Source of the DNA: Aminobacter aminovorans
GTDB taxonomy: Bacteria > Pseudomonadota > Alphaproteobacteria > Rhizobiales > Rhizobiaceae
Direction of reading: 5' to 3'
Assembly: GCF_900445235.1 (NCBI RefSeq)
Contig: NZ_UFSM01000004.1
Location: 1 to 64,000 of the forward strand
Length of the DNA: 64,000 nt
This document shows positions 1 through 64,000 of the stretch, one piece after another (the first letter of the stretch is position 1; the number at the start of each line of letters is the position of its first letter). Below the pieces are notes generated by a model. That model was given only the letters and a program-made list of their open reading frames with translations. It was not told where the DNA came from and ran no database searches. The translations under genes were made by a program, and so were the position numbers.

Positions 1-1
1 G

Positions 2-580
2 ACTTACGAGTCCGGCACCACCGACTTCTTTCCGATCCTGACCAAGGTGATCGGCACCTCGCCTGACCACATCGTGCTGTCGGGTGTTTCGCCTTCAGAT
101 GTCGGCCCGCTGATCAAGGCGGCGCGCGAACTGGGCTTCACGGGAACCATGAGCACCGAGACCGGACAGGACCCGAAGGCGATCTATGAGGTTGCGGGTG
201 ATGCAGCTAACGGCTTCATCGCCGCTGGCGGCGCCAGCACCGAAGCGATCCGCAGCGACTTCATGGTCAAGTTCATCGAGCGCTACACCAAGGATTGGGG
301 TGAGTGGAACGATGTCGCCGGCCTGTATGTCTACGGTCCCGAGATCATGATCCAGACGCTGCAGAGCGTCGGACCGAAGGCCCTTGACGACACTGAAGCC
401 TTCAAGGCCGCCTTGGACGGTTTCGTCGGCAAGAACCCGTTCCTCAAGGAAGGCGGCGAGCTGAAATATGTCGGCCGCACCGACTACGGCCAGCCGCGTC
501 AGGTGTCCGTGCCGATCGTCGTGCAGCAGGTCGAAAACGGCGAATACAAGCCGCTGTTCGTCGGAAAACTCCCTGACTGA
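2..580 (+). CDS. ABC transporter substrate-binding protein, branched-chain amino acid type (3' part)
   Basis: This is the C-terminal part of a periplasmic binding protein; the reading frame is open to the left edge, so the start and signal peptide are outside the window. The visible 192 codons show the lobe pattern of the LivJ/HAAT family, with alternating strands and helices and a late segment on receptor lobe closure, GQPRQVSVPIVVQQVENGEY. It lies 116 bases before a LivH-type permease and two LivG/LivF-type ATPases, so it is the receptor of that importer. The ligand cannot be read from sequence; the ureide-degradation genes directly downstream make an allantoin-like or amide ligand possible (inference). 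A GTG at 47 is only an internal codon. Confidence 0.85.
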   Translation, partial: TYESGTTDFFPILTKVIGTSPDHIVLSGVSPSDVGPLIKAARELGFTGTMSTETGQDPKAIYEVAGDAANGFIAAGGASTEAIRSDFMVKFIERYTKDWGEWNDVAGLYVYGPEIMIQTLQSVGPKALDDTEAFKAALDGFVGKNPFLKEGGELKYVGRTDYGQPRQVSVPIVVQQVENGEYKPLFVGKLPD

Positions 581-587
581 CGAACCC

Positions 588-655
588 GGGCGGCGGTTCG
601 CCCCCAATGACCGCCGCCCGCACTTCCCTCGCATGAGGTCCGCATGACGCGGACC
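588..655 (+). other. two intercistronic hairpins after the binding-protein gene
   Basis: A perfect 10-base-pair stem is formed by 588-597 and 610-619 (GGGCGGCGGT / ACCGCCGCCC, 12-base loop), and a 7-base-pair stem by 637-643 and 649-655 (GGTCCGC / GCGGACC). No T-run follows, so it is not an obvious terminator. Structures here typically protect the upstream binding-protein message from 3' decay and so raise its level over the permease genes (inference). Confidence 0.6.
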
Positions 656-696
656 GCGGATGGGCGGAAGGTCCATCCTCGCACAGGAGACTTCGC

Positions 697-1557
697 ATGA
701 CGCAGGTTATGCTCAATGCACTTGTCGTCGGAACGACCTACGCGCTGATCGCGCTCGGCATCACCATCATCTTCAGCATCATGAAGGTGGTGAATTTTGC
801 CCATGGTCAGCTCTACATGATCGGCGGGTTCGTCGTTTACTACTTCAATGTCGTGTTCGGGCTGCCGTTCTGGTTCGGCCTCGTTATGTCCTTCCTGATC
901 GTCGGCCTGCTCGGCGTGGCCATGGAACTGTTCCTGTTCCGGCCGGTGATGCTGCGCGTCAAGCGCGAGGAGGTGACGATGCTGCTGGCCATGGGCACGG
1001 CGGTGTTCCTCGAAAGCCTGGCGCTGATCGTCTTCGGCGAAAAGCAGCGAGGCGTTCCCCCAATCGCAACCGGCGTCATCGAAGTTTTCGATGCGAGGCT
1101 GCCCACCGGACGCATCGTCGTCATCGTCGTCGCAGCGATGCTGATCGCCGCCTTGATGGCCTTTATCGGCTACACCAAGACCGGACGAGCGCTCCGGGCC
1201 ATGGCGCAGGACCGCGAGGCGACCGCTCTTCAGGGCGTCAATCTCAAATGGCTCTCCGCCATGGGTTTCGGCCTCGGTACTGGCCTTGCCGGCCTGTCCG
1301 GGGGGCTGCTCGTGGCAATCTTCGCCGTTCACACCGGTGCCGGCACGGCGATCTCGATCAAGGCATTCCTGATGATCATGATCGGTGGTGCGGGCGTGCT
1401 CTCCGGCGCCATCCTTGGCGGCTTCGTCCTGGGTTTCCTCGAATCTGTCGGCTATGCGCTTTTGCCGGGCTCGCTGACCTTTCTCATCATCTTCCTGATC
1501 GTGATCTGCTTCCTCATCGTGAGGCCGAACGGGATCATGGGTAAGCCCTGGGGCTGA
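697..1557 (+). CDS. LivH-type ABC transporter permease
   Basis: Inner-membrane permease of the branched-chain amino acid (HAAT) family, 286 residues, the usual length. The protein is almost wholly hydrophobic with about eight predicted membrane segments, begins with the family's typical N-terminal segment (ALIALGITIIFSIMKVVNFA), and ends with the typical VRPNGIMG tail. The ATG at 697 has AGGAGA eight bases upstream. It is followed by seven bases and then the LivM-type gene, so the genes are one operon. It would pair with the LivM partner to form the channel; because that partner is frameshifted here, function of the complex is uncertain. Confidence 0.9.
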   Translation: MTQVMLNALVVGTTYALIALGITIIFSIMKVVNFAHGQLYMIGGFVVYYFNVVFGLPFWFGLVMSFLIVGLLGVAMELFLFRPVMLRVKREEVTMLLAMGTAVFLESLALIVFGEKQRGVPPIATGVIEVFDARLPTGRIVVIVVAAMLIAALMAFIGYTKTGRALRAMAQDREATALQGVNLKWLSAMGFGLGTGLAGLSGGLLVAIFAVHTGAGTAISIKAFLMIMIGGAGVLSGAILGGFVLGFLESVGYALLPGSLTFLIIFLIVICFLIVRPNGIMGKPWG

Positions 1558-1564
1558 GACGACC

Positions 1565-2603
1565 ATGCAAAAGACCATATCCATGCCAAATGTGAACCTG
1601 TCCCCAAGCGAGCAGCGAAGCTCCTCGCTGAAGCCCATCGGGCTGGGGCTGCTGATCGCGGCAGGTTACTTCCTTGCCGTTCCGCTGGTCTTCGGTGCCA
1701 ATGGCTACCTGCTCAACGTATTCACCACCATGGCTGCCGTCAGCTTCATCAGCTTCGGTGTCTGGCTGACCTTCGCCATCGGCCGCATCAAACCTTGCCC
1801 AGGCAGGATTTGCGCTGATCGGGGCATACGTAACAGCCATCTTGGTGTCGCGGCTCGGCGTCTCGTTCTGGATCTGCCTGCCACTGTCGGGAGCAGTCGC
1901 GGCCCTGCTCGGCGGCCTGATCGGCTGGCCGGTGCTGCGTCTCAAGGGCGTCTATTTCGCCATGATCACGCTCTGCATCACCGAGGCCTGCCGCCTGACG
2001 GCTTTGAGTTTCCCGGCCCTGACCAATGGCGCCCAGGGCATCGTCGACCTTCCGCTTCCCAGCGAATTGTCGTTGTTCGGCCTGACCATCATTCCGGCCT
2101 TCGAAAAGGGCGCTCGGCTGCCGTTCTTCTACCTCGCCGGCACGCTGATGCTGCTCGGCCTTTGGTTCATGTGGCTTCTCGACACCAGCCGTGTCGGCGC
2201 CGTGTTCCGCTCGCTTAGGCAGAACGAGGATTTGGCGTCGAGCCTTGGCATCAATGTCGCCAAGTATCGTGTCGTCGCCTTCATGGTCAGCTGCTTCTAT
2301 GCCGGCGTCGGCGGTGCCTTCTTTGCCACTCTGCAGCAGAACGTCTACCCCACCACTTTCCAGGTGCTCGATAGCGTCTACTTCATGGTCTACTGCTTCG
2401 TCGGCGGTCTCGAATTCGTCGTTGGCCCGCTGGTAGGCGCCGTCGTCATGATGAGCAGCTTCGAACTCCTGCATGAGTTCCAGCGCTATCAGACCGTCAT
2501 TTTCTCCGGCCTGATGATCCTGTGCATCCTGCTCATGCCGAACGGAATCCTGAGCGTCATCAAGCGGCGCTCCGGCAAGTCGGAGGAGGCATCCAATGCT
2601 TGA
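1565..2603 (+). pseudogene. LivM-type ABC permease interrupted by a single-base frameshift
   Basis: The N-terminal 75 residues are read in the frame starting at 1565, then the family sequence continues one base later in the frame that runs to 2603. The break is at AAA 1790-1792. Reading ATC AAA CCT gives a nonsense tail ending at 2218, whereas dropping one A gives I-N-L-A-Q-A-G-F-A-L-I-G-A-Y, the classic LivM motif. The second part holds the remaining membrane segments and the tail LMPNGIL. The last eight bases overlap the LivG gene. Either this copy is broken or the assembly has a one-base error; a programmed shift is unlikely because no slippery site or stimulatory structure is evident. Confidence 0.85.
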
Positions 2604-3366
2604 AGTTCGCGGATTGACCAAGATCTTCGGCGGCTTGACCGCAGTGAACGACCTGAACTTCACGTTGGATGCGGGCGAGATCCTTTCCATTATCGGGCCC
2701 AACGGCGCCGGCAAGAGCACCTGCTTCAAGCTGATCGCCTCCTTCCTCACCCCGACGAGCGGAACCGTCCGTTTCAACGGCAAGGACATTACCGGCATCG
2801 GACCGCATGCGGTTGCCCGCCACGGCATCGTCAGGACGTTCCAGGAAAACACCAGCTTCCAGGACATGACCGTGCGCGAGACGGTGCTGCTCGGCTACCA
2901 CAAGGACTGCAAGGCTTCGCTCGCCGGCATGATCTTCCGGACGCCGCGCGCCAGGAAGGACGAGCGGGAAGCCGGCGAATACGCGGATCACGTACTCGAC
3001 CTGCTCGGCATGGCACACCTTGCCAACACGGTGTCCGCCGCCTTGCCGCATGGCATGCTGCGCAATCTCGGCATCGCGGTAGCGCTTGCTGCCAAGCCAA
3101 AGCTCATCCTGCTCGACGAGCCGTTTGCCGGGCTGAACTCGGACGAGACCAAGCGCGGCGTCGAGCTGATCCGCAAAATTCGCGACGAGGGCGTCACGCC
3201 TATCCTGGTCGAGCACGACATGGCCGCGGTGATGTCGGTCAGTGAACGCATCGTGGTCGTCAGCTTCGGCAGCAAGATCGCCGAGGGCACGCCGGCGGAG
3301 ATCCAGCAGAACGAGAAGGTCATCGAAGCTTATCTCGGCGCGGAAGACACGGAGATCGGCCTATGA
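2596..3366 (+). CDS. LivG-type ABC transporter ATPase
   Basis: ATP-binding subunit of the branched-chain-type importer, 256 residues. Walker A is GPNGAGKS at residues 34-41 and Walker B is LILLDEP followed by FAGLN. The ABC signature is unusual: the position of the common LSxGxxR reads LPHGMLR. The C-terminal stretch with VEHDM is the switch histidine region. The start overlaps the preceding permease by eight bases and the stop overlaps the next ATPase start, indicating translational coupling. It acts on the cytoplasmic face together with the LivF-type partner. Confidence 0.92.
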   Translation: MLEVRGLTKIFGGLTAVNDLNFTLDAGEILSIIGPNGAGKSTCFKLIASFLTPTSGTVRFNGKDITGIGPHAVARHGIVRTFQENTSFQDMTVRETVLLGYHKDCKASLAGMIFRTPRARKDEREAGEYADHVLDLLGMAHLANTVSAALPHGMLRNLGIAVALAAKPKLILLDEPFAGLNSDETKRGVELIRKIRDEGVTPILVEHDMAAVMSVSERIVVVSFGSKIAEGTPAEIQQNEKVIEAYLGAEDTEIGL

Positions 3367-4079
3367 GCGCGCAATTCTCGATCCGGGACCTCGCCGTGTC
3401 TTATGGCCGGGTTCGCGCCGTGAAGGGTGTTTCCCTCAATGCCGGCGAGGGGGAGATCATTTCCCTCATCGGCGCCAACGGCGCCGGCAAGTCCTCCATT
3501 CTGCGCGCCATTACTGGCCTGACCCCGCCTGAGAGCGGTGAGATCTGGTTCGACGGCGAGCGCATCGATGGCAAGGGGCCAGACCAGATCGTGGCGCGCG
3601 GCGTGGCGATGGTGCCGGAAGGACGGCGCATCTTCCCGTTCATGAGCGTGCGCGACAACCTTCTGATGGGCGCCTACCGCCGCAAGGACAGCGCCGGTGT
3701 CGCCGCCGATCTCGACGGCATCCTGACGCGGTTCCCCCGCCTGCGCGAGCGCATCGGCCAGCAGGCCGGCAGCCTGTCCGGCGGCGAGCAGCAGATGGTG
3801 GCGATCGGCCGCGCGCTGATGTCCAAACCGCGGCTTCTGCTGCTCGACGAACCGTCGCTCGGCATCGCGCCGATCATCGTTCGCGAGATCGCCCGCTTCA
3901 TCACCAGCATCAACCGCGACAATGGCGTCAGCGTCATTCTCGTCGAGCAGAACTCGCGCATGGCGCTCAAGCTCTCCAGTCGTTCCTACGTGCTCGAGAC
4001 GGGCAAGATCGCCTTGTCTGGGCCTTCGCATGAGCTGGCCGAGAACGACGACGTCCGCCGCGCCTATCTCGGCGGCTAG
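3363..4079 (+). CDS. LivF-type ABC transporter ATPase
   Basis: Second ATP-binding subunit, 238 residues, the normal LivF length. Walker A is GANGAGKS at residues 37-44, the signature is LSGGEQQ, and Walker B is LLLLDEPSLG. The ATG overlaps the previous stop (ATGA). It is the last transporter gene; the racemase gene starts nine bases later, so the importer and the ureide enzymes are probably one transcript, which suggests a ureide or related compound as cargo (inference). Confidence 0.92.
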   Translation: MSAQFSIRDLAVSYGRVRAVKGVSLNAGEGEIISLIGANGAGKSSILRAITGLTPPESGEIWFDGERIDGKGPDQIVARGVAMVPEGRRIFPFMSVRDNLLMGAYRRKDSAGVAADLDGILTRFPRLRERIGQQAGSLSGGEQQMVAIGRALMSKPRLLLLDEPSLGIAPIIVREIARFITSINRDNGVSVILVEQNSRMALKLSSRSYVLETGKIALSGPSHELAENDDVRRAYLGG

Positions 4080-4088
4080 GGGTAGATC

Positions 4089-4832
4089 ATGAAGATCGAG
4101 ATCATCAATCCGACGACCACTGCGGCTTTCGCCAGGAAGAACCTGGCTGCCGCGCAAGGCGTCGCCGCACCGGGCACCGAGATCCTGTCAGTCTCGGTCG
4201 AGAGCGGCCCGCCGTCGATCGAAAGCCACTACGACGAAGCCCTGGGCACGATCGGCATCCTCGAACGGATTCACGAGGGCGAGGGCGCTGGCGTCGACGG
4301 ATATGTCATCGCCTGCTTTGGCGATCCGGGCTATCTCGCCGCCCGCGAGCTCGCACGCGGACCCGTAATCGGTATCGCCGAGGCGGCCTTCCACGTTGCC
4401 AGCATCGTGGCGACCCGCTTCTCGGTGGTCACCACGCTCGCCCGCACCAAGATCATCTGCGAGCATCTGTTGCAGGTCCACGGCTTCGAACATCAGTGCC
4501 GCAAGGTCCGGGCTTGCGGGCTCGAGGTTCTCGAACTCGAGGAGACCGGCATGGCGGCCTGCCATGACATCGTCGAGGAATGCCGCCGCGCCGTCGCCGA
4601 AGACGAGATCGGCGCCATCGTGCTCGGCTGCGCCGGCATGGCCGACCTGGCCTCGCATATCCAGGAGGAGATCGGCGTTCCGGTCATCGAAGGTGTCACC
4701 GCCGCAACCAAGCTGGTCGAAGGCATCGTCGCCCTGAGGCTCGGCACCAGCAAATTCGGTGACCTGGCTTATCCGCTGCCCAAGCGGCTGAGCGGATCGG
4801 TGAAGCATCTTGAAATCGCACCGCGCGACTAG
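4089..4832 (+). CDS. Asp/Glu/hydantoin racemase family enzyme, probable allantoin racemase
   Basis: Cofactor-independent racemase of the aspartate/glutamate/hydantoin family, 247 residues. The two catalytic cysteines are visible at C76 (in ACFGDP) and C181 (in LGCAGM), the spacing of characterised hydantoin racemases. In this family allantoin racemases interconvert the two allantoin enantiomers. The next two genes are a PuuE allantoinase and an allantoate amidohydrolase, so allantoin is the likely substrate; hydantoin racemase is the alternative. The protein is soluble and cytoplasmic. Confidence 0.85.
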   Translation: MKIEIINPTTTAAFARKNLAAAQGVAAPGTEILSVSVESGPPSIESHYDEALGTIGILERIHEGEGAGVDGYVIACFGDPGYLAARELARGPVIGIAEAAFHVASIVATRFSVVTTLARTKIICEHLLQVHGFEHQCRKVRACGLEVLELEETGMAACHDIVEECRRAVAEDEIGAIVLGCAGMADLASHIQEEIGVPVIEGVTAATKLVEGIVALRLGTSKFGDLAYPLPKRLSGSVKHLEIAPRD

Positions 4833-4870
4833 GCCGGCGTCCGTCCGGAACAGGTAGAAAGGATCGAACA

Positions 4871-5779
4871 ATGTCATACCCCCGCGATATGGTCGGCTAC
4901 GGCAACAGGCCGCCGATGGCCAACTGGCCGAACGGCGCCAAGCTCGCGCTGCAGTTCATCGTCGCCTTCGAGGAGGGATCCGAGAACTGCGTCCTGCACG
5001 GCGATGCCCATTCGGAGAACTTCATCTCCGACATCATCGGCGCGCCGCAACTGTTCGGCGTGCGCAACATGAACATGGAGTCGCTCTACGAGTATGGCAC
5101 GCGCGTCGCGTTCTGGCGCGTGTTCGACGAGTTCAAGCAGCGCGACATCAACACCACTGTTCTGGCCAACGGCCTGGCGCTGCAGCACTACCCCGAGGCC
5201 GGCAAGATCATGCACTCCCTCGGCCACGAGATCGCCAGCCACGGCTGGAAGTGGATCGACCACCAGTGGATGGGCGAGGACACCGAACGCGCCCAGATGA
5301 AGCTTGCCATCGACACCATCACGCGGGTGACTGGCGAGCGGCCGGTCGGCTGGTACACCGGACGCTGCAGCCCCAACACGCTCAAGCTGGTGGTGGAGGA
5401 GGGTGGCTTCCTCTACGATTCCGACACCTATGCCGATGACCTGCCCTATTGGGAAAACGTCAACGGCAAGCAGCATCTGCGCATTCCCTACACACTCGAA
5501 GCCAACGACATGCGTTTTGTGGCGGCCGCCGGCTTCAACTCCGGCGACCAGTACTTCACCTATCTCAAGGACACGTTCGACGTGCTCTATCGCGAGAGCG
5601 ACAGGACGCCGCGGATGATGTCCACCGGGCTCCACCTGCGCATCGTCGGCCGCCCCGGGCGTTGGGCTTCGTTCCTGCGCTTCCTCGACTACGTCCAGAA
5701 GCACGAAGGCGTCTGGATCTGCCGGCGCGACGAAATCGCCCGCCACTGGCACAAGCACCATGCACCTGAGCGGCAGTAG
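4871..5779 (+). CDS. puuE: allantoinase, PuuE type
   Basis: Metal-independent allantoinase of the polysaccharide-deacetylase fold, 302 residues, which opens the allantoin ring to allantoate. Diagnostic features are the N-terminal YPRDMVGYG and PPMANWPNGAKLA, the segment HEIASHGWKWIDH and the FLDYVQKHEGVWICRRDEIA tail, all characteristic of PuuE rather than of chitin deacetylases. The ATG follows AGAAAGGA. It sits between the racemase and the allantoate amidohydrolase, which gives three consecutive steps of purine-ring catabolism. Confidence 0.93.
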   Translation: MSYPRDMVGYGNRPPMANWPNGAKLALQFIVAFEEGSENCVLHGDAHSENFISDIIGAPQLFGVRNMNMESLYEYGTRVAFWRVFDEFKQRDINTTVLANGLALQHYPEAGKIMHSLGHEIASHGWKWIDHQWMGEDTERAQMKLAIDTITRVTGERPVGWYTGRCSPNTLKLVVEEGGFLYDSDTYADDLPYWENVNGKQHLRIPYTLEANDMRFVAAAGFNSGDQYFTYLKDTFDVLYRESDRTPRMMSTGLHLRIVGRPGRWASFLRFLDYVQKHEGVWICRRDEIARHWHKHHAPERQ

Positions 5780-5804
5780 CGGCGCAAGGCTCCGGGATAG
5801 CATC

Positions 5805-7052
5805 ATGTCGACTTACCTCAACGAAACCGACGCCGGGCGGCGCATCATGCGGCGCTGCGACGAGCTTGGCAGCATCAGCGAGCCGGGCGTTGGCGTGACG
5901 CGGCTCTATCTGTCGCCGCAACATCGCACGGCCGCCGAAACCATTGCCGGATGGATGCACGATGCCGGCATGGACGCGCGTATCGACGAGGCCGGCAACG
6001 TCGTCGGCCGCTACCATTCCGACAGCGACGGCGGGCCCTATCTCGTTACCGGCTCGCATATGGACAGTGTTGTCCATGCCGGCCGCTATGACGGTCCGCT
6101 CGGCGTGCTGACCTCGCTCGACTGCGTCGCAGTACTTCATGGCCACGGCCGTCGCCTGCCGTTCGGTATCGAGGTCGTTGCCTTCGCCGACGAGGAGGGC
6201 ACACGGTTCAGGACGACGCTCGCTGGAAGCCGGGCCATATCAGGGCAGTTCGGCGACGACCTCTTCAACGCCAGCGACGAGCAGGGCATCAGCGTTCGCG
6301 AGGCCATGATCGAATTCGGTCTCGATCCCGAGGCCGTCGCGGCGGCCGCCCATCGGCCGGACGAATTGATCGGTTATGTCGAGTTGCATATCGAGCAGGG
6401 CCCGGTGCTGCAGGCTTCGGGCCTGCCGGTCGGCGTGGTGACCGCGATCAGCGGCCAGACGCGCGCTGTGTTGAAGCTCAAGGGTGCGGCCAACCACGCC
6501 GGCACGGTGCCGATGGGCATGCGCAAGGATCCGCTTCTGGCGGCGAGCGAAATCGCGCTCGCGGTCGAGCGCATAGCCTCGGCCCATCCCGACACGGTCG
6601 GCACCGTCGGCTTCATCAAGGCGGATCCAGGATTGATCAACGTCATTCCCGGTGAGGTGTCGCTGACCGTCGATCTGCGTTCACAGGCCGACGGCATCCG
6701 CCAAGCCGCCTTCGACGAACTCGGCATCGCTGCGCGGGCCATCGCCGCAAGGCGGGGGGTGGAGATCGACATCGACAAGATTCTCGATCTCAAGTCCTGC
6801 CCATGCGCACTCGATTTCGTCGACCGCATCGAGGCAGCTGTCGAAGCGGCAGGGGTGCGGCCCCTGCGCCTGCCCAGCGGTGCCGGCCATGACGGCATGG
6901 CGATGAGCGCGATCACGGACATCGGCATGATCTTCGTTCGCTGCAAGGACGGCATCAGCCATTCGCCGGAGGAGTCGGTCACCGCTGCAGACGTTGCAAC
7001 GGGGGCGGCTGTGCTCCTGCATTTCATCGAGAATTTTCAGGGAAGACCCTAA
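5805..7052 (+). CDS. allantoate amidohydrolase (M20 family, Zn-dependent hydantoinase/carbamoylase)
   Basis: About 415 residues. It hydrolyses allantoate to ureidoglycine, CO2 and ammonia, or in sister enzymes N-carbamoyl amino acids; context favours allantoate. Di-zinc ligands are visible: HMDSVVHAGRYDG (H and D), DEEGTRF, HIEQGPVL and GAGHDGMAM. The dimerisation-domain motif NHAGTVPM is present. I chose the ATG at 5805; an ATG at 5760 would overlap the allantoinase gene and adds a non-conserved 15-residue leader. The stop shares one base with the next start. Confidence 0.88.
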   Translation: MSTYLNETDAGRRIMRRCDELGSISEPGVGVTRLYLSPQHRTAAETIAGWMHDAGMDARIDEAGNVVGRYHSDSDGGPYLVTGSHMDSVVHAGRYDGPLGVLTSLDCVAVLHGHGRRLPFGIEVVAFADEEGTRFRTTLAGSRAISGQFGDDLFNASDEQGISVREAMIEFGLDPEAVAAAAHRPDELIGYVELHIEQGPVLQASGLPVGVVTAISGQTRAVLKLKGAANHAGTVPMGMRKDPLLAASEIALAVERIASAHPDTVGTVGFIKADPGLINVIPGEVSLTVDLRSQADGIRQAAFDELGIAARAIAARRGVEIDIDKILDLKSCPCALDFVDRIEAAVEAAGVRPLRLPSGAGHDGMAMSAITDIGMIFVRCKDGISHSPEESVTAADVATGAAVLLHFIENFQGRP

Positions 7053-8314
7053 TGGAACCGAACCCTATCGCAAAACGCCCCGGCCTCGGTTCAGAGCGTC
7101 TGCTGGATTACATCCGTTCGCATCGCGACGACCAGGTGCGCATGCTGGCAGAACTGGTCAAGGTGCCGTCCGACAACCCGCCCGGAGATTGCGCAGCGCA
7201 TGCCGATCGCGCTGCCCAATTGTATGAAGGCCTTGGTTTCACGGTCGAGCGACACAAGGTGCCCGACGCGCTGGTTACGAGCGTCGGCATGATCAGCGCC
7301 ACCAATCTGATTGTCCGCCATACGTTTGGCCCCGGTCCGACCATCGCGCTCAATGCGCATGGCGACGTCGTAGCGCCTGGCGAAGGCTGGACGGTCGATC
7401 CCTACGGCGCCGAGATCAAGGATGGCTGGATGTACGGTCGGGGCGTGGCAACCTCGAAGTCCGACTTCGTCACTTATGCCTATGCGCTGCTGGCGCTGCG
7501 CGCATTGGGCGAGAAGCTGTCGGGCACGATCGAAATCCACCTGACCTATGACGAAGAGGTCGGCGGCGACATCGGCCCGCTCTATTTGCTGCAACAGGGC
7601 TTGACCAAGCCGAATTACGCGATCTGCGCCGGCCTGTCCTATGGCGTCGTCACTGCCCACAATGGCTGCCTGCATCTCGACATCGACGTCCGCGGCAAGT
7701 CCGCTCATGCGGCACGACCCGAAACAGGCATCGACGCGCTCGAGGCTGCAACGCACATCCTGAGCCGGCTCTATTCGCTGCGCTCGGGTTTTTCGGAGCA
7801 GCGCTCGTCGGTCGAAGGCATCACCACGCCGTCGCTGGTCGTCGGGCTGATCTCTGGCGGCATCAACACAAACGTCGTCCCCGACAAGATCGTGATGCGT
7901 GTCGACCGTCGGATGATCCCGGAGGAGAACGGTCCGGAGGTGGCGAGCGACCTGATCGCCTTCATCGAGGCGACCGCGCGGGAGATGCCGGGCGTCGAAT
8001 GCCATGTCCGGCAATTGATGCTGGCCAATCCGCTGAAGCCGCTCGATGGGCAGGAACGTCTGGCTGGTGCGTTGCAGAGGCATGCCTCGGAACTCGCCGG
8101 AGAGGCCGTCCCGACGCATGGGGTGCCGCTCTATACCGATGCGCGGCACTACAGCAACGCCGGCATCCCGACGGTGCTGTACGGCGCCGGCCCGCGAACG
8201 ATGCTCGAGGCCAATGCGCACCGTGCCGACGAGAAGCTCAAGATCGACGACCTCGTGCTGGCGACCAATGTCGTGACGCTGGCTCTTTACGACATGCTTA
8301 CCGGCAACGCCTGA
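7052..8314 (+). CDS. M20 family peptidase-like hydrolase (ArgE/DapE type)
   Basis: A 420-residue protein with the M20 metallopeptidase fold. The first zinc motif (AHGDVV), the Glu pair (TYDEEVGGD), the dimerisation segment (GKSAHAARPETG), the late Asp/His segment (TDARHYSNAGIPT) and the final histidine (NAHRADE) are present. The residue that normally bridges the two metals, the Asp in GRGxxD, appears to be Thr here (GRGVATSK). It is translationally coupled to the allantoate amidohydrolase, so it may act on a ureide product such as an N-carbamoyl acid, but no specific function can be assigned. Confidence 0.75.
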   Translation: MEPNPIAKRPGLGSERLLDYIRSHRDDQVRMLAELVKVPSDNPPGDCAAHADRAAQLYEGLGFTVERHKVPDALVTSVGMISATNLIVRHTFGPGPTIALNAHGDVVAPGEGWTVDPYGAEIKDGWMYGRGVATSKSDFVTYAYALLALRALGEKLSGTIEIHLTYDEEVGGDIGPLYLLQQGLTKPNYAICAGLSYGVVTAHNGCLHLDIDVRGKSAHAARPETGIDALEAATHILSRLYSLRSGFSEQRSSVEGITTPSLVVGLISGGINTNVVPDKIVMRVDRRMIPEENGPEVASDLIAFIEATAREMPGVECHVRQLMLANPLKPLDGQERLAGALQRHASELAGEAVPTHGVPLYTDARHYSNAGIPTVLYGAGPRTMLEANAHRADEKLKIDDLVLATNVVTLALYDMLTGNA

Positions 8315-8585
8315 CGGTTTGTGGCGAAGGCGTTCGAGCGTTGCGCAGAGGCGGTCCATCGGCCGCCTTTCCTGCCGGATAGGGCATGGAACGCAACTGC
8401 TTGCTGGCACGCCCCGCTTGCGTGGCTGGATCGCAGAGCTGCGTTGCCTTTCCCGCGCGGTCAGGATATCTCTATGGAACTGGAAACAGTGGCGTTTCCC
8501 AAATCTCCCAAAGCAGACTCCGCCCGGCTCGCGCCGATGACCGGGTGGTATTCTATCGACCTGATCAATAGGTGGCTTATATCGC

Positions 8586-9740
8586 ATGGCGAATGGTGAC
8601 TGGCGGATTGGCGTCCTGTTTTCCAATAGCGGAGTGACGGCAGCAGCCGAAACGGCCGAAGCCAACGCGACGCGCCTTGCGATCGAAGAGATCAATGCAG
8701 CCGGTGGCGTTCGCGGGCGCGGGATAAGTGCGGTCTTCTACGATCCGGAATGTTCGGCCAAGAAGTACCAGGAGCTTGCCGTTCGCCTCCTCTCCCAAGA
8801 CGGCATCAAGATCATTTTCGGATGCTACATGTCGTCCGCCCGAAAAGCCGTACTGCCGGAAATCGAAGCCTATCGTGGTATGCTTTTTTACCCGACCTTC
8901 TATGAAGGGTTCGAGTATTCGACGCGCTGCTTCTATACGGGTTCGTCGTCGAACCAGAACGCGGTCCAGCTCGCGCGCTACCTGATCGAGAATTACGGCA
9001 CGCGTTTCCTGCTGGTCGGCTCGAACTACGTATTCCCCTATGAATACAACCGCGTTGTCATGGACCTTGTGACCAGGGCCAAGGGCACCATTCTCGACGA
9101 AATCTATGTGCCCGTCGAAGCGGTCCGCAAGGACTTCAACCGTGTCATCAAGCAGATCGTCAAGCTGAAACCCGACATCGTGGTGTCGACGGTTGTCGGC
9201 ACGGGTGCGGTCATGCTCTACGAAGCCTATAAGGAAGCGGGCTTCGACGTCGCAACGATGCCGATTGCCAGCCTGACGACCACCGAAGCGGAAGTCGCCG
9301 AGATGGTGCCTGATATCGCTGCGGGACACCTGACCTCCGCATCGTTCTTCGAAACGCTCGACACGCCTCAGGCGCGGCGGTTCGTTTCGGCCTACAAGCA
9401 ACGGTTCGGCGCCGATGCGCCTGTAACGGCGGGCGCCGAGGCCGCCTACTTCCAGGTTCACCTCTACGCCAAGGCGCTGGAACTGGCTGGCACGGATGAG
9501 CCGGAAGCGCTGGCCAAGCATCTCGCCGGGCTGGAGTTCGAAGCGCCGCAAGGGCGGATACGCATCGACCCCGACAACCACCACACCGAACTGTGGTCAC
9601 GTATCGGTCGTGTCAACGCGGAGGGCAAGTTTGACATCATCTGGCAGTCCGAGACGAGGATCAGGCCGGATCCCTATTTCGTCACGGCGTCATTCGATGA
9701 TTGGATGAGCAAACCCCATCAGCTGAAACGCAAGGCTTAG
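8586..9740 (+). CDS. AmiC-like cytoplasmic amide/urea sensor (binding-protein fold)
   Basis: A 384-residue type I periplasmic-binding-protein fold without a signal peptide: it begins directly with the first strand (WRIGVLFSNSG). That fits AmiC, the cytoplasmic ligand sensor that holds AmiR inactive until an amide binds. It is clearly a paralogue of the transported-ligand receptor encoded at 10869; both contain FGCYxxxxRKAVLP and a PTxYEG segment. The AmiR-like gene starts 13 bases downstream. By context the ligand is urea or a short amide (inference). Confidence 0.85.
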   Translation: MANGDWRIGVLFSNSGVTAAAETAEANATRLAIEEINAAGGVRGRGISAVFYDPECSAKKYQELAVRLLSQDGIKIIFGCYMSSARKAVLPEIEAYRGMLFYPTFYEGFEYSTRCFYTGSSSNQNAVQLARYLIENYGTRFLLVGSNYVFPYEYNRVVMDLVTRAKGTILDEIYVPVEAVRKDFNRVIKQIVKLKPDIVVSTVVGTGAVMLYEAYKEAGFDVATMPIASLTTTEAEVAEMVPDIAAGHLTSASFFETLDTPQARRFVSAYKQRFGADAPVTAGAEAAYFQVHLYAKALELAGTDEPEALAKHLAGLEFEAPQGRIRIDPDNHHTELWSRIGRVNAEGKFDIIWQSETRIRPDPYFVTASFDDWMSKPHQLKRKA

Positions 9741-9753
9741 CGGATCGTTTTCG

Positions 9754-10362
9754 GTGCCAACCAGTATTCTCCAGGACCTGAAGGGCTTGCGCGTCCAAGT
9801 CATACACCCGCCGGACCAGGCGGGGTTGGCGCTGGTCGAGCATCTCAGGCGCATCGGCTGCAGCTGCGAGACGACCTGGCCTTTGCCCGATGCGATCAAT
9901 CCATCGGCCGTGGTGGTGCTGGTCTCGATCGAGCAGGAGAACCGCGACAAGATCCTGAGCCTGTTCCGGCCGGTCGAGCCGTCGGATCCGGCCCTGGTGG
10001 CGGTGGTGACCTATGAGGACCCCAGCACGCTGCAGGTGGTGCTGGAATGCGGCGCGCTTGCGGTCATCGAGCGGCCGATCCGCCCGTTTGGCCTGCTCAC
10101 CAATCTGACCATCGCGCGCGCGCTCTGGCTCGAACGTCAGAACGCCAGCAAGCGCATCCGCAAGCTGGAGCGGAAGCTGGCCGGCAACAACCGTATCCTG
10201 CGTGCGAAGAACATTCTGATGGAAACACAAGGGCTTAGTGAACAGGACGCGTATGAGAACATTCGCCGGCAAGCGATGGCCAAACGCGTACCGATGGACG
10301 ATCTGGCGAGTGCTATCATCAACGCGCATGAGCTCTTGACGTTCAAGGACATGCGTGACTAA
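9754..10362 (+). CDS. AmiR-like ANTAR-domain transcription antiterminator
   Basis: A 202-residue regulator: an N-terminal pseudo-receiver (residues about 10-125) without the phospho-acceptor pattern, a coiled-coil linker rich in Arg/Lys/Leu (about 126-150) and a C-terminal ANTAR domain (RAKNILMETQGLSEQDAY and the following helix, about 152-200). AmiR proteins bind leader RNA and prevent formation of a terminator. GTG start. The next element is an intrinsic terminator before the urea-type transporter operon, which makes that operon the probable target. Confidence 0.88.
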   Translation: MPTSILQDLKGLRVQVIHPPDQAGLALVEHLRRIGCSCETTWPLPDAINPSAVVVLVSIEQENRDKILSLFRPVEPSDPALVAVVTYEDPSTLQVVLECGALAVIERPIRPFGLLTNLTIARALWLERQNASKRIRKLERKLAGNNRILRAKNILMETQGLSEQDAYENIRRQAMAKRVPMDDLASAIINAHELLTFKDMRD

Positions 10363-10868
10363 TATGAAAAATAATTGACGCCGGGTGAAGCTTGGCGTCG
10401 ATGCGGTGTGAGACAATGTGGTCCGCACCGAGTGGCTATGTAGCCCGCAAGCTCCTTGTCGGAGTTGGCGGGCTTTTTTGTTTTTCGGCTTCCGACAAGG
10501 CCGTTGGCAGCCGTTGGTTCGAACTCTGCAGCACTTCTTGACGCTCGTTGGTCAGCGCATGCGAACGCGTGCGTGGCATCGCCTTTGCTTGGCGGCAGCT
10601 CACCTCCTTTCGGTCGGGTCTGTCGCCTCCGGCCTGGAGGGCCTTACGATTGTAGAAGAACAGATTGATATTTCATCAAAATAGTGGATCGATTTATTCA
10701 TTATCATTTGTGATGATGAGGATAGTTATTTGAGCAATTGTTTTGCTTGGAGAAAAATATACTGAATAACTATTGCTTATTATAATTTTCTAATACAGCC
10801 TGTAGTTGGTCGCGAATGGGGCGGCTTCACAAAAAATCAAACGCACAACGATGCGAACAGGAGGACCA
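10363..10868 (+). other. 506-base non-coding leader between amiR and the urt operon
   Basis: The stretch holds, in order: a hairpin at 10377-10399 (GACGCC / GGCGTC), a weaker hairpin around 10402-10427 (TGCGG / CCGCA), the intrinsic terminator at 10442-10479, then about 180 bases of ordinary composition, then a strikingly AT-rich patch at about 10660-10800. The ORFs here look non-coding. The last 12 bases hold the ribosome-binding site of the receptor gene. The order hairpins-terminator-operon suits an ANTAR-controlled leader. I could not find two clean hexanucleotide loops of the described ANTAR target type. A promoter within the AT-rich patch is an alternative. Confidence 0.55.
10442..10479 (+). 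terminator. intrinsic terminator downstream of amiR, upstream of urt operon
   Basis: Stem AGCCCGC (10442-10448) pairs with GCGGGCT (10468-10474); inside it CTCC pairs with GGAG around a TTGTC loop. Six T residues follow (10474-10479). It could end the amiCR transcript, or act as the conditional terminator overcome by the AmiR-like protein. Confidence 0.85.
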
Positions 10869-12116
10869 ATGAAAAACCACGATAGGCGTACGTTTCTGAA
10901 GGCATCAGGCCTCGCGGCCGTCGGACTGGCCGCACCTGCAATCCTGCGTCTCGGCGACAAGGCCTGGGCAGCCGACGAGATTCCCGTCGGCATCATGTAT
11001 TCGCTGACCGGGACCACGGCGATCGTCGAGAAATCGATGAACCAGTGCGCCCAGATGGCAATTGACGAAATCAACGCCAAGGGCGGTGTTCTTGGCCGCA
11101 AGCTGCGCGCCATCATCGAAGATCCGGCGTCCGAGCCGCGCATCTACAGCGAAAAGGCCCGCAAGCTGACGATCGAGGACCAGGTTCCGGTGATCTTCGG
11201 CTGTTACACCACGGCCAGCCGCAAGGCTGTTCTGCCGGTCGTCGAGCGGCGCAAGGGCTTGCTCGTCTGGCCGACCTGGTATGAAGGCGAGGAGTGCTCC
11301 AAGAACGTGCTTTATGCCGGCTCCGCAGTGCCCAATCAGCAGCTGGAAAATTCGCTGCCCTGGCTGCAGAAGAGCCTGGGCAAGAACAAGGTGTTCATCG
11401 TCGGCTCCGACTATGCGTTCCCGCGCGGAATGGCCAAGACATCGAAGACGATCTGCGAAAAGATCGGTATGCAGGTGGTCGGCGACGAATACCTGCCGCT
11501 CGGTCACACCGAGTGGGCGTCGATGGTTTCCAAGATCGGCTCGAGCGGCGCCGACGTGATTTTCTCCAACGTGGTGGGCGACTCGATCGTCGCCTTCTAC
11601 CGGGAGCTGCGTAACCAGGGCTACGACTTCGACAAGCTGCCGCTCTGCGCCTCGACGACGACGGAGGTCGAGATCAAGGCGATGGGCCCGGAATATGCGC
11701 TCGGAAGCTATGTTTCGCTGCCCTATTTCCAGACTGTCGACACGCCCCAGAACAAGGTGTTCGTAGAAGCATTCAAGGCTTATGCCGGCGCCGATGCCGT
11801 GACCCACGCCGCGATGGAGGCGGTCTATATCGGCGTCAACATGTGGGCGATGGCCGCAGAAAAGGCAGGCGATCTGGCGCCTGATGCGATCGTGGCAAGT
11901 GCCGGCGGGCTGTCTTTCGACGCCCCCCAGGGCAAGGTCACCATCGACCCCGACAATCTGCACAGCTACCTGACGCCGCGTATCGGCAAGACCCGCGCCG
12001 ACGGCCTGCTCGACATCGTCGACCAGTACGCCGAACCGCTGGTGCCGCTGCCTTATTCCAGCGTCGGTGAGACCGCCGACAAGCGGGTCTGCACGACGGG
12101 CGGGGCAACGCTCTAG
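10869..12116 (+). CDS. urtA: urea/amide ABC transporter substrate-binding protein (UrtA/FmdD type)
   Basis: Periplasmic receptor of 415 residues with a Tat-type signal peptide (DRRTFLKASG followed by a hydrophobic stretch ending in AWA). The mature part (IPVGIMYSLTGTTAIVEKSM) is typical of the UrtA/FmdD family that binds urea or short-chain amides. The ATG at 10869 follows AGGAGG at eight bases; an in-frame GTG at 10806 lacks a good site and would bury the Tat signal. Heads the operon urtABCDE-ureEF(AB)CGD, so urea is the probable cargo. Confidence 0.88.
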   Translation: MKNHDRRTFLKASGLAAVGLAAPAILRLGDKAWAADEIPVGIMYSLTGTTAIVEKSMNQCAQMAIDEINAKGGVLGRKLRAIIEDPASEPRIYSEKARKLTIEDQVPVIFGCYTTASRKAVLPVVERRKGLLVWPTWYEGEECSKNVLYAGSAVPNQQLENSLPWLQKSLGKNKVFIVGSDYAFPRGMAKTSKTICEKIGMQVVGDEYLPLGHTEWASMVSKIGSSGADVIFSNVVGDSIVAFYRELRNQGYDFDKLPLCASTTTEVEIKAMGPEYALGSYVSLPYFQTVDTPQNKVFVEAFKAYAGADAVTHAAMEAVYIGVNMWAMAAEKAGDLAPDAIVASAGGLSFDAPQGKVTIDPDNLHSYLTPRIGKTRADGLLDIVDQYAEPLVPLPYSSVGETADKRVCTTGGATL

Positions 12117-12132
12117 TCCCGGACTGCCAGCT

Positions 12133-12159
12133 GTGCCGGCGCGGAGTCCGTGCCGGCAC
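12133..12159 (+). other. hairpin between urtA and urtB
   Basis: GTGCCGGC (12133-12140) pairs with GCCGGCAC (12152-12159), 8 base pairs, loop 11, no T-run. It follows the receptor gene, like comparable hairpins near 588, 29849 and 59180. Confidence 0.55.
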
Positions 12160-12187
12160 GCCCCCGACCAACGCGGATGGAAGCGGC

Positions 12188-13078
12188 ATGGAAACTTTTG
12201 TCATCGGCCTGAGCATTGCATCGATATTGTTCATGGTCGCCCTCGGCCTGGCGATCATCTATGGCACCATGAACGTCATCAATCTCGCCCATGGCGAGAT
12301 GGTGATGATCGGCGCCTACACCACGGTGCTGGCAACCAAGCACCTCGGCTTCAACATCTATCTCTGCCTGCCGCTGGCGTTCCTGGTGACGGCGACATTC
12401 GGGCTGATCATCGAGCGTACCGTCGTGCGCAGGCTCTACGGCCGGCTGCTCGACACCTTGCTGGCGACTTGGGGTATCGCGCTCATCCTGCAGCAGCTGA
12501 TCCGCATCCATTTCGGGCTCGGCCTGTTCGGCGTCGAGATCGATGGTTTGGGCTCCGACCTTCAGAACGTTCCGGTTCCTGCCGAACTGCAGCAGGCTAT
12601 TCAACTTTTCGGCGCCAACATCCCGGTCTACAGGGCCTTCGTCTTCGTCACCGCGCTGGCGCTCGGCGCCATCACCTGGCTCGTCATGTACAGGACGCGC
12701 TTCGGCAGCCAGTTGCGCGCCGTTTCGGTTGCCCGCAACACTGCGGCTGCTTGCGGCATCAACGACAAGCGCGTCAACATGCTGGCCTTTGCCTACGGCT
12801 CCGGCCTCGCCGGCGTCGCTGGTGTCCTTGTGTCGGGGTTCAAGACCGTTTCGCCCGACATGGGCACACCCTATGTCGTCGACGCCTTCCTGGTCGTCGT
12901 CGCTGGCGGCGTCGGCCATCTGCTCGGCACCTTCGCCTCGGCCGGCATTCTCGGCGAAGTCCAGAGCTTCGTCGCCACATGGGCAAACGACGTCTACGGA
13001 CGGACGGTCCTGTTTGCCGTCGTGATCTTCATTCTCCTGTTCAAGCCTCAGGGCCTCTTCGTCACCAAGAGCCGCTGA
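12188..13078 (+). CDS. urtB: urea ABC transporter permease, UrtB type
   Basis: A 296-residue LivH-family permease with about eight membrane segments; N-terminal ALGLAIIYGTMNVINLAHGE and C-terminal LLFKPQGLF are family hallmarks. Some UrtB proteins have a long N-terminal periplasmic domain; this one does not. Lies between the receptor and UrtC genes, 13 bases before the latter. Urea specificity is inferred from the adjoining urease genes. Confidence 0.88.
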   Translation: METFVIGLSIASILFMVALGLAIIYGTMNVINLAHGEMVMIGAYTTVLATKHLGFNIYLCLPLAFLVTATFGLIIERTVVRRLYGRLLDTLLATWGIALILQQLIRIHFGLGLFGVEIDGLGSDLQNVPVPAELQQAIQLFGANIPVYRAFVFVTALALGAITWLVMYRTRFGSQLRAVSVARNTAAACGINDKRVNMLAFAYGSGLAGVAGVLVSGFKTVSPDMGTPYVVDAFLVVVAGGVGHLLGTFASAGILGEVQSFVATWANDVYGRTVLFAVVIFILLFKPQGLFVTKSR

Positions 13079-13091
13079 GCTTGGCCGCAAC

Positions 13092-14210
13092 ATGGACGAG
13101 CGCATGACTTACCGCACCGCTTCCATCATCGCCTACGTCGTCTTCTTTGCCGTTGTGCTTGCGCTTCCGCTGGTGCTCAACAGCTTCTGGACCAACCGCG
13201 TCGCGATCTATCTGGTCTATTCGATCTGCGCGATCGGCATAAGCATGTCGTGGGGCTATGCCGGCATACTCAGCCTCGGCCAGGGCCTGTTCTTCGGAAT
13301 GGGCGCCTACATGCTAGCGATGTCGCTGACCCTCGCCGTGCCGGAAAACAATCCGGTGCCGCAGCTGATGCTGCTCAACATGGAACCCAATGCGGTTCGC
13401 GACCTGTGCTGTGTCACGACGGGCTCGTTCCTGTGGATACCGTTCCGTTCGGTGGCGGTCGGCATGATAGCGGGCATCGTCGTGCCCTGTATCCTGGCCG
13501 CCGGCATCGGCTACGTCATGTTCAAGCGGCGCACCACCGGCGTCTATGTCAGCATCATCACGCTGGCCTTCGCGCTGATCGGGCAATTGCTCATCATCAA
13601 CAACCAGCCCCTGACCGGCGGCTTCAACGGGCTGGCCGACCTGGCCCTGCTGGAGATCGGCGGCTTCGAGTTCGACCCCTACGGACCGAGCGCCTACTAC
13701 GCCGTTGCGCTGACGCTGATCGCGGTGATCCTGCTCGCCCGCTACATGCTGACGGGGCGCATCGGCCAGGTGCTCAAGGCCATTCGCGAGGACGAGGCAC
13801 GTGCCCGCTATCTCGGCTACGACGTCGAGAACTACAAGCTCTTCATCTTCTGCGTCTCGGCCGGCGTCGCCGGCCTGGCGGGAATGCTCTTCACGCTCAC
13901 CTCGGAATTCGCAACGCCGTCGCTGATGGCGACGTCGCTCAGCATCTCGATGGTGATCTGGGCGGCAACCGGCGGCCGTGCATCGCTGCTCGGGGCCTGC
14001 ATCGGTGCGCTGATCGTCAACTTCGTCGGCTCGCTGGCCAGCGAAAGCGCGACTTTCCAGCCGGTGTGGCCTATCATCCTGGGGCTGCTTTTCGTCGTCG
14101 TCGTGCTGTTCATGCCGAATGGCATAGCCGGGATTTTCAAGGCGTTCATCGACCGTCCTGGCAAGGCTGAACGCTTCGCCAAATCCGAACTGTCGGCAAG
14201 GGAGGCATGA
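13092..14210 (+). CDS. urtC: urea ABC transporter permease, UrtC type
   Basis: A 372-residue LivM-family permease with 9-10 hydrophobic segments. The motif WGYAGILSLGQGLFFGMGAY is the UrtC version of the LivM consensus, and the tail LFMPNGIAGIF is typical. A hydrophilic insert of about 30 residues after the third segment is usual for UrtC. It starts 13 bases after urtB and ends three bases before urtD. Confidence 0.88.
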   Translation: MDERMTYRTASIIAYVVFFAVVLALPLVLNSFWTNRVAIYLVYSICAIGISMSWGYAGILSLGQGLFFGMGAYMLAMSLTLAVPENNPVPQLMLLNMEPNAVRDLCCVTTGSFLWIPFRSVAVGMIAGIVVPCILAAGIGYVMFKRRTTGVYVSIITLAFALIGQLLIINNQPLTGGFNGLADLALLEIGGFEFDPYGPSAYYAVALTLIAVILLARYMLTGRIGQVLKAIREDEARARYLGYDVENYKLFIFCVSAGVAGLAGMLFTLTSEFATPSLMATSLSISMVIWAATGGRASLLGACIGALIVNFVGSLASESATFQPVWPIILGLLFVVVVLFMPNGIAGIFKAFIDRPGKAERFAKSELSAREA

Positions 14211-14213
14211 ACG

Positions 14214-15008
14214 ATGAATGCCGTTCATAGGTCACCTCAAGCAGCAACCGCATCGGCTGCCCCAATCCTGCGGACCCAGAACCTGACGGTACGGTTCGAT
14301 GAGTTTCCCGCCGTGCGCGACGTCGACCTGTCGATCGCCGATGGCGAGCTCCGAGTGATCATCGGGGCCAATGGCGCCGGCAAGTCGACCCTGCTCGACC
14401 TTCTGTGCGGCAAGACGCTGCCATCCGAAGGCGAGATCTGGCTGCGCGACCGCAACATCACAGGCATCGGCGAGGCAGCCATCGCCCGCAGTGGCGTCGG
14501 CCGCAAGTTCCAGACGCCGACGGTGTTCAAGGACATGACGGTGCTGGAAAACCTGCAGGTGGCGAGCAACCGCCGGGTACGTGTCTTCGAAAACCTGTTC
14601 GAGCGCGTGAGGCGGGGACCGAGCGACAAGGAGGTCGCGGTTGCCGAGCGCACCGGGCTTCTCGGCTCGATGAAGCGCAAGGCCTCGGAACTGTCGCATG
14701 GCCAGCTGCAATGGCTCGAACTGGCGATGGTGCTGAGCCAGGAGCCCAAGATAATCCTGCTCGATGAACCCGCCGCCGGAATGACCGCGGCCGAAACCGA
14801 CAAGACTGCGGAACTGCTTTTGGATCTCGCCGGCGGCCACACGGTTCTGGTGATCGAGCACGACATGGCCTTCGTCCGCCGCATCTGCCGCACCATCACC
14901 GTGATGCACCAGGGGGCGGTGCTCGCCGAGGGAACCGCCGACGAGATCGAACGCAACCCTGCAGTGATCGAGGCTTATCTTGGATCGGCGACACTCAGCC
15001 ATGCTTAA
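14214..15008 (+). CDS. urtD: urea ABC transporter ATPase, UrtD type
   Basis: A 264-residue ATPase: Walker A GANGAGKS at residues 51-58, signature LSHGQLQWLELA, Walker B IILLDEPAAGM, switch histidine in IEHDM. The motif GRKFQTPTVFKDMTVLEN is typical of UrtD. About 20 residues precede the conserved core. The last eight bases overlap urtE. Confidence 0.9.
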   Translation: MNAVHRSPQAATASAAPILRTQNLTVRFDEFPAVRDVDLSIADGELRVIIGANGAGKSTLLDLLCGKTLPSEGEIWLRDRNITGIGEAAIARSGVGRKFQTPTVFKDMTVLENLQVASNRRVRVFENLFERVRRGPSDKEVAVAERTGLLGSMKRKASELSHGQLQWLELAMVLSQEPKIILLDEPAAGMTAAETDKTAELLLDLAGGHTVLVIEHDMAFVRRICRTITVMHQGAVLAEGTADEIERNPAVIEAYLGSATLSHA

Positions 15009-15696
15009 GTTCAAAAACCTCAACGCGTTCTACGGAACCAGCCACATCATCCACGATCTCAACCTCGAAATCCGCGAGGGCGAGGTCTTCTGCATCATGG
15101 GTCGCAACGGCGTCGGCAAGACGACGCTGCTGCGCAGCCTGCTCGGCATCGACGTGCAGACCAAGGGCGCCATCGAGTTCGAAGGCACCGACATCAGCGG
15201 CGACCTGACCTACCAGCGGGCGAGGCGCGGCATCGGCTATGTGCCGCAAGGGCGCGAGATCGTGCCGGGGCTCAGTGTGCTCGACAACATCCTGCTCGGC
15301 TGCAACGCGCGCGCCGATGGCCAGACCTCGGTGCCGCCATTGGTCTGGACGCTGTTTCCGTTCCTGAAGGACCACCTCCACCGGCGCGGCACCAACCTCT
15401 CGGGCGGGCAGCAGCAACAGCTGGCGATTGCCCGCGCATTGGCAACCGACCCCAGTATCCTGGTTCTCGACGAGCCGACCGAGGGCATCCAGCCCAACAT
15501 CGTCGAGCACATCGAAGAGGCGATCGTGTCGCTCAACCGGGACCATGGCCTGACCATCATCCTCGTCGAGCAGAAGATACGCTTCGCCCGAACCGCCGCA
15601 CACCGCTTCGCCATACTCGAGAAGGGACAGATCGCGGCGGCCGGCGATACCGCAGAACTCAGTAATGAACTGATCCACAAGCATATGGGCCTGTAA
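15001..15696 (+). CDS. urtE: urea ABC transporter ATPase, UrtE type
   Basis: A 231-residue ATPase, the usual UrtE length. Walker A GRNGVGKT at residues 34-41, signature LSGGQQQQLAIARAL, Walker B ILVLDEPTEGIQPNIV, the last part diagnostic for UrtE. I chose the ATG at 15001, which gives the family N-terminus MLKFKNLNAFYG; an upstream in-frame start at 14980 lies inside urtD. Completes the importer; ureE follows after 52 bases. Confidence 0.92.
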   Translation: MLKFKNLNAFYGTSHIIHDLNLEIREGEVFCIMGRNGVGKTTLLRSLLGIDVQTKGAIEFEGTDISGDLTYQRARRGIGYVPQGREIVPGLSVLDNILLGCNARADGQTSVPPLVWTLFPFLKDHLHRRGTNLSGGQQQQLAIARALATDPSILVLDEPTEGIQPNIVEHIEEAIVSLNRDHGLTIILVEQKIRFARTAAHRFAILEKGQIAAAGDTAELSNELIHKHMGL

Positions 15697-15748
15697 CCGC
15701 GCGAGCGGCCAAAAGACCCGAACGTAAAGCGCAGAAAGGAATGTCGAG

Positions 15749-16201
15749 ATGCTTCGAGTTGAGAGCGTTGTCGGGAGCCGAAACGATCCCGGTCTGCATG
15801 AAGCGATTCATCATCTCGAGCATCACCATGCCGTGGAATTCGTGACGGTGGCCGTCGGCGATCTCGACCGTCGGCGGCTGATGGCGAAGACCGACAAGGG
15901 TGAGGAAGTGGCGATCACCTTACCGCGGGACCAGAAACTGCATGACGGCGCGGTGCTGGTGCTCGATGATCATCGCGCGGTGATCGTTCGCGCCGGCGAG
16001 CAGCGCTGGCTGAGGTTCAGCCCGCGCTCGGCCAGCGACGCACTGGAGCTCGGCTATCACGCCGGCAATCTGCACTGGCGTGTCCGCTTCGACGGCGAGG
16101 ATCTGCTGGTCGCCCAGGACGGACCTGCGTCGGCCTATGCCGCGCGCATCGATCCGCTCATCTCGGGCGGTCGCGTCGCGATGAGCGAGGTGTCCGAATG
16201 A
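15749..16201 (+). CDS. ureE: urease accessory protein UreE (nickel metallochaperone)
   Basis: A 150-residue UreE, which delivers nickel to the UreG-UreF-UreD-apourease complex. The metal-site motif GYHAGNLHW is present at about residue 105. The C-terminus lacks the histidine-rich tail of some UreE proteins. RBS AAAGGA precedes the ATG. The stop overlaps ureF (ATGA). Being first in the urease operon is a different order from the common ureDABCEFG. Confidence 0.92.
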   Translation: MLRVESVVGSRNDPGLHEAIHHLEHHHAVEFVTVAVGDLDRRRLMAKTDKGEEVAITLPRDQKLHDGAVLVLDDHRAVIVRAGEQRWLRFSPRSASDALELGYHAGNLHWRVRFDGEDLLVAQDGPASAYAARIDPLISGGRVAMSEVSE

Positions 16202-16881
16202 GCTTTTCGGCGGCAAATCTGCTCGTTGCCCTGCAGCATGCCGACGGGCAATTTCCTTCAGGTGGATTTGCCTTTTCCCAAGGGCTCGAGGCGTCGTCCT
16301 CGCTTGCCGGGAAACTGGGAGCTTTCGACTTCGCCGGTTTTGTCGACACCCAGATCCGACATCGCTGGGCCGATGCGGATCGTGTCGCGCTGGTCCGGTC
16401 TTTTCGATTTGCCGGAGATCTTGAGGCGCTGGCAGAGCTGGACCGTGAGGTCGAGGCGTCGACTTTCGTGGAGGGGCTGCGGTCGGGCTCGCGCCGCAAC
16501 GGCACGGCTCTCCTGACCACCCATGGGCGCTTGGGAACCAAGGGAGCAGCAGCTTACCGCGCGATGGTTCGCAATGGTCGGGCCTCCGGCCACTTGGCAG
16601 TCGTCCAGGGTCTGGTGTGGCAGGCGATCGGCCTCGATGAGGCGACGGCCGTTGCGATCGGCGGCTATCAGATGGTCGCCTCGCTGGCGACGGCCGCTGT
16701 GCGGCTCGGCTCGATCGGCGCCATCGACGCGCAGGCGTCGATTGCCCGGGCGCTGCCTGAGATCGAAGCGGCAGCCAGCAGGCCCGTTGCCGACGATCAA
16801 GCGCTGCGTTCGTTCACGCCGCTCTGTGAGATCGCGGTCGCTATGCACGGCGCTTCGGGCCAGCGCCTGTTTTCGAATTGA
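16198..16881 (+). CDS. ureF: urease accessory protein UreF
   Basis: A 227-residue helical protein with the UreF hallmark near the N-terminus (LQHADGQFPSGGFAFSQGLE). UreF bridges UreD and UreG during nickel insertion. It is coupled to ureE by a four-base overlap and lies 12 bases before the fused ureAB gene. Confidence 0.92.
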   Translation: MSFSAANLLVALQHADGQFPSGGFAFSQGLEASSSLAGKLGAFDFAGFVDTQIRHRWADADRVALVRSFRFAGDLEALAELDREVEASTFVEGLRSGSRRNGTALLTTHGRLGTKGAAAYRAMVRNGRASGHLAVVQGLVWQAIGLDEATAVAIGGYQMVASLATAAVRLGSIGAIDAQASIARALPEIEAAASRPVADDQALRSFTPLCEIAVAMHGASGQRLFSN

Positions 16882-16893
16882 GGAGTGCACACA

Positions 16894-17589
16894 ATGCTGC
16901 TGACGCCGACCGAACTTGAACGACTGACCATCTATACGGCGGCCGAGCTGGCACGCAAACGCCGGGCCAAAGGTTTGCTGCTCAATTATCCCGAGGCCGT
17001 TGCCATCATTTCCGACGAGATACTCGAAGGCGCGAGAGAAGGTCGGTCGGTTGCCGAGATGATGTCGTTCGGCTCCGCCATCCTGACCCAGGCCGATGTC
17101 ATGCCAGGCGTGGCCGCGATGCTGCCGATGCTGCAGATCGAGGCGACGTTCCGCGACGGCACCAAGCTGGTCACCGTGCATGAGCCGCTGCGCCCGGCCG
17201 CAGGTGCTGTTGCCGACGATGTCGAACCCGGGGCGATCATTACCGAGGAAGGCGAGATCGAGCTGAATGCCGGCCGCCGCAAGCTGACGCTCAAGGTCGT
17301 CAACACCGGTGACCGCCCGGTGCAGATCGGCAGCCACTACCACTTCTTCGAGGTCAACAAGGCGCTCGACTTCGACCGTGCGGCGGCCTTCGGCATGCGC
17401 CTCGACATCGCTGCCGGCACCGCCGTGCGCTTCGAGCCGGGACAGGAGAAGGATGTTCCGCTCACCACATTCGGTGGGCAGCAGCTGCTTTCGGGCCTCA
17501 ACGGGCTGTCGAACGGCCAGGCCGACGATGCAGCGGTGAAGGCCGCTGCCCTTGCTAACGCCCGCGCCCGCGGCTTTCGCGGCGCCTGA
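16894..17589 (+). CDS. ureAB: urease gamma-beta fusion subunit (UreA-UreB)
   Basis: A 231-residue protein joining the gamma subunit (residues 1 to about 100: [20 protein letters not shown] and the [13 protein letters not shown] region) to the beta subunit (about 125-215: [54 protein letters not shown]). The two are separate genes in most bacteria; fusions are known, for example in Helicobacter. Start ATG 16894 gives the conserved MLLTPTE; GTG 16885 is an alternative. Builds the apoenzyme with UreC. Confidence 0.93.
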
Positions 17590-17603
17590 GGGGAGGAACG
17601 ATC

Positions 17604-19316
17604 ATGGCAACCTTGTCACGCCGCGACTATGCGGCAATGTACGGCCCGACCACCGGTGACGGCTTCCGTCTCGGCGACACCTCGCTCGTCGCCGTCGTTG
17701 AAAAGGACTTCGCCGTCTATGGCGACGAGTGCCTGCATGGCGGCGGCAAGACACTGCGGGATGGTGCCGGCCTCGCCGCCGGCGTTACCAGCGCCGAGGG
17801 CGCGCTCGACTTCCTGTTGTGCAACGTGACGGTGATCGATGCCGTCGTCGGCATCGTCAAGGGTGATCTCGGCATTCGCGACGGCAAGATCGTCGGCATC
17901 GGCAAGGCCGGCAATCCGGCCACCATGGACGGCGTCGACCCGCGGCTCATCGTCTCGGCGGCGACCACGGTGCGGGACTGCGAAGGCCTTATCGCCACGG
18001 CCGGTGCGCTCGACGTCCATGTCCATTTCGACAGTGCCCAGCTCTGCGACCACGCGATCGCCTCCGGCATCACGACCATGCTCGGTGGCTCTCTCGGCCC
18101 AATCACCGTCGGGATCGACTGCGGTGGCCCGTTCAATGTCGGCAAGATGCTGCAGGCGGCCGAGCACTGGCCGATCAATTTCGGCTTCCTCGGTCGCGGC
18201 AACTCGCACCGGCCGGCATCGCTGATCGAGCAGATCGAGACCGGCTGCCTCGGCCTCAAGCTGCATGAGGACTGGGGTACCATGCCGGCCTCGATCGACA
18301 CCTGCCTGACGGTGGCCGACGAGCTCGACTTCCCGGTCCAGATTCATACCGACACCTTGAACGAGTCCGGCTTCCTCGAGGATACGCTCGCCGCCATCAA
18401 CGGCCGCACCATTCACATGTACCACACAGAAGGTGCCGGCGGCGGCCATGCGCCTGATATCATCAGCGTCGCCGGTGTGCCGTGGTGCCTGCCGTCCTCG
18501 ACCAACCCGACCAATCCCTACACGATCAATACCTTCGACGAACATCTCGACATGACGATGGTGTGCCACCACCTCAACCCGGCCATACCAGAGGATGTCG
18601 CCTTCGCCGAAAGCCGCATCCGCGCCCAGACCATCGCCGCCGAGGACATCCTGCACGACATTGGCGCGATCTCGATGCTCGGCTCCGACAGCCAGGGCAT
18701 GGGCCGCATCAACGAGGTGATCTGCCGCACCTGGCAACTCGCCGACAAGATGAAGAAGCAGCGCGGCCGCCTGTCCGAAGAGACCACGCGCTTCGGCGAC
18801 AATGAACGCATCAAGCGCTACGTCGCCAAATACACCATCAATGCAGCGCGCACCTTCGGCATCGCGGAGCATGTCGGTTCGCTCGAAGACGGCAAGATGG
18901 CCGACATCGTGATCTGGCGGCCGGCCTTCTTCGGCATCAAACCGGAACTCGTCATCAAGGGTGGCTTCATCGCCTGGGGCGCCATGGGCGACAGCGCTGC
19001 CTCGCTGATGACCTGCGAGCCGCTGCTCCTGCGGCCGCAATGGGGCGCCTTCGGCCGCGCCAAGCAGGCACTGTCGGCCTGCTTCGTCAATCCGCTCGCC
19101 ATCGACAGGGGCCTTGCCGCGACGCTCGACCTGAAAAAGGCCTTGCTGCCCTCGCGCGGCAATCGCGCCTTGTCGAAAAAGGACATGCTGCACAACGACG
19201 CCTGCCCCAATATCCGCGTCGATCCGCAGACCTTCGACGTTTTCGTCGATGGCGAACTGGCCACCTGCGAGCCGGCTTATGAACTGCCGCTGACCCAACG
19301 CTACATGCTGAGGTGA
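17604..19316 (+). CDS. ureC: urease alpha subunit (catalytic)
   Basis: A 570-residue catalytic subunit that hydrolyses urea to ammonia and carbamate. Nickel-site residues are all visible: HVHF, the carbamylated Lys and His in GLKLHEDWG, His in [11 protein letters not shown], His in [11 protein letters not shown], the flap Cys-His in MVCHHLNP, and Asp in GSDSQGMGR. The region after the first HxH ([13 protein letters not shown]) and [11 protein letters not shown] differ from common UreC proteins, which suggests a divergent urease clade. Lies 14 bases after the ureAB gene. Confidence 0.95.
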
Positions 19317-19320
19317 CATC

Positions 19321-19968
19321 ATGGACACCAGGACGTCTTTTCATTCGCCTGCACAGTCGCGTGTCGGAGCCGCCCGCATCGGCATTGGCGGTCCCGTCGG
19401 TTCAGGCAAGACCGCGCTTATCGAACGGCTGATCCCGGCTTTCGCGGCGCGCGGCGTGTCGCTTGCGATCGTCACCAACGACCTTGTCACCGCCGAGGAT
19501 GCCGAGCGTATCCGGCGCTCCGGCCTGATCGACCCGGCGCGTGTGGCGGCGGTCGAGGCGGGCGCCTGCCCGCACACTGTCATCCGTGAGGACCCTACCC
19601 TCAACATCGCCGCCGCCGATGATCTGGAAGCCTTGTTTCCGGATGTCGAGCTGATCCTGATCGAGAGCGGCGGTGACAACCTCGCCTCGACCTTCTCGCT
19701 CGACCTCGTCGACTGGTGGATGTTCGTCATCGACGTTGCCGGCGGCGACGACATTCCGCGCAAGAACGGTCCCGGCGTCCTCAAATGCGACCTGCTGGTC
19801 GTCAACAAGACCGATCTCGCCCCTTACGTCGGTGTCGACCTTGCGGCGATGGCCGCGCAGTCCGCCACTGCGCGGGCGGGCCGGCCGATGGCGCTCACCA
19901 ATTGCCGCAGCAATGATGGGATCGACGCGATTGCCGACCGCATCGTCTCGGACGTGTTGTTCAGATGA
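19321..19968 (+). CDS. ureG: urease accessory GTPase UreG
   Basis: A 215-residue SIMIBI-class GTPase. P-loop GPVGSGKT at residues 24-31; the metal motif CPH in [15 protein letters not shown] as the G4 motif. UreG couples GTP hydrolysis to nickel insertion. The ATG is four bases after the ureC stop, with AGGTGA inside the end of ureC as the ribosome-binding site. The stop overlaps ureD. Confidence 0.94.
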
Positions 19969-20843
19969 CGAGCCATTGGCCCCAACCACCTATATCCCGG
20001 CTGTCGGCGCCACCGCGCCAGGCCGTGGCACGAAGTGGCCGCTTCGAGCTTGCGCTGGCACGCCACGGCGCGCGCACGCATATCGGACGCCAGTACGTCT
20101 CCTATCCTTTCCACATGACGCGGCCGTTTGCGCTCGATGCTGCCATCCCATCGCTGCTCACGGTCTACCAGCAGTCGTCTTCGGGCGGGCTCTATCGCGA
20201 TGACAGGCTTTCGACCCGACTCGACATCGGGGCAGGTGCTGCCGGCCATGTCACTACACAGGCTGCCACTGTCGTTCACGACTGTCATGGCCAGCCGGCC
20301 CGTCAGATGACCGAGATCGTCCTGGAGGAGGGAGCTTTCCTGGCGTTGACGCCCGATCCGCTGGTGCTGTTTCCCGGCGCCGCCTGTGCCAGCGTCACCC
20401 AGGCCAGGCTTGCGTCGGGGGCGGTGCTGCTGTTGTCCGACGCCTTCGCTTTGCACGATCCCGAAGGACGGGGCCGTCCATTCGAGCGGCTGGAGGCGAA
20501 GGTCGACATTCGCGACGCCGACGGGCGGCTGCTCGTGCGCGACAATCTACACGTCGCAGGAGTGGATCTCGCAGGCCCGGCTTCGCCCATCGGCGGCTGG
20601 AAGGTCGTGACAAACTTCATGCTCCTGGGTGCGCCCGATCGGCTTCCCACGGTCGACGAGCTTGCCACACTCGGCCGGCCGGAGCGTCAGCTTGCCGGCA
20701 TCACGACGCTCCCTAACGGAGCAGGCTGGGGCGTGCGGTGCCTGGCAGCGGATGCGATCGCCGCACGCGGCATTGCCGAAAGCCTGTTCGTGCTCGCCGT
20801 TGCAGCAGCCTTCGGCCAGCAACCCGTGCCGCGACGCAAATGA
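19965..20843 (+). CDS. ureD: urease accessory protein UreD (UreH)
   Basis: A 292-residue UreD, the scaffold that binds apourease and conveys nickel from UreG/UreF. Family features: [20 protein letters not shown] near the start, the central [15 protein letters not shown] and [13 protein letters not shown], and the late [16 protein letters not shown]. It overlaps ureG by four bases. Its place at the end of the operon is unusual but seen in some rhizobia. Confidence 0.9.
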
Positions 20844-20884
20844 CGGACCGATATCTTGCTATCTTCGATGAAAGGAACAAGACA

Positions 20885-21487
20885 ATGAACTCCAGATTTT
20901 TCGCAAGGACAGCGGCACTGGCCGCCTTCGCACTGGCGCCCAGTTTCGCCAGCGCCCACACCGGCATCGGCCATGTCGAAGGCTTCACCCACGGCTTTGC
21001 CCATCCGCTCGGTGGGCTCGATCATGTGCTCGCCATGGTGATGGTTGGCCTGTTCGCCGCTCAGCTTGGCGGGCGGTCCCGCTGGCTCGTCCCGGCAAGC
21101 TTCGTGTCGGTGATGGTTCTAGGTGGCGCACTTGGCCTTGCTGGTGTTGCCGTGCCGTTCGTCGAACTCGGCATTGGTTTGTCGATTGTCGTTCTCGGAG
21201 GTGTTGTCGCCTTCAACTTGCGCGCCGGAGTAGCGGCCGCCATGGCGCTGGTCGGCTTCTTTGCCGTCTTCCACGGTTACGCCCATGGCGCCGAGATGCC
21301 AGAGAGCGCCAGCGGCCTGGCCTATGGCGCAGGCTTCGTGCTGGCGACAGCGATGTTGCACGCAGCCGGACTTGGCTTCGGTCTGGCTCTCGAGGGCAAG
21401 GCTGGCGCACGCGGGGCAGTTGTCGTTCGTTCGCTCGGCATGCTGGCAGCGGTCACCGGCATCGGAGTGGTGACCGGCCTCGTTTGA
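20885..21487 (+). CDS. HupE/UreJ family nickel permease
   Basis: A 200-residue membrane protein. It has an N-terminal signal-like segment ending in ASA, then the hallmark HGFAHPLGGLDHVLAMVMVG, and about six membrane segments. HupE/UreJ proteins take up nickel for hydrogenase or urease; with ureD 41 bases upstream it serves urease. ATG 20885 gives the expected N-terminus; longer frames to 20738 overlap ureD and are not conserved-looking. Confidence 0.88.
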   Translation: MNSRFFARTAALAAFALAPSFASAHTGIGHVEGFTHGFAHPLGGLDHVLAMVMVGLFAAQLGGRSRWLVPASFVSVMVLGGALGLAGVAVPFVELGIGLSIVVLGGVVAFNLRAGVAAAMALVGFFAVFHGYAHGAEMPESASGLAYGAGFVLATAMLHAAGLGFGLALEGKAGARGAVVVRSLGMLAAVTGIGVVTGLV

Positions 21488-21546
21488 CAGGGCGTTTTGC
21501 TGCCGGGGCAGCCTAGCGGCAAACAATGACCGACGGAGGTGCCAGG

Positions 21547-22260
21547 ATGAATGCGACAGTTCCCCTACATCAGACCCGCCCCACGGGGTTACCTCCAAGG
21601 ACCGGGCCTTGCATGAACAGGAAAACCACGCAGGTTTCGTTGCAACAGGACCCGCACGCCGTGCGTGTCCCCGGGGAGAACGAGCTGCAGGCGGCAATCG
21701 GCAGAGAGGTGCGGGCCTGCCGCAAACGTCACGGCATGACGGCAACCGAGCTTGCCGGTGCTGCAAACATCTCGGTCGGCATGATGTCGAAGATCGAAAA
21801 CGGCGTCATTTCGGCGTCGCTGACCACGCTGCAAGCCTTGTCCCAGGCGCTTGGCGTGCCGATGACCGCGCTGCTCAGAAGCTTTGAGGACGAGCGCAGC
21901 GCGGTCTTCGTCCGGGCCGGAACCGGGCTCGAGGTCGAGCGGCGTGGCACCCGCGCCGGTCATCACTACAACCTGCTCGGCTACATCGGCTCCGCGTCAA
22001 GCGCGGTCTCAGTCGAGCCTTACCTCATCACCCTGACCAGCCACACCGACGTCTTCCCGCTGTTCCAGCATGCGGGCATGGAGTTTCTGTACCTGCTTGA
22101 AGGCGAGATCACTTATCGCCACGGCTCGACACTCTACCACATGGCCCCCGGCGACAGCCTGTTCTTTGAAGCCGACACCCCGCACGGCCCCGAACAGCTG
22201 ACAAAGCTGCCGATAAGGTTCCTGTCGATCATCTCTTATCCGCAGGGTGGGGAAGACTGA
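21547..22260 (+). CDS. XRE-family transcriptional regulator with cupin sensor domain
   Basis: A 237-residue regulator: a helix-turn-helix at residues about 45-100 (MTATELAGAANISVGMMSKI is the recognition region) and a C-terminal cupin_2 domain (about 150-235) with HAGMEFLYLLEGE and APGDSLFFEADTPHG. The ATG at 21547 follows GGAGG at a good distance; ATG 21526 lies upstream of that site and is less likely. It sits 59 bases after the nickel permease and converges on the taurine operon. The target is unknown; urease or nickel genes are the nearest candidates. Confidence 0.85.
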   Translation: MNATVPLHQTRPTGLPPRTGPCMNRKTTQVSLQQDPHAVRVPGENELQAAIGREVRACRKRHGMTATELAGAANISVGMMSKIENGVISASLTTLQALSQALGVPMTALLRSFEDERSAVFVRAGTGLEVERRGTRAGHHYNLLGYIGSASSAVSVEPYLITLTSHTDVFPLFQHAGMEFLYLLEGEITYRHGSTLYHMAPGDSLFFEADTPHGPEQLTKLPIRFLSIISYPQGGED

Positions 22261-22290
22261 CTTGCAACATGGCCGGCTTGGAGCCTCACC

Positions 22291-23289
22291 TTACCGAGCC
22301 TGCGCCTGCACCACGGTTACTGCGATCATGTGAAACGCGTCCTCTGCGGTGCAGCCGCGGGAGAGGTCGTTTGCCGGCTTGGCCAGGCCTTGGAGGATCG
22401 GGCCTATAGCGTCGGCGCCGCCGATGCGCTGAGCGATCTTGTAGCCGATGTTGGCGGCGTCGAGATTCGGGAAGACGAAGACGTTGGCTTCGCCATGCAG
22501 CGCCGAGTTGGGCGCCTTGGAGGCGCTGACGGCTTCGACGAAAGCGGTATCGAACTGCAACTCGCCGTCGATGACGAGTTGGGGATCGGCGGCATGCGCG
22601 AGGCGGGTTGCCTCGACCACCTTCGAGACGCGCTCGTGGGCAGCACTGCCATTGGTCGAGAACGACAACATTGCGACCTTGGCCGGTGCGCCGGCGAGCA
22701 CCTGGTAGGAGCGGGCGGACATGCGGGCGATGTCGGCGAGGCCGGCGGCATCGGGATCGACCACCAGGCCGCAGTCGGCAAAGACGAAAGCGCCCTTCTT
22801 GGCGTGATGGGGCTGGCACAGCATCATCAGGAAAAAGCTCGAGACCAGCCCGATGCCGGGGGCGCGGCCGATGGTTTGCAGGGCTGCCCGCACGGTGTCG
22901 GCAGTGGTGGCGACGGCGCCGCCAACCGTGCCGTCGGCTTCACCCTCGCGCACCATCATGGCGGCAAAGACGAGCGGCGAGCGCAGCGCCTCTGCCGCGG
23001 CAGCCTCATCGACGCCCTTGGCTTTGCGGAGTTCGAAGTAGGCACGGGCGAGGCGCGCTGCCAGTGGGGAGGAAGCGGGGTCCTCGATGTGGCAATCCAG
23101 CTGGCTTGCTCCTGACACCGCGAGGGCCTGCGTGATGACGCCGTGATTGCCGATCAGCGTGATCTCGGCGATGCCTTCACGCCTGGCCCGGATCGCGGCC
23201 TCGACGATGCGCGGATCTTCGCCCTCGGGGAGAACGATATGCTTGGGCGCCTGTCTTGCAGTTGCGAGAATGCGTTCCAGCGGTTTCAT
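22291..23289 (-). CDS. pta: phosphate acetyltransferase
   Basis: A 332-residue PTA-domain enzyme that converts acetyl phosphate and CoA to acetyl-CoA. Recognised by HIVLPEGEDPRIVEAA at the start and the later SFSTNGSAAHERVSKV and GELQFDTAF segments. It is a short form without the DRTGG domain. It is last in the taurine operon, where Xsc makes acetyl phosphate. The ATG overlaps the preceding stop by one base. Confidence 0.93.
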   Translation of the reverse strand: MKPLERILATARQAPKHIVLPEGEDPRIVEAAIRARREGIAEITLIGNHGVITQALAVSGASQLDCHIEDPASSPLAARLARAYFELRKAKGVDEAAAAEALRSPLVFAAMMVREGEADGTVGGAVATTADTVRAALQTIGRAPGIGLVSSFFLMMLCQPHHAKKGAFVFADCGLVVDPDAAGLADIARMSARSYQVLAGAPAKVAMLSFSTNGSAAHERVSKVVEATRLAHAADPQLVIDGELQFDTAFVEAVSASKAPNSALHGEANVFVFPNLDAANIGYKIAQRIGGADAIGPILQGLAKPANDLSRGCTAEDAFHMIAVTVVQAQAR

Positions 23290-24320
23290 CAGGCGTGCCC
23301 CAGATAATAGATGCCAGCGAGGATGAAGAGGCCGATGAAGATGGTCTCGGCGACGATGAGGGCGACCGCGTCGCCGCCGACGTCGAGCACGCGGCGCAAT
23401 GAGGTCTTCATGCCGACAGCGACGATGCCGGCGAGCAGTGCCCAGCGCGACGTCTCCATACCGACCTTCGAAACCGCCTCCGGGATGAAGCCGAAGGAGT
23501 TGATGGCGGCGAGAATGAGGAAGGCGATGACGAAGCCGGGCAGCAGCGGCGGGCGCTTGCCGCTCTCGCCGACGGAGCCGACATTGCGGGTGGCGAGTGA
23601 GAAGATCAGTACGACCGGTGCCAGCATGGTGACACGGATGAGCTTGACCAGCGTCGCCGTCTCACCCGCCTCAGGCGAAACCGAGAAACCGGCGCCGACG
23701 ACCTGGGCGACGTCGTGGATGGTGCCGCCGAAGAAGATGCCGGTGGCGCGCGCGTCGAGGCCGATGGCCTGGGCGATCATCGGGTAAAAGATCATGGCGA
23801 GAGTCGACAGCACCGTCACCGACAGCACGGTGAAGATCAGGTTGCGCTCGGAGAACTCGTTCTTGGGTAGCACTGCGGCGATTGCCATGGCGGCTGAGGC
23901 GCCGCAGATGGCGACCGAGCCGGAGGTAATGAGGGCAAGGCGCCAGCCGCGGCCGAGAAGTTTGGCGGCGCCAAGGCCAAACAGGATTGTCGCGGCGATG
24001 GCGGCAACCAGAAGCAGGATGGTGCTGGCGCCGAGTCCGATGAGCAAATCGACGCTGATGCGCATGCCGAGCAGGGCGACACCGATGCGCAAAATTTTCT
24101 TGGCGCAGAAGTCGATGCCGGCGACGCAGCGTCCTTCCTCCGACAGGAAGTGGAAGGCGATGCCGAGCAGCAGCGCCATCAGCATAGCCGGCGCGCCATA
24201 ATGATCGGAGAGGAACTGTGCCGCGATCGCCACCGCAGCGGTGACGGCAAGGCCGGGCCAGTAGACCTGCACCACCGAAGGCAGGCCATTGAAGCGTTGT
24301 GTCGCAGCGGCGGTGTTCAT
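23289..24320 (-). CDS. YeiH/UPF0324 family putative sulfate/sulfite exporter
   Basis: A 343-residue integral membrane protein with about 10 segments, of the YeiH family (conserved hypothetical 698), recognised by LRIGVALLGMRISVDLLIGLG and GGTIHDVAQVVGAGFSVSPEAG. The position between xsc and pta suggests export of the sulfite released by Xsc (inference; related proteins sit in many sulfonate operons). One-base overlap with pta; 74 bases from xsc. Confidence 0.85.
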   Translation of the reverse strand: MNTAAATQRFNGLPSVVQVYWPGLAVTAAVAIAAQFLSDHYGAPAMLMALLLGIAFHFLSEEGRCVAGIDFCAKKILRIGVALLGMRISVDLLIGLGASTILLLVAAIAATILFGLGAAKLLGRGWRLALITSGSVAICGASAAMAIAAVLPKNEFSERNLIFTVLSVTVLSTLAMIFYPMIAQAIGLDARATGIFFGGTIHDVAQVVGAGFSVSPEAGETATLVKLIRVTMLAPVVLIFSLATRNVGSVGESGKRPPLLPGFVIAFLILAAINSFGFIPEAVSKVGMETSRWALLAGIVAVGMKTSLRRVLDVGGDAVALIVAETIFIGLFILAGIYYLGHA

Positions 24321-24360
24321 TCAATCATTCCCGGATCATGAAACTTTGGCGTCCCGCCCG

Positions 24361-24374
24361 CCCGGCGAACCGGG
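24361..24374 (-). other. hairpin between xsc and the exporter gene
   Basis: CCCGG and CCGGG (24361-24365 and 24370-24374) form a stem around CGAA (UUCG on the transcript strand), and outer bases 24355-24360 and 24375-24380 extend it with one mismatch. No T-run. It probably separates or stabilises the xsc message. Confidence 0.45.
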
Positions 24375-24394
24375 CAGGCGGTCTTGTTGCGCAG

Positions 24395-26170
24395 TCAGGC
24401 ACGCTGTTGCGGGCGCATGTCGGCGCGATCGATGCCAGCCACCGGCACTGGCTTCTTCATCGCGTCGCGGCGGAAGGGCTCGCCCAGCTCCTGGTTGAGG
24501 ATGACCTCGACGAAGGTGGTGATGCCCTTGGCCTGATCGTCGATGGCCTTGGCCAGCGCCTCGGTCAGCTTGGCCGTGGTATCGACGACGACGCCCTTGA
24601 GGCCACAGCCATCGGCCACCTTGGCGTAGCTGAGATTAGGGTTGAGTTCGGTGCCGACGAAGTTGTTGGAATACCACAGCGTCGTGTTGCGCTTCTCTGC
24701 ACCCCACTGGTAGTTGCGGAAGATCACCATGGTGATCGCCGGCCAGCCTTCACGACCGATCGCGCCCATTTCGTTCATCGAGATGCCGAAGGCGCCATCT
24801 CCGGCGAAGCCGACCACCGGCACGTCGGGGCAGCCGATCTTGGCACCGACGATCGACGGGAAACCATAGCCGCAAGGGCCGAACATGCCCGGTGCGAGAT
24901 ATTTCCGGCCCTGTTCGAAGCTCGGATAGGCGTTGCCGATGGCGCAGTTGTTGCCGATGTCGGTGGAGATGATCGCTTCCTTAGGCAGGGCGGCCTGAAT
25001 CGCACGCCAGGCTTGGCGTGGCGACATGCGGTCGGCCTCACGCAGGCGGGCGGTGGCGTTCCACTCGGTGCCGACGTCGTCCTCTTCGTGGTCCATCGAT
25101 GACAGCTGCTGCAGCCAGGCCGAGCGGTTCTGGTGGATCGCCGCCTTGCGCTGCTCGCGGCCTTCGTTTCCGGCCGAGGGCGTCAATTGCTCGAGGATCT
25201 GGCGGGCGACCTGCTTGGCGTCGCCGCAGATGCCGACGGAGACCTTCTTGGTCAGACCGATGCGATCGGCATTGATATCGACCTGGATGATCGCGGCATT
25301 CTTTGGCCAGTAGTCGATGCCGTAACCGGGCAAGGTCGAGAACGGGTTGAGGCGGGTGCCGAGCGCCAGCACCACGTCTGCCTTGGCGATCAGCTCCATC
25401 GCTGCCTTCGAGCCGTTGTAGCCGAGCGGTCCTGCGGCGAGACGGTGGCTGCCGGGGAAGGCGTCATTGTGCTGGTAGCCGCAGCAGACCGGCGCGTCGA
25501 GACGCTCGGCCAACGCCATGGATTCGTTGATGGCGTTGCCGATGACGACGCCGGCTCCGTTCAGGATGACAGGGAACTTTGCTTCCGACAGCAGGCGCGC
25601 TGCTTCCGTGATCGCCTGCGGGCCACCGGCCGGGCGCTCGAAACGCACGATTGATGGCAGGTCGACGTCGATGACATGGGTCCAGAAGTCGCGCGGGATG
25701 TTGATCTGCGCCGGGGCGCAACCGCGCCAGGCCTTTTCGATGACACGGCTCAGCACTTCGGGAATGCGCGAGGGGTCACGAACTTCCTCCTGGTAGCAGA
25801 CCATTTCCTCGAACATCGCCATCTGGTCGACTTCCTGGAAGCCGCCCTGGCCGATGGTCTTGTTGGCCGCCTGCGGCGTGACCATGAGCAGCGGCGTGTG
25901 GTTCCAGTAGGCGGTCTTCATCGCGGTGATGAAGCCCGTCACACCTGGGCCGTTCTGGCCGATGGCCATCGACATGGTGCCGGTGGCGCGACTGAAGCCG
26001 TCGGCCATCATGCCGGCATTGGTCTCATGCGCACAGTCCCAGAACTTGATGCCGGCCTTGGGGAACAGGTCCGACACCGGCATCATGGCCGAGCCGATGA
26101 TGCCGAAGGCATGCTCGATGCCGTGCATCTGGAGAACTTTGACGAATGCTTCTTCGGTGGTCATTTTCAT
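24395..26170 (-). CDS. xsc: sulfoacetaldehyde acetyltransferase
   Basis: A 591-residue thiamine-diphosphate enzyme: sulfoacetaldehyde plus phosphate gives acetyl phosphate and sulfite. The ThDP-binding motif GDGAFGISMNEMG is followed about 25 residues on by the Asn in FRNYQWGAEKRN. The N-terminal segment AHETNAGMMADGFSRATG is the Xsc form of the catalytic Glu region. The length is standard. Placed directly after taurine dehydrogenase genes, it completes the desulfonation step. Confidence 0.95.
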   Translation of the reverse strand: MKMTTEEAFVKVLQMHGIEHAFGIIGSAMMPVSDLFPKAGIKFWDCAHETNAGMMADGFSRATGTMSMAIGQNGPGVTGFITAMKTAYWNHTPLLMVTPQAANKTIGQGGFQEVDQMAMFEEMVCYQEEVRDPSRIPEVLSRVIEKAWRGCAPAQINIPRDFWTHVIDVDLPSIVRFERPAGGPQAITEAARLLSEAKFPVILNGAGVVIGNAINESMALAERLDAPVCCGYQHNDAFPGSHRLAAGPLGYNGSKAAMELIAKADVVLALGTRLNPFSTLPGYGIDYWPKNAAIIQVDINADRIGLTKKVSVGICGDAKQVARQILEQLTPSAGNEGREQRKAAIHQNRSAWLQQLSSMDHEEDDVGTEWNATARLREADRMSPRQAWRAIQAALPKEAIISTDIGNNCAIGNAYPSFEQGRKYLAPGMFGPCGYGFPSIVGAKIGCPDVPVVGFAGDGAFGISMNEMGAIGREGWPAITMVIFRNYQWGAEKRNTTLWYSNNFVGTELNPNLSYAKVADGCGLKGVVVDTTAKLTEALAKAIDDQAKGITTFVEVILNQELGEPFRRDAMKKPVPVAGIDRADMRPQQRA

Positions 26171-26215
26171 TTTCTGGGTTCCTTTCCAATTCGGGTCGAG
26201 GGCGGCCTGGGAGGG

Positions 26216-27616
26216 CTACAGGATTTCGTCCTTGAGGTAATACCAGCGGTACATTCCCCACTGGCCGAGCCGCCGGAACGGCGTCAGCAACCCGTGACTG
26301 GGCAGCGGAGAGGTGAAGATCGGCAGGTCGAGTTCGCCGCCCTTGCCGGCAACCATCTGAGCCATGCGGCGGCCGGCCTGGGCCGAGTACATGACGCCGT
26401 TGCCGCCATAGCCCATGGCGTAGAACAGCTGCTGCTTGGGATCGGGCCGGAAGATGCGCGGCATCATGTCGTGGCTGACGTCGACCCAGCCCCACCAGGA
26501 GTAGTCTACCTCGATGCCGCGCAGGATCGGGAACTTGCGGTAGAGCCCTTCGAGCAGACGGTCGAGATGACTTGCATTGACTGCGTCCTGTCCGGTGATG
26601 GCGCTGCGGCTGCCGATCTGCACACGCCCGTCGGGCAGCATCCGGTAATAATGGCGTAGCGTGCGCGTGTCGGTGAGCGGGATGCGGGTCTGGAAGTTCA
26701 GCGTCTCGCGCTCGCTGTCGGTCAGCGGCCGCGTCACGATCGAGTTGGACAGGATCGGCATCAGCCGGTGGCGCGTCAGCTCGTGCAGGCCGGGCGACGT
26801 GTAGCCGGCGGTGGCGATACAGACTGCGCGCGCCCTGACGATGCCGCCCGGCGTGCGCAGGTGATGTACGCCGCCCTTGATTTCGCTGCCGAGGACCGGG
26901 CTTGAGGTGTGCACTTTCGCACCCAGCTTGCGGGCCAGCCTGAGATAGCCGAAGGCGAGCTTGGCGGCATGGATGCCCATGCCGTCGGGCTCGTACATCG
27001 CGCCCTTGGCTTCGGCGTCGCGAACGAAATCGCTTTGCACCTCATCGCGGCCGATCATGCGGGCGCGATAGCCGAAGACGTCGTTGAGCAGGCGCGTTTC
27101 CTTTTCCAGCGCCGGCAGCACCTTGTCGCGATGGGCGATGTAGAGGTGGCCGCCATCCTGTGGCTCGCAGTCGATCTCGGGCTGACGGATCAGGTCACGA
27201 AACAGATCGAAGGCTTCGGATACCTCGACATGCATTTTCTTGGCGACGTCGACGCCCCAGCGCTCGATCCACTGCGAACGCTTGAGCCGGCCGGCCGAAA
27301 TCTGCGCCTGGCCGCCATTGCGGGTGCTGCAGCCCCAGGCGACGCCATTTGCTTCCAGCACCGTCGCCTTGATGCCGTGCTCCTTGGCCAGATGAATGGC
27401 ACAGGATAGGCCGGTATAGCCCGAGCCGATGATGGCGACATCGACGTCGATGTCCTGCGTGACGGGGCCATCGTCTTCCGGCTGCGGGCCGGCGGTGGCG
27501 ATCCAGTAGGTCGGCGCATAGTCCTTGCCGGCGCCCGGGTGTGGCGCATGGACCGGGTCATAGCCCGGATCGAACGGCAGACGTTGTGCCGCGGACCTCA
27601 AGAGTTGATGTTCCAT
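26216..27616 (-). CDS. tauY: taurine dehydrogenase large subunit, FAD-dependent (TauY)
   Basis: A 466-residue DAO-family flavoprotein. The Rossmann motif is GSGYTG at residues 64-69, followed by GCSTRNGGQ, and a C-terminal GYGGNGVMYSAQAGRRMA for FAD. TauXY oxidises taurine to sulfoacetaldehyde and ammonia using a cytochrome acceptor. The ATG at 27616 follows GGGAGGA; a GTG at 27646 overlaps tauX and lacks a site. Assignment rests on the position between tauX and xsc. Confidence 0.9.
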   Translation of the reverse strand: MEHQLLRSAAQRLPFDPGYDPVHAPHPGAGKDYAPTYWIATAGPQPEDDGPVTQDIDVDVAIIGSGYTGLSCAIHLAKEHGIKATVLEANGVAWGCSTRNGGQAQISAGRLKRSQWIERWGVDVAKKMHVEVSEAFDLFRDLIRQPEIDCEPQDGGHLYIAHRDKVLPALEKETRLLNDVFGYRARMIGRDEVQSDFVRDAEAKGAMYEPDGMGIHAAKLAFGYLRLARKLGAKVHTSSPVLGSEIKGGVHHLRTPGGIVRARAVCIATAGYTSPGLHELTRHRLMPILSNSIVTRPLTDSERETLNFQTRIPLTDTRTLRHYYRMLPDGRVQIGSRSAITGQDAVNASHLDRLLEGLYRKFPILRGIEVDYSWWGWVDVSHDMMPRIFRPDPKQQLFYAMGYGGNGVMYSAQAGRRMAQMVAGKGGELDLPIFTSPLPSHGLLTPFRRLGQWGMYRWYYLKDEIL

Positions 27617-27638
27617 TCCGTGGTCCTCCCGAGACCGC

Positions 27639-28025
27639 TCAGGCACCAGCCGCGATCAGCGGCCGGTTCTTGCGGAAGGCCTGCTTGCGGACGATCTTGC
27701 CGTCATCGAGCGTGAACAGATCGCAGCCCTCCGCTTCGATGCGGCTGCCGTCGGCGTTGGTGCCGGTGAACGTCCATTCCGAGACGGCGCGATCGCCATG
27801 GACGAAGTGGCCATGATGGGCCCAGTGCGCGTCTGGCATCGCCTTCCAGACAGCGCTGAAGGCCGCAGCGATTGCCTCGGTACCTTCGAAGCGGGTGCCG
27901 TAGGCCTCTGGGCCGGCAACGCCGTTGAAGACACAGTTGCCGGCGAAGAAATGCATGACGCCGTCGATGTCGTGGCGGTTGAAGGCATCGAAGAGGCGAG
28001 CCAGGCCGTCGGCGGTGAGAGACAT
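27639..28025 (-). CDS. tauX: taurine dehydrogenase small subunit (TauX), SnoaL-like
   Basis: A 128-residue protein with the SnoaL/NTF2-like fold: LARLFDAFNRHDIDGVMHFF and VSEWTFTGTNADGSRIEAEG are characteristic. It accompanies TauY, with 22 bases between the coding regions, in all described TauXY pairs. The exact role of the small subunit is not settled. Start ATG 28025. Confidence 0.87.
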   Translation of the reverse strand: MSLTADGLARLFDAFNRHDIDGVMHFFAGNCVFNGVAGPEAYGTRFEGTEAIAAAFSAVWKAMPDAHWAHHGHFVHGDRAVSEWTFTGTNADGSRIEAEGCDLFTLDDGKIVRKQAFRKNRPLIAAGA

Positions 28026-28169
28026 GTCGTGGTCCTCGTATCTGTACGGCGGAGCCTTTGGGCATGGCTTCGCCGTGGCCGGACAAGCCGGCGGATTGGT
28101 CTGTCTGTTGGTACGGTCAGGTTTGACGTCAGCCGGGTGGCGACGTTGCCGGGTGTGTGACCTTTGGCA

Positions 28170-28997
28170 TCAGATCTTGCCCTTCCAGGGGATCATCGCC
28201 TTTTCCAGGTAGCGCAGCATGAGGTCGAAGGCGAAGGCGAAGATGCCGATGACGATGATGCCCATGATGACCGTATCGCTGGCGAGGTACTCGGCGGCGT
28301 TCAGCACCATGAAACCGAGACCGCGGTGGGCGGCGACCATTTCGGCGGCGACCAGCGTGGTCCAGCCGACGCCGATGCCGATGCGCATGCCGGTGAAGAT
28401 CTCGGGCAGGGCGGCCTTCAGGATCACCTGGGAGATGACCTGGGCGCGGGTGGCACCCATGGCATAGGCGGCATGGATCTGTTCGGTCGACACCGAGCGG
28501 ACGCCGGCACGGGCGGCGATTGCCATCGGCGCGAAGATGGCGAGATAGATCAGGAACACCTTCGGGAATTCACCGATGCCGAGCCAGATGATGATCAGCG
28601 GCAGGTAGGCGAGCGGCGGCAGTGGCCGGTAGAACTCGATGATCGGGTCGAACAGGCCGCGCACCGTGCGGTTGACCCCCATCAGGATGCCTATTGGAAC
28701 TGCTGTGACCAGCGCCAGGAAGAAGGCGCCGAGCACACGGCCAAGGCTGGCCAGGGTGTGCTGGATGAGCGTCGAGTTGGAAACGCCATCGGTCATGGCG
28801 ACGACGAACTTGTCCCAGACGGCGAGCGGCGAGGGCAGGAACAGCGGCTTGACCCAGCCCATCTCGGTGATCAGCAGCCAGAGGCCGAACAGCACCAGCG
28901 CGGTGATCAGGCTGATATGGCCGCTCATGCCGTCGCCGGGCGCGCCGTAGATCTTGCCCGGGCGAACGGACTTGGCTCGTGAGAGGCGCTCAAGCAT
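28170..28997 (-). CDS. tauC: taurine ABC transporter permease
   Basis: A 275-residue permease of the SsuC/TauC family with about six membrane segments and the cytoplasmic loop [20 protein letters not shown] that contacts the ATPase. I chose ATG 28997, which overlaps the tauB gene by eight bases; the longer frame to 29141 lies within tauB. Downstream 144 bases separate it from tauX. Confidence 0.92.
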
Positions 28998-29802
28998 GGA
29001 GGAGTTCCGGATTGCCGGACTGGCGCTCGTCGCCGTAGATGATGCCGAGGATCTGCTCGCGCATGTCGATGAAATCGCGGCTGGATTTGATTGCACGTGC
29101 GTTGCCCTCCTCGAGGAAGCGCCGATTGAAATCGAGCTCATAGGTGTGGGTGATGCGGCCCGGACGCGGCGACATGACGATCAGTCGGGAGCCGAGGAAA
29201 AGCGCTTCTTCGACGCTGTGAGTGATGAAGAAGAACATCTTGTTGGTCAGCTGCCAGACCTTGAGCAGCAGTTCCTGGATGGTCTCGCGGGTGAGCGCGT
29301 CGAGCGCCGCCATCGGCTCGTCCATCAGAAGCATCGCCGGGTCGCAGGTCAGCGCACGGGCGATGCCGACGCGCTGCTGCATGCCGCCGGACAGGTGGTA
29401 GATCATGTGGCGGTGAAAATCCTGCAGGCCGACAAGGGCGAGGTTCTTTGTCGCCAGCTCGCGCCGGGTCGCCTTGTCTATGCCGCGCAGCTTGAGCCCG
29501 AATTCGGTGTTGTCGATGACATTCAGCCAGGGCAGCAGCGCGTGCTTCTGGAAGACGACGCCACGGTCGGCGCCTGGGCCGACGACCTGCCGTCCGCCTA
29601 GTGTGATATCGCCGTCGGTTGGTGTCATGAAGCCGGCCATCAGGTTGAGCAGGGTAGTCTTGCCGCAGCCTGAGGCACCGAGGGCGACGACGAAATCGCC
29701 GCTCTTGACCTCGAGGTTCACGCCCTTGAGCGCGATCACCGCCTGGTCGGAGTAGAGGCCTGGATAGGTCAGGCTTACATTGCTGACGTTGAGGGTTTCC
29801 AT
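28990..29802 (-). CDS. tauB: taurine ABC transporter ATPase
   Basis: A 270-residue ATPase: Walker A GASGCGKT at residues 42-49, Q-loop [12 protein letters not shown], signature LSGGMQQR, Walker B MLLMDEPM, switch His in ITHSVEEA. These are typical of the TauB/SsuB group. ATG 29802 gives the conserved start [13 protein letters not shown]. Confidence 0.93.
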
Positions 29803-29848
29803 CGCGTCGAGCCTTTCGAAGAAAATGCAATCGAGTGGTGGAGAAAAT

Positions 29849-29875
29849 GCCGCCGACCGGCATCCGGCCGGCGGC
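29849..29875 (-). other. hairpin between tauA and tauB
   Basis: GCCGCCG-A-CCGG (29849-29860) pairs with CCGG-C-CGGCGGC (29864-29875) around CAT, with a single A-C mismatch. It lies directly after the binding-protein gene and has no T-run, so it probably protects tauA mRNA. Confidence 0.55.
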
Positions 29876-29885
29876 ACGTCCAATG

Positions 29886-30905
29886 CTACTTGGATGCGTC
29901 CTTGGCGTAGCTACTGTTGACGAAGGGGGCGTAGTCGTCGAGCGCCTTGTCGATCTGCTTCTGGGCGACGAGGAACTTGGCGCTTTCGTTCAGCGCCTTG
30001 ACGGCGCCGCCGCCAAGCCATGTTTCGGATGCCTGTTCGTCGGCATTGGGGAACGACAGCAGGTTGAGCGCTTCGACAGCACCTGCGCCGTCGCCGCCGA
30101 TCAGCTTGACGATGCCCTGCACCTGAGGCGAGTCCGCCGTCCAGCTTGCCTTGTTCTTGTTGTAGTCGGCGTAGGATTCAGCCAGCACCTTGGTGAAGGC
30201 GGCCATGAACTTCGGGTTCTCGGCGGCCCACTTCTTGTCGGCGACAAGGCCGTCGAAGGTCGGTACGCTGGCAGCACCGATTGTCTCCGAATCGGCGATG
30301 GTCTTGCCGTTCTTGAGCAATTCGGTCAGTGCCGGCGGCCAGACATAGGCGGCGTCGATGTCGCCACGCTGCCAGGCGGCGATGATCTGCGGCGGCTTCA
30401 TGTTGAGGATGTTGACCTCGCGCGGATCGATCTTCCACACCTGCTCGAGACCGACAAGAAGATGGAAGTGCGAGGTTGACACGAACGGTACGCCGACATT
30501 CTTGCCCTTCAGATCCTCGGGCTTTTCGATGCCCGAGCCGTTGCGGACGGCGAGCGCTTCCGACTTGCCGATATTGTCGAGGATCCAGAAAAGTTCGAGA
30601 TTGACGCCGCGCGTGGCGGCGGCGGTGGTGCCGGTCGAGCCGATCACGCCGATCGGCACGCTGCCGGAAGCGAGAGCCGTCGAGATGTCGCCGCCCGAGC
30701 TGAACTGGCGCCAGTCGACGGTGTAGCCCGCTTCCTTGGCGGCGGCGTCGAAACGTCCGTCGGCGATGGCCGTGACGAACGGCCCGACGATCTGCTGATA
30801 GCCGACAACGACAGTCGTTTCGGCATAGGCGAGGCAGGAGGTGAACACGCCGGCCGCTACGGTTGCGGCGCCGGCCAAATGCTTGAAATGCTTAAAGTGT
30901 ATCAT
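29886..30905 (-). CDS. tauA: taurine ABC transporter substrate-binding protein
   Basis: A 339-residue periplasmic protein with a Sec signal peptide (residues 1-28, ending CLAYA-ET). The mature part begins [12 protein letters not shown] and has the TauA signatures [15 protein letters not shown] and [17 protein letters not shown]. It binds taurine and related sulfonates. First gene of the taurine operon, divergent from tauR, with GAGGGT as ribosome-binding site. Confidence 0.94.
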
Positions 30906-30974
30906 CGTTACCCTCTTGTTTTGTTAGCCACCGGTTATTCCGGGAACTTGCCGGCTTTGATGCCGGTCTTGGTT

Positions 30975-31048
30975 CTGGACATAGGGTTAAATGGAACCTT
31001 TGAATTGCCTTATATCCAGATTGGAAGTTGAATGACTCCAGATTGAAC
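30975..31048. promoter_or_regulatory. tauA-tauR divergent control region with probable TauR sites
   Basis: Two direct repeats CCAGATTGGAA (31016-31026) and CCAGATTGAAC (31038-31048) are 22 bases apart, two helical turns on one DNA face. A CTGGACATAGGGTTAA element begins at 30975 and repeats the CTGGA half-site in the opposite orientation. TauR/MocR-type regulators bind paired direct repeats of this kind, and CTGGAC-type sites are known for TauR. Confidence 0.6.
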
Positions 31049-31060
31049 CCGCGTGGGACC

Positions 31061-32545
31061 ATGGCACAGGCGACAGTTTCGGAGACGATTTTCTTTCTCG
31101 ACCGGGCGAGCCGCATCGGCCTGCAGGCGCAGATCCGCGAAACTGTGGTCTCGGCGGTGCTGTCTGGCCGGCTGCAGCCTGGCGCTCAGCTGCCCTCGAC
31201 CCGCAAGCTCGCGGAATATCTGAACATTTCGCGCATCACGGTGACGCTTGCCTATCAGGAGCTGGCGTCGCAGGGTTATGTCGAAACCGCCAGCAGAAGC
31301 GCCTATCGTGTTGCCGGCAATCCGCCGACAACCGTGCTCGAAGCTGCAGTGTCCGGCGGCGGCGCTGACGAAATCGACTGGTCAACGAAACTGCGGTCGA
31401 GTTTCATCGTTGCCAAGCAGATGCGCAAGCCGCTCGACTGGCGCCGCTATCCTTATCCTTTCCTCTACGGCCAGATGGACCCGTCGCTGTTCGATCTCGG
31501 CGCCTGGCGCGACTGTGCCCGGCGTGCGCTGGCGCGCGAGGATTTTGAACTGATGGCCGGCGACTTTGCCGCTGCCGATGACGTGCAGCTGGTCAATTAC
31601 ATTTGCTCCCGGACGCTGCCCAGCCGCGGTATCCGCGCCACGCCCGATGAGATTCTCGTCACGGTGGGGGCGCAGAACGCACTGTGGATCGTCACCCAGC
31701 TCCTGCTGCGGCAGGGCGCGCACGCCGTGTGCGAAAACCCCTGCCACCCCGACATGAGCGCATCGCTCAAGCTGAGCGGGGCCGATGTCACTGCCATCGA
31801 CGTCGACAAGGAGGGCCTGCCACCCGAGGTCCTGCCTGAGAAGGTCGACGCGGTGTTCGTCACGCCGAGCCACCACTCGCCGACGGGTGCCACCATGCCC
31901 GTCGAACGCCGCGCAGCACTCCTGGCCGCCGCAGCCTCCGAGGACTTCATCATCGTCGAGGACGATTACGAGTTCGAGATGAGCTTTCTCGCGCCGCCGT
32001 CTCCGGCGCTGAAGTCCTTCGATCGCAGCGGCCGCGTGTTTTACATCGGCAGCTTTTCCAAATCGCTTTTTCCGGGCCTGCGGCTTGGCTATCTCGTAGC
32101 GCCGGCACCGGTCATCCGCGAGGCGCGAGCGTTGCGTGCCCTGATGCTGCGTCACCCGCCCGGCCATCTCCAGCGCACGGCCGCCTACTTCCTCGCGCTC
32201 GGCCACCACGATGCGGTGCTGCACCGCATGCGTGGCGAGTACCACAAGCGGCACATCGTCATGGCCGAAGCGCTGAAGCGCGAAGGCTTCACCATCGCCG
32301 GATCGTCAGCCTTTGGCGGCACGTCGTTCTGGGTCGAGGGGCCTGATGGGCTGGATGCCGACCTGCTGATGAACGAACTCAAGCAGGACGGCGTGCTGAT
32401 CGAATCCGGCTCGCCGTTCTTTCCCGATGCGGACGGGCCGTGCCGTTTCTTCCGCATGGGGTATTCGTCGATCCCGCGCGACAATATCGCCGAGGGCGTT
32501 GTCCGTGTGCGGGCAAGGATGAATAAGCTGCTGGCACAGGCTTAG
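31061..32545 (+). CDS. tauR: MocR-type regulator of taurine utilisation (GntR HTH plus aminotransferase domain)
   Basis: A 494-residue protein: a GntR winged helix at residues about 15-80 (LPSTRKLAEYLNISRITVTL) and a class I aminotransferase-like domain at about 130-490 with the PLP-binding Lys334 in SFSKSLFPGLRLGY. TauR activates the taurine operon when taurine is present. ATG 31061 is preferred over TTG 31028. It is divergent from tauA and ends one base before a convergent small gene. Confidence 0.9.
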   Translation: MAQATVSETIFFLDRASRIGLQAQIRETVVSAVLSGRLQPGAQLPSTRKLAEYLNISRITVTLAYQELASQGYVETASRSAYRVAGNPPTTVLEAAVSGGGADEIDWSTKLRSSFIVAKQMRKPLDWRRYPYPFLYGQMDPSLFDLGAWRDCARRALAREDFELMAGDFAAADDVQLVNYICSRTLPSRGIRATPDEILVTVGAQNALWIVTQLLLRQGAHAVCENPCHPDMSASLKLSGADVTAIDVDKEGLPPEVLPEKVDAVFVTPSHHSPTGATMPVERRAALLAAAASEDFIIVEDDYEFEMSFLAPPSPALKSFDRSGRVFYIGSFSKSLFPGLRLGYLVAPAPVIREARALRALMLRHPPGHLQRTAAYFLALGHHDAVLHRMRGEYHKRHIVMAEALKREGFTIAGSSAFGGTSFWVEGPDGLDADLLMNELKQDGVLIESGSPFFPDADGPCRFFRMGYSSIPRDNIAEGVVRVRARMNKLLAQA

Positions 32546-32546
32546 A

Positions 32547-32858
32547 TCAGGAACCTGTCGCTCTTTCATCCACTTCGTAGACGTGGCGCTCAAAGCGCTC
32601 GAGCAGCGTGTGCATCTGCTTGCGAGCGGCTTCGAAGTCGGGCGATGCTGCGCGTGCAGCCCGGTCGGCGTCATAAGCTTCCCTGGAGGCGAAGCCGCAT
32701 TCCCAGCGTATGTCAGGTCCGTTTCCTTCCGTCCGCACAAGGATGCGCCCGGGGTCCAGGCCGAGCTGGCGCCTGATCTCTGTCGCCTTGCGGCGTTGCT
32801 TCAGAACCTCATCCGCCTGATCCTCTCTGGCGAAATAATTGGTCGCTTCGACAATCAT
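32547..32858 (-). CDS. small protein resembling the dimeric alpha/beta-barrel (NIPSNAP/ABM-like) group
   Basis: A 103-residue soluble protein, MIVEATNYFA..., with an alternating pattern that resembles one ferredoxin-like alpha/beta-barrel domain and a Lys/Arg-rich helix (QADEVLKQRRKATEIRRQLG). I do not recognise a specific family. ATG 32858 follows GGAGGA at five bases; upstream in-frame starts to 32954 are not needed. It is divergent from the enolase-superfamily gene, with operator A about 90 bases upstream of its start, so it may belong to the same regulon. Confidence 0.65.
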   Translation of the reverse strand: MIVEATNYFAREDQADEVLKQRRKATEIRRQLGLDPGRILVRTEGNGPDIRWECGFASREAYDADRAARAASPDFEAARKQMHTLLERFERHVYEVDERATGS

Positions 32859-32931
32859 CTTTTCCTCCGCTGCCTTCCTACCACGCATCACCGCCGTTTC
32901 GGTCGGGGTGAAAAATCGATCCTGGGATCGC

Positions 32932-32970
32932 TTGACATCCAAAAATATGATCATAAAGTGTGATCACACT
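32932..32970 (+). promoter_or_regulatory. operator A with -35 box, upstream of the enolase-superfamily gene
   Basis: TTGACA at 32932-32937, then TGATCA at 32948 and TGATCA at 32961, 13 bases apart. The right half lies in the perfect palindrome AGTGTGATCACACT (32957-32970). TAAAGT (32954-32959) could be the -10 box at 16-base spacing. Identical over 19 bases to operator B. Confidence 0.7.
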
Positions 32971-33026
32971 AGATGATCGCATCGTACAGAGATGCCTCTG
33001 CGGTGACAAGGAAAAGGTAGAGACCG

Positions 33027-34187
33027 GTGCCAACGATCAAGTCCATCGAAACGCTCATTGTTCAACTGCCGACGCGGCGCGAGCACAAATGGGCCGGCCT
33101 GACCGAGGTCATCGGCCGCTATGTCATGGTCAAGATGACCGACAGCGACGGCCGGGTGGGCTGGGGCGAGGCCCCGGCGCTGAAGGACTGGGGCGGTGAG
33201 TTCGGCCGCTACTTCGGCGAGTCCGCCATGATCACCCGCAGCGTCATCGAAACCTACCTGGCGCCTGCCGTCATCGGCCTCGAACTCGGCAATTTCGCCG
33301 AGCTCCATGCCCGCATGGACGCCATCATCCGCGGCTATCCCTATTCCAAGGCGGCAGTCGAGTTCGCGGCCTATGACCTCGCAGGCCGCTGGCTGAACGT
33401 TCCCGTTCATACGCTGCTCGGCGGCAAGGCGCGTGACAAGGTCGCCATCACCCATTCGATCGGCCTGATCTCGATCGAGGAGGCAAAGGTCGAGGCAGCC
33501 AAGCTTGCTGCCGAAGGCATCAAGACGATCAAGGTCAAGATCGGCGTCGACCCGGCGCGCGACGTCAAGATGGTTGCGGCAGTCCGAGAGGCTGCAGGCG
33601 AGGCGATGGAAATCTGCGTCGACGCCAATGAAGGCTACAAGACGCCTGGAGAGGCGGTGCAGACCGTTCGCCAGATGGAAAAGTACCGGCTGAAATATGT
33701 CGAGCAGCCGGTGATGGGTATCGAGCGCATCGCCGAAGTCGGCCGCCGCATCGACGCGCCCGTCATGGCTGACGAGTCGGCATGGAATGCCCATGACGCT
33801 ATCCAGATCATCCAGAATGGCGGCATCCAGATCATCTCGATCTACACCACCAAGGCCGGTGGCCTGTACAAGGCGATGGAAGTCGGCGCGGTCTGCCGCG
33901 CCGCCGGCATCATCTGCAACGTCAATGGCTCGATCGAGACAGGCATCGGCAACCTCGCCAACGTCCAGGTGGCGGCTGCATCGCCGGCAGCGACGTTGTC
34001 CTGCGTCATCCCGATCTCGACACCGGCCGAGGCGCAACACGGCCAGGTTGGCGGCATCTATTACAAGGACGACCTTTTGGTCGAACCGATGCAGGTCGTA
34101 GACGGCGCGGTCGTCGTGCCGTCCGGGCCCGGCATGGGCATCGATGTCGACCTCGCCAAGGTCGAAAAATACCGCGTGCGCGACTGA
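33027..34187 (+). CDS. enolase-superfamily enzyme, muconate lactonising/cycloisomerase subgroup
   Basis: A 386-residue enzyme. The catalytic set is visible: K169 and K171 in KVK, metal ligands D199 (CVDAN), E226 (YVEQP) and D249 (MADES), and K276 (TTKAGG) on the opposite side. This is the MLE subgroup, which includes muconate cycloisomerases, o-succinylbenzoate synthases, N-acyl amino acid racemases and dipeptide epimerases. The reaction cannot be fixed from sequence. GTG start with AAGGAAAAGG upstream. First gene after operator A; a M24-family gene follows after 36 bases. Confidence 0.85.
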   Translation: MPTIKSIETLIVQLPTRREHKWAGLTEVIGRYVMVKMTDSDGRVGWGEAPALKDWGGEFGRYFGESAMITRSVIETYLAPAVIGLELGNFAELHARMDAIIRGYPYSKAAVEFAAYDLAGRWLNVPVHTLLGGKARDKVAITHSIGLISIEEAKVEAAKLAAEGIKTIKVKIGVDPARDVKMVAAVREAAGEAMEICVDANEGYKTPGEAVQTVRQMEKYRLKYVEQPVMGIERIAEVGRRIDAPVMADESAWNAHDAIQIIQNGGIQIISIYTTKAGGLYKAMEVGAVCRAAGIICNVNGSIETGIGNLANVQVAAASPAATLSCVIPISTPAEAQHGQVGGIYYKDDLLVEPMQVVDGAVVVPSGPGMGIDVDLAKVEKYRVRD

Positions 34188-34223
34188 GCGCCGGTCAAGA
34201 AACTCAAGGAGAGGAACGAAATC

Positions 34224-35396
34224 ATGCGGGCAGAAATCGTAGCCAAGCAGGTGAGGGCAATGGCCGAGCATGGGCTCGACGCCATCATCTGCTCGTCGCC
34301 CGAGAACTTTGCCTATACCACAGGCTTCGTCGTGCCGTCTCAGCCGCTGATCCGTCACCGCCATGCGATGACCATCGTCACAGCTGACGGCCGCACCGCG
34401 ATCTTCGGCGTCGACATGGAAGCATCGACGATCAAGCGCCGCTTGCCCGACATGCCGGCCCGTATCTGGGCCGAATTCTCCGACGATCCGATGCTGGTGC
34501 TGGCCGATCAGCTCGCCGGCCTCGGCCTTGCCAAGTCGCGTATCGGCCTCGAGATGGACTATCTGCCGGCAGGCGATTTCGCCCGTCTGATCGCGGCGAT
34601 GCCAGGCGCGCGCTTCGAGCATGCCGAACCGATCCTGGCGCGGCTGCGCCAGATCAAGACGGCCGAAGAGATCGCACTGCTCAGCAAGCTGTCGCGCATC
34701 GCCGACCAGGCGATCACCGACACGCTGGCCGTGGTCGATGCCGGCGACTCCGAGATGGACATTGCCGGGCACTTGACCCGCAACGTCTATTCGCTCGGCG
34801 CCGAACACTTCAAGCTTCTGATCGTCGCCACCGGCGAGCGCTCGGTACTGCCCAATGTCGGCCCGTCCGATCGCGTCCTCAAGCGCGGCGATGTCTGCCG
34901 CGTCGAGATCTTCTCGGTCATCAATGGCTACCAGGCCGGCGTCTGCCGCACCGCCATTGTCGGCGAAGCGCCGCCCATGGCCGACAAGATCTGGGCTCAC
35001 CTGGTCGAGTGCAAGTATGAGATCATGGAGAAGGTGAAGCCGGGTGCGAGCTGCCGCGAGATCTACGACGCCTTCATCGCCAAGCTCGCCAAGCTCAACC
35101 TGCCGCCGATCTCGTTCGTTGGCCACGGCATTGGCCTGCACCTGCACGAAGACCCCTATCTCGGCCTGACGCCGGTGCTTGGCAAGCCGGGCAGCGATGC
35201 GCCGCTGGAAGAGAACATGGTGCTTGGCTTCGAGCCGCTCTGCTACGACACCGGCTATGGCTACGGCATGCAGAACAAGGACATGCTTTTGGTGACGTCG
35301 AAGGGCTCGGAGCTGTTGTCCGATTACGCCGACACCGACAAGCTGATCCTCTGCGGCACCGCCAGGCAAGGCGGCAAGGTCAAGGCGGTGGCCTAA
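34224..35396 (+). CDS. M24-family (creatinase/prolidase-fold) protein lacking metal ligands
   Basis: A 390-residue pita-bread-fold protein with the N-terminal creatinase domain (about 1-145) and the M24 domain. The usual first ligands, Asp in D-x-G and the second Asp before RT, are replaced (VEIFSVINGYQAGVCRT), and the late Glu is replaced in GYGMQNKDMLLV. The central histidine remains (VGHGIGLHLHEDPY). It is therefore probably metal-independent, like creatinase. Creatinase's catalytic His region is not obvious. Reaction unknown; a C-N hydrolase is likely. The RBS is AGGAGAGG. Confidence 0.8.
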   Translation: MRAEIVAKQVRAMAEHGLDAIICSSPENFAYTTGFVVPSQPLIRHRHAMTIVTADGRTAIFGVDMEASTIKRRLPDMPARIWAEFSDDPMLVLADQLAGLGLAKSRIGLEMDYLPAGDFARLIAAMPGARFEHAEPILARLRQIKTAEEIALLSKLSRIADQAITDTLAVVDAGDSEMDIAGHLTRNVYSLGAEHFKLLIVATGERSVLPNVGPSDRVLKRGDVCRVEIFSVINGYQAGVCRTAIVGEAPPMADKIWAHLVECKYEIMEKVKPGASCREIYDAFIAKLAKLNLPPISFVGHGIGLHLHEDPYLGLTPVLGKPGSDAPLEENMVLGFEPLCYDTGYGYGMQNKDMLLVTSKGSELLSDYADTDKLILCGTARQGGKVKAVA

Positions 35397-35549
35397 GCGC
35401 TACTGCTTGCGAAATGGCGGCCGGGGTGATTGTTGGCCCGGCCGTCGCGTTCCGCTCGGAAGAGTGTGCGAATGCTCGGATATCGCCCGCCGTCACGGAC
35501 CGGCGACGCGATCTGGAGGGTCCGTGGGTAAAGCATTGGGTGGAGCTGC

Positions 35550-36989
35550 ATGCGTACGCTGATCGAAAATCTGAACTTCGCTTTCACAGTCGACAAGAAC
35601 GACACGGTGCTGCGCAATGCGAGCGTGGTGGTCGAGAACGACCGCATCGCCGACATCGGAACGGCCGGCGAGGTGGCATCGCGCCACAAGGGCACGAGCT
35701 TCGACAAGGTCATCGACGGCACCATGCTGGGCATCTGCCCTGGCTTCGTCGACAGTCACGTGCATCTGTCCGAGACCCTTTCCCGCGCGGTCTTCCCTGA
35801 CAATCTCAACACCCGCGCCTGGGTGTTCCACTGGGCCAAGCCCTTCTACGCCCACATAACGGAGGAAGACGAATACTGGGGCGCGCTGCTCGGCATCACC
35901 GAGATGCTGCGCTGCGGCACCACCTGCTTCCTCGACATGGGCTCGCAATACGATCCCGGCATCGTCATCCGCGCCATGGACAAGACCGGCATCCGCGGCA
36001 TCACCGGCCGCCACGCCGCCGACAATCGCCCGTCGGAGTTGCCGCGCGGCTGGACCGAGGAGATGGCCGAGCATCATTTCTTCCCCGATGCGCAAACGGC
36101 GCTGAAGGTGCTCGAGGAAAACGTGCTGCGCTACAACAACACGCTCGACGGTCGTGCCCGTTGCTGGGTCAACATCGAGGGCAAGGAGCCCTGCAGTCTC
36201 GAACTGCATGTCGGTGCCGTGGCGCTGGCCGAGAAGCTGGGCGTCGGCACGACCTACCACCTGGCGACCTCCATCGAGGAGGCCAAGGTCTGCGAAAGCA
36301 AATATGGCTGCTGGCCGATCACCCGCGTCGACAATGCCGGCGGCATCCGCAAGAACCTGGTCATCGCCCACGGCGCGGCCGTGTCGGACGAGGAGGTCAA
36401 GCTTCTGGCCGAACGCGGCGCCAGCGTCGCCTTCTGCCCGTGCTCGTCATTCAAGCTCGGCAAGGGCGCGACGTCGATCGGCAAATACCCCGAGATGGTC
36501 AGGGCCGGCGTCAAGGTCGGCCTCGGCACCGACGGTGTCTCGGCCGCCGGCAACATGAACCTGATGCGGCAGATGCTTGTCGTTGCCGGCATGTTCAAGG
36601 ACGCGCGGCTGAAGCCCGACATCTTCACTGCCCGCGATGCGCTGCGTGCCGCCACCATCGAGGGCGCGCGCGCCCTGATGTGGGACGACGAGATCGGCTC
36701 GCTGGAGATCGGCAAGAAGGCCGACTTCATCCTGTTCGATCTCGACCATGTCGAGTGGACGCCGTTCTACGATCCGCTGCAGGCGCTGGTGTTCTCGGCC
36801 TCGACGGCCTCGATCACCCAGACCTGGGTCGACGGCAAGGCGGTCTATGTCGACGGCAAGGTGCAGGGTGTCGACGAGGCGGGCATACGCCGCAAGGCGC
36901 GCGAACTGGCAGCCGCCGCCGTGGTGCGCGCTGGCCTGCACGAGGAAGACGTCGAGACGACCACGACGCTGTACGACGAAGGCAACTGA
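35550..36989 (+). CDS. amidohydrolase, ATZ/TRZ (chlorohydrolase/deaminase) family
   Basis: A 479-residue TIM-barrel amidohydrolase. Ligands: H70 and H72 (SHVHLSE), His in TYHLATSIEE, His in IAHGAAV, and Asp in LGTDGVS. This family deaminates or dechlorinates aromatic nitrogen rings (guanine, S-adenosylhomocysteine, triazines, hydroxyatrazine). The start ATG 35550 follows GGTGGAG. It lies 153 bases after the M24 gene and probably shares the transcript from operator A. Confidence 0.85.
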   Translation: MRTLIENLNFAFTVDKNDTVLRNASVVVENDRIADIGTAGEVASRHKGTSFDKVIDGTMLGICPGFVDSHVHLSETLSRAVFPDNLNTRAWVFHWAKPFYAHITEEDEYWGALLGITEMLRCGTTCFLDMGSQYDPGIVIRAMDKTGIRGITGRHAADNRPSELPRGWTEEMAEHHFFPDAQTALKVLEENVLRYNNTLDGRARCWVNIEGKEPCSLELHVGAVALAEKLGVGTTYHLATSIEEAKVCESKYGCWPITRVDNAGGIRKNLVIAHGAAVSDEEVKLLAERGASVAFCPCSSFKLGKGATSIGKYPEMVRAGVKVGLGTDGVSAAGNMNLMRQMLVVAGMFKDARLKPDIFTARDALRAATIEGARALMWDDEIGSLEIGKKADFILFDLDHVEWTPFYDPLQALVFSASTASITQTWVDGKAVYVDGKVQGVDEAGIRRKARELAAAAVVRAGLHEEDVETTTTLYDEGN

Positions 36990-37061
36990 GGGCTGGACCC
37001 TGCCGCGTCTCGCGTTGCGGAAGGGTGCGCCACCAGCTATGAAGACATGCGTTCAAGAGGC

Positions 37062-37252
37062 TGCATGGGAGAGATCGGCCGCTGCGAGATGACACCGGCC
37101 GACGCCGACGGAGCAACCCCCCAGGAAACTCTCAGGCAAAAGTGACCATGCAGTTGAACGATCTGGAGAGAGGCGCCTCGAGCGTCCACCGAAGGGGAAA
37201 GCCGCACCGGCAAGGCCGGCGCGGTTAAGCTCTCAGGTACAGCGACAGATTG
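37062..37252 (+). promoter_or_regulatory. tandem glycine riboswitch
   Basis: Two consecutive aptamers of the gcvT type. Aptamer 1 runs from GGGAGAG (about 37067) through CCGACGGAGCAACC to ACTCTCAGGCAAAAGTGACC (ends about 37149). Aptamer 2 runs from GGAGAGAGGCGC (about 37164) through CACCGAAGGGGAAAGCCG to AGCTCTCAGGTACAGCGACA (ends 37248). The linker is about 14 bases. Each has the conserved GGAGAG / CTCTCAGG closing pair. It controls a flavin oxidase, malate synthase G and GlcG rather than a glycine-cleavage operon. Confidence 0.92.
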
Positions 37253-37283
37253 GGGAAAACAGCGGGTTCCGGCCCGCACCCAA
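37250..37283 (+). promoter_or_regulatory. candidate riboswitch expression platform
   Basis: TTGGG (37250-37254) can pair with CCCAA (37279-37283), enclosing GCGGG / CCCGC (37262-37266 and 37273-37277). The T content after it is weak (CTTTGTT), so the switch could act on transcription or on the ribosome-binding site 20 bases downstream. Confidence 0.4.
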
Positions 37284-37303
37284 CTTTGTTCGCGGAGAGT
37301 GAA

Positions 37304-38557
37304 ATGCCCCATATTGCCGTTATCGGCGCCGGTATCACCGGCGTCACCACTGCCTATGCCCTTCTGGAGCGCGGCTACACCGTCACTGTCGTCGATCGCC
37401 AGCGTTATGCCGCGATGGAAACGTCGTTTGCCAATGGCGGCCAGCTGTCGGCCAGCAACGCCGAGGTCTGGAACCACTGGTCGACCTTGCTCAAGGGCAT
37501 CAAGTGGATGCTGCGCAGTGATGCGCCGCTGCTGATGAACCCCCGGCCAACCTGGCACAAATATGCCTGGCTGGCTGAGTTCGTCTCAAACATCGCACAT
37601 TACCGCGACAACACGGTGGAGACGACGCGGCTGGCGATTGCCGCGCGCAAGCACCTGTTTGCGATTGCTGAGCGCGAGAACATCGACTTCGACCATGTCC
37701 GTCGCGGCATCCTCCATTTCTACTGGGACAGACCGAGTTTCCAGCACGCGCTGAAGGTCAATGCGATGCTGGTCGAGGGCGGTCTCGACCGCCGGCCGGT
37801 GACGGCTGAGGAGGTGAAGTCGATCGAGCCGACGTTGAATGGCGATTTTCATGGCGGCTTCTATACGCCGTCGGACTCGACCGGCGACATCCACAAGTTC
37901 ACCTTCGGCCTCGCCAACGCCTGCGAGCGGCGCGGTGCGCGCTTCGTCTTCGACGCCAATGTCGACCGTATCGCCCGGGATGGCATGTTCTGCATCGGCT
38001 ACACGACCGACGGTGCTGACGGCCAGCCCGACTATAGGGTCGTCGAGGCCGACGGCATCGTCATCTGCGCCGGTTCCGCCAGCCGCCATTTCGCAGCGAT
38101 GCTCGGCGACCGGGTCAATGTCTACCCGGTCAAGGGCTATTCCATCACCGTGCATCTCGACGACGAGCGCAGCCAGGCTGCTGCACCATGGGTCAGCCTG
38201 CTCGACGATCGCGCCAAGATCGTCACCAGCCGCCTTGGCGCCGGGCGCTTCCGGGTTGCCGGCACCGCCGAGTTCAACGGCATGAATCGCGACATCCGCG
38301 ATGACCGCGTCAGGCCGCTGGTCGACTGGACACGCATGCTGTTCCCGGATGTCGACACCAACAGGGTCGTGCCCTGGGCAGGTCTCAGGCCGATGATGCC
38401 GAACATGATGCCGAGGGTCGGCAAGGGCCGTCAGCCCGGCGTGTTCTACAATACCGGCCATGGTCATCTCGGCTGGACGCTGTCGGCGGCAACGGCCCAG
38501 ATGGTCGTGGAGACCATTTCGGGCGAGTTCCGCACCGACGCTGCACTTGCAGCCTGA
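37304..38557 (+). CDS. DadA-like FAD-dependent D-amino acid/glycine oxidoreductase
   Basis: A 417-residue DAO-family flavoprotein of the DadA type. The FAD motif is GAGITG at residues about 8-13, followed by ETSFANGGQLSASNAEVW, typical of D-amino acid dehydrogenase small subunit, and the C-terminal NTGHGHLGWTLSAATAQ. The glycine riboswitch directly upstream and malate synthase G directly downstream point to oxidation of glycine (or sarcosine/D-amino acids) to glyoxylate. ATG 37304 follows GCGGAGAG. Confidence 0.85.
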   Translation: MPHIAVIGAGITGVTTAYALLERGYTVTVVDRQRYAAMETSFANGGQLSASNAEVWNHWSTLLKGIKWMLRSDAPLLMNPRPTWHKYAWLAEFVSNIAHYRDNTVETTRLAIAARKHLFAIAERENIDFDHVRRGILHFYWDRPSFQHALKVNAMLVEGGLDRRPVTAEEVKSIEPTLNGDFHGGFYTPSDSTGDIHKFTFGLANACERRGARFVFDANVDRIARDGMFCIGYTTDGADGQPDYRVVEADGIVICAGSASRHFAAMLGDRVNVYPVKGYSITVHLDDERSQAAAPWVSLLDDRAKIVTSRLGAGRFRVAGTAEFNGMNRDIRDDRVRPLVDWTRMLFPDVDTNRVVPWAGLRPMMPNMMPRVGKGRQPGVFYNTGHGHLGWTLSAATAQMVVETISGEFRTDAALAA

Positions 38558-38572
38558 CCGGGAGTTATGACG

Positions 38573-40786
38573 ATGAACATGATGAACCGGATTGACGACA
38601 GTGTCTTCGTCCATGGCCTTTCTGTTGCGCGCGTGCTCCACGACTTCGTGGTCTCGGAGGCTCTGCCGGGGACGGGTGTGGATGCGGATGCGTTCTGGGA
38701 GGGTTTTGCCGCAATCGTGCATGATCTGGCGCCGAAGAACCGGGCGCTGTTGGAAAAGCGCGACGACTTCCAGCTCAAGCTCGATGCCTGGTACCGCAAG
38801 CACGGCGCCCCGCACGACATGGCCGCCTACAAGGCGTTCCTGAGCGAGATCGGTTATCTGGTCCCCGAGGGGCCAGCCTTTGCGGTGACAACCGAGAATG
38901 TCGATCCGGAGATCGCCACCGTCGCCGGGCCGCAGCTTGTCGTGCCGGTGATGAATGCGCGTTATGCGCTGAACGCCGCCAATGCGCGCTGGGGTTCGCT
39001 CTATGACGCGCTCTACGGCACCGATGCGATCCCGGATGCCGACGGCGCCGAGAAGACCAAGGGCTACAATCCCAAGCGTGGCCAAAAGGTCATTGCCTGG
39101 GCCAAGGCGTTCCTCGATCAGTCGGCACCGCTGGCTCAAGGCAGCTGGAGCGAGGTGACCGGGCTTGCGGTCGAGGGCGGCGCGCTCAAGCTTGCGACTG
39201 CGTCCGGTTCGGTTGCACTGAGCGATGCAAAACAATTCGCCGGCTATCGCGGCGAGGCAAAGAATCCAGACGCGGTGCTGCTGGTCAAGAACGGCCTGCA
39301 TGTCGAGGTGGTGGTCGACAGGGACAGTGCGATCGGCAAGACCGATCCGGCCGGTATCTCCGACATGATCCTGGAGTCCGCTCTCACCACCATCCAGGAC
39401 TGCGAGGATTCGGTTGCGGCAGTCGACGCCGAAGACAAGGTCACCGTCTACCGCAACTGGCTCGGCCTGATGAGGGGCGATCTCGCGGAAAGCTTCGACA
39501 AGGGCGGCAAGCTTGTCACCCGCAAGCTGAACGCCGACCGTTCCTACACCGGTGCCGATAGCAAGACCGTTTCGCTGCCCGGCCGCTCGTTGATGCTGGT
39601 GCGCAATGTCGGCCACCTGATGACCAATCCCGCGATCCACGACCGCGACGGCCATGAGGTGCCCGAAGGCATCATGGATGCGGCGATCACCGCGCTGATT
39701 GCGCTTCATGACGTCGGTCAGAACGGGCGTCGCATGAATTCCCGCGCCGGCTCGATGTATGTGGTCAAGCCGAAGATGCATGGTCCCGAGGAAGTTGCCT
39801 TTGCCGTCGAGATCTTCGACCGCGTCGAGCGGCTTGTCGGCATGCCGCGCAAGACCATCAAGATGGGCATCATGGACGAGGAGCGGCGCACCACGATCAA
39901 CCTCAGGGAATGCATCCGTGCCGCCAAGGAACGCGTGGTGTTCATCAACACCGGCTTCCTCGACCGCACCGGCGACGAAATCCACAGCTCGATGGAAGCC
40001 GGCCCCATGGTGCGCAAGGGCGACATGAAGCAGGCGCCATGGATCAATGCCTATGAGGCCTGGAACGTCGACACCGGGCTCGAATGCGGCCTGTCGGGCC
40101 ATGCCCAGATCGGCAAGGGCATGTGGGCGATGCCCGACCTGATGGCAGCGATGCTGGAGCAGAAGATCGCCCACCCACGCGCCGGCGCCAACACCGCCTG
40201 GGTGCCGTCGCCGACGGCAGCGACGCTTCATGCCACCCACTACCACAAGGTCGACGTGCATGCCGTCCAGGCCGAGCTGAAGAGCCGGCCCAAGGCGCGG
40301 CTCGACGACATCCTGTCGGTGCCAGTCGTCGTTCGTCCCAACTGGACGCCCGACGAGATCCAGCGTGAGCTCGACAACAATGCGCAGGGCATCCTGGGTT
40401 ATGTCGTGCGCTGGATCGACCAGGGCGTCGGCTGCTCCAAGGTTCCCGACATCAACGACATCGGGCTGATGGAAGACCGGGCCACCTTGCGCATCTCGTC
40501 CCAGCACATCGCCAACTGGCTGCGCCACGACGTCTGCTCGCACATCCAGGTGATGGATTCGCTGCAGCGCATGGCGGCGATCGTCGACCGGCAGAATGTC
40601 GGTGATCCGCTCTACAAGCCGATGGCGCCCGAGTTCGACCAGTCGACCGCCTTCCGCGCCGCCTGCGACCTCGTCTTCGAAGGCCGCGCCCAGCCCAATG
40701 GCTACACCGAACCGGTTCTCCACAAGCGCAGGCTCGAGCTCAAGGCGAAGCGCCGCATTGCGTCACAACCCAAGATTACGAATTGA
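38573..40786 (+). CDS. glcB: malate synthase G
   Basis: A 737-residue monomeric malate synthase, standard length: glyoxylate plus acetyl-CoA gives malate. Recognised by [19 protein letters not shown], the active-site region [29 protein letters not shown] and the [20 protein letters not shown] segment. ATG 38573 suits the GGGAG site better than ATG 38567. It is 15 bases after the oxidase gene, so glyoxylate can be used at once. Confidence 0.95.
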
Positions 40787-40796
40787 GGAAGCAAAC

Positions 40797-41228
40797 ATGT
40801 CCGAACTGACGCTCGCCAAGGCCAACGCCATCATCGAAGCCGCATTCGCCAAAGGATCGGACGTGAAGATGAAGCCGCTGACGGTTGCCGTGCTCGACGC
40901 CGGCGGCCATCTCAAGGCTTTCCAGAAGCAGGATGGCGCATCGATGCTGCGCTACGAGATCGCCTCGGGCAAAGCCTATGGCGCGCTCGCTGTCGGCATG
41001 GGCTCGCGCTGGCTCGACCAGACGGCGAAGGAGCGGCCGCACTTCATGGAAGGGCTCAACGCCGTCTCCGGCGGCAAGATCGTGCCGGTGCCGGGGGGCG
41101 TGCTGATCCGCGACGCGTCGGGCAAGTTGCTCGGCGCCGTCGGCATCACTGGCGACACATCGGACAATGACGAACTCGCCGCCATTTCAGGCATCGAGGC
41201 GGCAGGGCTGAAGCATCAGGCCGCGTGA
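40797..41228 (+). CDS. glcG: GlcG/HbpS family protein
   Basis: A 143-residue small protein of the GlcG/HbpS/PduO-C fold: LTLAKANAIIEAAFAKG, TVAVLDAGGHLKAFQKQDGA and VPGGVLIRD are hallmarks. Members occur in glycolate operons; the function is not established, though some bind haem or corrinoids. It is ten bases after malate synthase. ATG with GAGGAAGC upstream. Confidence 0.85.
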   Translation: MSELTLAKANAIIEAAFAKGSDVKMKPLTVAVLDAGGHLKAFQKQDGASMLRYEIASGKAYGALAVGMGSRWLDQTAKERPHFMEGLNAVSGGKIVPVPGGVLIRDASGKLLGAVGITGDTSDNDELAAISGIEAAGLKHQAA

Positions 41229-41251
41229 GTGACGGAAGCGCATTCTTCCGC

Positions 41252-41290
41252 TTGACAATTTACAGTGTGATCATAAAGTGTGATCAAACT
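41252..41290 (+). promoter_or_regulatory. operator B with -35 box, upstream of the opine-dehydrogenase-like gene
   Basis: TTGACA at 41252-41257, TGATCA at 41268 and again at 41281 (13-base step). The right half is in AGTGTGATCAAACT, one mismatch from the palindrome in operator A. Distances from TTGACA are the same as in A. Confidence 0.7.
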
Positions 41291-41391
41291 GATTGATGAC
41301 AATCAATTGGCGCGAGGAACGGGGAGGAGTACCCGTTTCGAGCATGAGGTCGTGCGGCCCAATAGCCGTACCTCGGCCCCCGGAGGAGAGA

Positions 41392-42480
41392 ATGAAAGTT
41401 GCAGTATTAGGAGCCGGCGCGGGCGGTGCAGCCTCGGTCGCAGAGTTGGTCCAGGCCGGTCATGACGTCCATTTCTGGGCGCGTTCGGCCGAAACGTTGG
41501 AGCCGCATGTCAAGCTGGGTGGTGTCGCCTATGAAGGCAAGCTCGGCGAGGGCGTGGCCAAGCCCGCGCTGATCACCACCGATCTCAAGGCGGCAATCGA
41601 TGGCGTCGATGTCGCGGTCGTCGTCCTGCCCACCTTTTCGCATTCGGCCATCGCCTCGGCGCTTGCGGCTGCCGGCTGGCCCTCGAGCAAACCCGTGGTG
41701 CTCAATCCCGGTCACACCGGTGGCGCGCTCGAATTCGCCGAGACTTTTTCGCGCACTGGCCGCGCGGCACCGCCCGTCGTCGAGTTCTCGACCCTGACCT
41801 ATGTCGCACGCAAGTACCGCCCCGATGGCGTCACCGTCTCCGGCCGCGCCAAGCAGCTCAAGGCCGCGGCGCTGAAGGGCGGCTCCGAGGTGCTGGAGAT
41901 CGCGGGAAAACTCTATCCGGGCCTTACCCCGGTTGCCGACGTGATCGCTTCCGACCTCTCCAACGTCAACATGGTCCTGCATCCGCCGGCGGCTGTCCTT
42001 GCCGCTGCCTGGGTCGAGGCGACTGGCGGCAACTTCACCTTTTACGTCGATGCGATGACCCCCGGCGTCGCCCGCGTCATGAAACAGCTCGACGACGAGC
42101 GTCTGGCGGTCGCCAGGGCCTTCGGGCATGATCTGCCCAACCTCGTCGAGGAGATGAAGCTGCTCGGTACGGTCGAGGCCGATGTCACCGACACTTCCGA
42201 CTTCCGCGCGGCGATTGCCGGCGGCGAGGCCAACAAGCGCATCAAGGGTCCGGATTCGCTCGAATACCGCTACTACAAGGAAGATTTCGGCCACGGCCTG
42301 CTGCCATTCCTCGAATTCGCCCGCATTGCCGGCGTCGACACCCCCGTGGCGCATTCTCTCTACAGCCTGGCGCAGATCGCCGTCGGCACAGACTATCGCA
42401 AGGGCGGTCGCACCGCCGAGGCGATGGGTATCGCCGGCATGTCTCGGGATCAGGTCATTCAGAAGGTGAGGGCGAAATGA
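41392..42480 (+). CDS. NAD(P)-dependent opine/octopine dehydrogenase-family protein
   Basis: A 362-residue protein: an N-terminal Rossmann domain (VAVLGAGAGGAASVAEL at residues 3-19) and a C-terminal ODH helical domain with YYKEDFGHGLLPFLEFAR. The family oxidises or makes N-(carboxyalkyl) amino acids (opines). The ATG at 41392 follows GGAGGAGAG. It heads a seven-gene run with overlaps (ODH, DpaA-like, amidohydrolase, unknown, tautomerase, fusion). Whether it acts on an opine or another imine is unknown. Confidence 0.82.
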   Translation: MKVAVLGAGAGGAASVAELVQAGHDVHFWARSAETLEPHVKLGGVAYEGKLGEGVAKPALITTDLKAAIDGVDVAVVVLPTFSHSAIASALAAAGWPSSKPVVLNPGHTGGALEFAETFSRTGRAAPPVVEFSTLTYVARKYRPDGVTVSGRAKQLKAAALKGGSEVLEIAGKLYPGLTPVADVIASDLSNVNMVLHPPAAVLAAAWVEATGGNFTFYVDAMTPGVARVMKQLDDERLAVARAFGHDLPNLVEEMKLLGTVEADVTDTSDFRAAIAGGEANKRIKGPDSLEYRYYKEDFGHGLLPFLEFARIAGVDTPVAHSLYSLAQIAVGTDYRKGGRTAEAMGIAGMSRDQVIQKVRAK

Positions 42481-43364
42481 GCTGGAACAACACAGTCATC
42501 GCCGTCGTCGCCGGCGACGCCCGCGAACAGGAGATTGCCCGCTGCGCCGTGCGCGCCGGCGCCACCGTCCGTGCTTACGGTTTTCCCTGGCCGGAGGAGG
42601 GCATCGAGGGCGTCTATCACGCCAAGGATGCCGCCGACGCGCTGAAAGGTGCCGACATCGCGCTGTTCCCGATCCCGGGCATCACCGCCGAAGGTGCGCT
42701 GTTTGCGCCAAAGTGCCCTGAAAAGATCATCCCGACGCGCGAGATGCTGGAGGGCATGCGCAAGCCGGGCCACATCATCCTCGGCTGGGGCGATGCCAAT
42801 CTGAAGGGCCATTGCGCGGAACTCGGCATCACGCTGCACGAATATGAGTGGGACGTCGACCTGATGCTGCTACGCGGCCCGGCGATCGTCGAGGGCGTGC
42901 TCAAGGTGATCATCGAGAACACTGAGATTACCATCCACAAGTCCAACATCTGCCTTGTCGGGCAGGGCACCATCGGCTCGCTGTTGACCAACACGCTGGT
43001 GGCGCTCGGCGCCCATGTCCATGTCGCGGCGCGCAACCCGGTGCAGCGCGCGGCTGCTTATGCGGCGGGTGCTGAATCGCTGACGCTCGAACAATTGCCT
43101 GAATACCTGCCGAAGATGGATATCGTTATCGGCAGCGTGCCGAAGCGGCTGCTTGATCGCGACCAGCTCAAGCTGCTGCCCAAGCATGCGCTGCTGGTCG
43201 ACGTCGCGGCCCCGCCCGGCACCATCGACAGGGAGGCTGCAGCCGAACTCGGGATGAAGGCGATCTGGGCACGAGGCATGGGCGCACGCGCGCCGATCAC
43301 CGTCGGCCGCAGTCAGTGGAGCGGCATCTCAAGACGCATCGAAGGCATATTGGAGCAGAAGTGA
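42477..43364 (+). CDS. dipicolinate synthase subunit A-like NAD(P)-binding protein
   Basis: A 295-residue protein with the two-part architecture of DpaA/SpoVFA: N-terminal VAGDAREQEIARCAVRAGA, the linking PAIVEGVLKVIIENTEITIH, a Rossmann motif GQGTIG at about residue 162, and LLVDVAAPPGTID near the end. DpaA makes dipicolinate in spore formers; this organism type does not sporulate and no dpaB partner is present. It is coupled to the opine-dehydrogenase gene (ATGA overlap), so it probably oxidises a related cyclic amino acid or imine (inference). Confidence 0.75.
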   Translation: MSWNNTVIAVVAGDAREQEIARCAVRAGATVRAYGFPWPEEGIEGVYHAKDAADALKGADIALFPIPGITAEGALFAPKCPEKIIPTREMLEGMRKPGHIILGWGDANLKGHCAELGITLHEYEWDVDLMLLRGPAIVEGVLKVIIENTEITIHKSNICLVGQGTIGSLLTNTLVALGAHVHVAARNPVQRAAAYAAGAESLTLEQLPEYLPKMDIVIGSVPKRLLDRDQLKLLPKHALLVDVAAPPGTIDREAAAELGMKAIWARGMGARAPITVGRSQWSGISRRIEGILEQK

Positions 43365-44710
43365 TGAAGGCGGATCTGGTCATCAAGAACGCGCGGGTGG
43401 TTCGCCACGACGGCGAATTCCACGGCGGCGTCGCGGTCAAGGACGGCAAGATCGTGCTGACCGGCGCCGACGAGGTGCTGCCGGACGCGACCCGTACCAT
43501 CGACGCCGAGGGCCGGGTTCTGATGCCCGGCCTGATCGACCCGCACTGCCATCTCGGCGTGAAGTTTCCCTATCCCGAGGACATGCGGACCGAGACGGCG
43601 GCCGCGGCTTCGGGCGGCGTCACCACGGCGCTGCTCTACATCCGCAATCTCAAGGAATCCTATCTGCCGTTCTACGAGGAGCGGAAGGCGCTGGGCGAGG
43701 AGAACTCGGTCATCGACTTCGGCTTTCACTTCGGCATCCAGCGCGAGGAGCACATTGCCGAGATCCCCGAGATCGTCGCAAAGACCGGCGTGAAGTCGTT
43801 CAAGTGCTATTTCGGCTACGAGCCCGACAATCCGATCGGCATCGTGCCGGCGACGGACGGCTGGGTCTACGCGGCAATGCGCATCCTGTCGAAGATCCCC
43901 GGCGGCGTCATCAACGTCCATTGCGAGAACACCCAGATCGCCTCGTGGATCAAGAAGGAGATCGCCGCGACCGGACGCCAGGACCTCGGCGCCTATACAG
44001 AATCGCGCCCGGCCTTCTGCGAGGTCGAGACGATCAGGCGTATGATCTTCCTGGCCGAGAAGACCGGCTGCTCGCTGCATCTGGTGCATACGTCGGTCGG
44101 CATGGGCCCGGTGCTGGCAGCCGAGGCGCAGGCGCGCGGCGTCCACGTCACTGTCGAGACATGCCCGCATTACCTGACGCGCACCTGCTATGACGACGAT
44201 CTGGACATGCGCGCCAAGATCTCGCCGCCGCTGCGCGACCGCAACGAACTCGAAGGCCTGTGGGCCGGCATGCTCAACGGCTCGGTCTACAGCCTCGGCA
44301 CCGACCACGTGCCGTTCCTGCCCAAGAAGCTCGAGGATTTGTGGACGGAATTCCCCGGCGTCGTCAGCTTCCCGTGGGAGCTGTCGCTGATGCTGCATTT
44401 CGGCGTGCACCAGCGTGGGCTGCCGCTCAGCCGTCTGGTCGAGCTCAATTCATTCAATCCGGCGCGGCGCTTCGGCCTTTGGCCGCGCAAGGGCCATATC
44501 GACGTCGGCTTTGACGCCGATCTCGTGCTGGTCGACCTCGACGAGGAGCGTTCGGTTACCCACACCGGCAAGGGCACCTGCATCTATGAAGGCTGGAAGC
44601 TCAAGGGGTGGCCGGTGATGACGATCGCTCGCGGCGACGTGGTCTACGAAAACGGCGTGGTCGCCGAAAGCCATTACGGCCGCGGCCGCTGCGTGACAGT
44701 GCCGTCATGA
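43364..44710 (+). CDS. hydantoinase/dihydroorotase-like cyclic amidohydrolase
   Basis: A 448-residue amidohydrolase. Ligands: H61 and H63 (DPHCHLG), probable carbamylated K147 (SFKCYFGY), His in NVHCENTQ, His in LVHTSVG, and Asp in GTDHVPF. This set is typical of dihydropyrimidinase, hydantoinase and allantoinase. It opens a cyclic amide ring; the substrate is not evident. Its ATG shares a base with the preceding stop, and its end overlaps the next start. Confidence 0.88.
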   Translation: MKADLVIKNARVVRHDGEFHGGVAVKDGKIVLTGADEVLPDATRTIDAEGRVLMPGLIDPHCHLGVKFPYPEDMRTETAAAASGGVTTALLYIRNLKESYLPFYEERKALGEENSVIDFGFHFGIQREEHIAEIPEIVAKTGVKSFKCYFGYEPDNPIGIVPATDGWVYAAMRILSKIPGGVINVHCENTQIASWIKKEIAATGRQDLGAYTESRPAFCEVETIRRMIFLAEKTGCSLHLVHTSVGMGPVLAAEAQARGVHVTVETCPHYLTRTCYDDDLDMRAKISPPLRDRNELEGLWAGMLNGSVYSLGTDHVPFLPKKLEDLWTEFPGVVSFPWELSLMLHFGVHQRGLPLSRLVELNSFNPARRFGLWPRKGHIDVGFDADLVLVDLDEERSVTHTGKGTCIYEGWKLKGWPVMTIARGDVVYENGVVAESHYGRGRCVTVPS

Positions 44711-45390
44711 CCTCAGAGGTCTCCGATCATCTCGACCTGGCTGGTCGTATTTCGCTGACACCGGCGCGTCTGCCGGTACGCGAGGCGGTGGCCAGGATCG
44801 TCGCCGGCAAGGCGACGATCCGCCAGGAGAGGCTGTCGGGGATCCACAATCCATGGGGCCACTGCATCGGCCTGACCGATCCGTGGAGCTTTCTCGACCT
44901 GTGCGAGAGCGATGTCGTGATCGATGCCGCGAAGAAGGTCATCGGGCCCGATGTCATCCTCTGGGACAGCGAGCTTTTTCCCGAGGCAGGCCGCTATGGT
45001 GAGTTTGTCGCCGAGGGCGGCGAAGGCCGCTATTGGCCGGTGACGCCGCTGGCAGGCGTCGTGGTGCTGGTGGCCGTCGGCAGGGAAGAGCTGGAGGCGA
45101 AAGCCATTGGGCTGGGGGAGATCGATCCTGATGCACTTAGCGGTTTCGAGGCGTCGGAACCACTCTTCGTCGTCAGGCTGATGCCGGCGACGAGCCGGTT
45201 TGACCGCGATACGAACCATCCGGCCAACCGTGCCTGCATGGAAGAGCAGGTGCTGGTCAATTACTCGAACCGCCCGCTGTGGCTGCTCTCGGGCACCGAC
45301 CGGGCCAACAACGATCTGGTTTCGGGCTTTGCGCCGGCCGTGCCCGTATGGGCCTCCGGCGCGATGCCCAGCGAAAGAGAGGAGAAATAA
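44707..45390 (+). CDS. unrecognised protein of the operator-B operon
   Basis: A 227-residue soluble protein that I do not recognise. Visible features: SGIHNPWGHCIGLTDPWSF, GPDVILWDSELFPEAGRYG and VNYSNRPLWLLSGTDRANN. The middle part weakly recalls phytanoyl-CoA dioxygenase-like proteins, but a clear His-x-Asp...His iron site is not evident. It overlaps the amidohydrolase gene by four bases and precedes a tautomerase by one base, so it is very likely expressed and part of the same pathway. Confidence 0.7.
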   Translation: MTSEVSDHLDLAGRISLTPARLPVREAVARIVAGKATIRQERLSGIHNPWGHCIGLTDPWSFLDLCESDVVIDAAKKVIGPDVILWDSELFPEAGRYGEFVAEGGEGRYWPVTPLAGVVVLVAVGREELEAKAIGLGEIDPDALSGFEASEPLFVVRLMPATSRFDRDTNHPANRACMEEQVLVNYSNRPLWLLSGTDRANNDLVSGFAPAVPVWASGAMPSEREEK

Positions 45391-45391
45391 C

Positions 45392-45589
45392 ATGCCGTTC
45401 GTCGTCGTAGAGATGTGGGAGGGGCGCACTGTCGAGCAGAAGCGCAACCTCGTGAAAGCCATTACCAAGGCCATGGTCGAGGAAGCCGCCTGCAAGCCTG
45501 ATCACCTGCATGTGGTGATCCATGAGACGCCCAAGGACAGCTGGGGTCGCGGCGGCGTGCTCGGCATCGACATGGTGGAGCACAAGTGA
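45392..45589 (+). CDS. 4-oxalocrotonate tautomerase-family protein
   Basis: A 65-residue tautomerase: after Met removal it begins with Pro1, the catalytic base (MPFVVVEMWEGRT), and has a helix TVEQKRNLVKAITKAMV and a strand HVVIHETPKDSWGRGG. Such enzymes interconvert keto and enol forms of dicarboxylates or dehalogenate. RBS GAGAGGAG. Its stop overlaps the next ATG (TGATG). Confidence 0.9.
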   Translation: MPFVVVEMWEGRTVEQKRNLVKAITKAMVEEAACKPDHLHVVIHETPKDSWGRGGVLGIDMVEHK

Positions 45590-46578
45590 TGGCGCTCGAC
45601 GTTCTCGATTATCGCAAGTCGGCACTGCTGGTCATCGACCTGCAGAACGCCTTCATCCACGAAAAGGGCACACTCGGTGTTTCCGGCGTCGACACCAAGC
45701 GCCTGTCGGCGATCGTGCCGCCGCTGGCCAAGCTGATCAAGCGCTGCCAGGACACCGGCATCCCGGTCATCTGGACGATGCAGGAGCACTTCGCGGTCGA
45801 CCAGAACCGCGCTAAGAAGAAGCTGCTCGGCCATACAGCGCGCCGCAAGCAGGTGTCGGCGCTGGCCGGCAGCTGGGACGAGCAGATCATCGACGAGCTG
45901 AAGCCGCTGGCCGATTTCGATCCGGCCTTCGTCATCCGCAAGCACCGCTTCGGCGCCTTCTACGAGACGCGCCTCGAAATGATGCTGAAGATGCTCGGCA
46001 CCCAGCACCTGTTTGTCACCGGTGCGACCACCAACGCCTGCGTCGAGACCTCGATCCGCGAGGCCTATCTGCGTGACCTCGACGTCATTGCCGTCGATGA
46101 CTGCGTGTCGGGCGTCAATGCCGAATGGGAAGCCACTGCCAAGCAGGTCTGGAAGCAGTATTTCTGCGAGATCGCCCACTCGTCCGAGGTCCTCGACTGG
46201 ATCGGCGAGCAGGTCAAGCCGCGTGTCACAAACTATGGCCACCAGCTGATCATGGTCAACGATATCGACACGTCGGTCGCCTTCTACACCAACCAGCTCG
46301 GCTTCACGATCCGTCCAGCCAAGCCGCTGGCCGACGGCCGTCCGTTCACGGCCTTCCACCAGGGCATTGCGCTGATCCACGGCAAGGCTTCGGACCACCG
46401 CCAGCTCGATCACATCGCCTTCGAGGTCAACGATGTGCGCGCCATGGATGCCAGGCTGAAGAAGGCCGGGGTCAAGTACTACACCGACCTGCATGATGGG
46501 CCCTATGGCCTGACCATCTACATCGCCGACCCCGACGGCACCAAGGTCGAGCTCTACCAGGTCGGCGCCTCGGCCTGA
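45589..46578 (+). CDS. fusion of isochorismatase-family cysteine hydrolase and glyoxalase (VOC) domain
   Basis: A 329-residue two-domain protein. Residues 1 to about 208 form an isochorismatase-like hydrolase with the triad D17 (VIDLQN), K118 (IRKHRFGAF) and C151 (TTNACVETS); these enzymes include N-carbamoylsarcosine amidase, maleamate amidase and ureidoacrylate amidohydrolase. Residues about 215-325 form a VOC domain with possible ligands H219, H276 and E322. Both domains look intact. I do not recall this pair as a standard architecture. It ends the operon, with a terminator after it. Confidence 0.88.
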   Translation: MALDVLDYRKSALLVIDLQNAFIHEKGTLGVSGVDTKRLSAIVPPLAKLIKRCQDTGIPVIWTMQEHFAVDQNRAKKKLLGHTARRKQVSALAGSWDEQIIDELKPLADFDPAFVIRKHRFGAFYETRLEMMLKMLGTQHLFVTGATTNACVETSIREAYLRDLDVIAVDDCVSGVNAEWEATAKQVWKQYFCEIAHSSEVLDWIGEQVKPRVTNYGHQLIMVNDIDTSVAFYTNQLGFTIRPAKPLADGRPFTAFHQGIALIHGKASDHRQLDHIAFEVNDVRAMDARLKKAGVKYYTDLHDGPYGLTIYIADPDGTKVELYQVGASA

Positions 46579-46600
46579 TCCGCTCGTGTATACTGATGTA

Positions 46601-46632
46601 AAAAGGCCGCCGGATTTCGGCGGCCTTTTTCT
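46601..46632 (+). terminator. intrinsic terminator of the operator-B operon
   Basis: AAGGCCGCC pairs with GGCGGCCTT across the short loop GGATTTC, and a run of T follows (CCTTTTTCTT). Because A residues precede the stem (AAAAAGG), it may also act for the converging minus-strand gene. Confidence 0.9.
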
Positions 46633-46654
46633 TGGTCGCTGACGTCGTCCCGGC

Positions 46655-48007
46655 TCAGCCGAGCGCCAGGCCTTCAAGCCCGTCGAGTTCGGCGTAGGAA
46701 GGCAGTGAGGTCGAAATCGGTGTCCCATTGCGGATGACGATGCGGTTGCTCTCCGCGCGCGAAAGCACCTCCGACCAGCTGCGGCCTTCATAGAGAATGA
46801 AATCAGCGGGCTGCCCCTCGGCGATGCCGCCCTTGGCTCCGAGACCCATGACCTCGGCCGGGGTCGTGGTCACGGCCCTGATCCAGTCGCCACTCGGGTG
46901 GTCGAGATGTAGTACGCGCGTGCCGAGGCGGAACGTGTCGAGCATGTCGAGATCGCCGTAGGAATGGAACGGGTCGCGCGTGTTGTCGGAGGCGAGCGCC
47001 ACCGCGATGCCGCGCTTTTTCATCTCGTGCAGCAAGGTCACGCCGCGCCATCTCGGGGTCGCGCCATTGCGGCGGTCCTGCAGATAGAGGTTGCAGGTCG
47101 GCAGCGCCACGACGGCAACGCTCGCGGTCGCGACCGTGTCCAGCGTTGCATCGACGATTGCCTCATCCTGCACCGCCAGTGAACAGCAATGTCCGACCAG
47201 CACCTTGCCGGCAAATGATGCGCGTAGCTTGGCCTCGGCGATGCGCCGAAGCGCGTCGGCTGTTGGGTCGGAGGTCTCGTCGGCGTGGAAGTCGAGATCC
47301 AGGCCATTCCTGACCGCGGCAGCAAACATGCGGTCGAGCAGGTGGTCGATGTCGGGTGCAGGATAGGCAACCGCCCCAAGCGTACCGCCGGCGGCAGCCA
47401 CCCGCCTGGTCATGCCATCGAGCAAGGTGTCGTCGCGGGCCATGTCGATGGGAAACAGGCAGGAGGCCTGCAAGTCGATGCGACCGCGCCAATGCTGCCG
47501 GAGTTCAGAGAACACCGGCCAGGAAATGGCGTCCTGCGGCGGCTGCGAGTCGACGTGGGTGCGTATCGCCGAGGTGCCGTGGTGGAAAGCCGAGCGCAAG
47601 GCGAAGTCCATGCGCTTGAAGACATCCCCGGCAGACCAGTTGGCGGTCCGGTCGGCGCGTGTTGCCGCCAGTGCGCCGTCGAATGTCCCGTTCGCCGCCG
47701 GCGTGCGCGGCAGGATATGGCCCTTGTCCAGATGGGTGTGGCAGTCGACGAAGGTGGGCAGGGCGACGCGACCGCCTACGTCTATGGAAAACAGGCCGTT
47801 GTCAATTGTTTCAGTGGGTTGGCTGCGCGCGGGAGTTGTTGCCAATATCCTGCCGTGCTCTACAGTCAGGTCAGCAAGAAAGAACCCTGCGGCATCCATG
47901 GCACTCCAGTTTGTCACCGCACTGTTGAGACGCACGTTGCGCAGCACGTACCGGCTCATCCTTGCGCCGTCGGCGAGCTGTTCGCGCAATACAAGCTGTG
48001 CAGTCAT
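46655..48007 (-). CDS. cytosine deaminase-like amidohydrolase
   Basis: A 450-residue amidohydrolase of the CodA group. Ligands: H90 and H92 (CHTHLDKGH), His in DFHADETSDP, His in LVGHCCSLAVQ, and Asp in ALASDNTRDPF. CodA-type enzymes deaminate cytosine, and some accept creatinine, isoguanine or other cyclic amidines. ATG 48007 follows AGGAGAGG; a later Met (47959) lacks a site. The promoter with operator D lies about 110-150 bases upstream. Confidence 0.87.
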   Translation of the reverse strand: MTAQLVLREQLADGARMSRYVLRNVRLNSAVTNWSAMDAAGFFLADLTVEHGRILATTPARSQPTETIDNGLFSIDVGGRVALPTFVDCHTHLDKGHILPRTPAANGTFDGALAATRADRTANWSAGDVFKRMDFALRSAFHHGTSAIRTHVDSQPPQDAISWPVFSELRQHWRGRIDLQASCLFPIDMARDDTLLDGMTRRVAAAGGTLGAVAYPAPDIDHLLDRMFAAAVRNGLDLDFHADETSDPTADALRRIAEAKLRASFAGKVLVGHCCSLAVQDEAIVDATLDTVATASVAVVALPTCNLYLQDRRNGATPRWRGVTLLHEMKKRGIAVALASDNTRDPFHSYGDLDMLDTFRLGTRVLHLDHPSGDWIRAVTTTPAEVMGLGAKGGIAEGQPADFILYEGRSWSEVLSRAESNRIVIRNGTPISTSLPSYAELDGLEGLALG

Positions 48008-48118
48008 GGACGGCCTCTCCTGGGGCTGATGCGATGCCTAGGTGCTCAGGCGCTCGCGATGTTTGTTGGCGAACCAGCCGGGCAGTTAAAGGTTGCCGTT
48101 TCGGCAAAGATCATTTAT

Positions 48119-48155
48119 TGATCACAATATGAGATCACAGATTGCGGCCTGTCAA
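48119..48155 (-). promoter_or_regulatory. operator D with -35 box, between the deaminase gene and gntR
   Basis: On the plus strand TGATCA begins at 48119 and AGATCA at 48132 (13-base step). On the minus strand TTGACA (48155-48150) lies 18 bases before the operator, placing it over the deaminase promoter. Operators C and D share TGATCACANTATGAGATCA. Confidence 0.7.
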
Positions 48156-48258
48156 CTTCTGCCCCCGGCCGGCGACTGTCTGCGGCAAGCCCGCTGCCTG
48201 ACGCCGTTCCTCGTACAGCGCAATTCTTGAGGAACCTTGCGAGCGGCGGAGAAACAGA

Positions 48259-49002
48259 ATGCGGATAGACAAGACTGAGGACGCCAGCAACGGCGGCACC
48301 GAAACAGCCAAGAAGGAGCGCGGGCATGTCCACGGGCATGTGCTGCGTTACATGCGCCGCGGCTTGATGGTCGGTGCCTTCCTGCCCGGCCAGGTGATGA
48401 GCCTGCGCAAGCTGGCCGCCGGCTTCGGCACCAGTCCCATGCCGGTGCGCGAAGTGCTGAGCCGCCTGGTTGCGGCCAATGCGCTCGAGGAAACCAAGGG
48501 CGGTTCGGTGCGTGTGCCGCGGCTGAGTCCGGACAAGCTGAGCGACCTTTTTGCCGTGCGCGAGATGCTTGAGGGAATGGCCGCCGAGCTTGCCGCCAAG
48601 AGGGCGTCGCCGGCGCTGATCAGCGAACTCGCTGCGATCAACAAGCAGCTCCTGGTGGCGATCGAAAAGCGTGACATCCTCAACTGCCTTTCCTTCAACC
48701 AGAAATTCCATTTCACGCTCTATGAAGCGGCCGCGTCCGATGTGCTGATGCCGCTGATCGAGTCGCTGTGGCTGCAGTTCGGCCCGACAATGTACATGTC
48801 TTTGCTGATCCCCTCGATGCCATGGAACGCGTCGGACCATGAGGACATTCTTGCGGCGCTGAAAGACGGCAATGCCGCCGCTGCCAAGAAGGGCATCGTC
48901 CACGACATCCGCACCACCTGCAAGGCGCTGCTCAGCGTCGCCGGCTCGCAAGGCATCGAGCTGCCTTTCGCGCAGGGGGCGGATCTGCAATTCGATTACT
49001 GA
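48259..49002 (+). CDS. GntR-family regulator with FCD domain
   Basis: A 247-residue FadR-subfamily regulator: winged helix at residues about 22-88 (SLRKLAAGFGTSPMPVREVLSRL is the DNA-reading part) and an all-helical FCD effector domain at about 92-225 (REMLEGMAAELAAKR, SFNQKFHFTLYEAA). Such proteins usually repress until a carboxylate or similar ligand binds. The gene lies next to operator D, and three more copies of that operator precede neighbouring operons, so it is the probable regulator of all four. The FCD metal position commonly Asp is Asn here (NQKFH). Confidence 0.9.
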   Translation: MRIDKTEDASNGGTETAKKERGHVHGHVLRYMRRGLMVGAFLPGQVMSLRKLAAGFGTSPMPVREVLSRLVAANALEETKGGSVRVPRLSPDKLSDLFAVREMLEGMAAELAAKRASPALISELAAINKQLLVAIEKRDILNCLSFNQKFHFTLYEAAASDVLMPLIESLWLQFGPTMYMSLLIPSMPWNASDHEDILAALKDGNAAAAKKGIVHDIRTTCKALLSVAGSQGIELPFAQGADLQFDY

Positions 49003-49027
49003 CATCACGATCTGGGAGGATCCTGCC

Positions 49028-49495
49028 ATGGTGGGAAAAGTTGAACAGAACCTTGCTCGCCTGGGCATCAGCCTGCCGGCGACCGTTGCGCCAGCTGCCA
49101 ACTACGTGCCGGCCCGCCGGCTGGGCAACCAGGTCTATGTCTCGGGCCAGGTTCCAGCCGAAGGCGGCAAGGACAAGTTCACCGGCAAGCTCGGGTCCGA
49201 TTTCACCGTCGAGGAGGGCCAGGCCGCGGCGCGGCTCTGCGCCGTCAACATCCTGGCACAGCTCAAGCAGGCGCTGGACGGCGATCTCGACCGCGTTGTA
49301 GGGGTCATACGTCTTGGCGGCTTCGTCAATGCCGAGCCTGACTTCAGGGATCATCCCAAGGTCATCAACGGTGCCTCCGACCTGATGGTCGAGGTGTTCG
49401 GCGAGGCTGGCCGTCATGCCCGTGCCGCCGTCGGTTGCTACTCGCTGCCGCGCAATGTGCCGGTCGAAGTGGACGCGATCTTCGAGGTCAACTGA
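49028..49495 (+). CDS. RidA/YjgF family protein
   Basis: A 155-residue Rid protein, somewhat longer than RidA. The conserved end HARAAVGCYSLPRNVPVEVDAIFEV holds the substrate-binding Arg. The family hydrolyses reactive enamine/imine intermediates or acts in ring-opening pathways such as RutC. RBS GGGAGGA. It lies 25 bases after gntR and two bases before the CobW-type gene. Confidence 0.9.
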   Translation: MVGKVEQNLARLGISLPATVAPAANYVPARRLGNQVYVSGQVPAEGGKDKFTGKLGSDFTVEEGQAAARLCAVNILAQLKQALDGDLDRVVGVIRLGGFVNAEPDFRDHPKVINGASDLMVEVFGEAGRHARAAVGCYSLPRNVPVEVDAIFEVN

Positions 49496-49497
49496 TC

Positions 49498-50496
49498 ATG
49501 TTGCCTGCCGCTGCGGCGACCGACGACAGAATTCCGGTCCACGTGCTGACCGGCTTCCTCGGAAGCGGCAAGACGACTTTCCTGCGGCACCTTCTCGGCG
49601 AGCCGGATCTCGCTGATACGGCCGTGATCATCAACGAGTTCGGCGAAGTCGGGCTCGACCATCTGCTGGTGCGCGAGGTTGCCGAAGACGCCGTGCTGTT
49701 GTCTTCGGGCTGCCTGTGCTGCGCCGTGCGCGATGATCTCGTATCCACTCTGGCGGACCTTCTGGCGATGGTTCGTCGTGGCGAGGTGGCGCCGTTCCGC
49801 CGGGTCGTGGTGGAGACCACGGGCCTCGCCGACCCCGCGCCGATCATGCAGGCAGTGATGAGCGACATCAAGCTCCGTCGCGGCTATCGGGCGGGCAGTA
49901 TCGTTGCCACCGTCGACGGCGTCAGCGGCGCCACCAGCATCGGCAGTTTTGCCGAGGCCGTACAGCAGGTTGCGCTCGCCGACTGCGTGGTGATCACCAA
50001 GTCTGACCTTGTCGAGCCATGGCGACTGGATGCGCTTGGCCAGGAGGTCGGCAAGTTGAACCCGCAGGTTCGCCAGCTTGTTTCCAGCCGCAGTTCCATG
50101 CCCGGCACCGGTGATATCTTCCGTTACGACGAGGACTGGGAACCGCGTCACTTCGAGATGGCCGACACGCCGATGGCGGGGCGGCACAGCGATGGCATCG
50201 AGACCTTTGCCGTCCAGGTCGACAGGGAGGTCGACTGGGCAGCCTTTGTCGACTGGCTCGAGCTGCTGCTTGCCGGCCGCGGTCAATCGATCCTGCGTGT
50301 CAAAGGGTTGCTGGCGGTCAAGGGCGATCCCCGGCCGGTGGTCATCCACGGTGTCCAGCACGTTGTCTACCCGCCCGAATATTTGCCGCGCTGGCCGCAG
50401 GATACGGCGCGCGGCTGGCTGGTGTTCATCGCGCGCAACCTGAGCCGAAGCGCGATTGAACGCTCATTGCCGAGCACCTTCGCCGCTGCGAACTGA
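49498..50496 (+). CDS. CobW/ZNG-type G3E GTPase, probable metallochaperone
   Basis: A 332-residue G3E GTPase: Walker A GFLGSGKT at residues 19-26, the metal motif C72-L-C74-C75, ETTGLADP, and a C-terminal CobW domain (LLAVKGDPRPVVIHGVQHV). Family members insert zinc or other metals into client enzymes. Three metal-dependent amidohydrolases in this region are plausible clients (inference). ATG is two bases after the Rid gene. Confidence 0.87.
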   Translation: MLPAAAATDDRIPVHVLTGFLGSGKTTFLRHLLGEPDLADTAVIINEFGEVGLDHLLVREVAEDAVLLSSGCLCCAVRDDLVSTLADLLAMVRRGEVAPFRRVVVETTGLADPAPIMQAVMSDIKLRRGYRAGSIVATVDGVSGATSIGSFAEAVQQVALADCVVITKSDLVEPWRLDALGQEVGKLNPQVRQLVSSRSSMPGTGDIFRYDEDWEPRHFEMADTPMAGRHSDGIETFAVQVDREVDWAAFVDWLELLLAGRGQSILRVKGLLAVKGDPRPVVIHGVQHVVYPPEYLPRWPQDTARGWLVFIARNLSRSAIERSLPSTFAAAN

Positions 50497-50838
50497 CTGC
50501 GCTCGTTTCGCGTTTCCCAGGCAATTCCAGGATGTTCATTGAACTGTGATCGCGCTCGCCCGGCAATGGGCGGGGTTGCGTCGTCTCGACGCGTGGTGAA
50601 TCCGCCAGCAATTTCCGATGCTTGCCGCAGCGGCAGGGATTGCCGGTCGAAGCATCGGTCGGACACGTAAATTCGCGCTTCGCCAGTTCCGATTCATCGC
50701 TTGACAATCATGAAATGTGATCACACTATGAGATCAAGAATGAGGTTTGAGAGCGAAAGCTGTCGCGCCTCGTTCCGGGGAGAGGCAGGCCTTCGGGCCA
50801 TAGGGGCGCCGGCATGGTGCTCGTTAGGGAGGAGAGAA
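50497..50838 (+). other. 342-base intergenic region upstream of the NMT1-type transporter
   Basis: Nothing coding is convincing here. It holds the operator C promoter (50701-50736) and a leader of about 100 bases ending in GGGAGGAGAG, the transporter's ribosome-binding site. I see no intrinsic terminator after the CobW-type gene. Confidence 0.6.
50701..50736 (+). promoter_or_regulatory. operator C with -35 box, upstream of the ABC transporter operon
   Basis: TTGACA at 50701-50706, TGATCA at 50718 and AGATCA at 50731 (13-base step), with the local sequence TGTGATCACACTATGAGATC. It resembles D in the second half and A in the first half. A repressor here would cover the -35/-10 region. Confidence 0.7.
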
Positions 50839-51831
50839 ATGTTGTACGCCACAGGTCTCATTCGCGGCACGGCGCTCATCGCCACGGCTGCTGTCGCCAC
50901 CGTTCTTGCCAGTCACAGCGCCATGGCGGAAGACGTCAACGTCCGCTTCAGCTGGAAGCTGAAGGGCGAGTATGGCTTCTTCTATCTCGGTGAGAAGAAG
51001 GGTCTCTACAAGGATGCCGGCGTGACGCTGAAGCTCGGCGAAGGCGCCGGCTCGCAGGCGGCACTCGGTTCGCTGATCCAGGGCCAGGAAGACGCCGTCA
51101 TTCTGCCCGGCATCTTTGCCATCTCGGCGATCCAGAAGGGCATGCCGGTCAAGATTATCGCGCTCTACCAGCCGGAGTCGCCGATCGCGCTGATCTCGCA
51201 TCCTGACAAGGCGGTGACGACCCCGAAGGATCTCGAAGGCAAGACCATTGCGCACGCCGTCGGCGAGACAGGCACTTCCTATCTCGGCGCCTTCTGCGAG
51301 ATCAACCAGATCGATTGCAGCAAGGTTTCCAAGGTCCAGATGGACTCGCAATCGCGCGTGCCGCAGTTCCTGCAGAAGCAGGTCGACGTCGTTAGCGTCT
51401 ACAAGACCAACGATCTGCCCGTACTCGAAGACAAGACCGGCACCAAGTTCCCGACCCTTGACCTGACCGAATTCGGCCTGGCAGTGCCGGGCATGGCGGT
51501 TGTCGCCAGCGATGATGGCATCGCCAAGAAGGGCCCGGCTCTCCGGAGCTTCCTCGCCGCCAACGCCAAGGCGATCGAGATGACGAAAGCCGATCCGGCT
51601 GCCGCCACTGCAGCGCTCAAGGCCGTCTGGCAGGCGGGTCCGTCCGACAAGGTGGTGCAACAGCAGATCGAGGCAACCTCGGCATCGATCCATTCGCCAG
51701 CCGGCACACCGATCGGCCACATCGATGAGAAGGCGATTGCCGACGCCATCAAGCTGATCGGCAGCGTCGAGGAAATCGGCGACGCCAAGCCGATGTCGTC
51801 CTTTTATACCAATGAACTTCTGACGCAGTGA
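50839..51831 (+). CDS. NMT1/THI5-type ABC transporter substrate-binding protein
   Basis: A 330-residue periplasmic protein with a Sec signal (residues 1-30, ending AMA-ED). The mature start VRFSWKLKGEYGFFYLGEKKGLYKDAGV is typical of the NMT1/THI5-like group that binds pyrimidine-like, riboflavin or sulfonate ligands. ATG 50839 follows GGAGGAGAG. First gene after operator C; its ligand is presumably the inducer or substrate of the regulon. Confidence 0.9.
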   Translation: MLYATGLIRGTALIATAAVATVLASHSAMAEDVNVRFSWKLKGEYGFFYLGEKKGLYKDAGVTLKLGEGAGSQAALGSLIQGQEDAVILPGIFAISAIQKGMPVKIIALYQPESPIALISHPDKAVTTPKDLEGKTIAHAVGETGTSYLGAFCEINQIDCSKVSKVQMDSQSRVPQFLQKQVDVVSVYKTNDLPVLEDKTGTKFPTLDLTEFGLAVPGMAVVASDDGIAKKGPALRSFLAANAKAIEMTKADPAAATAALKAVWQAGPSDKVVQQQIEATSASIHSPAGTPIGHIDEKAIADAIKLIGSVEEIGDAKPMSSFYTNELLTQ

Positions 51832-51838
51832 GGCTACG

Positions 51839-52669
51839 GTGGCGAGCACGGATGTAATCGGCGCCGCTCGGGCGCAGAAGAAGCAAGGCAAGGGCATGAG
51901 CAGGAAAAAATCACGTGGGCCATGGCTGGAACGCTATTCGGCGCTGATCCTGGCGGTTGTGCTGCTTGGCGCCTGGCAGGTGCTGGTCCCGCTTTCCGGG
52001 CTTTCGGAGTTCGTTCTGCCGACGCCGCTGGCAATCGCCACGCGGATCGTCAACGAGATCCCTCTGCTCGCCACCCACGCCTATGTCACGCTGTTCGAAG
52101 TCGTCGCAGGCTTTGCCATGGCCGTGCTGATCGGCATCCCGCTGGCGCTGGCGATCTTTTATTCCAGGGCTTTCGAGCGTGCGATCTACCCGATCCTGGT
52201 GGCACTGCAGACGGTGCCCAAGGTGGCGCTGGCGCCGCTGCTTGTGCTTTATCTCGGCTATGGCTGGGCGCCCAAGATCACGCTGGCCTTCCTGATCTCG
52301 TTCTTCCCGATCGTCATCTCGACGGTTGTCGGCCTGCAGTCGCTCGACAAGAACCTGGTCAACCTGGTCCGCTCGATGGGCGCCAGCGAATGGCAGACCT
52401 TCTTCAAGGTCCGTCTGCCGGCAGCTCTGCCCAACATCTTCGGCGGCTTCAAGGTTGCGGTGTCGCTGGCGGTCATCGGTGCAGTCATCGGCGAATATGT
52501 CGCTGCCGAACGTGGCCTCGGCTATCTGCAGCTTCAAGCCAACTCGCTGTTCGACACGACGCTCAACTTCGCCACCGTGGTGACGATTTCCGGGCTTGGC
52601 GTGATGCTTTACTTCATCATCGACACCATCGAAGCCCGCGTCACCTATAAGCGCGACGCCGCCAAGTAG
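51839..52669 (+). CDS. ABC transporter permease (SsuC/ThiX type)
   Basis: A 276-residue permease with six predicted membrane segments and the EAA-type loop VRSMGASEWQTFFKVRLPAALP. It starts seven bases after the binding-protein stop with GTG; an ATG at 51896 is an alternative start that removes 19 hydrophilic residues. It pairs with the ATPase 87 bases downstream. Confidence 0.9.
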   Translation: MASTDVIGAARAQKKQGKGMSRKKSRGPWLERYSALILAVVLLGAWQVLVPLSGLSEFVLPTPLAIATRIVNEIPLLATHAYVTLFEVVAGFAMAVLIGIPLALAIFYSRAFERAIYPILVALQTVPKVALAPLLVLYLGYGWAPKITLAFLISFFPIVISTVVGLQSLDKNLVNLVRSMGASEWQTFFKVRLPAALPNIFGGFKVAVSLAVIGAVIGEYVAAERGLGYLQLQANSLFDTTLNFATVVTISGLGVMLYFIIDTIEARVTYKRDAAK

Positions 52670-52724
52670 CCAGGCCGCCAAATAGCCAGGCCGCAAGTAA
52701 ATCAGCCGGCCGCTTGTGCGGCCG
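52667..52724 (+). repeat. 16-base tandem duplication and hairpin between permease and ATPase genes
   Basis: TAGCCAGGCCGC occurs at 52667-52678 and again at 52683-52694, a 16-base tandem duplication that includes the permease stop codon. It is followed by CGGCCGC / GCGGCCG (52707-52713 and 52718-52724) around TTGT, a 7-base-pair hairpin without T-run. Confidence 0.6.
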
Positions 52725-52756
52725 AGCAACGACAACAGGTTCAGTGAGGCAATCCC

Positions 52757-53557
52757 ATGAGTGCCACTACCCAGATGGGCGCGGCGGTCGACATTTCGCG
52801 GCTTTCCAAAATCTACAAGACACGCGAGGACGACGACGTCCTTGCTCTCGACAAGATCGATCTCAAGATCGAGCCCGGCAGCTTCGTTGCCGTCGTCGGA
52901 CCCAGCGGTTGCGGCAAGAGCACGCTGCTCTCGCTTCTCGCGGGCCTGACGCCTGCCTCGACCGGCAGCATCGCCATCGACGGCGACGGCGTCAGCAGGC
53001 CGCACCCGAAGACCGGCGTGGTCTTCCAGTCCGATCTTCTGCTCTACTGGCGCACCGTGCTCGACAACATCTTGCTGCCGATCGAGATCAAGAAGCTCGA
53101 CGTCGCCAAGTACCGTGCCCGCGCCGAGGAACTGCTTGCCCAGGTTGGGCTCGAAGGCTTCGGCAACAAATATCCCTCCGAGCTTTCCGGCGGCATGCGC
53201 CAGCGCGTGGCGATCTGCCGGGCGCTGATCCAGGAGCCGGGCCTGCTGCTGATGGACGAGCCCTTCGGCGCGCTCGACGCACTGACCCGTGAACAGATGA
53301 TCATGGATTTGCAGTCGATGTGGCTGCGCCTGCGCAACACGGTGCTGTTCATCACTCACGGCATCGACGAGGCCGTGTTCCTCGCCGACCGCGTCCTGGT
53401 GATGTCGCCCCGTCCGGGCCGCGTCGACCTCGACCTCAAGATCGACCTGCCCAGGCCTCGTTTGTGGAGCAAGACCCACGAGGACAAGGAATACCACGCC
53501 TATGTCCGGCAGATCCGGGCGATCTTCGAAGCCAAGGGCATTCTCGTCGCCCACTAG
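52757..53557 (+). CDS. ABC transporter ATPase (SsuB/TauB type)
   Basis: A 266-residue ATPase: Walker A GPSGCGKS at residues about 54-61, Q-loop VFQSDLLLYWRTV, signature LSGGMRQR, Walker B LLLMDEPFGALD, switch His in ITHGIDEA. Completes the NMT1-type importer. The ATG at 52757 follows GTGAGG. Confidence 0.92.
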   Translation: MSATTQMGAAVDISRLSKIYKTREDDDVLALDKIDLKIEPGSFVAVVGPSGCGKSTLLSLLAGLTPASTGSIAIDGDGVSRPHPKTGVVFQSDLLLYWRTVLDNILLPIEIKKLDVAKYRARAEELLAQVGLEGFGNKYPSELSGGMRQRVAICRALIQEPGLLLMDEPFGALDALTREQMIMDLQSMWLRLRNTVLFITHGIDEAVFLADRVLVMSPRPGRVDLDLKIDLPRPRLWSKTHEDKEYHAYVRQIRAIFEAKGILVAH

Positions 53558-53568
53558 ACCAGCAGTCC

Positions 53569-53588
53569 GAAAATCGGAACCGATTTTC
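53569..53588. repeat. perfect inverted repeat downstream of the ATPase gene
   Basis: GAAAATCGG (53569-53577) and CCGATTTTC (53580-53588) are separated by AA. Inverted repeats of this GAAAATCGG type are, as I recall, scattered through rhizobial genomes. No T-run follows, although it could still end the transcript. Confidence 0.5.
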
Positions 53589-53758
53589 AGGTAGGATCAG
53601 GCACGGCCTCAAGGCTTTGCAGCATCCTTGGCGTTCCATTTGGATGCGCGGCTCTCTAGTCGGTTCGGCCGATCCGTCAAATCGGCGAATACTGCAGTAA
53701 CGGCATCAGCGTCGCCGGGAAATTTCCCGGCGGGCGAACATTTGCGCGGAGACCTCGG

Positions 53759-55120
53759 ATGTCCGGGACGATATTCATACCCAGAGAGCTTGATGAGATT
53801 GAGAGCCGTGTGGGGGCTTCACCGGATACGGTGAAACGCCTTGTGGGTCTTGGTTTTGAGGTTGTTGTCGAGACGGGTGCCGGCACCTTGTCGCGCATTC
53901 CCGACGCCGATTATGCGGCGGTGGGGGCTGTCATCGGCAAAGCCGGCGATGCCTCGAAAGCCGATGTCGTGCTGAAGGTGCGCCGTCCCTCGGAGGCCGA
54001 GGTCAAGGGCTACAAGCCAGGGGCTGCGGTGCTTGCCACCATGGATCCTTATGGCAACGAGGCCGGTGTGGCGGCGATGGCCAAGGCCGGGGTGACGGCG
54101 TTTGCCATGGAGTTCATGCCGCGCATCACCCGAGCCCAGGTGATGGACGTTCTGTCGTCGCAGGCAAATCTCGCCGGCTATCAGGCGGTCATCGACGGTG
54201 CTTCGGAATATGACCGGGCGCTGCCGATGATGATGACGGCAGCCGGTACTGTTCCTGCGGCCAAAGTGTTCATCATGGGCGTCGGCGTTGCCGGCCTGCA
54301 GGCGATCGCCACCGCACGCCGCATGGGCGCGATCGTCACGGCCACCGACGTGCGTCCGGCGGTCAAGGAACAGGTCGCCTCGCTCGGCGCAAAGTTCCTC
54401 GCCGTCGAGGACGAGGAGTTCAAGGCAGCGGAGACCGCCGGCGGCTACGCCAAGGAGATGTCCAAGGAGTATCAGGCCAAGCAGGCGGCACTGACCGCCG
54501 AGCACATCGCCAAGCAGGACATCGTCATCACCACCGCCCTGATCCCGGGCCGTCCGGCGCCGAAGCTGGTGTCGGCGGCAATGGTCGCCTCGATGAAGCC
54601 GGGCTCGGTGCTTGTCGACCTTGCTGTCGAGCGCGGCGGCAATGTCGAGGGTGCGCAAGCCGGCAAGGTGGTGACGACCGCCAATGGCGTGAAGATCGTC
54701 GGCCATCTCAACGTGCCGGGCCGGGTCGCTGCGTCCGCCTCGCTGCTTTATGCCAAGAACCTGTTCGCCTTCCTCGAGACCATGGTCGACAAGACAGCAA
54801 AGCAGATCGTCATCAATCGCGACGACGAACTGGTCAAGGCCACCATGCTGACCGACGGCGGCAAGATCGTTCACCCCAACTTCGCCAATGCGGCGGCTGC
54901 AGCTGCAGTGGACAAGCCAAAGCCTGTTGTGGCCGGCCAGAACCGTGGCGACGACCCGGCGACCGATAGCGCAGCACCTGCCAAGGCTGAGCCGAAGAAG
55001 CCGGCCGAAGCCAAAGCGGACAAACCGGCCGCCAAGAAACCAGCCGCCAAGAAATCGGTCGAGAAGAAACCGGTCGAGAAGGCCGCGGCCCAGAAGTCGT
55101 CCAAGCAGGGAGACGCATGA
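53759..55120 (+). CDS. pntAA: NAD(P) transhydrogenase subunit alpha part 1
   Basis: A 453-residue NAD(H)-binding subunit (dI) of the proton-translocating transhydrogenase: [17 protein letters not shown], the RQD-loop region [14 protein letters not shown], the NAD motif GVGVAGLQA and the [13 protein letters not shown] segment. Residues from about 385 form a low-complexity Ala/Lys/Pro tail, longer than in many homologues. The stop overlaps pntAB. Confidence 0.93.
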
Positions 55121-55542
55121 TGGAAGGTCTTCAGAAAGCCCTCGACCAACTCGACCAGGCGGTTGCCGCCGTCCGGCTCGGTGTCCAGGATCTCGCCACA
55201 TCAGAAGGTGCGGCGGAAGCCGCCGGCAATGCGGCACATGCCGTCACTGGCGGTGCGGTCGACCCGTTCGTGTTCCGCTTCGCCATCTTCGTTTTGGCGA
55301 TCTTCGTCGGCTATTACGTCGTCTGGTCGGTGACGCCTGCGCTGCACACGCCTTTGATGGCGGTGACCAACGCGATCTCCTCGGTCATCGTCGTCGGTGC
55401 GCTGCTGGCCGTCGGCATCGCCGCCTCCGGCCTTGCCACCGGCTTCGGCTTCGTTGCCCTGGTGCTGGCCTCGGTCAACATCTTCGGCGGCTTCCTCGTC
55501 ACCCAGCGCATGCTGGCGATGTACAAGAAGAAGGACAAGTGA
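55117..55542 (+). CDS. pntAB: NAD(P) transhydrogenase subunit alpha part 2
   Basis: A 141-residue membrane subunit with three to four segments ([40 protein letters not shown] and two more) forming half of the proton channel. Coupled to pntAA by a four-base overlap. An N-terminal hydrophilic stretch of about 45 residues precedes the channel part. Confidence 0.92.
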
Positions 55543-55543
55543 C

Positions 55544-56941
55544 GTGACCCTGAACCTTGCTTCCTTCCTCTATCTCGTCTCCGGCATCCTGTTCATCCTG
55601 GCGCTGCGCGGCCTGTCGCATCCGACCACCAGCCGCAAGGGCAACACCTACGGCATGGTCGGCATGGGCATCGCCATCGTGACCACGCTGGCGCTGGCCA
55701 AGCCCTCTGCCACCGGCCTCGGCCTGATCGTGCTCGGCCTCGCCATCGGCGGCGGTGTCGGTGCGGTCACCGCCCGCCGCATCGCCATGACCTCGATGCC
55801 GCAGCTTGTCGCTGCCTTCCACAGCCTCGTCGGCATGGCCGCCGTGATGGTCGCAGCCGCAGCCATCTATGCACCGGAAAGCTTCGGCATCGGTGCCGTC
55901 GGCGCCATCCACGGCCAGGCGCTTGTCGAGATGAGCCTTGGCGTTGCCATCGGCGCCATCACGTTTACCGGCTCGGTCATCGCCTTCCTCAAGCTCGATG
56001 GCCGCATGTCGGGCAAGCCGATCATGCTGCCGGCCCGTCACCTGATCAACGCAGCGCTCGGCATCGGCCTGGTCGTGCTGATCGTGCTGTTGGTCACCAC
56101 CCAGTCGACCACCATCTTCTGGCTGATCGTGGCGCTGTCGCTTGCGCTGGGCGTGCTCTTGATCATCCCGATCGGCGGCGCCGACATGCCTGTCGTGGTG
56201 TCGATGCTCAACTCCTATTCGGGCTGGGCGGCAGCGGCACTCGGCTTCACGCTGGGCAATCTCGCGCTGATCATCACCGGTGCGCTGGTCGGCTCCTCGG
56301 GTGCGATCCTGTCCTACATCATGTGCAAGGGCATGAACCGCTCGTTCATCTCGGTCATATTAGGCGGCTTCGGCGGCGAGACGGCGGCGGCTGTCGACGA
56401 CGGCATCCAGCGCACGGTCAAGACAGGTGCTGCCGACGACGCAGCGTACCTCATGATGAACGCCCAGAAGGTCATCATCGTGCCGGGCTACGGCATGGCT
56501 GTGGCCCAGGCCCAGCATGCGCTGCGCGAGATGGCCGACAAGCTCAAGGCCAATGGCGTGGAAGTCAAATACGCCATCCACCCGGTTGCCGGCCGCATGC
56601 CCGGTCACATGAACGTGCTGCTTGCCGAGGCCAATGTGCCTTATGACGAGGTCTTCGAACTGGAAGACATCAACTCGGAGTTCTCGCAGGCCGACGTCGC
56701 TTATGTCATCGGCGCCAACGACGTCACCAACCCGTCGGCGCGTGACGACAAGAGCTCGCCGATCTACGGCATGCCGATCCTCGACGTCGACAAGGCCCGC
56801 ACCTGCCTGTTCGTCAAGCGCTCACTCGGCTCCGGCTATGCCGGCATCGACAACACGCTGTTCTACAAGGACGGCACCATGATGCTGCTCGGCGACGCAA
56901 AGAAGATGACCGAAGAAATCGTCAAGGCCATGGATCACTGA
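55544..56941 (+). CDS. pntB: NAD(P) transhydrogenase subunit beta
   Basis: A 465-residue subunit: about nine membrane segments, then the NADP-binding domain dIII (VIIVPGYGMAVAQAQHALREM, HPVAGRMPGHMNVLLAEANVP, GANDVTNPSARDDKSSPIYGMP). Uses the proton gradient to reduce NADP from NADH. GTG 55544 is the only reasonable start after the pntAB stop. Confidence 0.95.
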   Translation: MTLNLASFLYLVSGILFILALRGLSHPTTSRKGNTYGMVGMGIAIVTTLALAKPSATGLGLIVLGLAIGGGVGAVTARRIAMTSMPQLVAAFHSLVGMAAVMVAAAAIYAPESFGIGAVGAIHGQALVEMSLGVAIGAITFTGSVIAFLKLDGRMSGKPIMLPARHLINAALGIGLVVLIVLLVTTQSTTIFWLIVALSLALGVLLIIPIGGADMPVVVSMLNSYSGWAAAALGFTLGNLALIITGALVGSSGAILSYIMCKGMNRSFISVILGGFGGETAAAVDDGIQRTVKTGAADDAAYLMMNAQKVIIVPGYGMAVAQAQHALREMADKLKANGVEVKYAIHPVAGRMPGHMNVLLAEANVPYDEVFELEDINSEFSQADVAYVIGANDVTNPSARDDKSSPIYGMPILDVDKARTCLFVKRSLGSGYAGIDNTLFYKDGTMMLLGDAKKMTEEIVKAMDH

Positions 56942-56974
56942 GCCAAAGGTTCACCCATCCACCGCGACAAACAA

Positions 56975-57001
56975 AAGCCCGGCAGAGCCCGGGCTTCTTT
57001 C
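56975..57001 (+). terminator. intrinsic terminator of the pnt operon
   Basis: AAGCCCGG (56975-56982) pairs with CCGGGCTT (56989-56996), followed by CTTTCT. It can serve the minus-strand ligase gene that ends 40 bases away as well. Confidence 0.8.
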
Positions 57002-57037
57002 TACAGACGGCGGTTGCTGGCGAGCTTCTGCCGTGGA

Positions 57038-58276
57038 TTATTCGACCGGCCGCTCGTCGGCGATGACCTTGCCGTCATTGGGCAGGACGCCGGGCGCGAC
57101 GATCTCGACGCCGCCGCGCATCTTGGTCGCAGCCTGCAAGGCTGCTTCGAGTTCCGCCTGCAGTTCGCCACCGGTTGAGCTGGCTTCTGCTTTCAGCAGC
57201 ATGACGTCCTGCTCCGCCTCGCGGCTGACGACGAGGCGAAGGCGGCCAAGCGCCGGGAATTTCCGGCTGATCGCTGCGATCTGGGCCGGGTCGACGAACA
57301 TGCCCTTGACCTTGGTGCGCTGGTCGGCGCGGCCCATCCAGCCGGCGAGCCGCATGTTGGTGCGGCCGCAGGCGCTCGGGCCTGGCAGCACACGCGACAG
57401 GTCGCCGGTGCCGAAACGCAGCAGCGGGTATTCTGGGCTCAGCCGGGTAACCACAACCTCGCCGACCTCGCCATGAGCGACTGCCTCGCCAGTGCCCGGA
57501 CGCACGATCTCGACGATCAGGCCCTCATTGACGACGAGGCCCGAGCGCGCTGTCGTTTCATAGGCGGCTACGCCGAGCTCGGCGGTGGCGTAAGCCTGAT
57601 AGGCGTCGATGCCGGCGCTGGCGATTTCCTGCTGCAGCGAAGCCGGAAACGCAGCGCCGGAAACCAGCGCATGGCGGAACGGGCTGGCAGTTCCTGATGC
57701 CGTCATGCGGTCGAGCAGGATCTTGAGAAAATCCGGCGTGCCGATGTAGCCTGTCGGCTTCAGTACCGTGATCGCTTCGACCTGTTGCTCGGTGTTGCCG
57801 ACCCCGGCCGGGATCACCGCGCAGCCAAGCGCGTGCGCGCCTGCTTCCATCATGTGCCCACCCGGCGTCAGGTGATAGCTGAAGGCGTTGTGGACGACGT
57901 CTTCCCTGCGCATCCCAGAGGCAAACAGGGCGCGCGCTGAGCCCCACCAGTCGTCGCCGCGGCCCTCGGGATCGAAGATCGGCCCGGGGGACACGAGCAA
58001 GCGCTTGAGTGCGCCGGGCCTGGTGGGGGTGAGTCCGGCGAAGGGTGGGTTCTCTGCCTGCAGGACAAGCAGCTCGCTTTTGCGGATGACCGGCACCTGC
58101 TGCAGGGCTGCGCGATCGACGAGGCCGTCCAAGGCAACGGCCTCGAGTTGCTGGCGCAAGGCCGGCGTGGCGTGCAGCGCGCCTTCGAGAAGCGAACGCA
58201 GTCGGGCAAAAAGTGCCGCCTCGCGGGCGGCCGGATCCTGGGTTTCCCCGGCATCGTAATGTGCGTTCGTCACCAT
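57038..58276 (-). CDS. phenylacetate-CoA ligase-like AMP-forming enzyme (PaaK family)
   Basis: A 412-residue adenylating enzyme of the PaaK group: FAGLTPTRPGALKRLLVSPGP as the phosphate-binding region, YATAELGVAAYET, RFGTGDLSR and WMGRADQRTKVKGMFVDP near the end. PaaK proteins activate aryl acids to CoA thioesters. It is downstream of the ABC transporter genes, so it may activate the imported acid (inference). Confidence 0.87.
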   Translation of the reverse strand: MVTNAHYDAGETQDPAAREAALFARLRSLLEGALHATPALRQQLEAVALDGLVDRAALQQVPVIRKSELLVLQAENPPFAGLTPTRPGALKRLLVSPGPIFDPEGRGDDWWGSARALFASGMRREDVVHNAFSYHLTPGGHMMEAGAHALGCAVIPAGVGNTEQQVEAITVLKPTGYIGTPDFLKILLDRMTASGTASPFRHALVSGAAFPASLQQEIASAGIDAYQAYATAELGVAAYETTARSGLVVNEGLIVEIVRPGTGEAVAHGEVGEVVVTRLSPEYPLLRFGTGDLSRVLPGPSACGRTNMRLAGWMGRADQRTKVKGMFVDPAQIAAISRKFPALGRLRLVVSREAEQDVMLLKAEASSTGGELQAELEAALQAATKMRGGVEIVAPGVLPNDGKVIADERPVE

Positions 58277-58323
58277 GGTTCACCTGGAGTTTGAACAAGG
58301 GGCAGGGCGCTGTCCGGAACAGG

Positions 58324-59160
58324 TCACGCCAGCCAGCGCTTGCGCCGCTTGTAGCTCTTGACCTCGCGGAACGACTTGCGACCCTCGCCGCCAATGCCGA
58401 GATAGAATTCCTTGACGTCTTCGTTGTCGCGCAGGGAAGCGGCGTCACCATCCATGACGATGCGGCCAGTCTCCATGATGTAGCCGTAGGTGGCGTATTT
58501 CAGCGCCATGTTGGTGTTTTGCTCGGCCACCAGGAACGACACGCCCTGCTTGCTGTTCAGATCCTTCACGATCTCGAAGATCTCGTCGACGACCTGCGGC
58601 GCCAACCCCATCGACGGCTCGTCGAGCAGGATCATCTTGGGCCGACTCATCATGGCGCGGCCGATGGCGCACATCTGCTGCTCGCCGCCCGAGGTATAGC
58701 CGGCCATCGACGAGCGGCGCTGCTTCAGCCGCGGAAAATAGTCGTAGATCATGTCGAGATCGTCGCGGATGGCACGGTTGCCGTCGCGACGCGTGAAGGC
58801 GCCGGTGAGCAGGTTTTCCTCGATCGACAGATGGCCGAAGCAGTGCCGGCCCTCCATCACCTGAATGCAGCCGCGCCGCACCAGTTCGTTCGGGCTGAGC
58901 CGGTCGACACGGTCGCCGTCGAACTCGATCGAGCCCTTGGTGACTTCACCGCGCTCCGCCCTGAGCAGGTTGGAGATCGCCTTAAGCGTGGTGGTCTTGC
59001 CGGCGCCGTTGGCACCGAGGATGGCGACGATGCCGCCCTTCGGCACATCAAGCGACACGCCCTTGAGGACGAGGATGACGTGATCGTAGATCACCTCGAT
59101 GTTGTTGACCGTCAGTATCGGCCGGGCCGGCTCTACCGCTTTGGAAGCATGTTCAGACAT
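58324..59160 (-). CDS. LivF-type ABC transporter ATPase
   Basis: A 278-residue ATPase: Walker A GANGAGKT, signature TSGGEQQ, Walker B ILLDEPSMGLAP, tail with a basic KRRKRWLA end. This longer LivF with a basic tail is typical of the AMP-ligase/HAAT clusters. I chose ATG 59160; the longer frame to 59295 overlaps the binding-protein gene. Confidence 0.9.
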   Translation of the reverse strand: MSEHASKAVEPARPILTVNNIEVIYDHVILVLKGVSLDVPKGGIVAILGANGAGKTTTLKAISNLLRAERGEVTKGSIEFDGDRVDRLSPNELVRRGCIQVMEGRHCFGHLSIEENLLTGAFTRRDGNRAIRDDLDMIYDYFPRLKQRRSSMAGYTSGGEQQMCAIGRAMMSRPKMILLDEPSMGLAPQVVDEIFEIVKDLNSKQGVSFLVAEQNTNMALKYATYGYIMETGRIVMDGDAASLRDNEDVKEFYLGIGGEGRKSFREVKSYKRRKRWLA

Positions 59161-59179
59161 CAGCAAGTTCCGGGGCATC

Positions 59180-59205
59180 GTCCCTTCCCCATCAGGGGAA
59201 GGGAC
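59180..59205 (-). other. perfect 11-base-pair hairpin after the binding-protein gene
   Basis: GTCCCTTCCCC (59180-59190) pairs with GGGGAAGGGAC (59195-59205) around ATCA. It lies between the binding-protein stop (59222) and the ATPase start (59160) and has no T-run. Confidence 0.65.
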
Positions 59206-59221
59206 TGGGTTCAGGGTAGCC

Positions 59222-60550
59222 TCAGGAGGCGTCGCAGGCCTCGGAACGGGCCGGCCATGGCGCGTTCTTTTCGGCATAGGCCTTGGCATCGGCATCGAGC
59301 AACGGACCGACCTTGTCGCTCAGCGGCGCGATGTAGTCGGACACCTTCTCGTAGGTGGTGCCATTCCAGCTCTGGACGAAGGTTGAGAAGTGGCCGTTGT
59401 GATCAGCGCAGGAGAGCTTGACCGCACCGGTGAAGCCCTCGAGGCCGATTTCCTTGAGCCGCGCCTCGTCGATGTTGAGGCCTTCCAGGCCGCGTCGTAC
59501 GTCCTCGCCGGTGACCACCTTGTTGCCGGTGATTTCCTGGGCTCTGCGAATCGCCTCGGCAATCAGCATCGAATTGTAGATGCCGCGGTTGTAGAGAACC
59601 TGGCCGACCTTGTCCTTGCCCGAGACCTGGCTCTTGCCGGCGTCGACGACGTGCTTCTGGATATCGGCAAGCAGCGGGAAGTCTGCGCCCACGGCATGCC
59701 AGTTCAGCGTCTTGAAGCCCTTGGCGCCATCGCCGGCGCCCTTGGCGTCATCCTCGCTTGGCCACCAGATCGAGATGAACTTCTCCATCGGGTAGTTGGT
59801 CTTCACCGCTTCCTTGACGGCGGTGGCGTTGAGCGCGCCCCAGCCATAGAGGATCATGTAGTCAGGCTTGTCGCGGCGGACGCTCAGCCATTGCGACGAC
59901 TGGTTCTGCATGTCGGCGGCTGCAACCGGATACAGCTTGGCTTCGAAGCCGAGTTCCTTCGACAGCTGCTCGATCAGCGGCAGCGGCTCGCGGCCGAAGC
60001 TGGCGTCGAGATAGATGTAGCCGATCTTCTTGCCCTTGAGCTTCTCTATGCCGCCGCCTTCCTGCGTCGCGATGTATTGCAGGATCTGGGTGAAGCCGTC
60101 CCAGTAGGTCGCCGGCGGGTTGAATATCCAGGGGAAGGTGTCGCCCTTGGCCGAGGCCGACAAGCCGTAGGCCATCGACAGCACGGGAATCTTGTCCACG
60201 GCTGCCTTGGGGATCAGCGGCAGGGTGATGCCGGTCGACCACGGATTGACGATGACCGGCTTCTTGGGCTTCACCGATTCATAACATTCGAGGCCCTTCT
60301 TGGTGTCGTAGCCGGTCTCGCATTCCTCGACGATCAGCTTGACGCCGCCGATGCCGCCGTCGCGCTCGTTGAGTAGTGTCAGGTAGTCGTGCATGCCGTT
60401 GGCGATCGGCGTGCCGGAGCCGGCGAACGGGCCGGTGCGGTAGGTGAACAGCGGCACGTAGATCGAGTCCTCGGCCTGCGCGTCGTGGACGGCGGGCAAG
60501 GTCAGCACTGCTGTTGCGGAAAGTGCGTATAACCAGTTCTTGAGTGACAT
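59222..60550 (-). CDS. ABC transporter substrate-binding protein, branched-chain amino acid type
   Basis: A 442-residue periplasmic receptor with a Sec signal (MSLKNWLYALSATAVLTLP, ending AQA-ED). It has two conserved Cys pairs (EECETGYDTKKGLECYE and SCADHNGH with SEACDAS) common in the HAAT receptors of this cluster type. ATG 60550 follows GGAGGAGAAC. Ligand unknown; aromatic or branched acids are plausible by context. Confidence 0.9.
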   Translation of the reverse strand: MSLKNWLYALSATAVLTLPAVHDAQAEDSIYVPLFTYRTGPFAGSGTPIANGMHDYLTLLNERDGGIGGVKLIVEECETGYDTKKGLECYESVKPKKPVIVNPWSTGITLPLIPKAAVDKIPVLSMAYGLSASAKGDTFPWIFNPPATYWDGFTQILQYIATQEGGGIEKLKGKKIGYIYLDASFGREPLPLIEQLSKELGFEAKLYPVAAADMQNQSSQWLSVRRDKPDYMILYGWGALNATAVKEAVKTNYPMEKFISIWWPSEDDAKGAGDGAKGFKTLNWHAVGADFPLLADIQKHVVDAGKSQVSGKDKVGQVLYNRGIYNSMLIAEAIRRAQEITGNKVVTGEDVRRGLEGLNIDEARLKEIGLEGFTGAVKLSCADHNGHFSTFVQSWNGTTYEKVSDYIAPLSDKVGPLLDADAKAYAEKNAPWPARSEACDAS

Positions 60551-60597
60551 GACGTTCTCCTCCCTACTTGTTTGCATTTCCGTCTTGTGGGCAGCCC

Positions 60598-61674
60598 CTA
60601 GTAAGGGAAGGGCCACACACGAAGCTTCTGCTTGGCGATCTGCCAGAGCCGCGCGAGGCCGTGCGGTTCGACGATCAGGAAAAAGATGATGAGGGCGCCG
60701 ACGATCAGATAGGTCAGGTGCTCCACGGTCGCGGCGGCGATCGGCAGGCCGAGCGCCTCGGGGAGCCCGCGGATGATGATCGGCAGGATATGGATCAGGG
60801 CGGCGCCGAAGAAGCTGCCGATCATCGAGCCGAGGCCGCCGATGATGACCATGAACAAAAGCAGGAACGACAGCTTGATGTCGAAGGCCGATGGTTCGGC
60901 GGCACCGAGCCACAGGAACACCATCAGCGCGCCCGAGACGCCGCAATAGAAGGATGACACTGCGAAGGCCAACAGCTTTGCCGGCAGCAGGCGGATGCCC
61001 ATCAGCTGGGCCGCGATGTCCATGTCGCGCACCGCCATCCAGGTGCGGCCGATCCGGCCGTGAACGATGTTGGAGGCAAGCAGGGTCATGACCACGACGA
61101 TGACGAGCACGACCAGGTAGCGCGTCACCGGTGTGGCCGACGGGCCAGTGATGGCGAGGCCGAACAAAGTACGCGCCGGCACCTCGATCGCCCCTGACGG
61201 GTTGTCGTTGTAGAGCCAGCTGATGCGCACGAAGCACCATTGCAGGAAGAACTGCGCGGCCAGCGTCGCGACCGCAAGATAGAAGCCCTTGATGCGCAGC
61301 GACGGCAGCCCGAACAGCACGCCGATGCCAGCTGCGAAGAAGCCCGAGCAGAGGATCCAGACCAGGATGTTGACGCCTGGAAAGATTGTCGAAAGCTTGT
61401 AGGCCGCATAGGCGCCGACGCCCATGAAGGCGGCCGAGCCGAGGGACAAAAGTCCGGTGTAGCCGACGAGGATGTTGAGCCCGATCGCGCCGAGCGACAG
61501 GATCAGGAACGGCACCATCACCGAGGCGAGCAGGAACTCGTTGCCGAACAGCGGCACGACGACGAAGGCAACGAGCAGGATGGCGGCCAGGCCGAGCCTG
61601 TCCTGCAGGATCGGGAACACCGCCTGGTCGGCCGCGTAGCTTTGCTTGAACTGGCCTGTTTCGCGATAGAACAT
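60598..61674 (-). CDS. LivM-type ABC transporter permease
   Basis: A 358-residue permease with about ten membrane segments and the intact LivM motif LVGYTGLLSLGSAAFMGVGAYAAY and the GRTWMAVRDMDIAAQLMGI loop. ATG 61674 is preferred (four bases after the LivH stop region). The gene lies 47 bases before the receptor gene. Confidence 0.9.
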   Translation of the reverse strand: MFYRETGQFKQSYAADQAVFPILQDRLGLAAILLVAFVVVPLFGNEFLLASVMVPFLILSLGAIGLNILVGYTGLLSLGSAAFMGVGAYAAYKLSTIFPGVNILVWILCSGFFAAGIGVLFGLPSLRIKGFYLAVATLAAQFFLQWCFVRISWLYNDNPSGAIEVPARTLFGLAITGPSATPVTRYLVVLVIVVVMTLLASNIVHGRIGRTWMAVRDMDIAAQLMGIRLLPAKLLAFAVSSFYCGVSGALMVFLWLGAAEPSAFDIKLSFLLLFMVIIGGLGSMIGSFFGAALIHILPIIIRGLPEALGLPIAAATVEHLTYLIVGALIIFFLIVEPHGLARLWQIAKQKLRVWPFPY

Positions 61675-61678
61675 GGGG

Positions 61679-62653
61679 TCAGATCCGCTCAATAATCTTG
61701 TCGCCGAACAGGCCCTGCGGCCGGTACAGCAGGAACAGAAGTGCAATGGCATAGGCGAACCAGCTCTCGATGCCGCCGCCGAGCAGGGGCCCCCAGTAGA
61801 ACTCGCCGAGCTTCTCGCCGATGCCGATGATCAGCCCGCCGACGATCGCGCCAGGGACCGAGGTCAGGCCGCCCAGAACCAGCACCGGCAGCGCCTTGAG
61901 AGCCACGATCTCCAGCGCGAAGGAGACATCGGAGCGGGCGCCCCACATGATGCCGGTCACCAGCGCGACCAGGCCTGCGGCGAACCAGACGATGACCCAG
62001 ATCTGGTTGAGCGAAATGCCGACCGAAAGAGCTGCCTTGTGACTGTCGGCTACGGCGCGCAACGCACGGCCGATGCGGGTTTTCTGGAAGAACAAGGCAA
62101 GCCCGACGATCATCGCTGACGCGATGACGGCGGCGGCGATGTCGATCTTCTGGAAGCTGACCAGCCCACCGAGCATCTCGACGTCGACCGAACCGCTCGG
62201 CAGGAACAGCTCGCTGGCGATCATCTGCTTGGGGTCGCCGCCGAACACCATTTCGCCGAGGCCGATCAGCACATAGGTGATGCCGAAGGTGGCCATGAAC
62301 AGGATGATGTCGGGCTGATTGACCAGCGGCCGCAGCACCACACGCTCAACCAGCACCGCAAGCACGAACATCACGACCGCGGTCAAAACCAGCGCGACGA
62401 ACGCGGCAGTGTGGCCAGAGAAGCCTGCGGCCGAGAACTTCTCGTAGAAACCGACGAGGGTGAGCGCCGAAAACACCACCATGATGCCCTGGGCGAAATT
62501 GAATACGCCCGACGCCTTGAAGATCAGCACGAAGCCAAGCGCGATCAGCGCGTAGAGCACGCCCGACACCAGTCCCTCCCACAGGGTCTGCACCAGCAGG
62601 TCGGGCATCTGCACCATCTGGACGAAGGGGTCGATGAAGATGTTGTAGAGCAT
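61679..62653 (-). CDS. LivH-type ABC transporter permease
   Basis: A 324-residue permease with about eight membrane segments: ALIALGFVLIFKASGVFNFAQG and VLVLGGLTSVPGAIVGGLIIGIGE are family features; tail LYRPQGLFGDKIIERI. ATG 62653 follows GAGGGGAAA. Four bases separate it from the LivM gene. Confidence 0.92.
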   Translation of the reverse strand: MLYNIFIDPFVQMVQMPDLLVQTLWEGLVSGVLYALIALGFVLIFKASGVFNFAQGIMVVFSALTLVGFYEKFSAAGFSGHTAAFVALVLTAVVMFVLAVLVERVVLRPLVNQPDIILFMATFGITYVLIGLGEMVFGGDPKQMIASELFLPSGSVDVEMLGGLVSFQKIDIAAAVIASAMIVGLALFFQKTRIGRALRAVADSHKAALSVGISLNQIWVIVWFAAGLVALVTGIMWGARSDVSFALEIVALKALPVLVLGGLTSVPGAIVGGLIIGIGEKLGEFYWGPLLGGGIESWFAYAIALLFLLYRPQGLFGDKIIERI

Positions 62654-62755
62654 CTGTTTCCCCTCAGCCGAACCGGCAGACGGCACGAGCCGGCCAGCGT
62701 GTCGTGTGTCTCGTGTTCTTGCGGAACTTCTCTCTTCCACCAGACTGCTGCATGC

Positions 62756-63535
62756 TCAGTGCCCCACGCCGAGATAGGCTTCGATGACCTTCGGGTCGGC
62801 CTTGACCACGTCGGGCGTGCCGTCGGCGATCTTGTGCCCGTATTCGAGCACCACCACGCGATCGGACAGGTCCATCACCACGCCCATGTCGTGTTCGATG
62901 AGAGCGATGGTGGTGCCGAAATGTTTGTTGAGGTCGAGGATGTAGCGGCACATGTCCTCCTTCTCCTCGATGTTCATGCCGGCCATCGGCTCGTCGAGCA
63001 GCAGCAGTTCCGGTTCCATCGCAAGCGCCCGGCCAAGCTCGACGCGCTTCTGCAGGCCGTAGGGCAGCTTGCCCACCGGCGTCTTGCGGATCGACTCGAT
63101 CTGCAGAAAGTCGATGATGTCCTCGACCACGCGCCGGTGCTCGATCTCCTCTCGCATCGCCGGCCCGTAGCGCAGCATCTGCCAGAAGAGCCCGCGGTGC
63201 ATCTTCAGTGTGCGGCCGACCATGATGTTGTCGAGCGTGGTCATGCCGCGGAACAAGGCCACGTTCTGGAAGGTGCGGGCGATACCCTGGCTCGCGGCCT
63301 GGTAGGGCCGCATGCGCGGACGGGTCTTGCCCTTGTAGGTGATGCGGCCGTGCTGGGGGTGATAGAAGCCGTTGACGACGTTCAGCATTGAGGTCTTGCC
63401 GGCGCCGTTGGGACCGATGATGGCGCGGATCTCGCCCTTGCGGATGTCGAATGAGACGTCGGTGATGGCCTTTACGCCGCCGAACGACAACGACACACCG
63501 TCTACCGCCAGCAGTGTTTCCGATGTCGCGGTCAT
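62756..63535 (-). CDS. LivG-type ABC transporter ATPase
   Basis: A 259-residue ATPase: Walker A GPNGAGKT at residues about 41-48, signature LPYGLQKRVELARAL, Walker B LLLLDEPMAGMN, switch His in IEHDM. The ATG overlaps the stop of the acyl-CoA synthetase gene by four bases. About 100 bases separate it from LivH. Confidence 0.92.
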   Translation of the reverse strand: MTATSETLLAVDGVSLSFGGVKAITDVSFDIRKGEIRAIIGPNGAGKTSMLNVVNGFYHPQHGRITYKGKTRPRMRPYQAASQGIARTFQNVALFRGMTTLDNIMVGRTLKMHRGLFWQMLRYGPAMREEIEHRRVVEDIIDFLQIESIRKTPVGKLPYGLQKRVELGRALAMEPELLLLDEPMAGMNIEEKEDMCRYILDLNKHFGTTIALIEHDMGVVMDLSDRVVVLEYGHKIADGTPDVVKADPKVIEAYLGVGH

Positions 63536-63999
63536 GCGGCGGCCTCAAGCTTTGTGGCTGGCATGGCCTTGGCGTCGGCAATGCGGACGCGGGCAGAGAT
63601 CACGCCCTTGCGACCGTCCTCGAAGGTCACTTCGGTAGAGATGTCGGCAGCTTCGGCACCGCTGTAGAGCGCGTCGACAAGCGGCTTGTAGCGTTCGGCT
63701 ATGAAGCCGCGCCGGACCTTCTGGGTACGGGTCATCTCGCCATCGTCGGCGTCGAGTTCCTTGTGCAGGATCAGGAAGCGATGGATCTGGGCGGCTGCCA
63801 TGCGCGGCTCGGCGGCGAGTGCCCGGTTTACCTCGGCAACGTGCTCGATGAACATCGCATAGACCTCCGGCCGTTGCGCCAGTTCCTGGTACGAGCCATA
63901 GGCGATGTTCTTGCGCTCCGCCCAGTTGCCGACCGCCGTGAGGTCGATGTTGAGCATCACGGTGACGAAGTCGCGGTCCTGGCCGAAGGCCACGGCTTC
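63532..63999 (-). CDS. long-chain acyl-CoA synthetase-like protein (C-terminal part)
   Basis: The frame is open to the right edge of the window, so only the last 155 codons are seen. The segment GEMTRTQKVRRGFIAERY and the preceding HKELDADD match the C-terminal region of AMP-forming long-chain acyl-CoA ligases found in HAAT clusters, where Thr-Gln replaces the common Pro-Thr-Lys order. Coupled to the LivG-type gene (ATGA), it would activate the imported acid. A GTG at 63993 is internal, not a start. Confidence 0.8.
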   Translation of the reverse strand, partial: EAVAFGQDRDFVTVMLNIDLTAVGNWAERKNIAYGSYQELAQRPEVYAMFIEHVAEVNRALAAEPRMAAAQIHRFLILHKELDADDGEMTRTQKVRRGFIAERYKPLVDALYSGAEAADISTEVTFEDGRKGVISARVRIADAKAMPATKLEAAA

Positions 64000-64000
64000 C

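Follow-up and report, generated by a model that had tools for sequence, protein, structure and literature searches.

Which compound would a gene set of the composition found here serve? The question is raised by contig NZ_UFSM01000004.1 of the soil bacterium Aminobacter aminovorans (NCBI RefSeq GCF_900445235.1), whose positions 1 to 64,000 on the forward strand (64 kb) are the window analysed here. It holds a cassette of about 20 genes, in which four transcription units have a GATC operator in common. We read it, with a probability of about 0.6, as a regulon of modular build for the catabolism of an N-heterocycle. Gene families were assigned with Pfam and NCBIfam, and the genes listed in the initial annotation (enolase, M24 protein, three amidohydrolases, isochorismatase, opine dehydrogenase, DpaA-like protein, tautomerase, FCD regulator, Rid protein, CobW protein and importer) were all found where it had placed them.

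The operator occupies four intergenic regions, which precede the enolase (32949..32978, with exact TGTGATCNNANNNNNNGATC matches on both strands), the opine dehydrogenase (41266..41298), the divergent deaminase and FCD regulator genes (48119..48139) and the receptor of the importer unit (50706..50736); the last three contain motif matches. A TTGACA hexamer lies directly upstream of the site in all four regions (at 32932, 41252, 48155 on the minus strand, and 50701, respectively). With at most one mismatch TGTGATCACA occurs five times in the 64 kb, always in these regions, and the exact 10-mer is confined to two sites genome-wide, each within the cassette. Exact copies of the extended operator TGTGATCNNANNNNNNGATC number five in the 5.89-Mb Aminobacter genome, and none lies outside the cassette. 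Of its 23 one-mismatch matches, four fall within the operator regions of the cassette and the other 19 on different contigs. No operator site stands in front of the glycine riboswitch unit or pntAB.

In related loci the operator is kept upstream of the same genes: the enolase (29/35), the FCD regulator (36/42), the receptor (29/33), the deaminase (21/26), the opine dehydrogenase (26/47) and all 21 examined orthologues of a small conserved protein (about 100 aa; 32547..32858, minus strand; alternative ATG at 32954) encoded divergently from the enolase. Orthologues of this protein recur in the clusters, the shorter ones having 98-107 aa; it had no family match at 0.001, and two orthologues gave only chance-level matches below the cut-offs. 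The operator was found before none of 39 AH1, 42 AH2, 55 tautomerase and 54 IsoVOC/VOC genes. Altogether it is present in 175 of 718 upstream stretches from 59 loci versus 2.4 expected from base shuffles; these stretches are not independent, owing to the kinship of the loci and to sites shared by divergent genes. It was not found at the examined genes of L039, L055, L059, L065, L067, L068, L069, L071, L074, L075, L076 and L077, several of which are short contigs. The shared operator proposed earlier is real: its sites are related to each other and recur before the same genes in relatives. The view that the genes form a single jointly regulated set, in all likelihood a catabolic one acting on a cyclic nitrogen compound, is supported.

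Co-inheritance points the same way. Three tested cassette genes had strong matches in the same nine of 101 genomes, and comparison of loci separates a core (DpaA-like enzyme, tautomerase, VOC, muconate-lactonizing (MLE)-type enolase and metal-free M24 protein) from detachable modules. All five core families occur together in 34 of the 39 well-covered loci; over all 56 loci the count is 40. Some loci lie on MAG contigs, which may hide genes. Part of the core is missing from five well-covered loci (L064, L065, L066, L069 and L076), the core being reduced to DpaA and the tautomerase in L069 and to DpaA alone in L076. The genes are not scattered singly over related genomes, so that neither finding named in the initial annotation as refuting its reading (unrelated operators or independently scattered genes) was obtained. 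Loci with the five-gene core carry titles of Alpha-, Beta- and Gammaproteobacteria, Chloroflexota and Actinomycetota, and most proteobacterial loci have the operator. Families, conserved residues, operator, co-inheritance and modularity are all read here from sequence.

The core enolase-superfamily enzyme (33027..34187, plus strand; PF13378/PF02746) keeps K169, K171, D199, E226, D249 and K276 in 41/41 rows, and thus the KxK, D, E, D, K pattern by which the MLE subgroup is recognized. It is followed by the M24/creatinase-fold protein (34224..35396, plus strand; PF00557/PF01321), in which the five metal ligands D, D, H, E, E align to E, G, H, E, K, so that the usual metal site is lacking; the altered positions are constant in 44/44 rows. 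The DpaA-like dehydrogenase (42477..43364, plus strand; PF16924; PDB 2rir/3d4o by profile) has the NADP-type Arg186 in 60/60 rows and stays below the cut-offs of the dipicolinate synthase DpaA models (200 bits vs 261 and 180 vs 320). The 4-oxalocrotonate-type (4-OT) tautomerase (45392..45589, plus strand; PF01361) keeps its Pro and Arg in 56/56 rows. The VOC domain, with H219, H276 and E322 in 41/41 rows, forms the C-terminal part of an isochorismatase-type amidase (45586..46578, plus strand; PF00857+PF00903), a fusion absent from the initial annotation. Between AH2 and the tautomerase, the protein at 44707..45390 (plus strand), likewise absent from that annotation, had no Pfam match; the best seven PDB matches of its model were PhyH-type or other non-heme oxygenases (E between 8e-4 and 5e-3, a single one under 0.001; TM 0.29-0.46; rmsd 9-10). 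It may have a remotely PhyH-like fold, probably with no iron site: the HxD...H motif is lacking, and H47 is the single invariant His in 24 rows.

Four hydrolases accompany the core. AH1 (35550..36989, plus strand; PF01979), of the TRZ/ATZ-deaminase type (PRK07228, 255 bits, cut-off 522), has the metal site HxH, H, H, D in 39/39 rows. The Glu after the third His, catalytic in MTA/SAH deaminase, is replaced in the alignment by Thr (37/39) or Ser (2/39). AH2 (43364..44710, plus strand) is of the hydantoinase/dihydropyrimidinase/allantoinase type (best PDB match 1gkr, L-hydantoinase, E 4.5e-62), and all 36 rows contain the HxH, K (the carboxylated-Lys position), H, H, D expected of the family. With scores under the curated equivalog cut-offs (allantoinase 273 bits vs 358, D-hydantoinase 272 vs 393), AH2 is by its sequence a member of the hydantoinase/dihydropyrimidinase family and none of the named enzymes. 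The amidase domain retains D18, K119 and C152 in 41/41 rows, the residues with roles in isochorismatase-type cysteine hydrolases, and scored far below the RutB (80.8 bits vs 378) and biuret hydrolase (77.1 vs 370) cut-offs. AH2 and the amidase go strictly together, the VOC being the core part of the fusion: the fusion occurs in 37/37 loci with AH2 vs 0/14 without it. On the best DpaA tree the AH2/fused-amidase label changes seven times, at least three of them by well-supported branches. The optional aminohydrolase (46655..48007, minus strand), present in 23 of 56 loci, belongs to the cytosine deaminase family by its match to PRK07583 (NF005759; 587.7 bits, cut-off 403), from which the putative name is carried over.

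The remaining operator-linked genes, all on the plus strand, encode a GntR/FCD regulator (48259..49002; PF07729+PF00392), a Rid-family protein (49028..49495; PF14588, 112.6 bits), a CobW-type metallochaperone GTPase (49498..50496; PRK11537 173 bits and CobW 141 bits, both below cut-off) and an importer. The latter consists of an SsuA/NMT1-type periplasmic receptor (50839..51831; TIGR01728, 57 bits, cut-off 163.5; no match in a PDB search at 1e-5), an ABC permease (51839..52669; family models) and an ABC ATPase (52757..53557; PF00005).

The opine-dehydrogenase-family enzyme (41392..42480, plus strand; PF02317; nearest PDB entry 1bg6, CENDH, E 1.2e-53) is found in 45 of 56 loci. Eight of the 14 loci without AH2 lack it, and L063, a ninth, has a distant relative at a distance of 8 kb. 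An Arg after the second strand, the rule for NADP preference, is present in 45/46 rows. The accessory transhydrogenase genes pntAB (53759..56941, plus strand; family models), a copy absent from the earlier description, are near-identical to the chromosomal pntAB (G000:C1; 3234 bp at 98.6%). In Shinella and Phyllobacterium pntAB genes only 41-53% alike lie at the same place beside the cassette; they also adjoin it on two further Aminobacter plasmids and in a second Shinella, and in Nocardioides they adjoin DpaA, while a partial pAA03 cassette copy has none. The usual direction of PntAB is NADPH supply, which suits reduction better than glycine-releasing oxidative cleavage by the opine dehydrogenase.

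A second accessory unit, also on the plus strand, comprises a glycine riboswitch (37056..37158; RF00504, 63.9 bits), an FAD enzyme of the D-amino-acid dehydrogenase/glycine oxidase type (37304..38557; PRK12409, 735.6 bits, cut-off 494), malate synthase G (38567..40786; PF01274 and other domains) and an HbpS/GlcG-like protein (40797..41228; PF03928, scanned as 40596-41228). The earlier suggestion that a flavin oxidase feeds glycine into the riboswitch unit holds in part: the riboswitch was found in 10/10 oxidase-bearing loci tested, but the Shinella cassette has no glycine unit.

Which substrate class is meant can be weighed from these modules. Creatinine/N-methylhydantoin degradation employs a deaminase, a hydantoinase, an amidase and a metal-free creatinase fold, and the initial annotation had proposed such a route as one reading, with deaminase, cyclic amidase, carbamoylsarcosine-type amidase and a flavin oxidase; the first three would yield an amino acid for the oxidase. 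All three enzyme families are indeed present, the glycine riboswitch adjoins, and the M24 protein, for which the solved creatinase 1chm was a hit (E 9e-15), is metal-free; this does not decide the matter, because creatinase is metal-free as well. However, the deaminase is optional: within the available locus DNA, 6 of the 13 loci that have the glycine unit lack it, and in one of the six (L044) the 20 kb available contain no AH1, AH2 or amidase either. The route also gives no role to the opine dehydrogenase or to the enolase, tautomerase, VOC and DpaA-like core. It is thereby weakened, and we regard it as very improbable. The parallel remark that enolase, opine dehydrogenase and DpaA indicate another ring type is borne out, since these genes, and not the deaminase, are widely shared, and a molybdenum hydroxylase is added in 9 of 39 well-covered loci. 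This enzyme, the TctC-type receptors in 6 of the 39, the strict AH2-amidase pairing and the tautomerase and MLE-type enzymes of the core would agree with a cyclic-imide or dihydroxypyridine-carboxylate route, in which AH2 would act as an imidase and the amidase as a half-amidase, leaving an unsaturated dicarboxylate for the core. Such a route is a tentative possibility, on the unlikely side: it leaves the opine dehydrogenase, the glycine riboswitch unit and the amino-removing enzyme unexplained, and the window's own cassette has no molybdenum hydroxylase.

A single scheme covering AH2 and the amidase as a detachable module is a cross-phylum pathway for fused or simple azines of the pteridine/pyrazine type. 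The deaminase, AH2 and the VOC-fused amidase would strip the pyrimidine or ureide ring, the DpaA-like NADP enzyme would work on the remaining ring, the metal-free creatinase fold would cleave a C-N bond, and the core with the opine dehydrogenase would convert a pyrazine carboxylate to an N-carboxymethyl amino acid, split into glycine and a keto acid. It draws on the DpaA-like enzyme, to which dipicolinate synthase subunit A comes closest among solved structures, on molybdenum hydroxylases in 8 of the 14 loci without AH2, and on the opine dehydrogenase in 13/13 loci with the glycine unit, a co-occurrence to be expected anyway from its overall frequency. As the chemistry is a construction of our analysis and the pyrazine or pterin hypothetical, we hold both the route and its detailed form to be doubtful. 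That the cassette makes or detoxifies a compound instead of feeding on it would suit the NADP-type motifs of the opine dehydrogenase and DpaA together with PntAB as an NADPH-driven reduction; an importer that shares the operator, several hydrolases encoded in these units and a nearby glycine-disposal unit leave it little probability.

For the catabolic regulon itself, we infer the directions of the reactions, their order, the repression by the FCD protein, the release of glycine and the roles of PntAB, CobW and Rid as follows. The FCD repressor would silence the regulon at the shared operator over the promoters until it binds the substrate or an intermediate. The substrate would enter through the NitT/TauT-type ABC importer, the optional cytosine-deaminase-type enzyme may take off an exocyclic amino group, and AH2 would open a cyclic amide, imide or ureide. 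The resulting linear amide or ureide would then be hydrolysed by the N-terminal amidase domain of the fusion. The core would process the remainder, and in the largest group of loci the opine-dehydrogenase-type NADP enzyme may make or split an N-(carboxyalkyl) amino acid. Glycine, where released, would pass to the riboswitch-controlled oxidase together with malate synthase; PntAB may balance NADP(H), CobW supply metal and Rid clear imines. The scheme names no specific reaction for the VOC, PhyH-like, M24 and AH1 proteins.

Single parts of the cassette resemble known systems. The M24 protein matches ectoine hydrolase DoeA/EutD (TIGR02993) weakly, at 85.4 bits vs a cut-off of 613, and the set lacks the other known ectoine genes. 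The two dehydrogenases share family and cofactor domain with dipicolinate synthase DpaA and CENDH-type opine dehydrogenase, but the gene setting differs, and no DpaB gene was recognised among the scanned genes. The hyu and reductive pyrimidine sets, as described in passages of PMC3546935, likewise combine a hydantoinase-family cyclic amidase with an amide/ureide hydrolase or ABC importer nearby; in the cassette, unlike in these sets, the second hydrolase is the isochorismatase-type enzyme fused to VOC and not a carbamoylase, and the core genes, opine dehydrogenase and DpaA-like enzyme do not appear in the sets described there. A glycine riboswitch with malate synthase is a known pairing (PMC2211319), whereas here the riboswitch is joined to a D-amino-acid-dehydrogenase gene inside the cassette. 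In agreement with the initial annotation, searches of an open-access library gave no paper describing this gene set.

A cross-phylum core with its own operator in most proteobacterial loci implies that the compound is common in the environment; for its breakdown the searched open-access library showed no assigned genes. The strict AH2-amidase link and the exclusive operator make the substrate directly findable by experiment. The altered active sites (the metal-free M24 protein, AH1 without the Glu and the PhyH-like protein, probably without an iron site) suggest that the pathway may hold new chemistry.

The window is bases 1-64000 of contig C4 in the 5.89-Mb genome G000. The gene types that the initial annotation had named in the cassette (32547-53557) all lie where it placed them. 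Two features were absent from it: a VOC domain at the C-terminus of the isochorismatase-type amidase (45586-46578; the fusion is called IsoVOC here) and a full pntAB set downstream of the importer. The shared operator was also confirmed, as TGTGATCACA or its one-mismatch form occurs in four cassette intergenic regions (those preceding 33027, 41392 and 50839, and the one between 48007 and 48259) and nowhere else in the 64-kb window. The extended operator, TGTGATCNNANNNNNNGATC, is matched exactly five times genome-wide, every time in the cassette; one mismatch adds 23 further matches, four in the cassette operator regions and 19 on other contigs. In each of the four regions TTGACA lies directly 5' of the site, as would be the case if a repressor bound across the -10 region.

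A search of 101 related genomes, counting the window's own, with the DpaA-like protein (DpaA) gave 21 hits within an E limit of 1e-3. Nine of these were below 1e-180 and eleven fell between about 1e-4 and 1e-3, with a single 34% relative (G089) in between at 1e-34. The TRZ/ATZ-deaminase-type amidohydrolase AH1 (35550-36989; E limit 1e-100) and IsoVOC (E limit 1e-50) were found in exactly the nine genomes with strong DpaA matches, all of them Aminobacter; the tenth Aminobacter genome (81% complete) had no strong match. Aminobacter also accounts for ten of the 16 DpaA-matching plasmid records. In wider samples DpaA turned up at 1e-10 in 2 of 385 class genomes (the window's own and G469, where the surroundings differ) and at 1e-20 in 1 of 398 phylum genomes (the window's own alone), so the system is sparse. 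The G469 gene (L018, 12561-13481) encodes a 48% DpaA-like protein in a setting unlike the cassette, adjoining a frame that by eye resembles an FAD oxidoreductase and an ABC ATPase relative.

Scanning genome contigs with the DpaA alignment yielded 56 loci; as they were found by DpaA patterns, clusters without DpaA would escape. Thirty-nine loci were well covered (6 kb or more upstream, 4 kb or more downstream), and in these mutually related loci the gene families were distributed as follows: tautomerase in 38, VOC in 37, opine dehydrogenase in 35, enolase and M24 protein in 34 each; AH1 in 32, the hydantoinase-like AH2 (43364-44710) in 30, the PhyH-like protein (44707-45390), the GntR/FCD regulator (48259) and CobW in 29 each; Rid and the receptor (50839) in 25 each, the deaminase in 19, the glycine-type oxidase in 13 and a molybdenum hydroxylase in 9. 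Adjacency of genes is also strong: DpaA adjoins AH2 in 39/39 cases, AH2 the PhyH-like gene in 35/36, opine dehydrogenase DpaA in 43/45 and enolase M24 in 37/41. It is lower for tautomerase and IsoVOC (41/50) and for FCD and Rid (13/30), at least some of these misses coming from start-codon choice or VOC-only loci.

The amidase domain is fused to VOC in 37 of the 51 VOC-bearing loci, and AH2 is present in all 37; the remaining 14 have a stand-alone VOC, and none of them has AH2. The isochorismatase amidase was therefore rejected as a universal core member. On a quick DpaA tree with long branches, covering 51 of the 56 loci (L039, L042, L069, L073 and L076, where VOC was not seen, were omitted), the AH2/fusion label changes seven times, at least three of them via well-supported branches; the two labels are identical row by row, so that they change jointly by construction, and three well-supported changes do not suffice for testing significance. 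Because of this pairing and these changes, we regard DpaA, tautomerase, VOC, enolase and M24 as the core and AH2 with the amidase as a detachable ring-opening module. The complete five-family core is present in 34 of the 39 well-covered loci and in 40 of all 56 (35 Pseudomonadota, 2 Chloroflexota, 2 Actinomycetota and 1 unassigned by title). L060 and L065 are metagenome bins, whose title names, Bordetella parapertussis and Klebsiella pneumoniae, are probably wrong. Loci without the AH2 module more often contain a xanthine-dehydrogenase-type molybdenum hydroxylase (8/14 versus 4/37 with the module) and TctC-type receptors (10/14 versus 2/37). Three loci (L056, L058 and L061) have relatives of PcaD and CMD inside the cluster, the L061 PcaD scoring above its model cut-off; a BenA-like Rieske protein, below model cut-offs, lies at the L061 cluster edge and has a relative in L056.

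The amidase D/K/C and VOC H/H/E residues are constant in 41/41 fusions (only full-length ones were counted), the AH2 metal residues are kept in 36/36, the enolase residues in 41/41, and the tautomerase Pro and Arg in 56/56. AH1 keeps its metal residues, and Thr or Ser replaces the Glu of deaminase relatives in 39/39. An Arg after the second Rossmann-fold strand, which marks the NADP type, is present in 45/46 opine dehydrogenases and 60/60 DpaA-like proteins, and both are predicted to be of this type. In the M24 protein, three of the five metal-ligand positions are occupied by E, G and K in 44/44 rows; creatinase and ectoine hydrolase are metal-free M24 proteins too, so this cannot choose between them. 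The ectoine hydrolase reading was rejected, its score being far below the model cut-off. A Pfam search as permissive as E 10 gave no match for protein 44707-45390, and one of six orthologues scanned had a chance-level match; PhyH-type dioxygenases are the best, weak, match of its structural model (pLDDT 86), and a single His is invariant in 24 rows.

The operator was surveyed, with at most one mismatch, upstream of genes in the 56 loci of the genome scan plus three from plasmids. In these 59 related loci it precedes enolase in 29/35 cases, FCD in 36/42, the receptor in 29/33, a small gene in 21/21, the deaminase in 21/26 and opine dehydrogenase in 26/47. It is rare upstream of DpaA (6/57), permease (3/35), M24 (2/43), Rid (1/33) and CobW (1/38), and was not found upstream of AH1 (0/39), AH2 (0/42), the PhyH-like gene (0/39), tautomerase (0/55), IsoVOC/VOC (0/54), oxidase (0/15) or ATPase (0/37). 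Altogether 175 of 718 upstream stretches contain sites, versus 2.4 from base shuffles, a count inflated by the kinship of the loci and by divergent genes sharing one region. The loci from Chloroflexota and actinobacteria (L067, L068, L074 and L075) showed no operator at the genes examined, and the same holds for eight further loci, several of which are short contigs.

In A. aminovorans a 534-kb record carries the cassette DpaA, and plasmid pAA03 (NZ_CP015008.1, 28442-61326) holds a second cassette copy (L017), which is without enolase, M24 and importer. Genes for TniQ, TniB and Mu-type transposases border this copy at either end, and it looks mobile. In Aminobacter sp. MSH1 (L105, 20559-22842) two additional genes, for a receptor and an amidase, are inserted between IsoVOC and the deaminase. 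Left of the window's cassette, a MocR-type regulator (GntR plus aminotransferase, 31028-32545) adjoins it; this position is taken by an aminotransferase-family gene in MDW-2, and Shinella HZN7 has none. Further left, 24395-30905 (minus strand) encodes a TPP enzyme, an FAD oxidoreductase, a SnoaL-like protein, a permease and an NMT1-type receptor, perhaps another catabolic set. A urease alpha subunit is encoded at 17604-19316 and a periplasmic receptor (Peripla_BP_5) at 10806-12116.

The creatinine route proposed initially, in which a flavin oxidase would feed glycine into the riboswitch unit, draws on a glycine riboswitch that indeed lies 5' of the oxidase in the window and is present in 10/10 oxidase-bearing loci tested (L016, L028, L033, L034, L035, L037, L040, L044, L045 and L078; L024, L025, L026, L038 and L017 were left out). 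Among the oxidase-bearing scan loci, opine dehydrogenase is present in 13/13 and the deaminase is missing in 6/13. Creatinine degradation was rejected as the main reading, being very improbable as the cassette's function. Nor is the glycine unit (riboswitch, oxidase and malate synthase) the system's core, as it is not under the operator and the Shinella cassette lacks it; in Phyllobacterium it is in pieces, and the remaining cassette matches at full length. A glycine riboswitch upstream of malate synthase is already described in a passage of PMC2211319.

Along 3234 bp, the window's pntAB (53767-57000) is 98.6% identical to the chromosomal pair. Such a near-identical copy could represent a housekeeping duplication and a chance neighbour, but this was rejected, as Shinella and Phyllobacterium have another pntAB type (41-53% protein identity) at the same position. 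The genes are at this position also in Aminobacter MDW-2 and MSH1, and adjoin DpaA in Nocardioides L074; the shortened pAA03 copy has none, and most scan loci end before this point. Contigs of several other Aminobacter genomes stop about 10.5-11 kb past DpaA, perhaps due to the pntAB repeat.

No paper was found in the open-access literature that would make Variovorax JS1663 a lead to a known pathway, and the available excerpts of papers on metformin and on Aminobacter hydantoinase (PMC9699525, PMC3546935, PMC9800807) do not mention the cassette gene set. The evidence is consistent with a catabolic pathway under repressor control, in which the core stays constant and the entry modules can be exchanged. 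Its most likely step is ring opening by AH2, followed by the amidase; an imide or dihydroxypyridine, a pteridine or pyrazine, and other cyclic ureides remain candidate rings.
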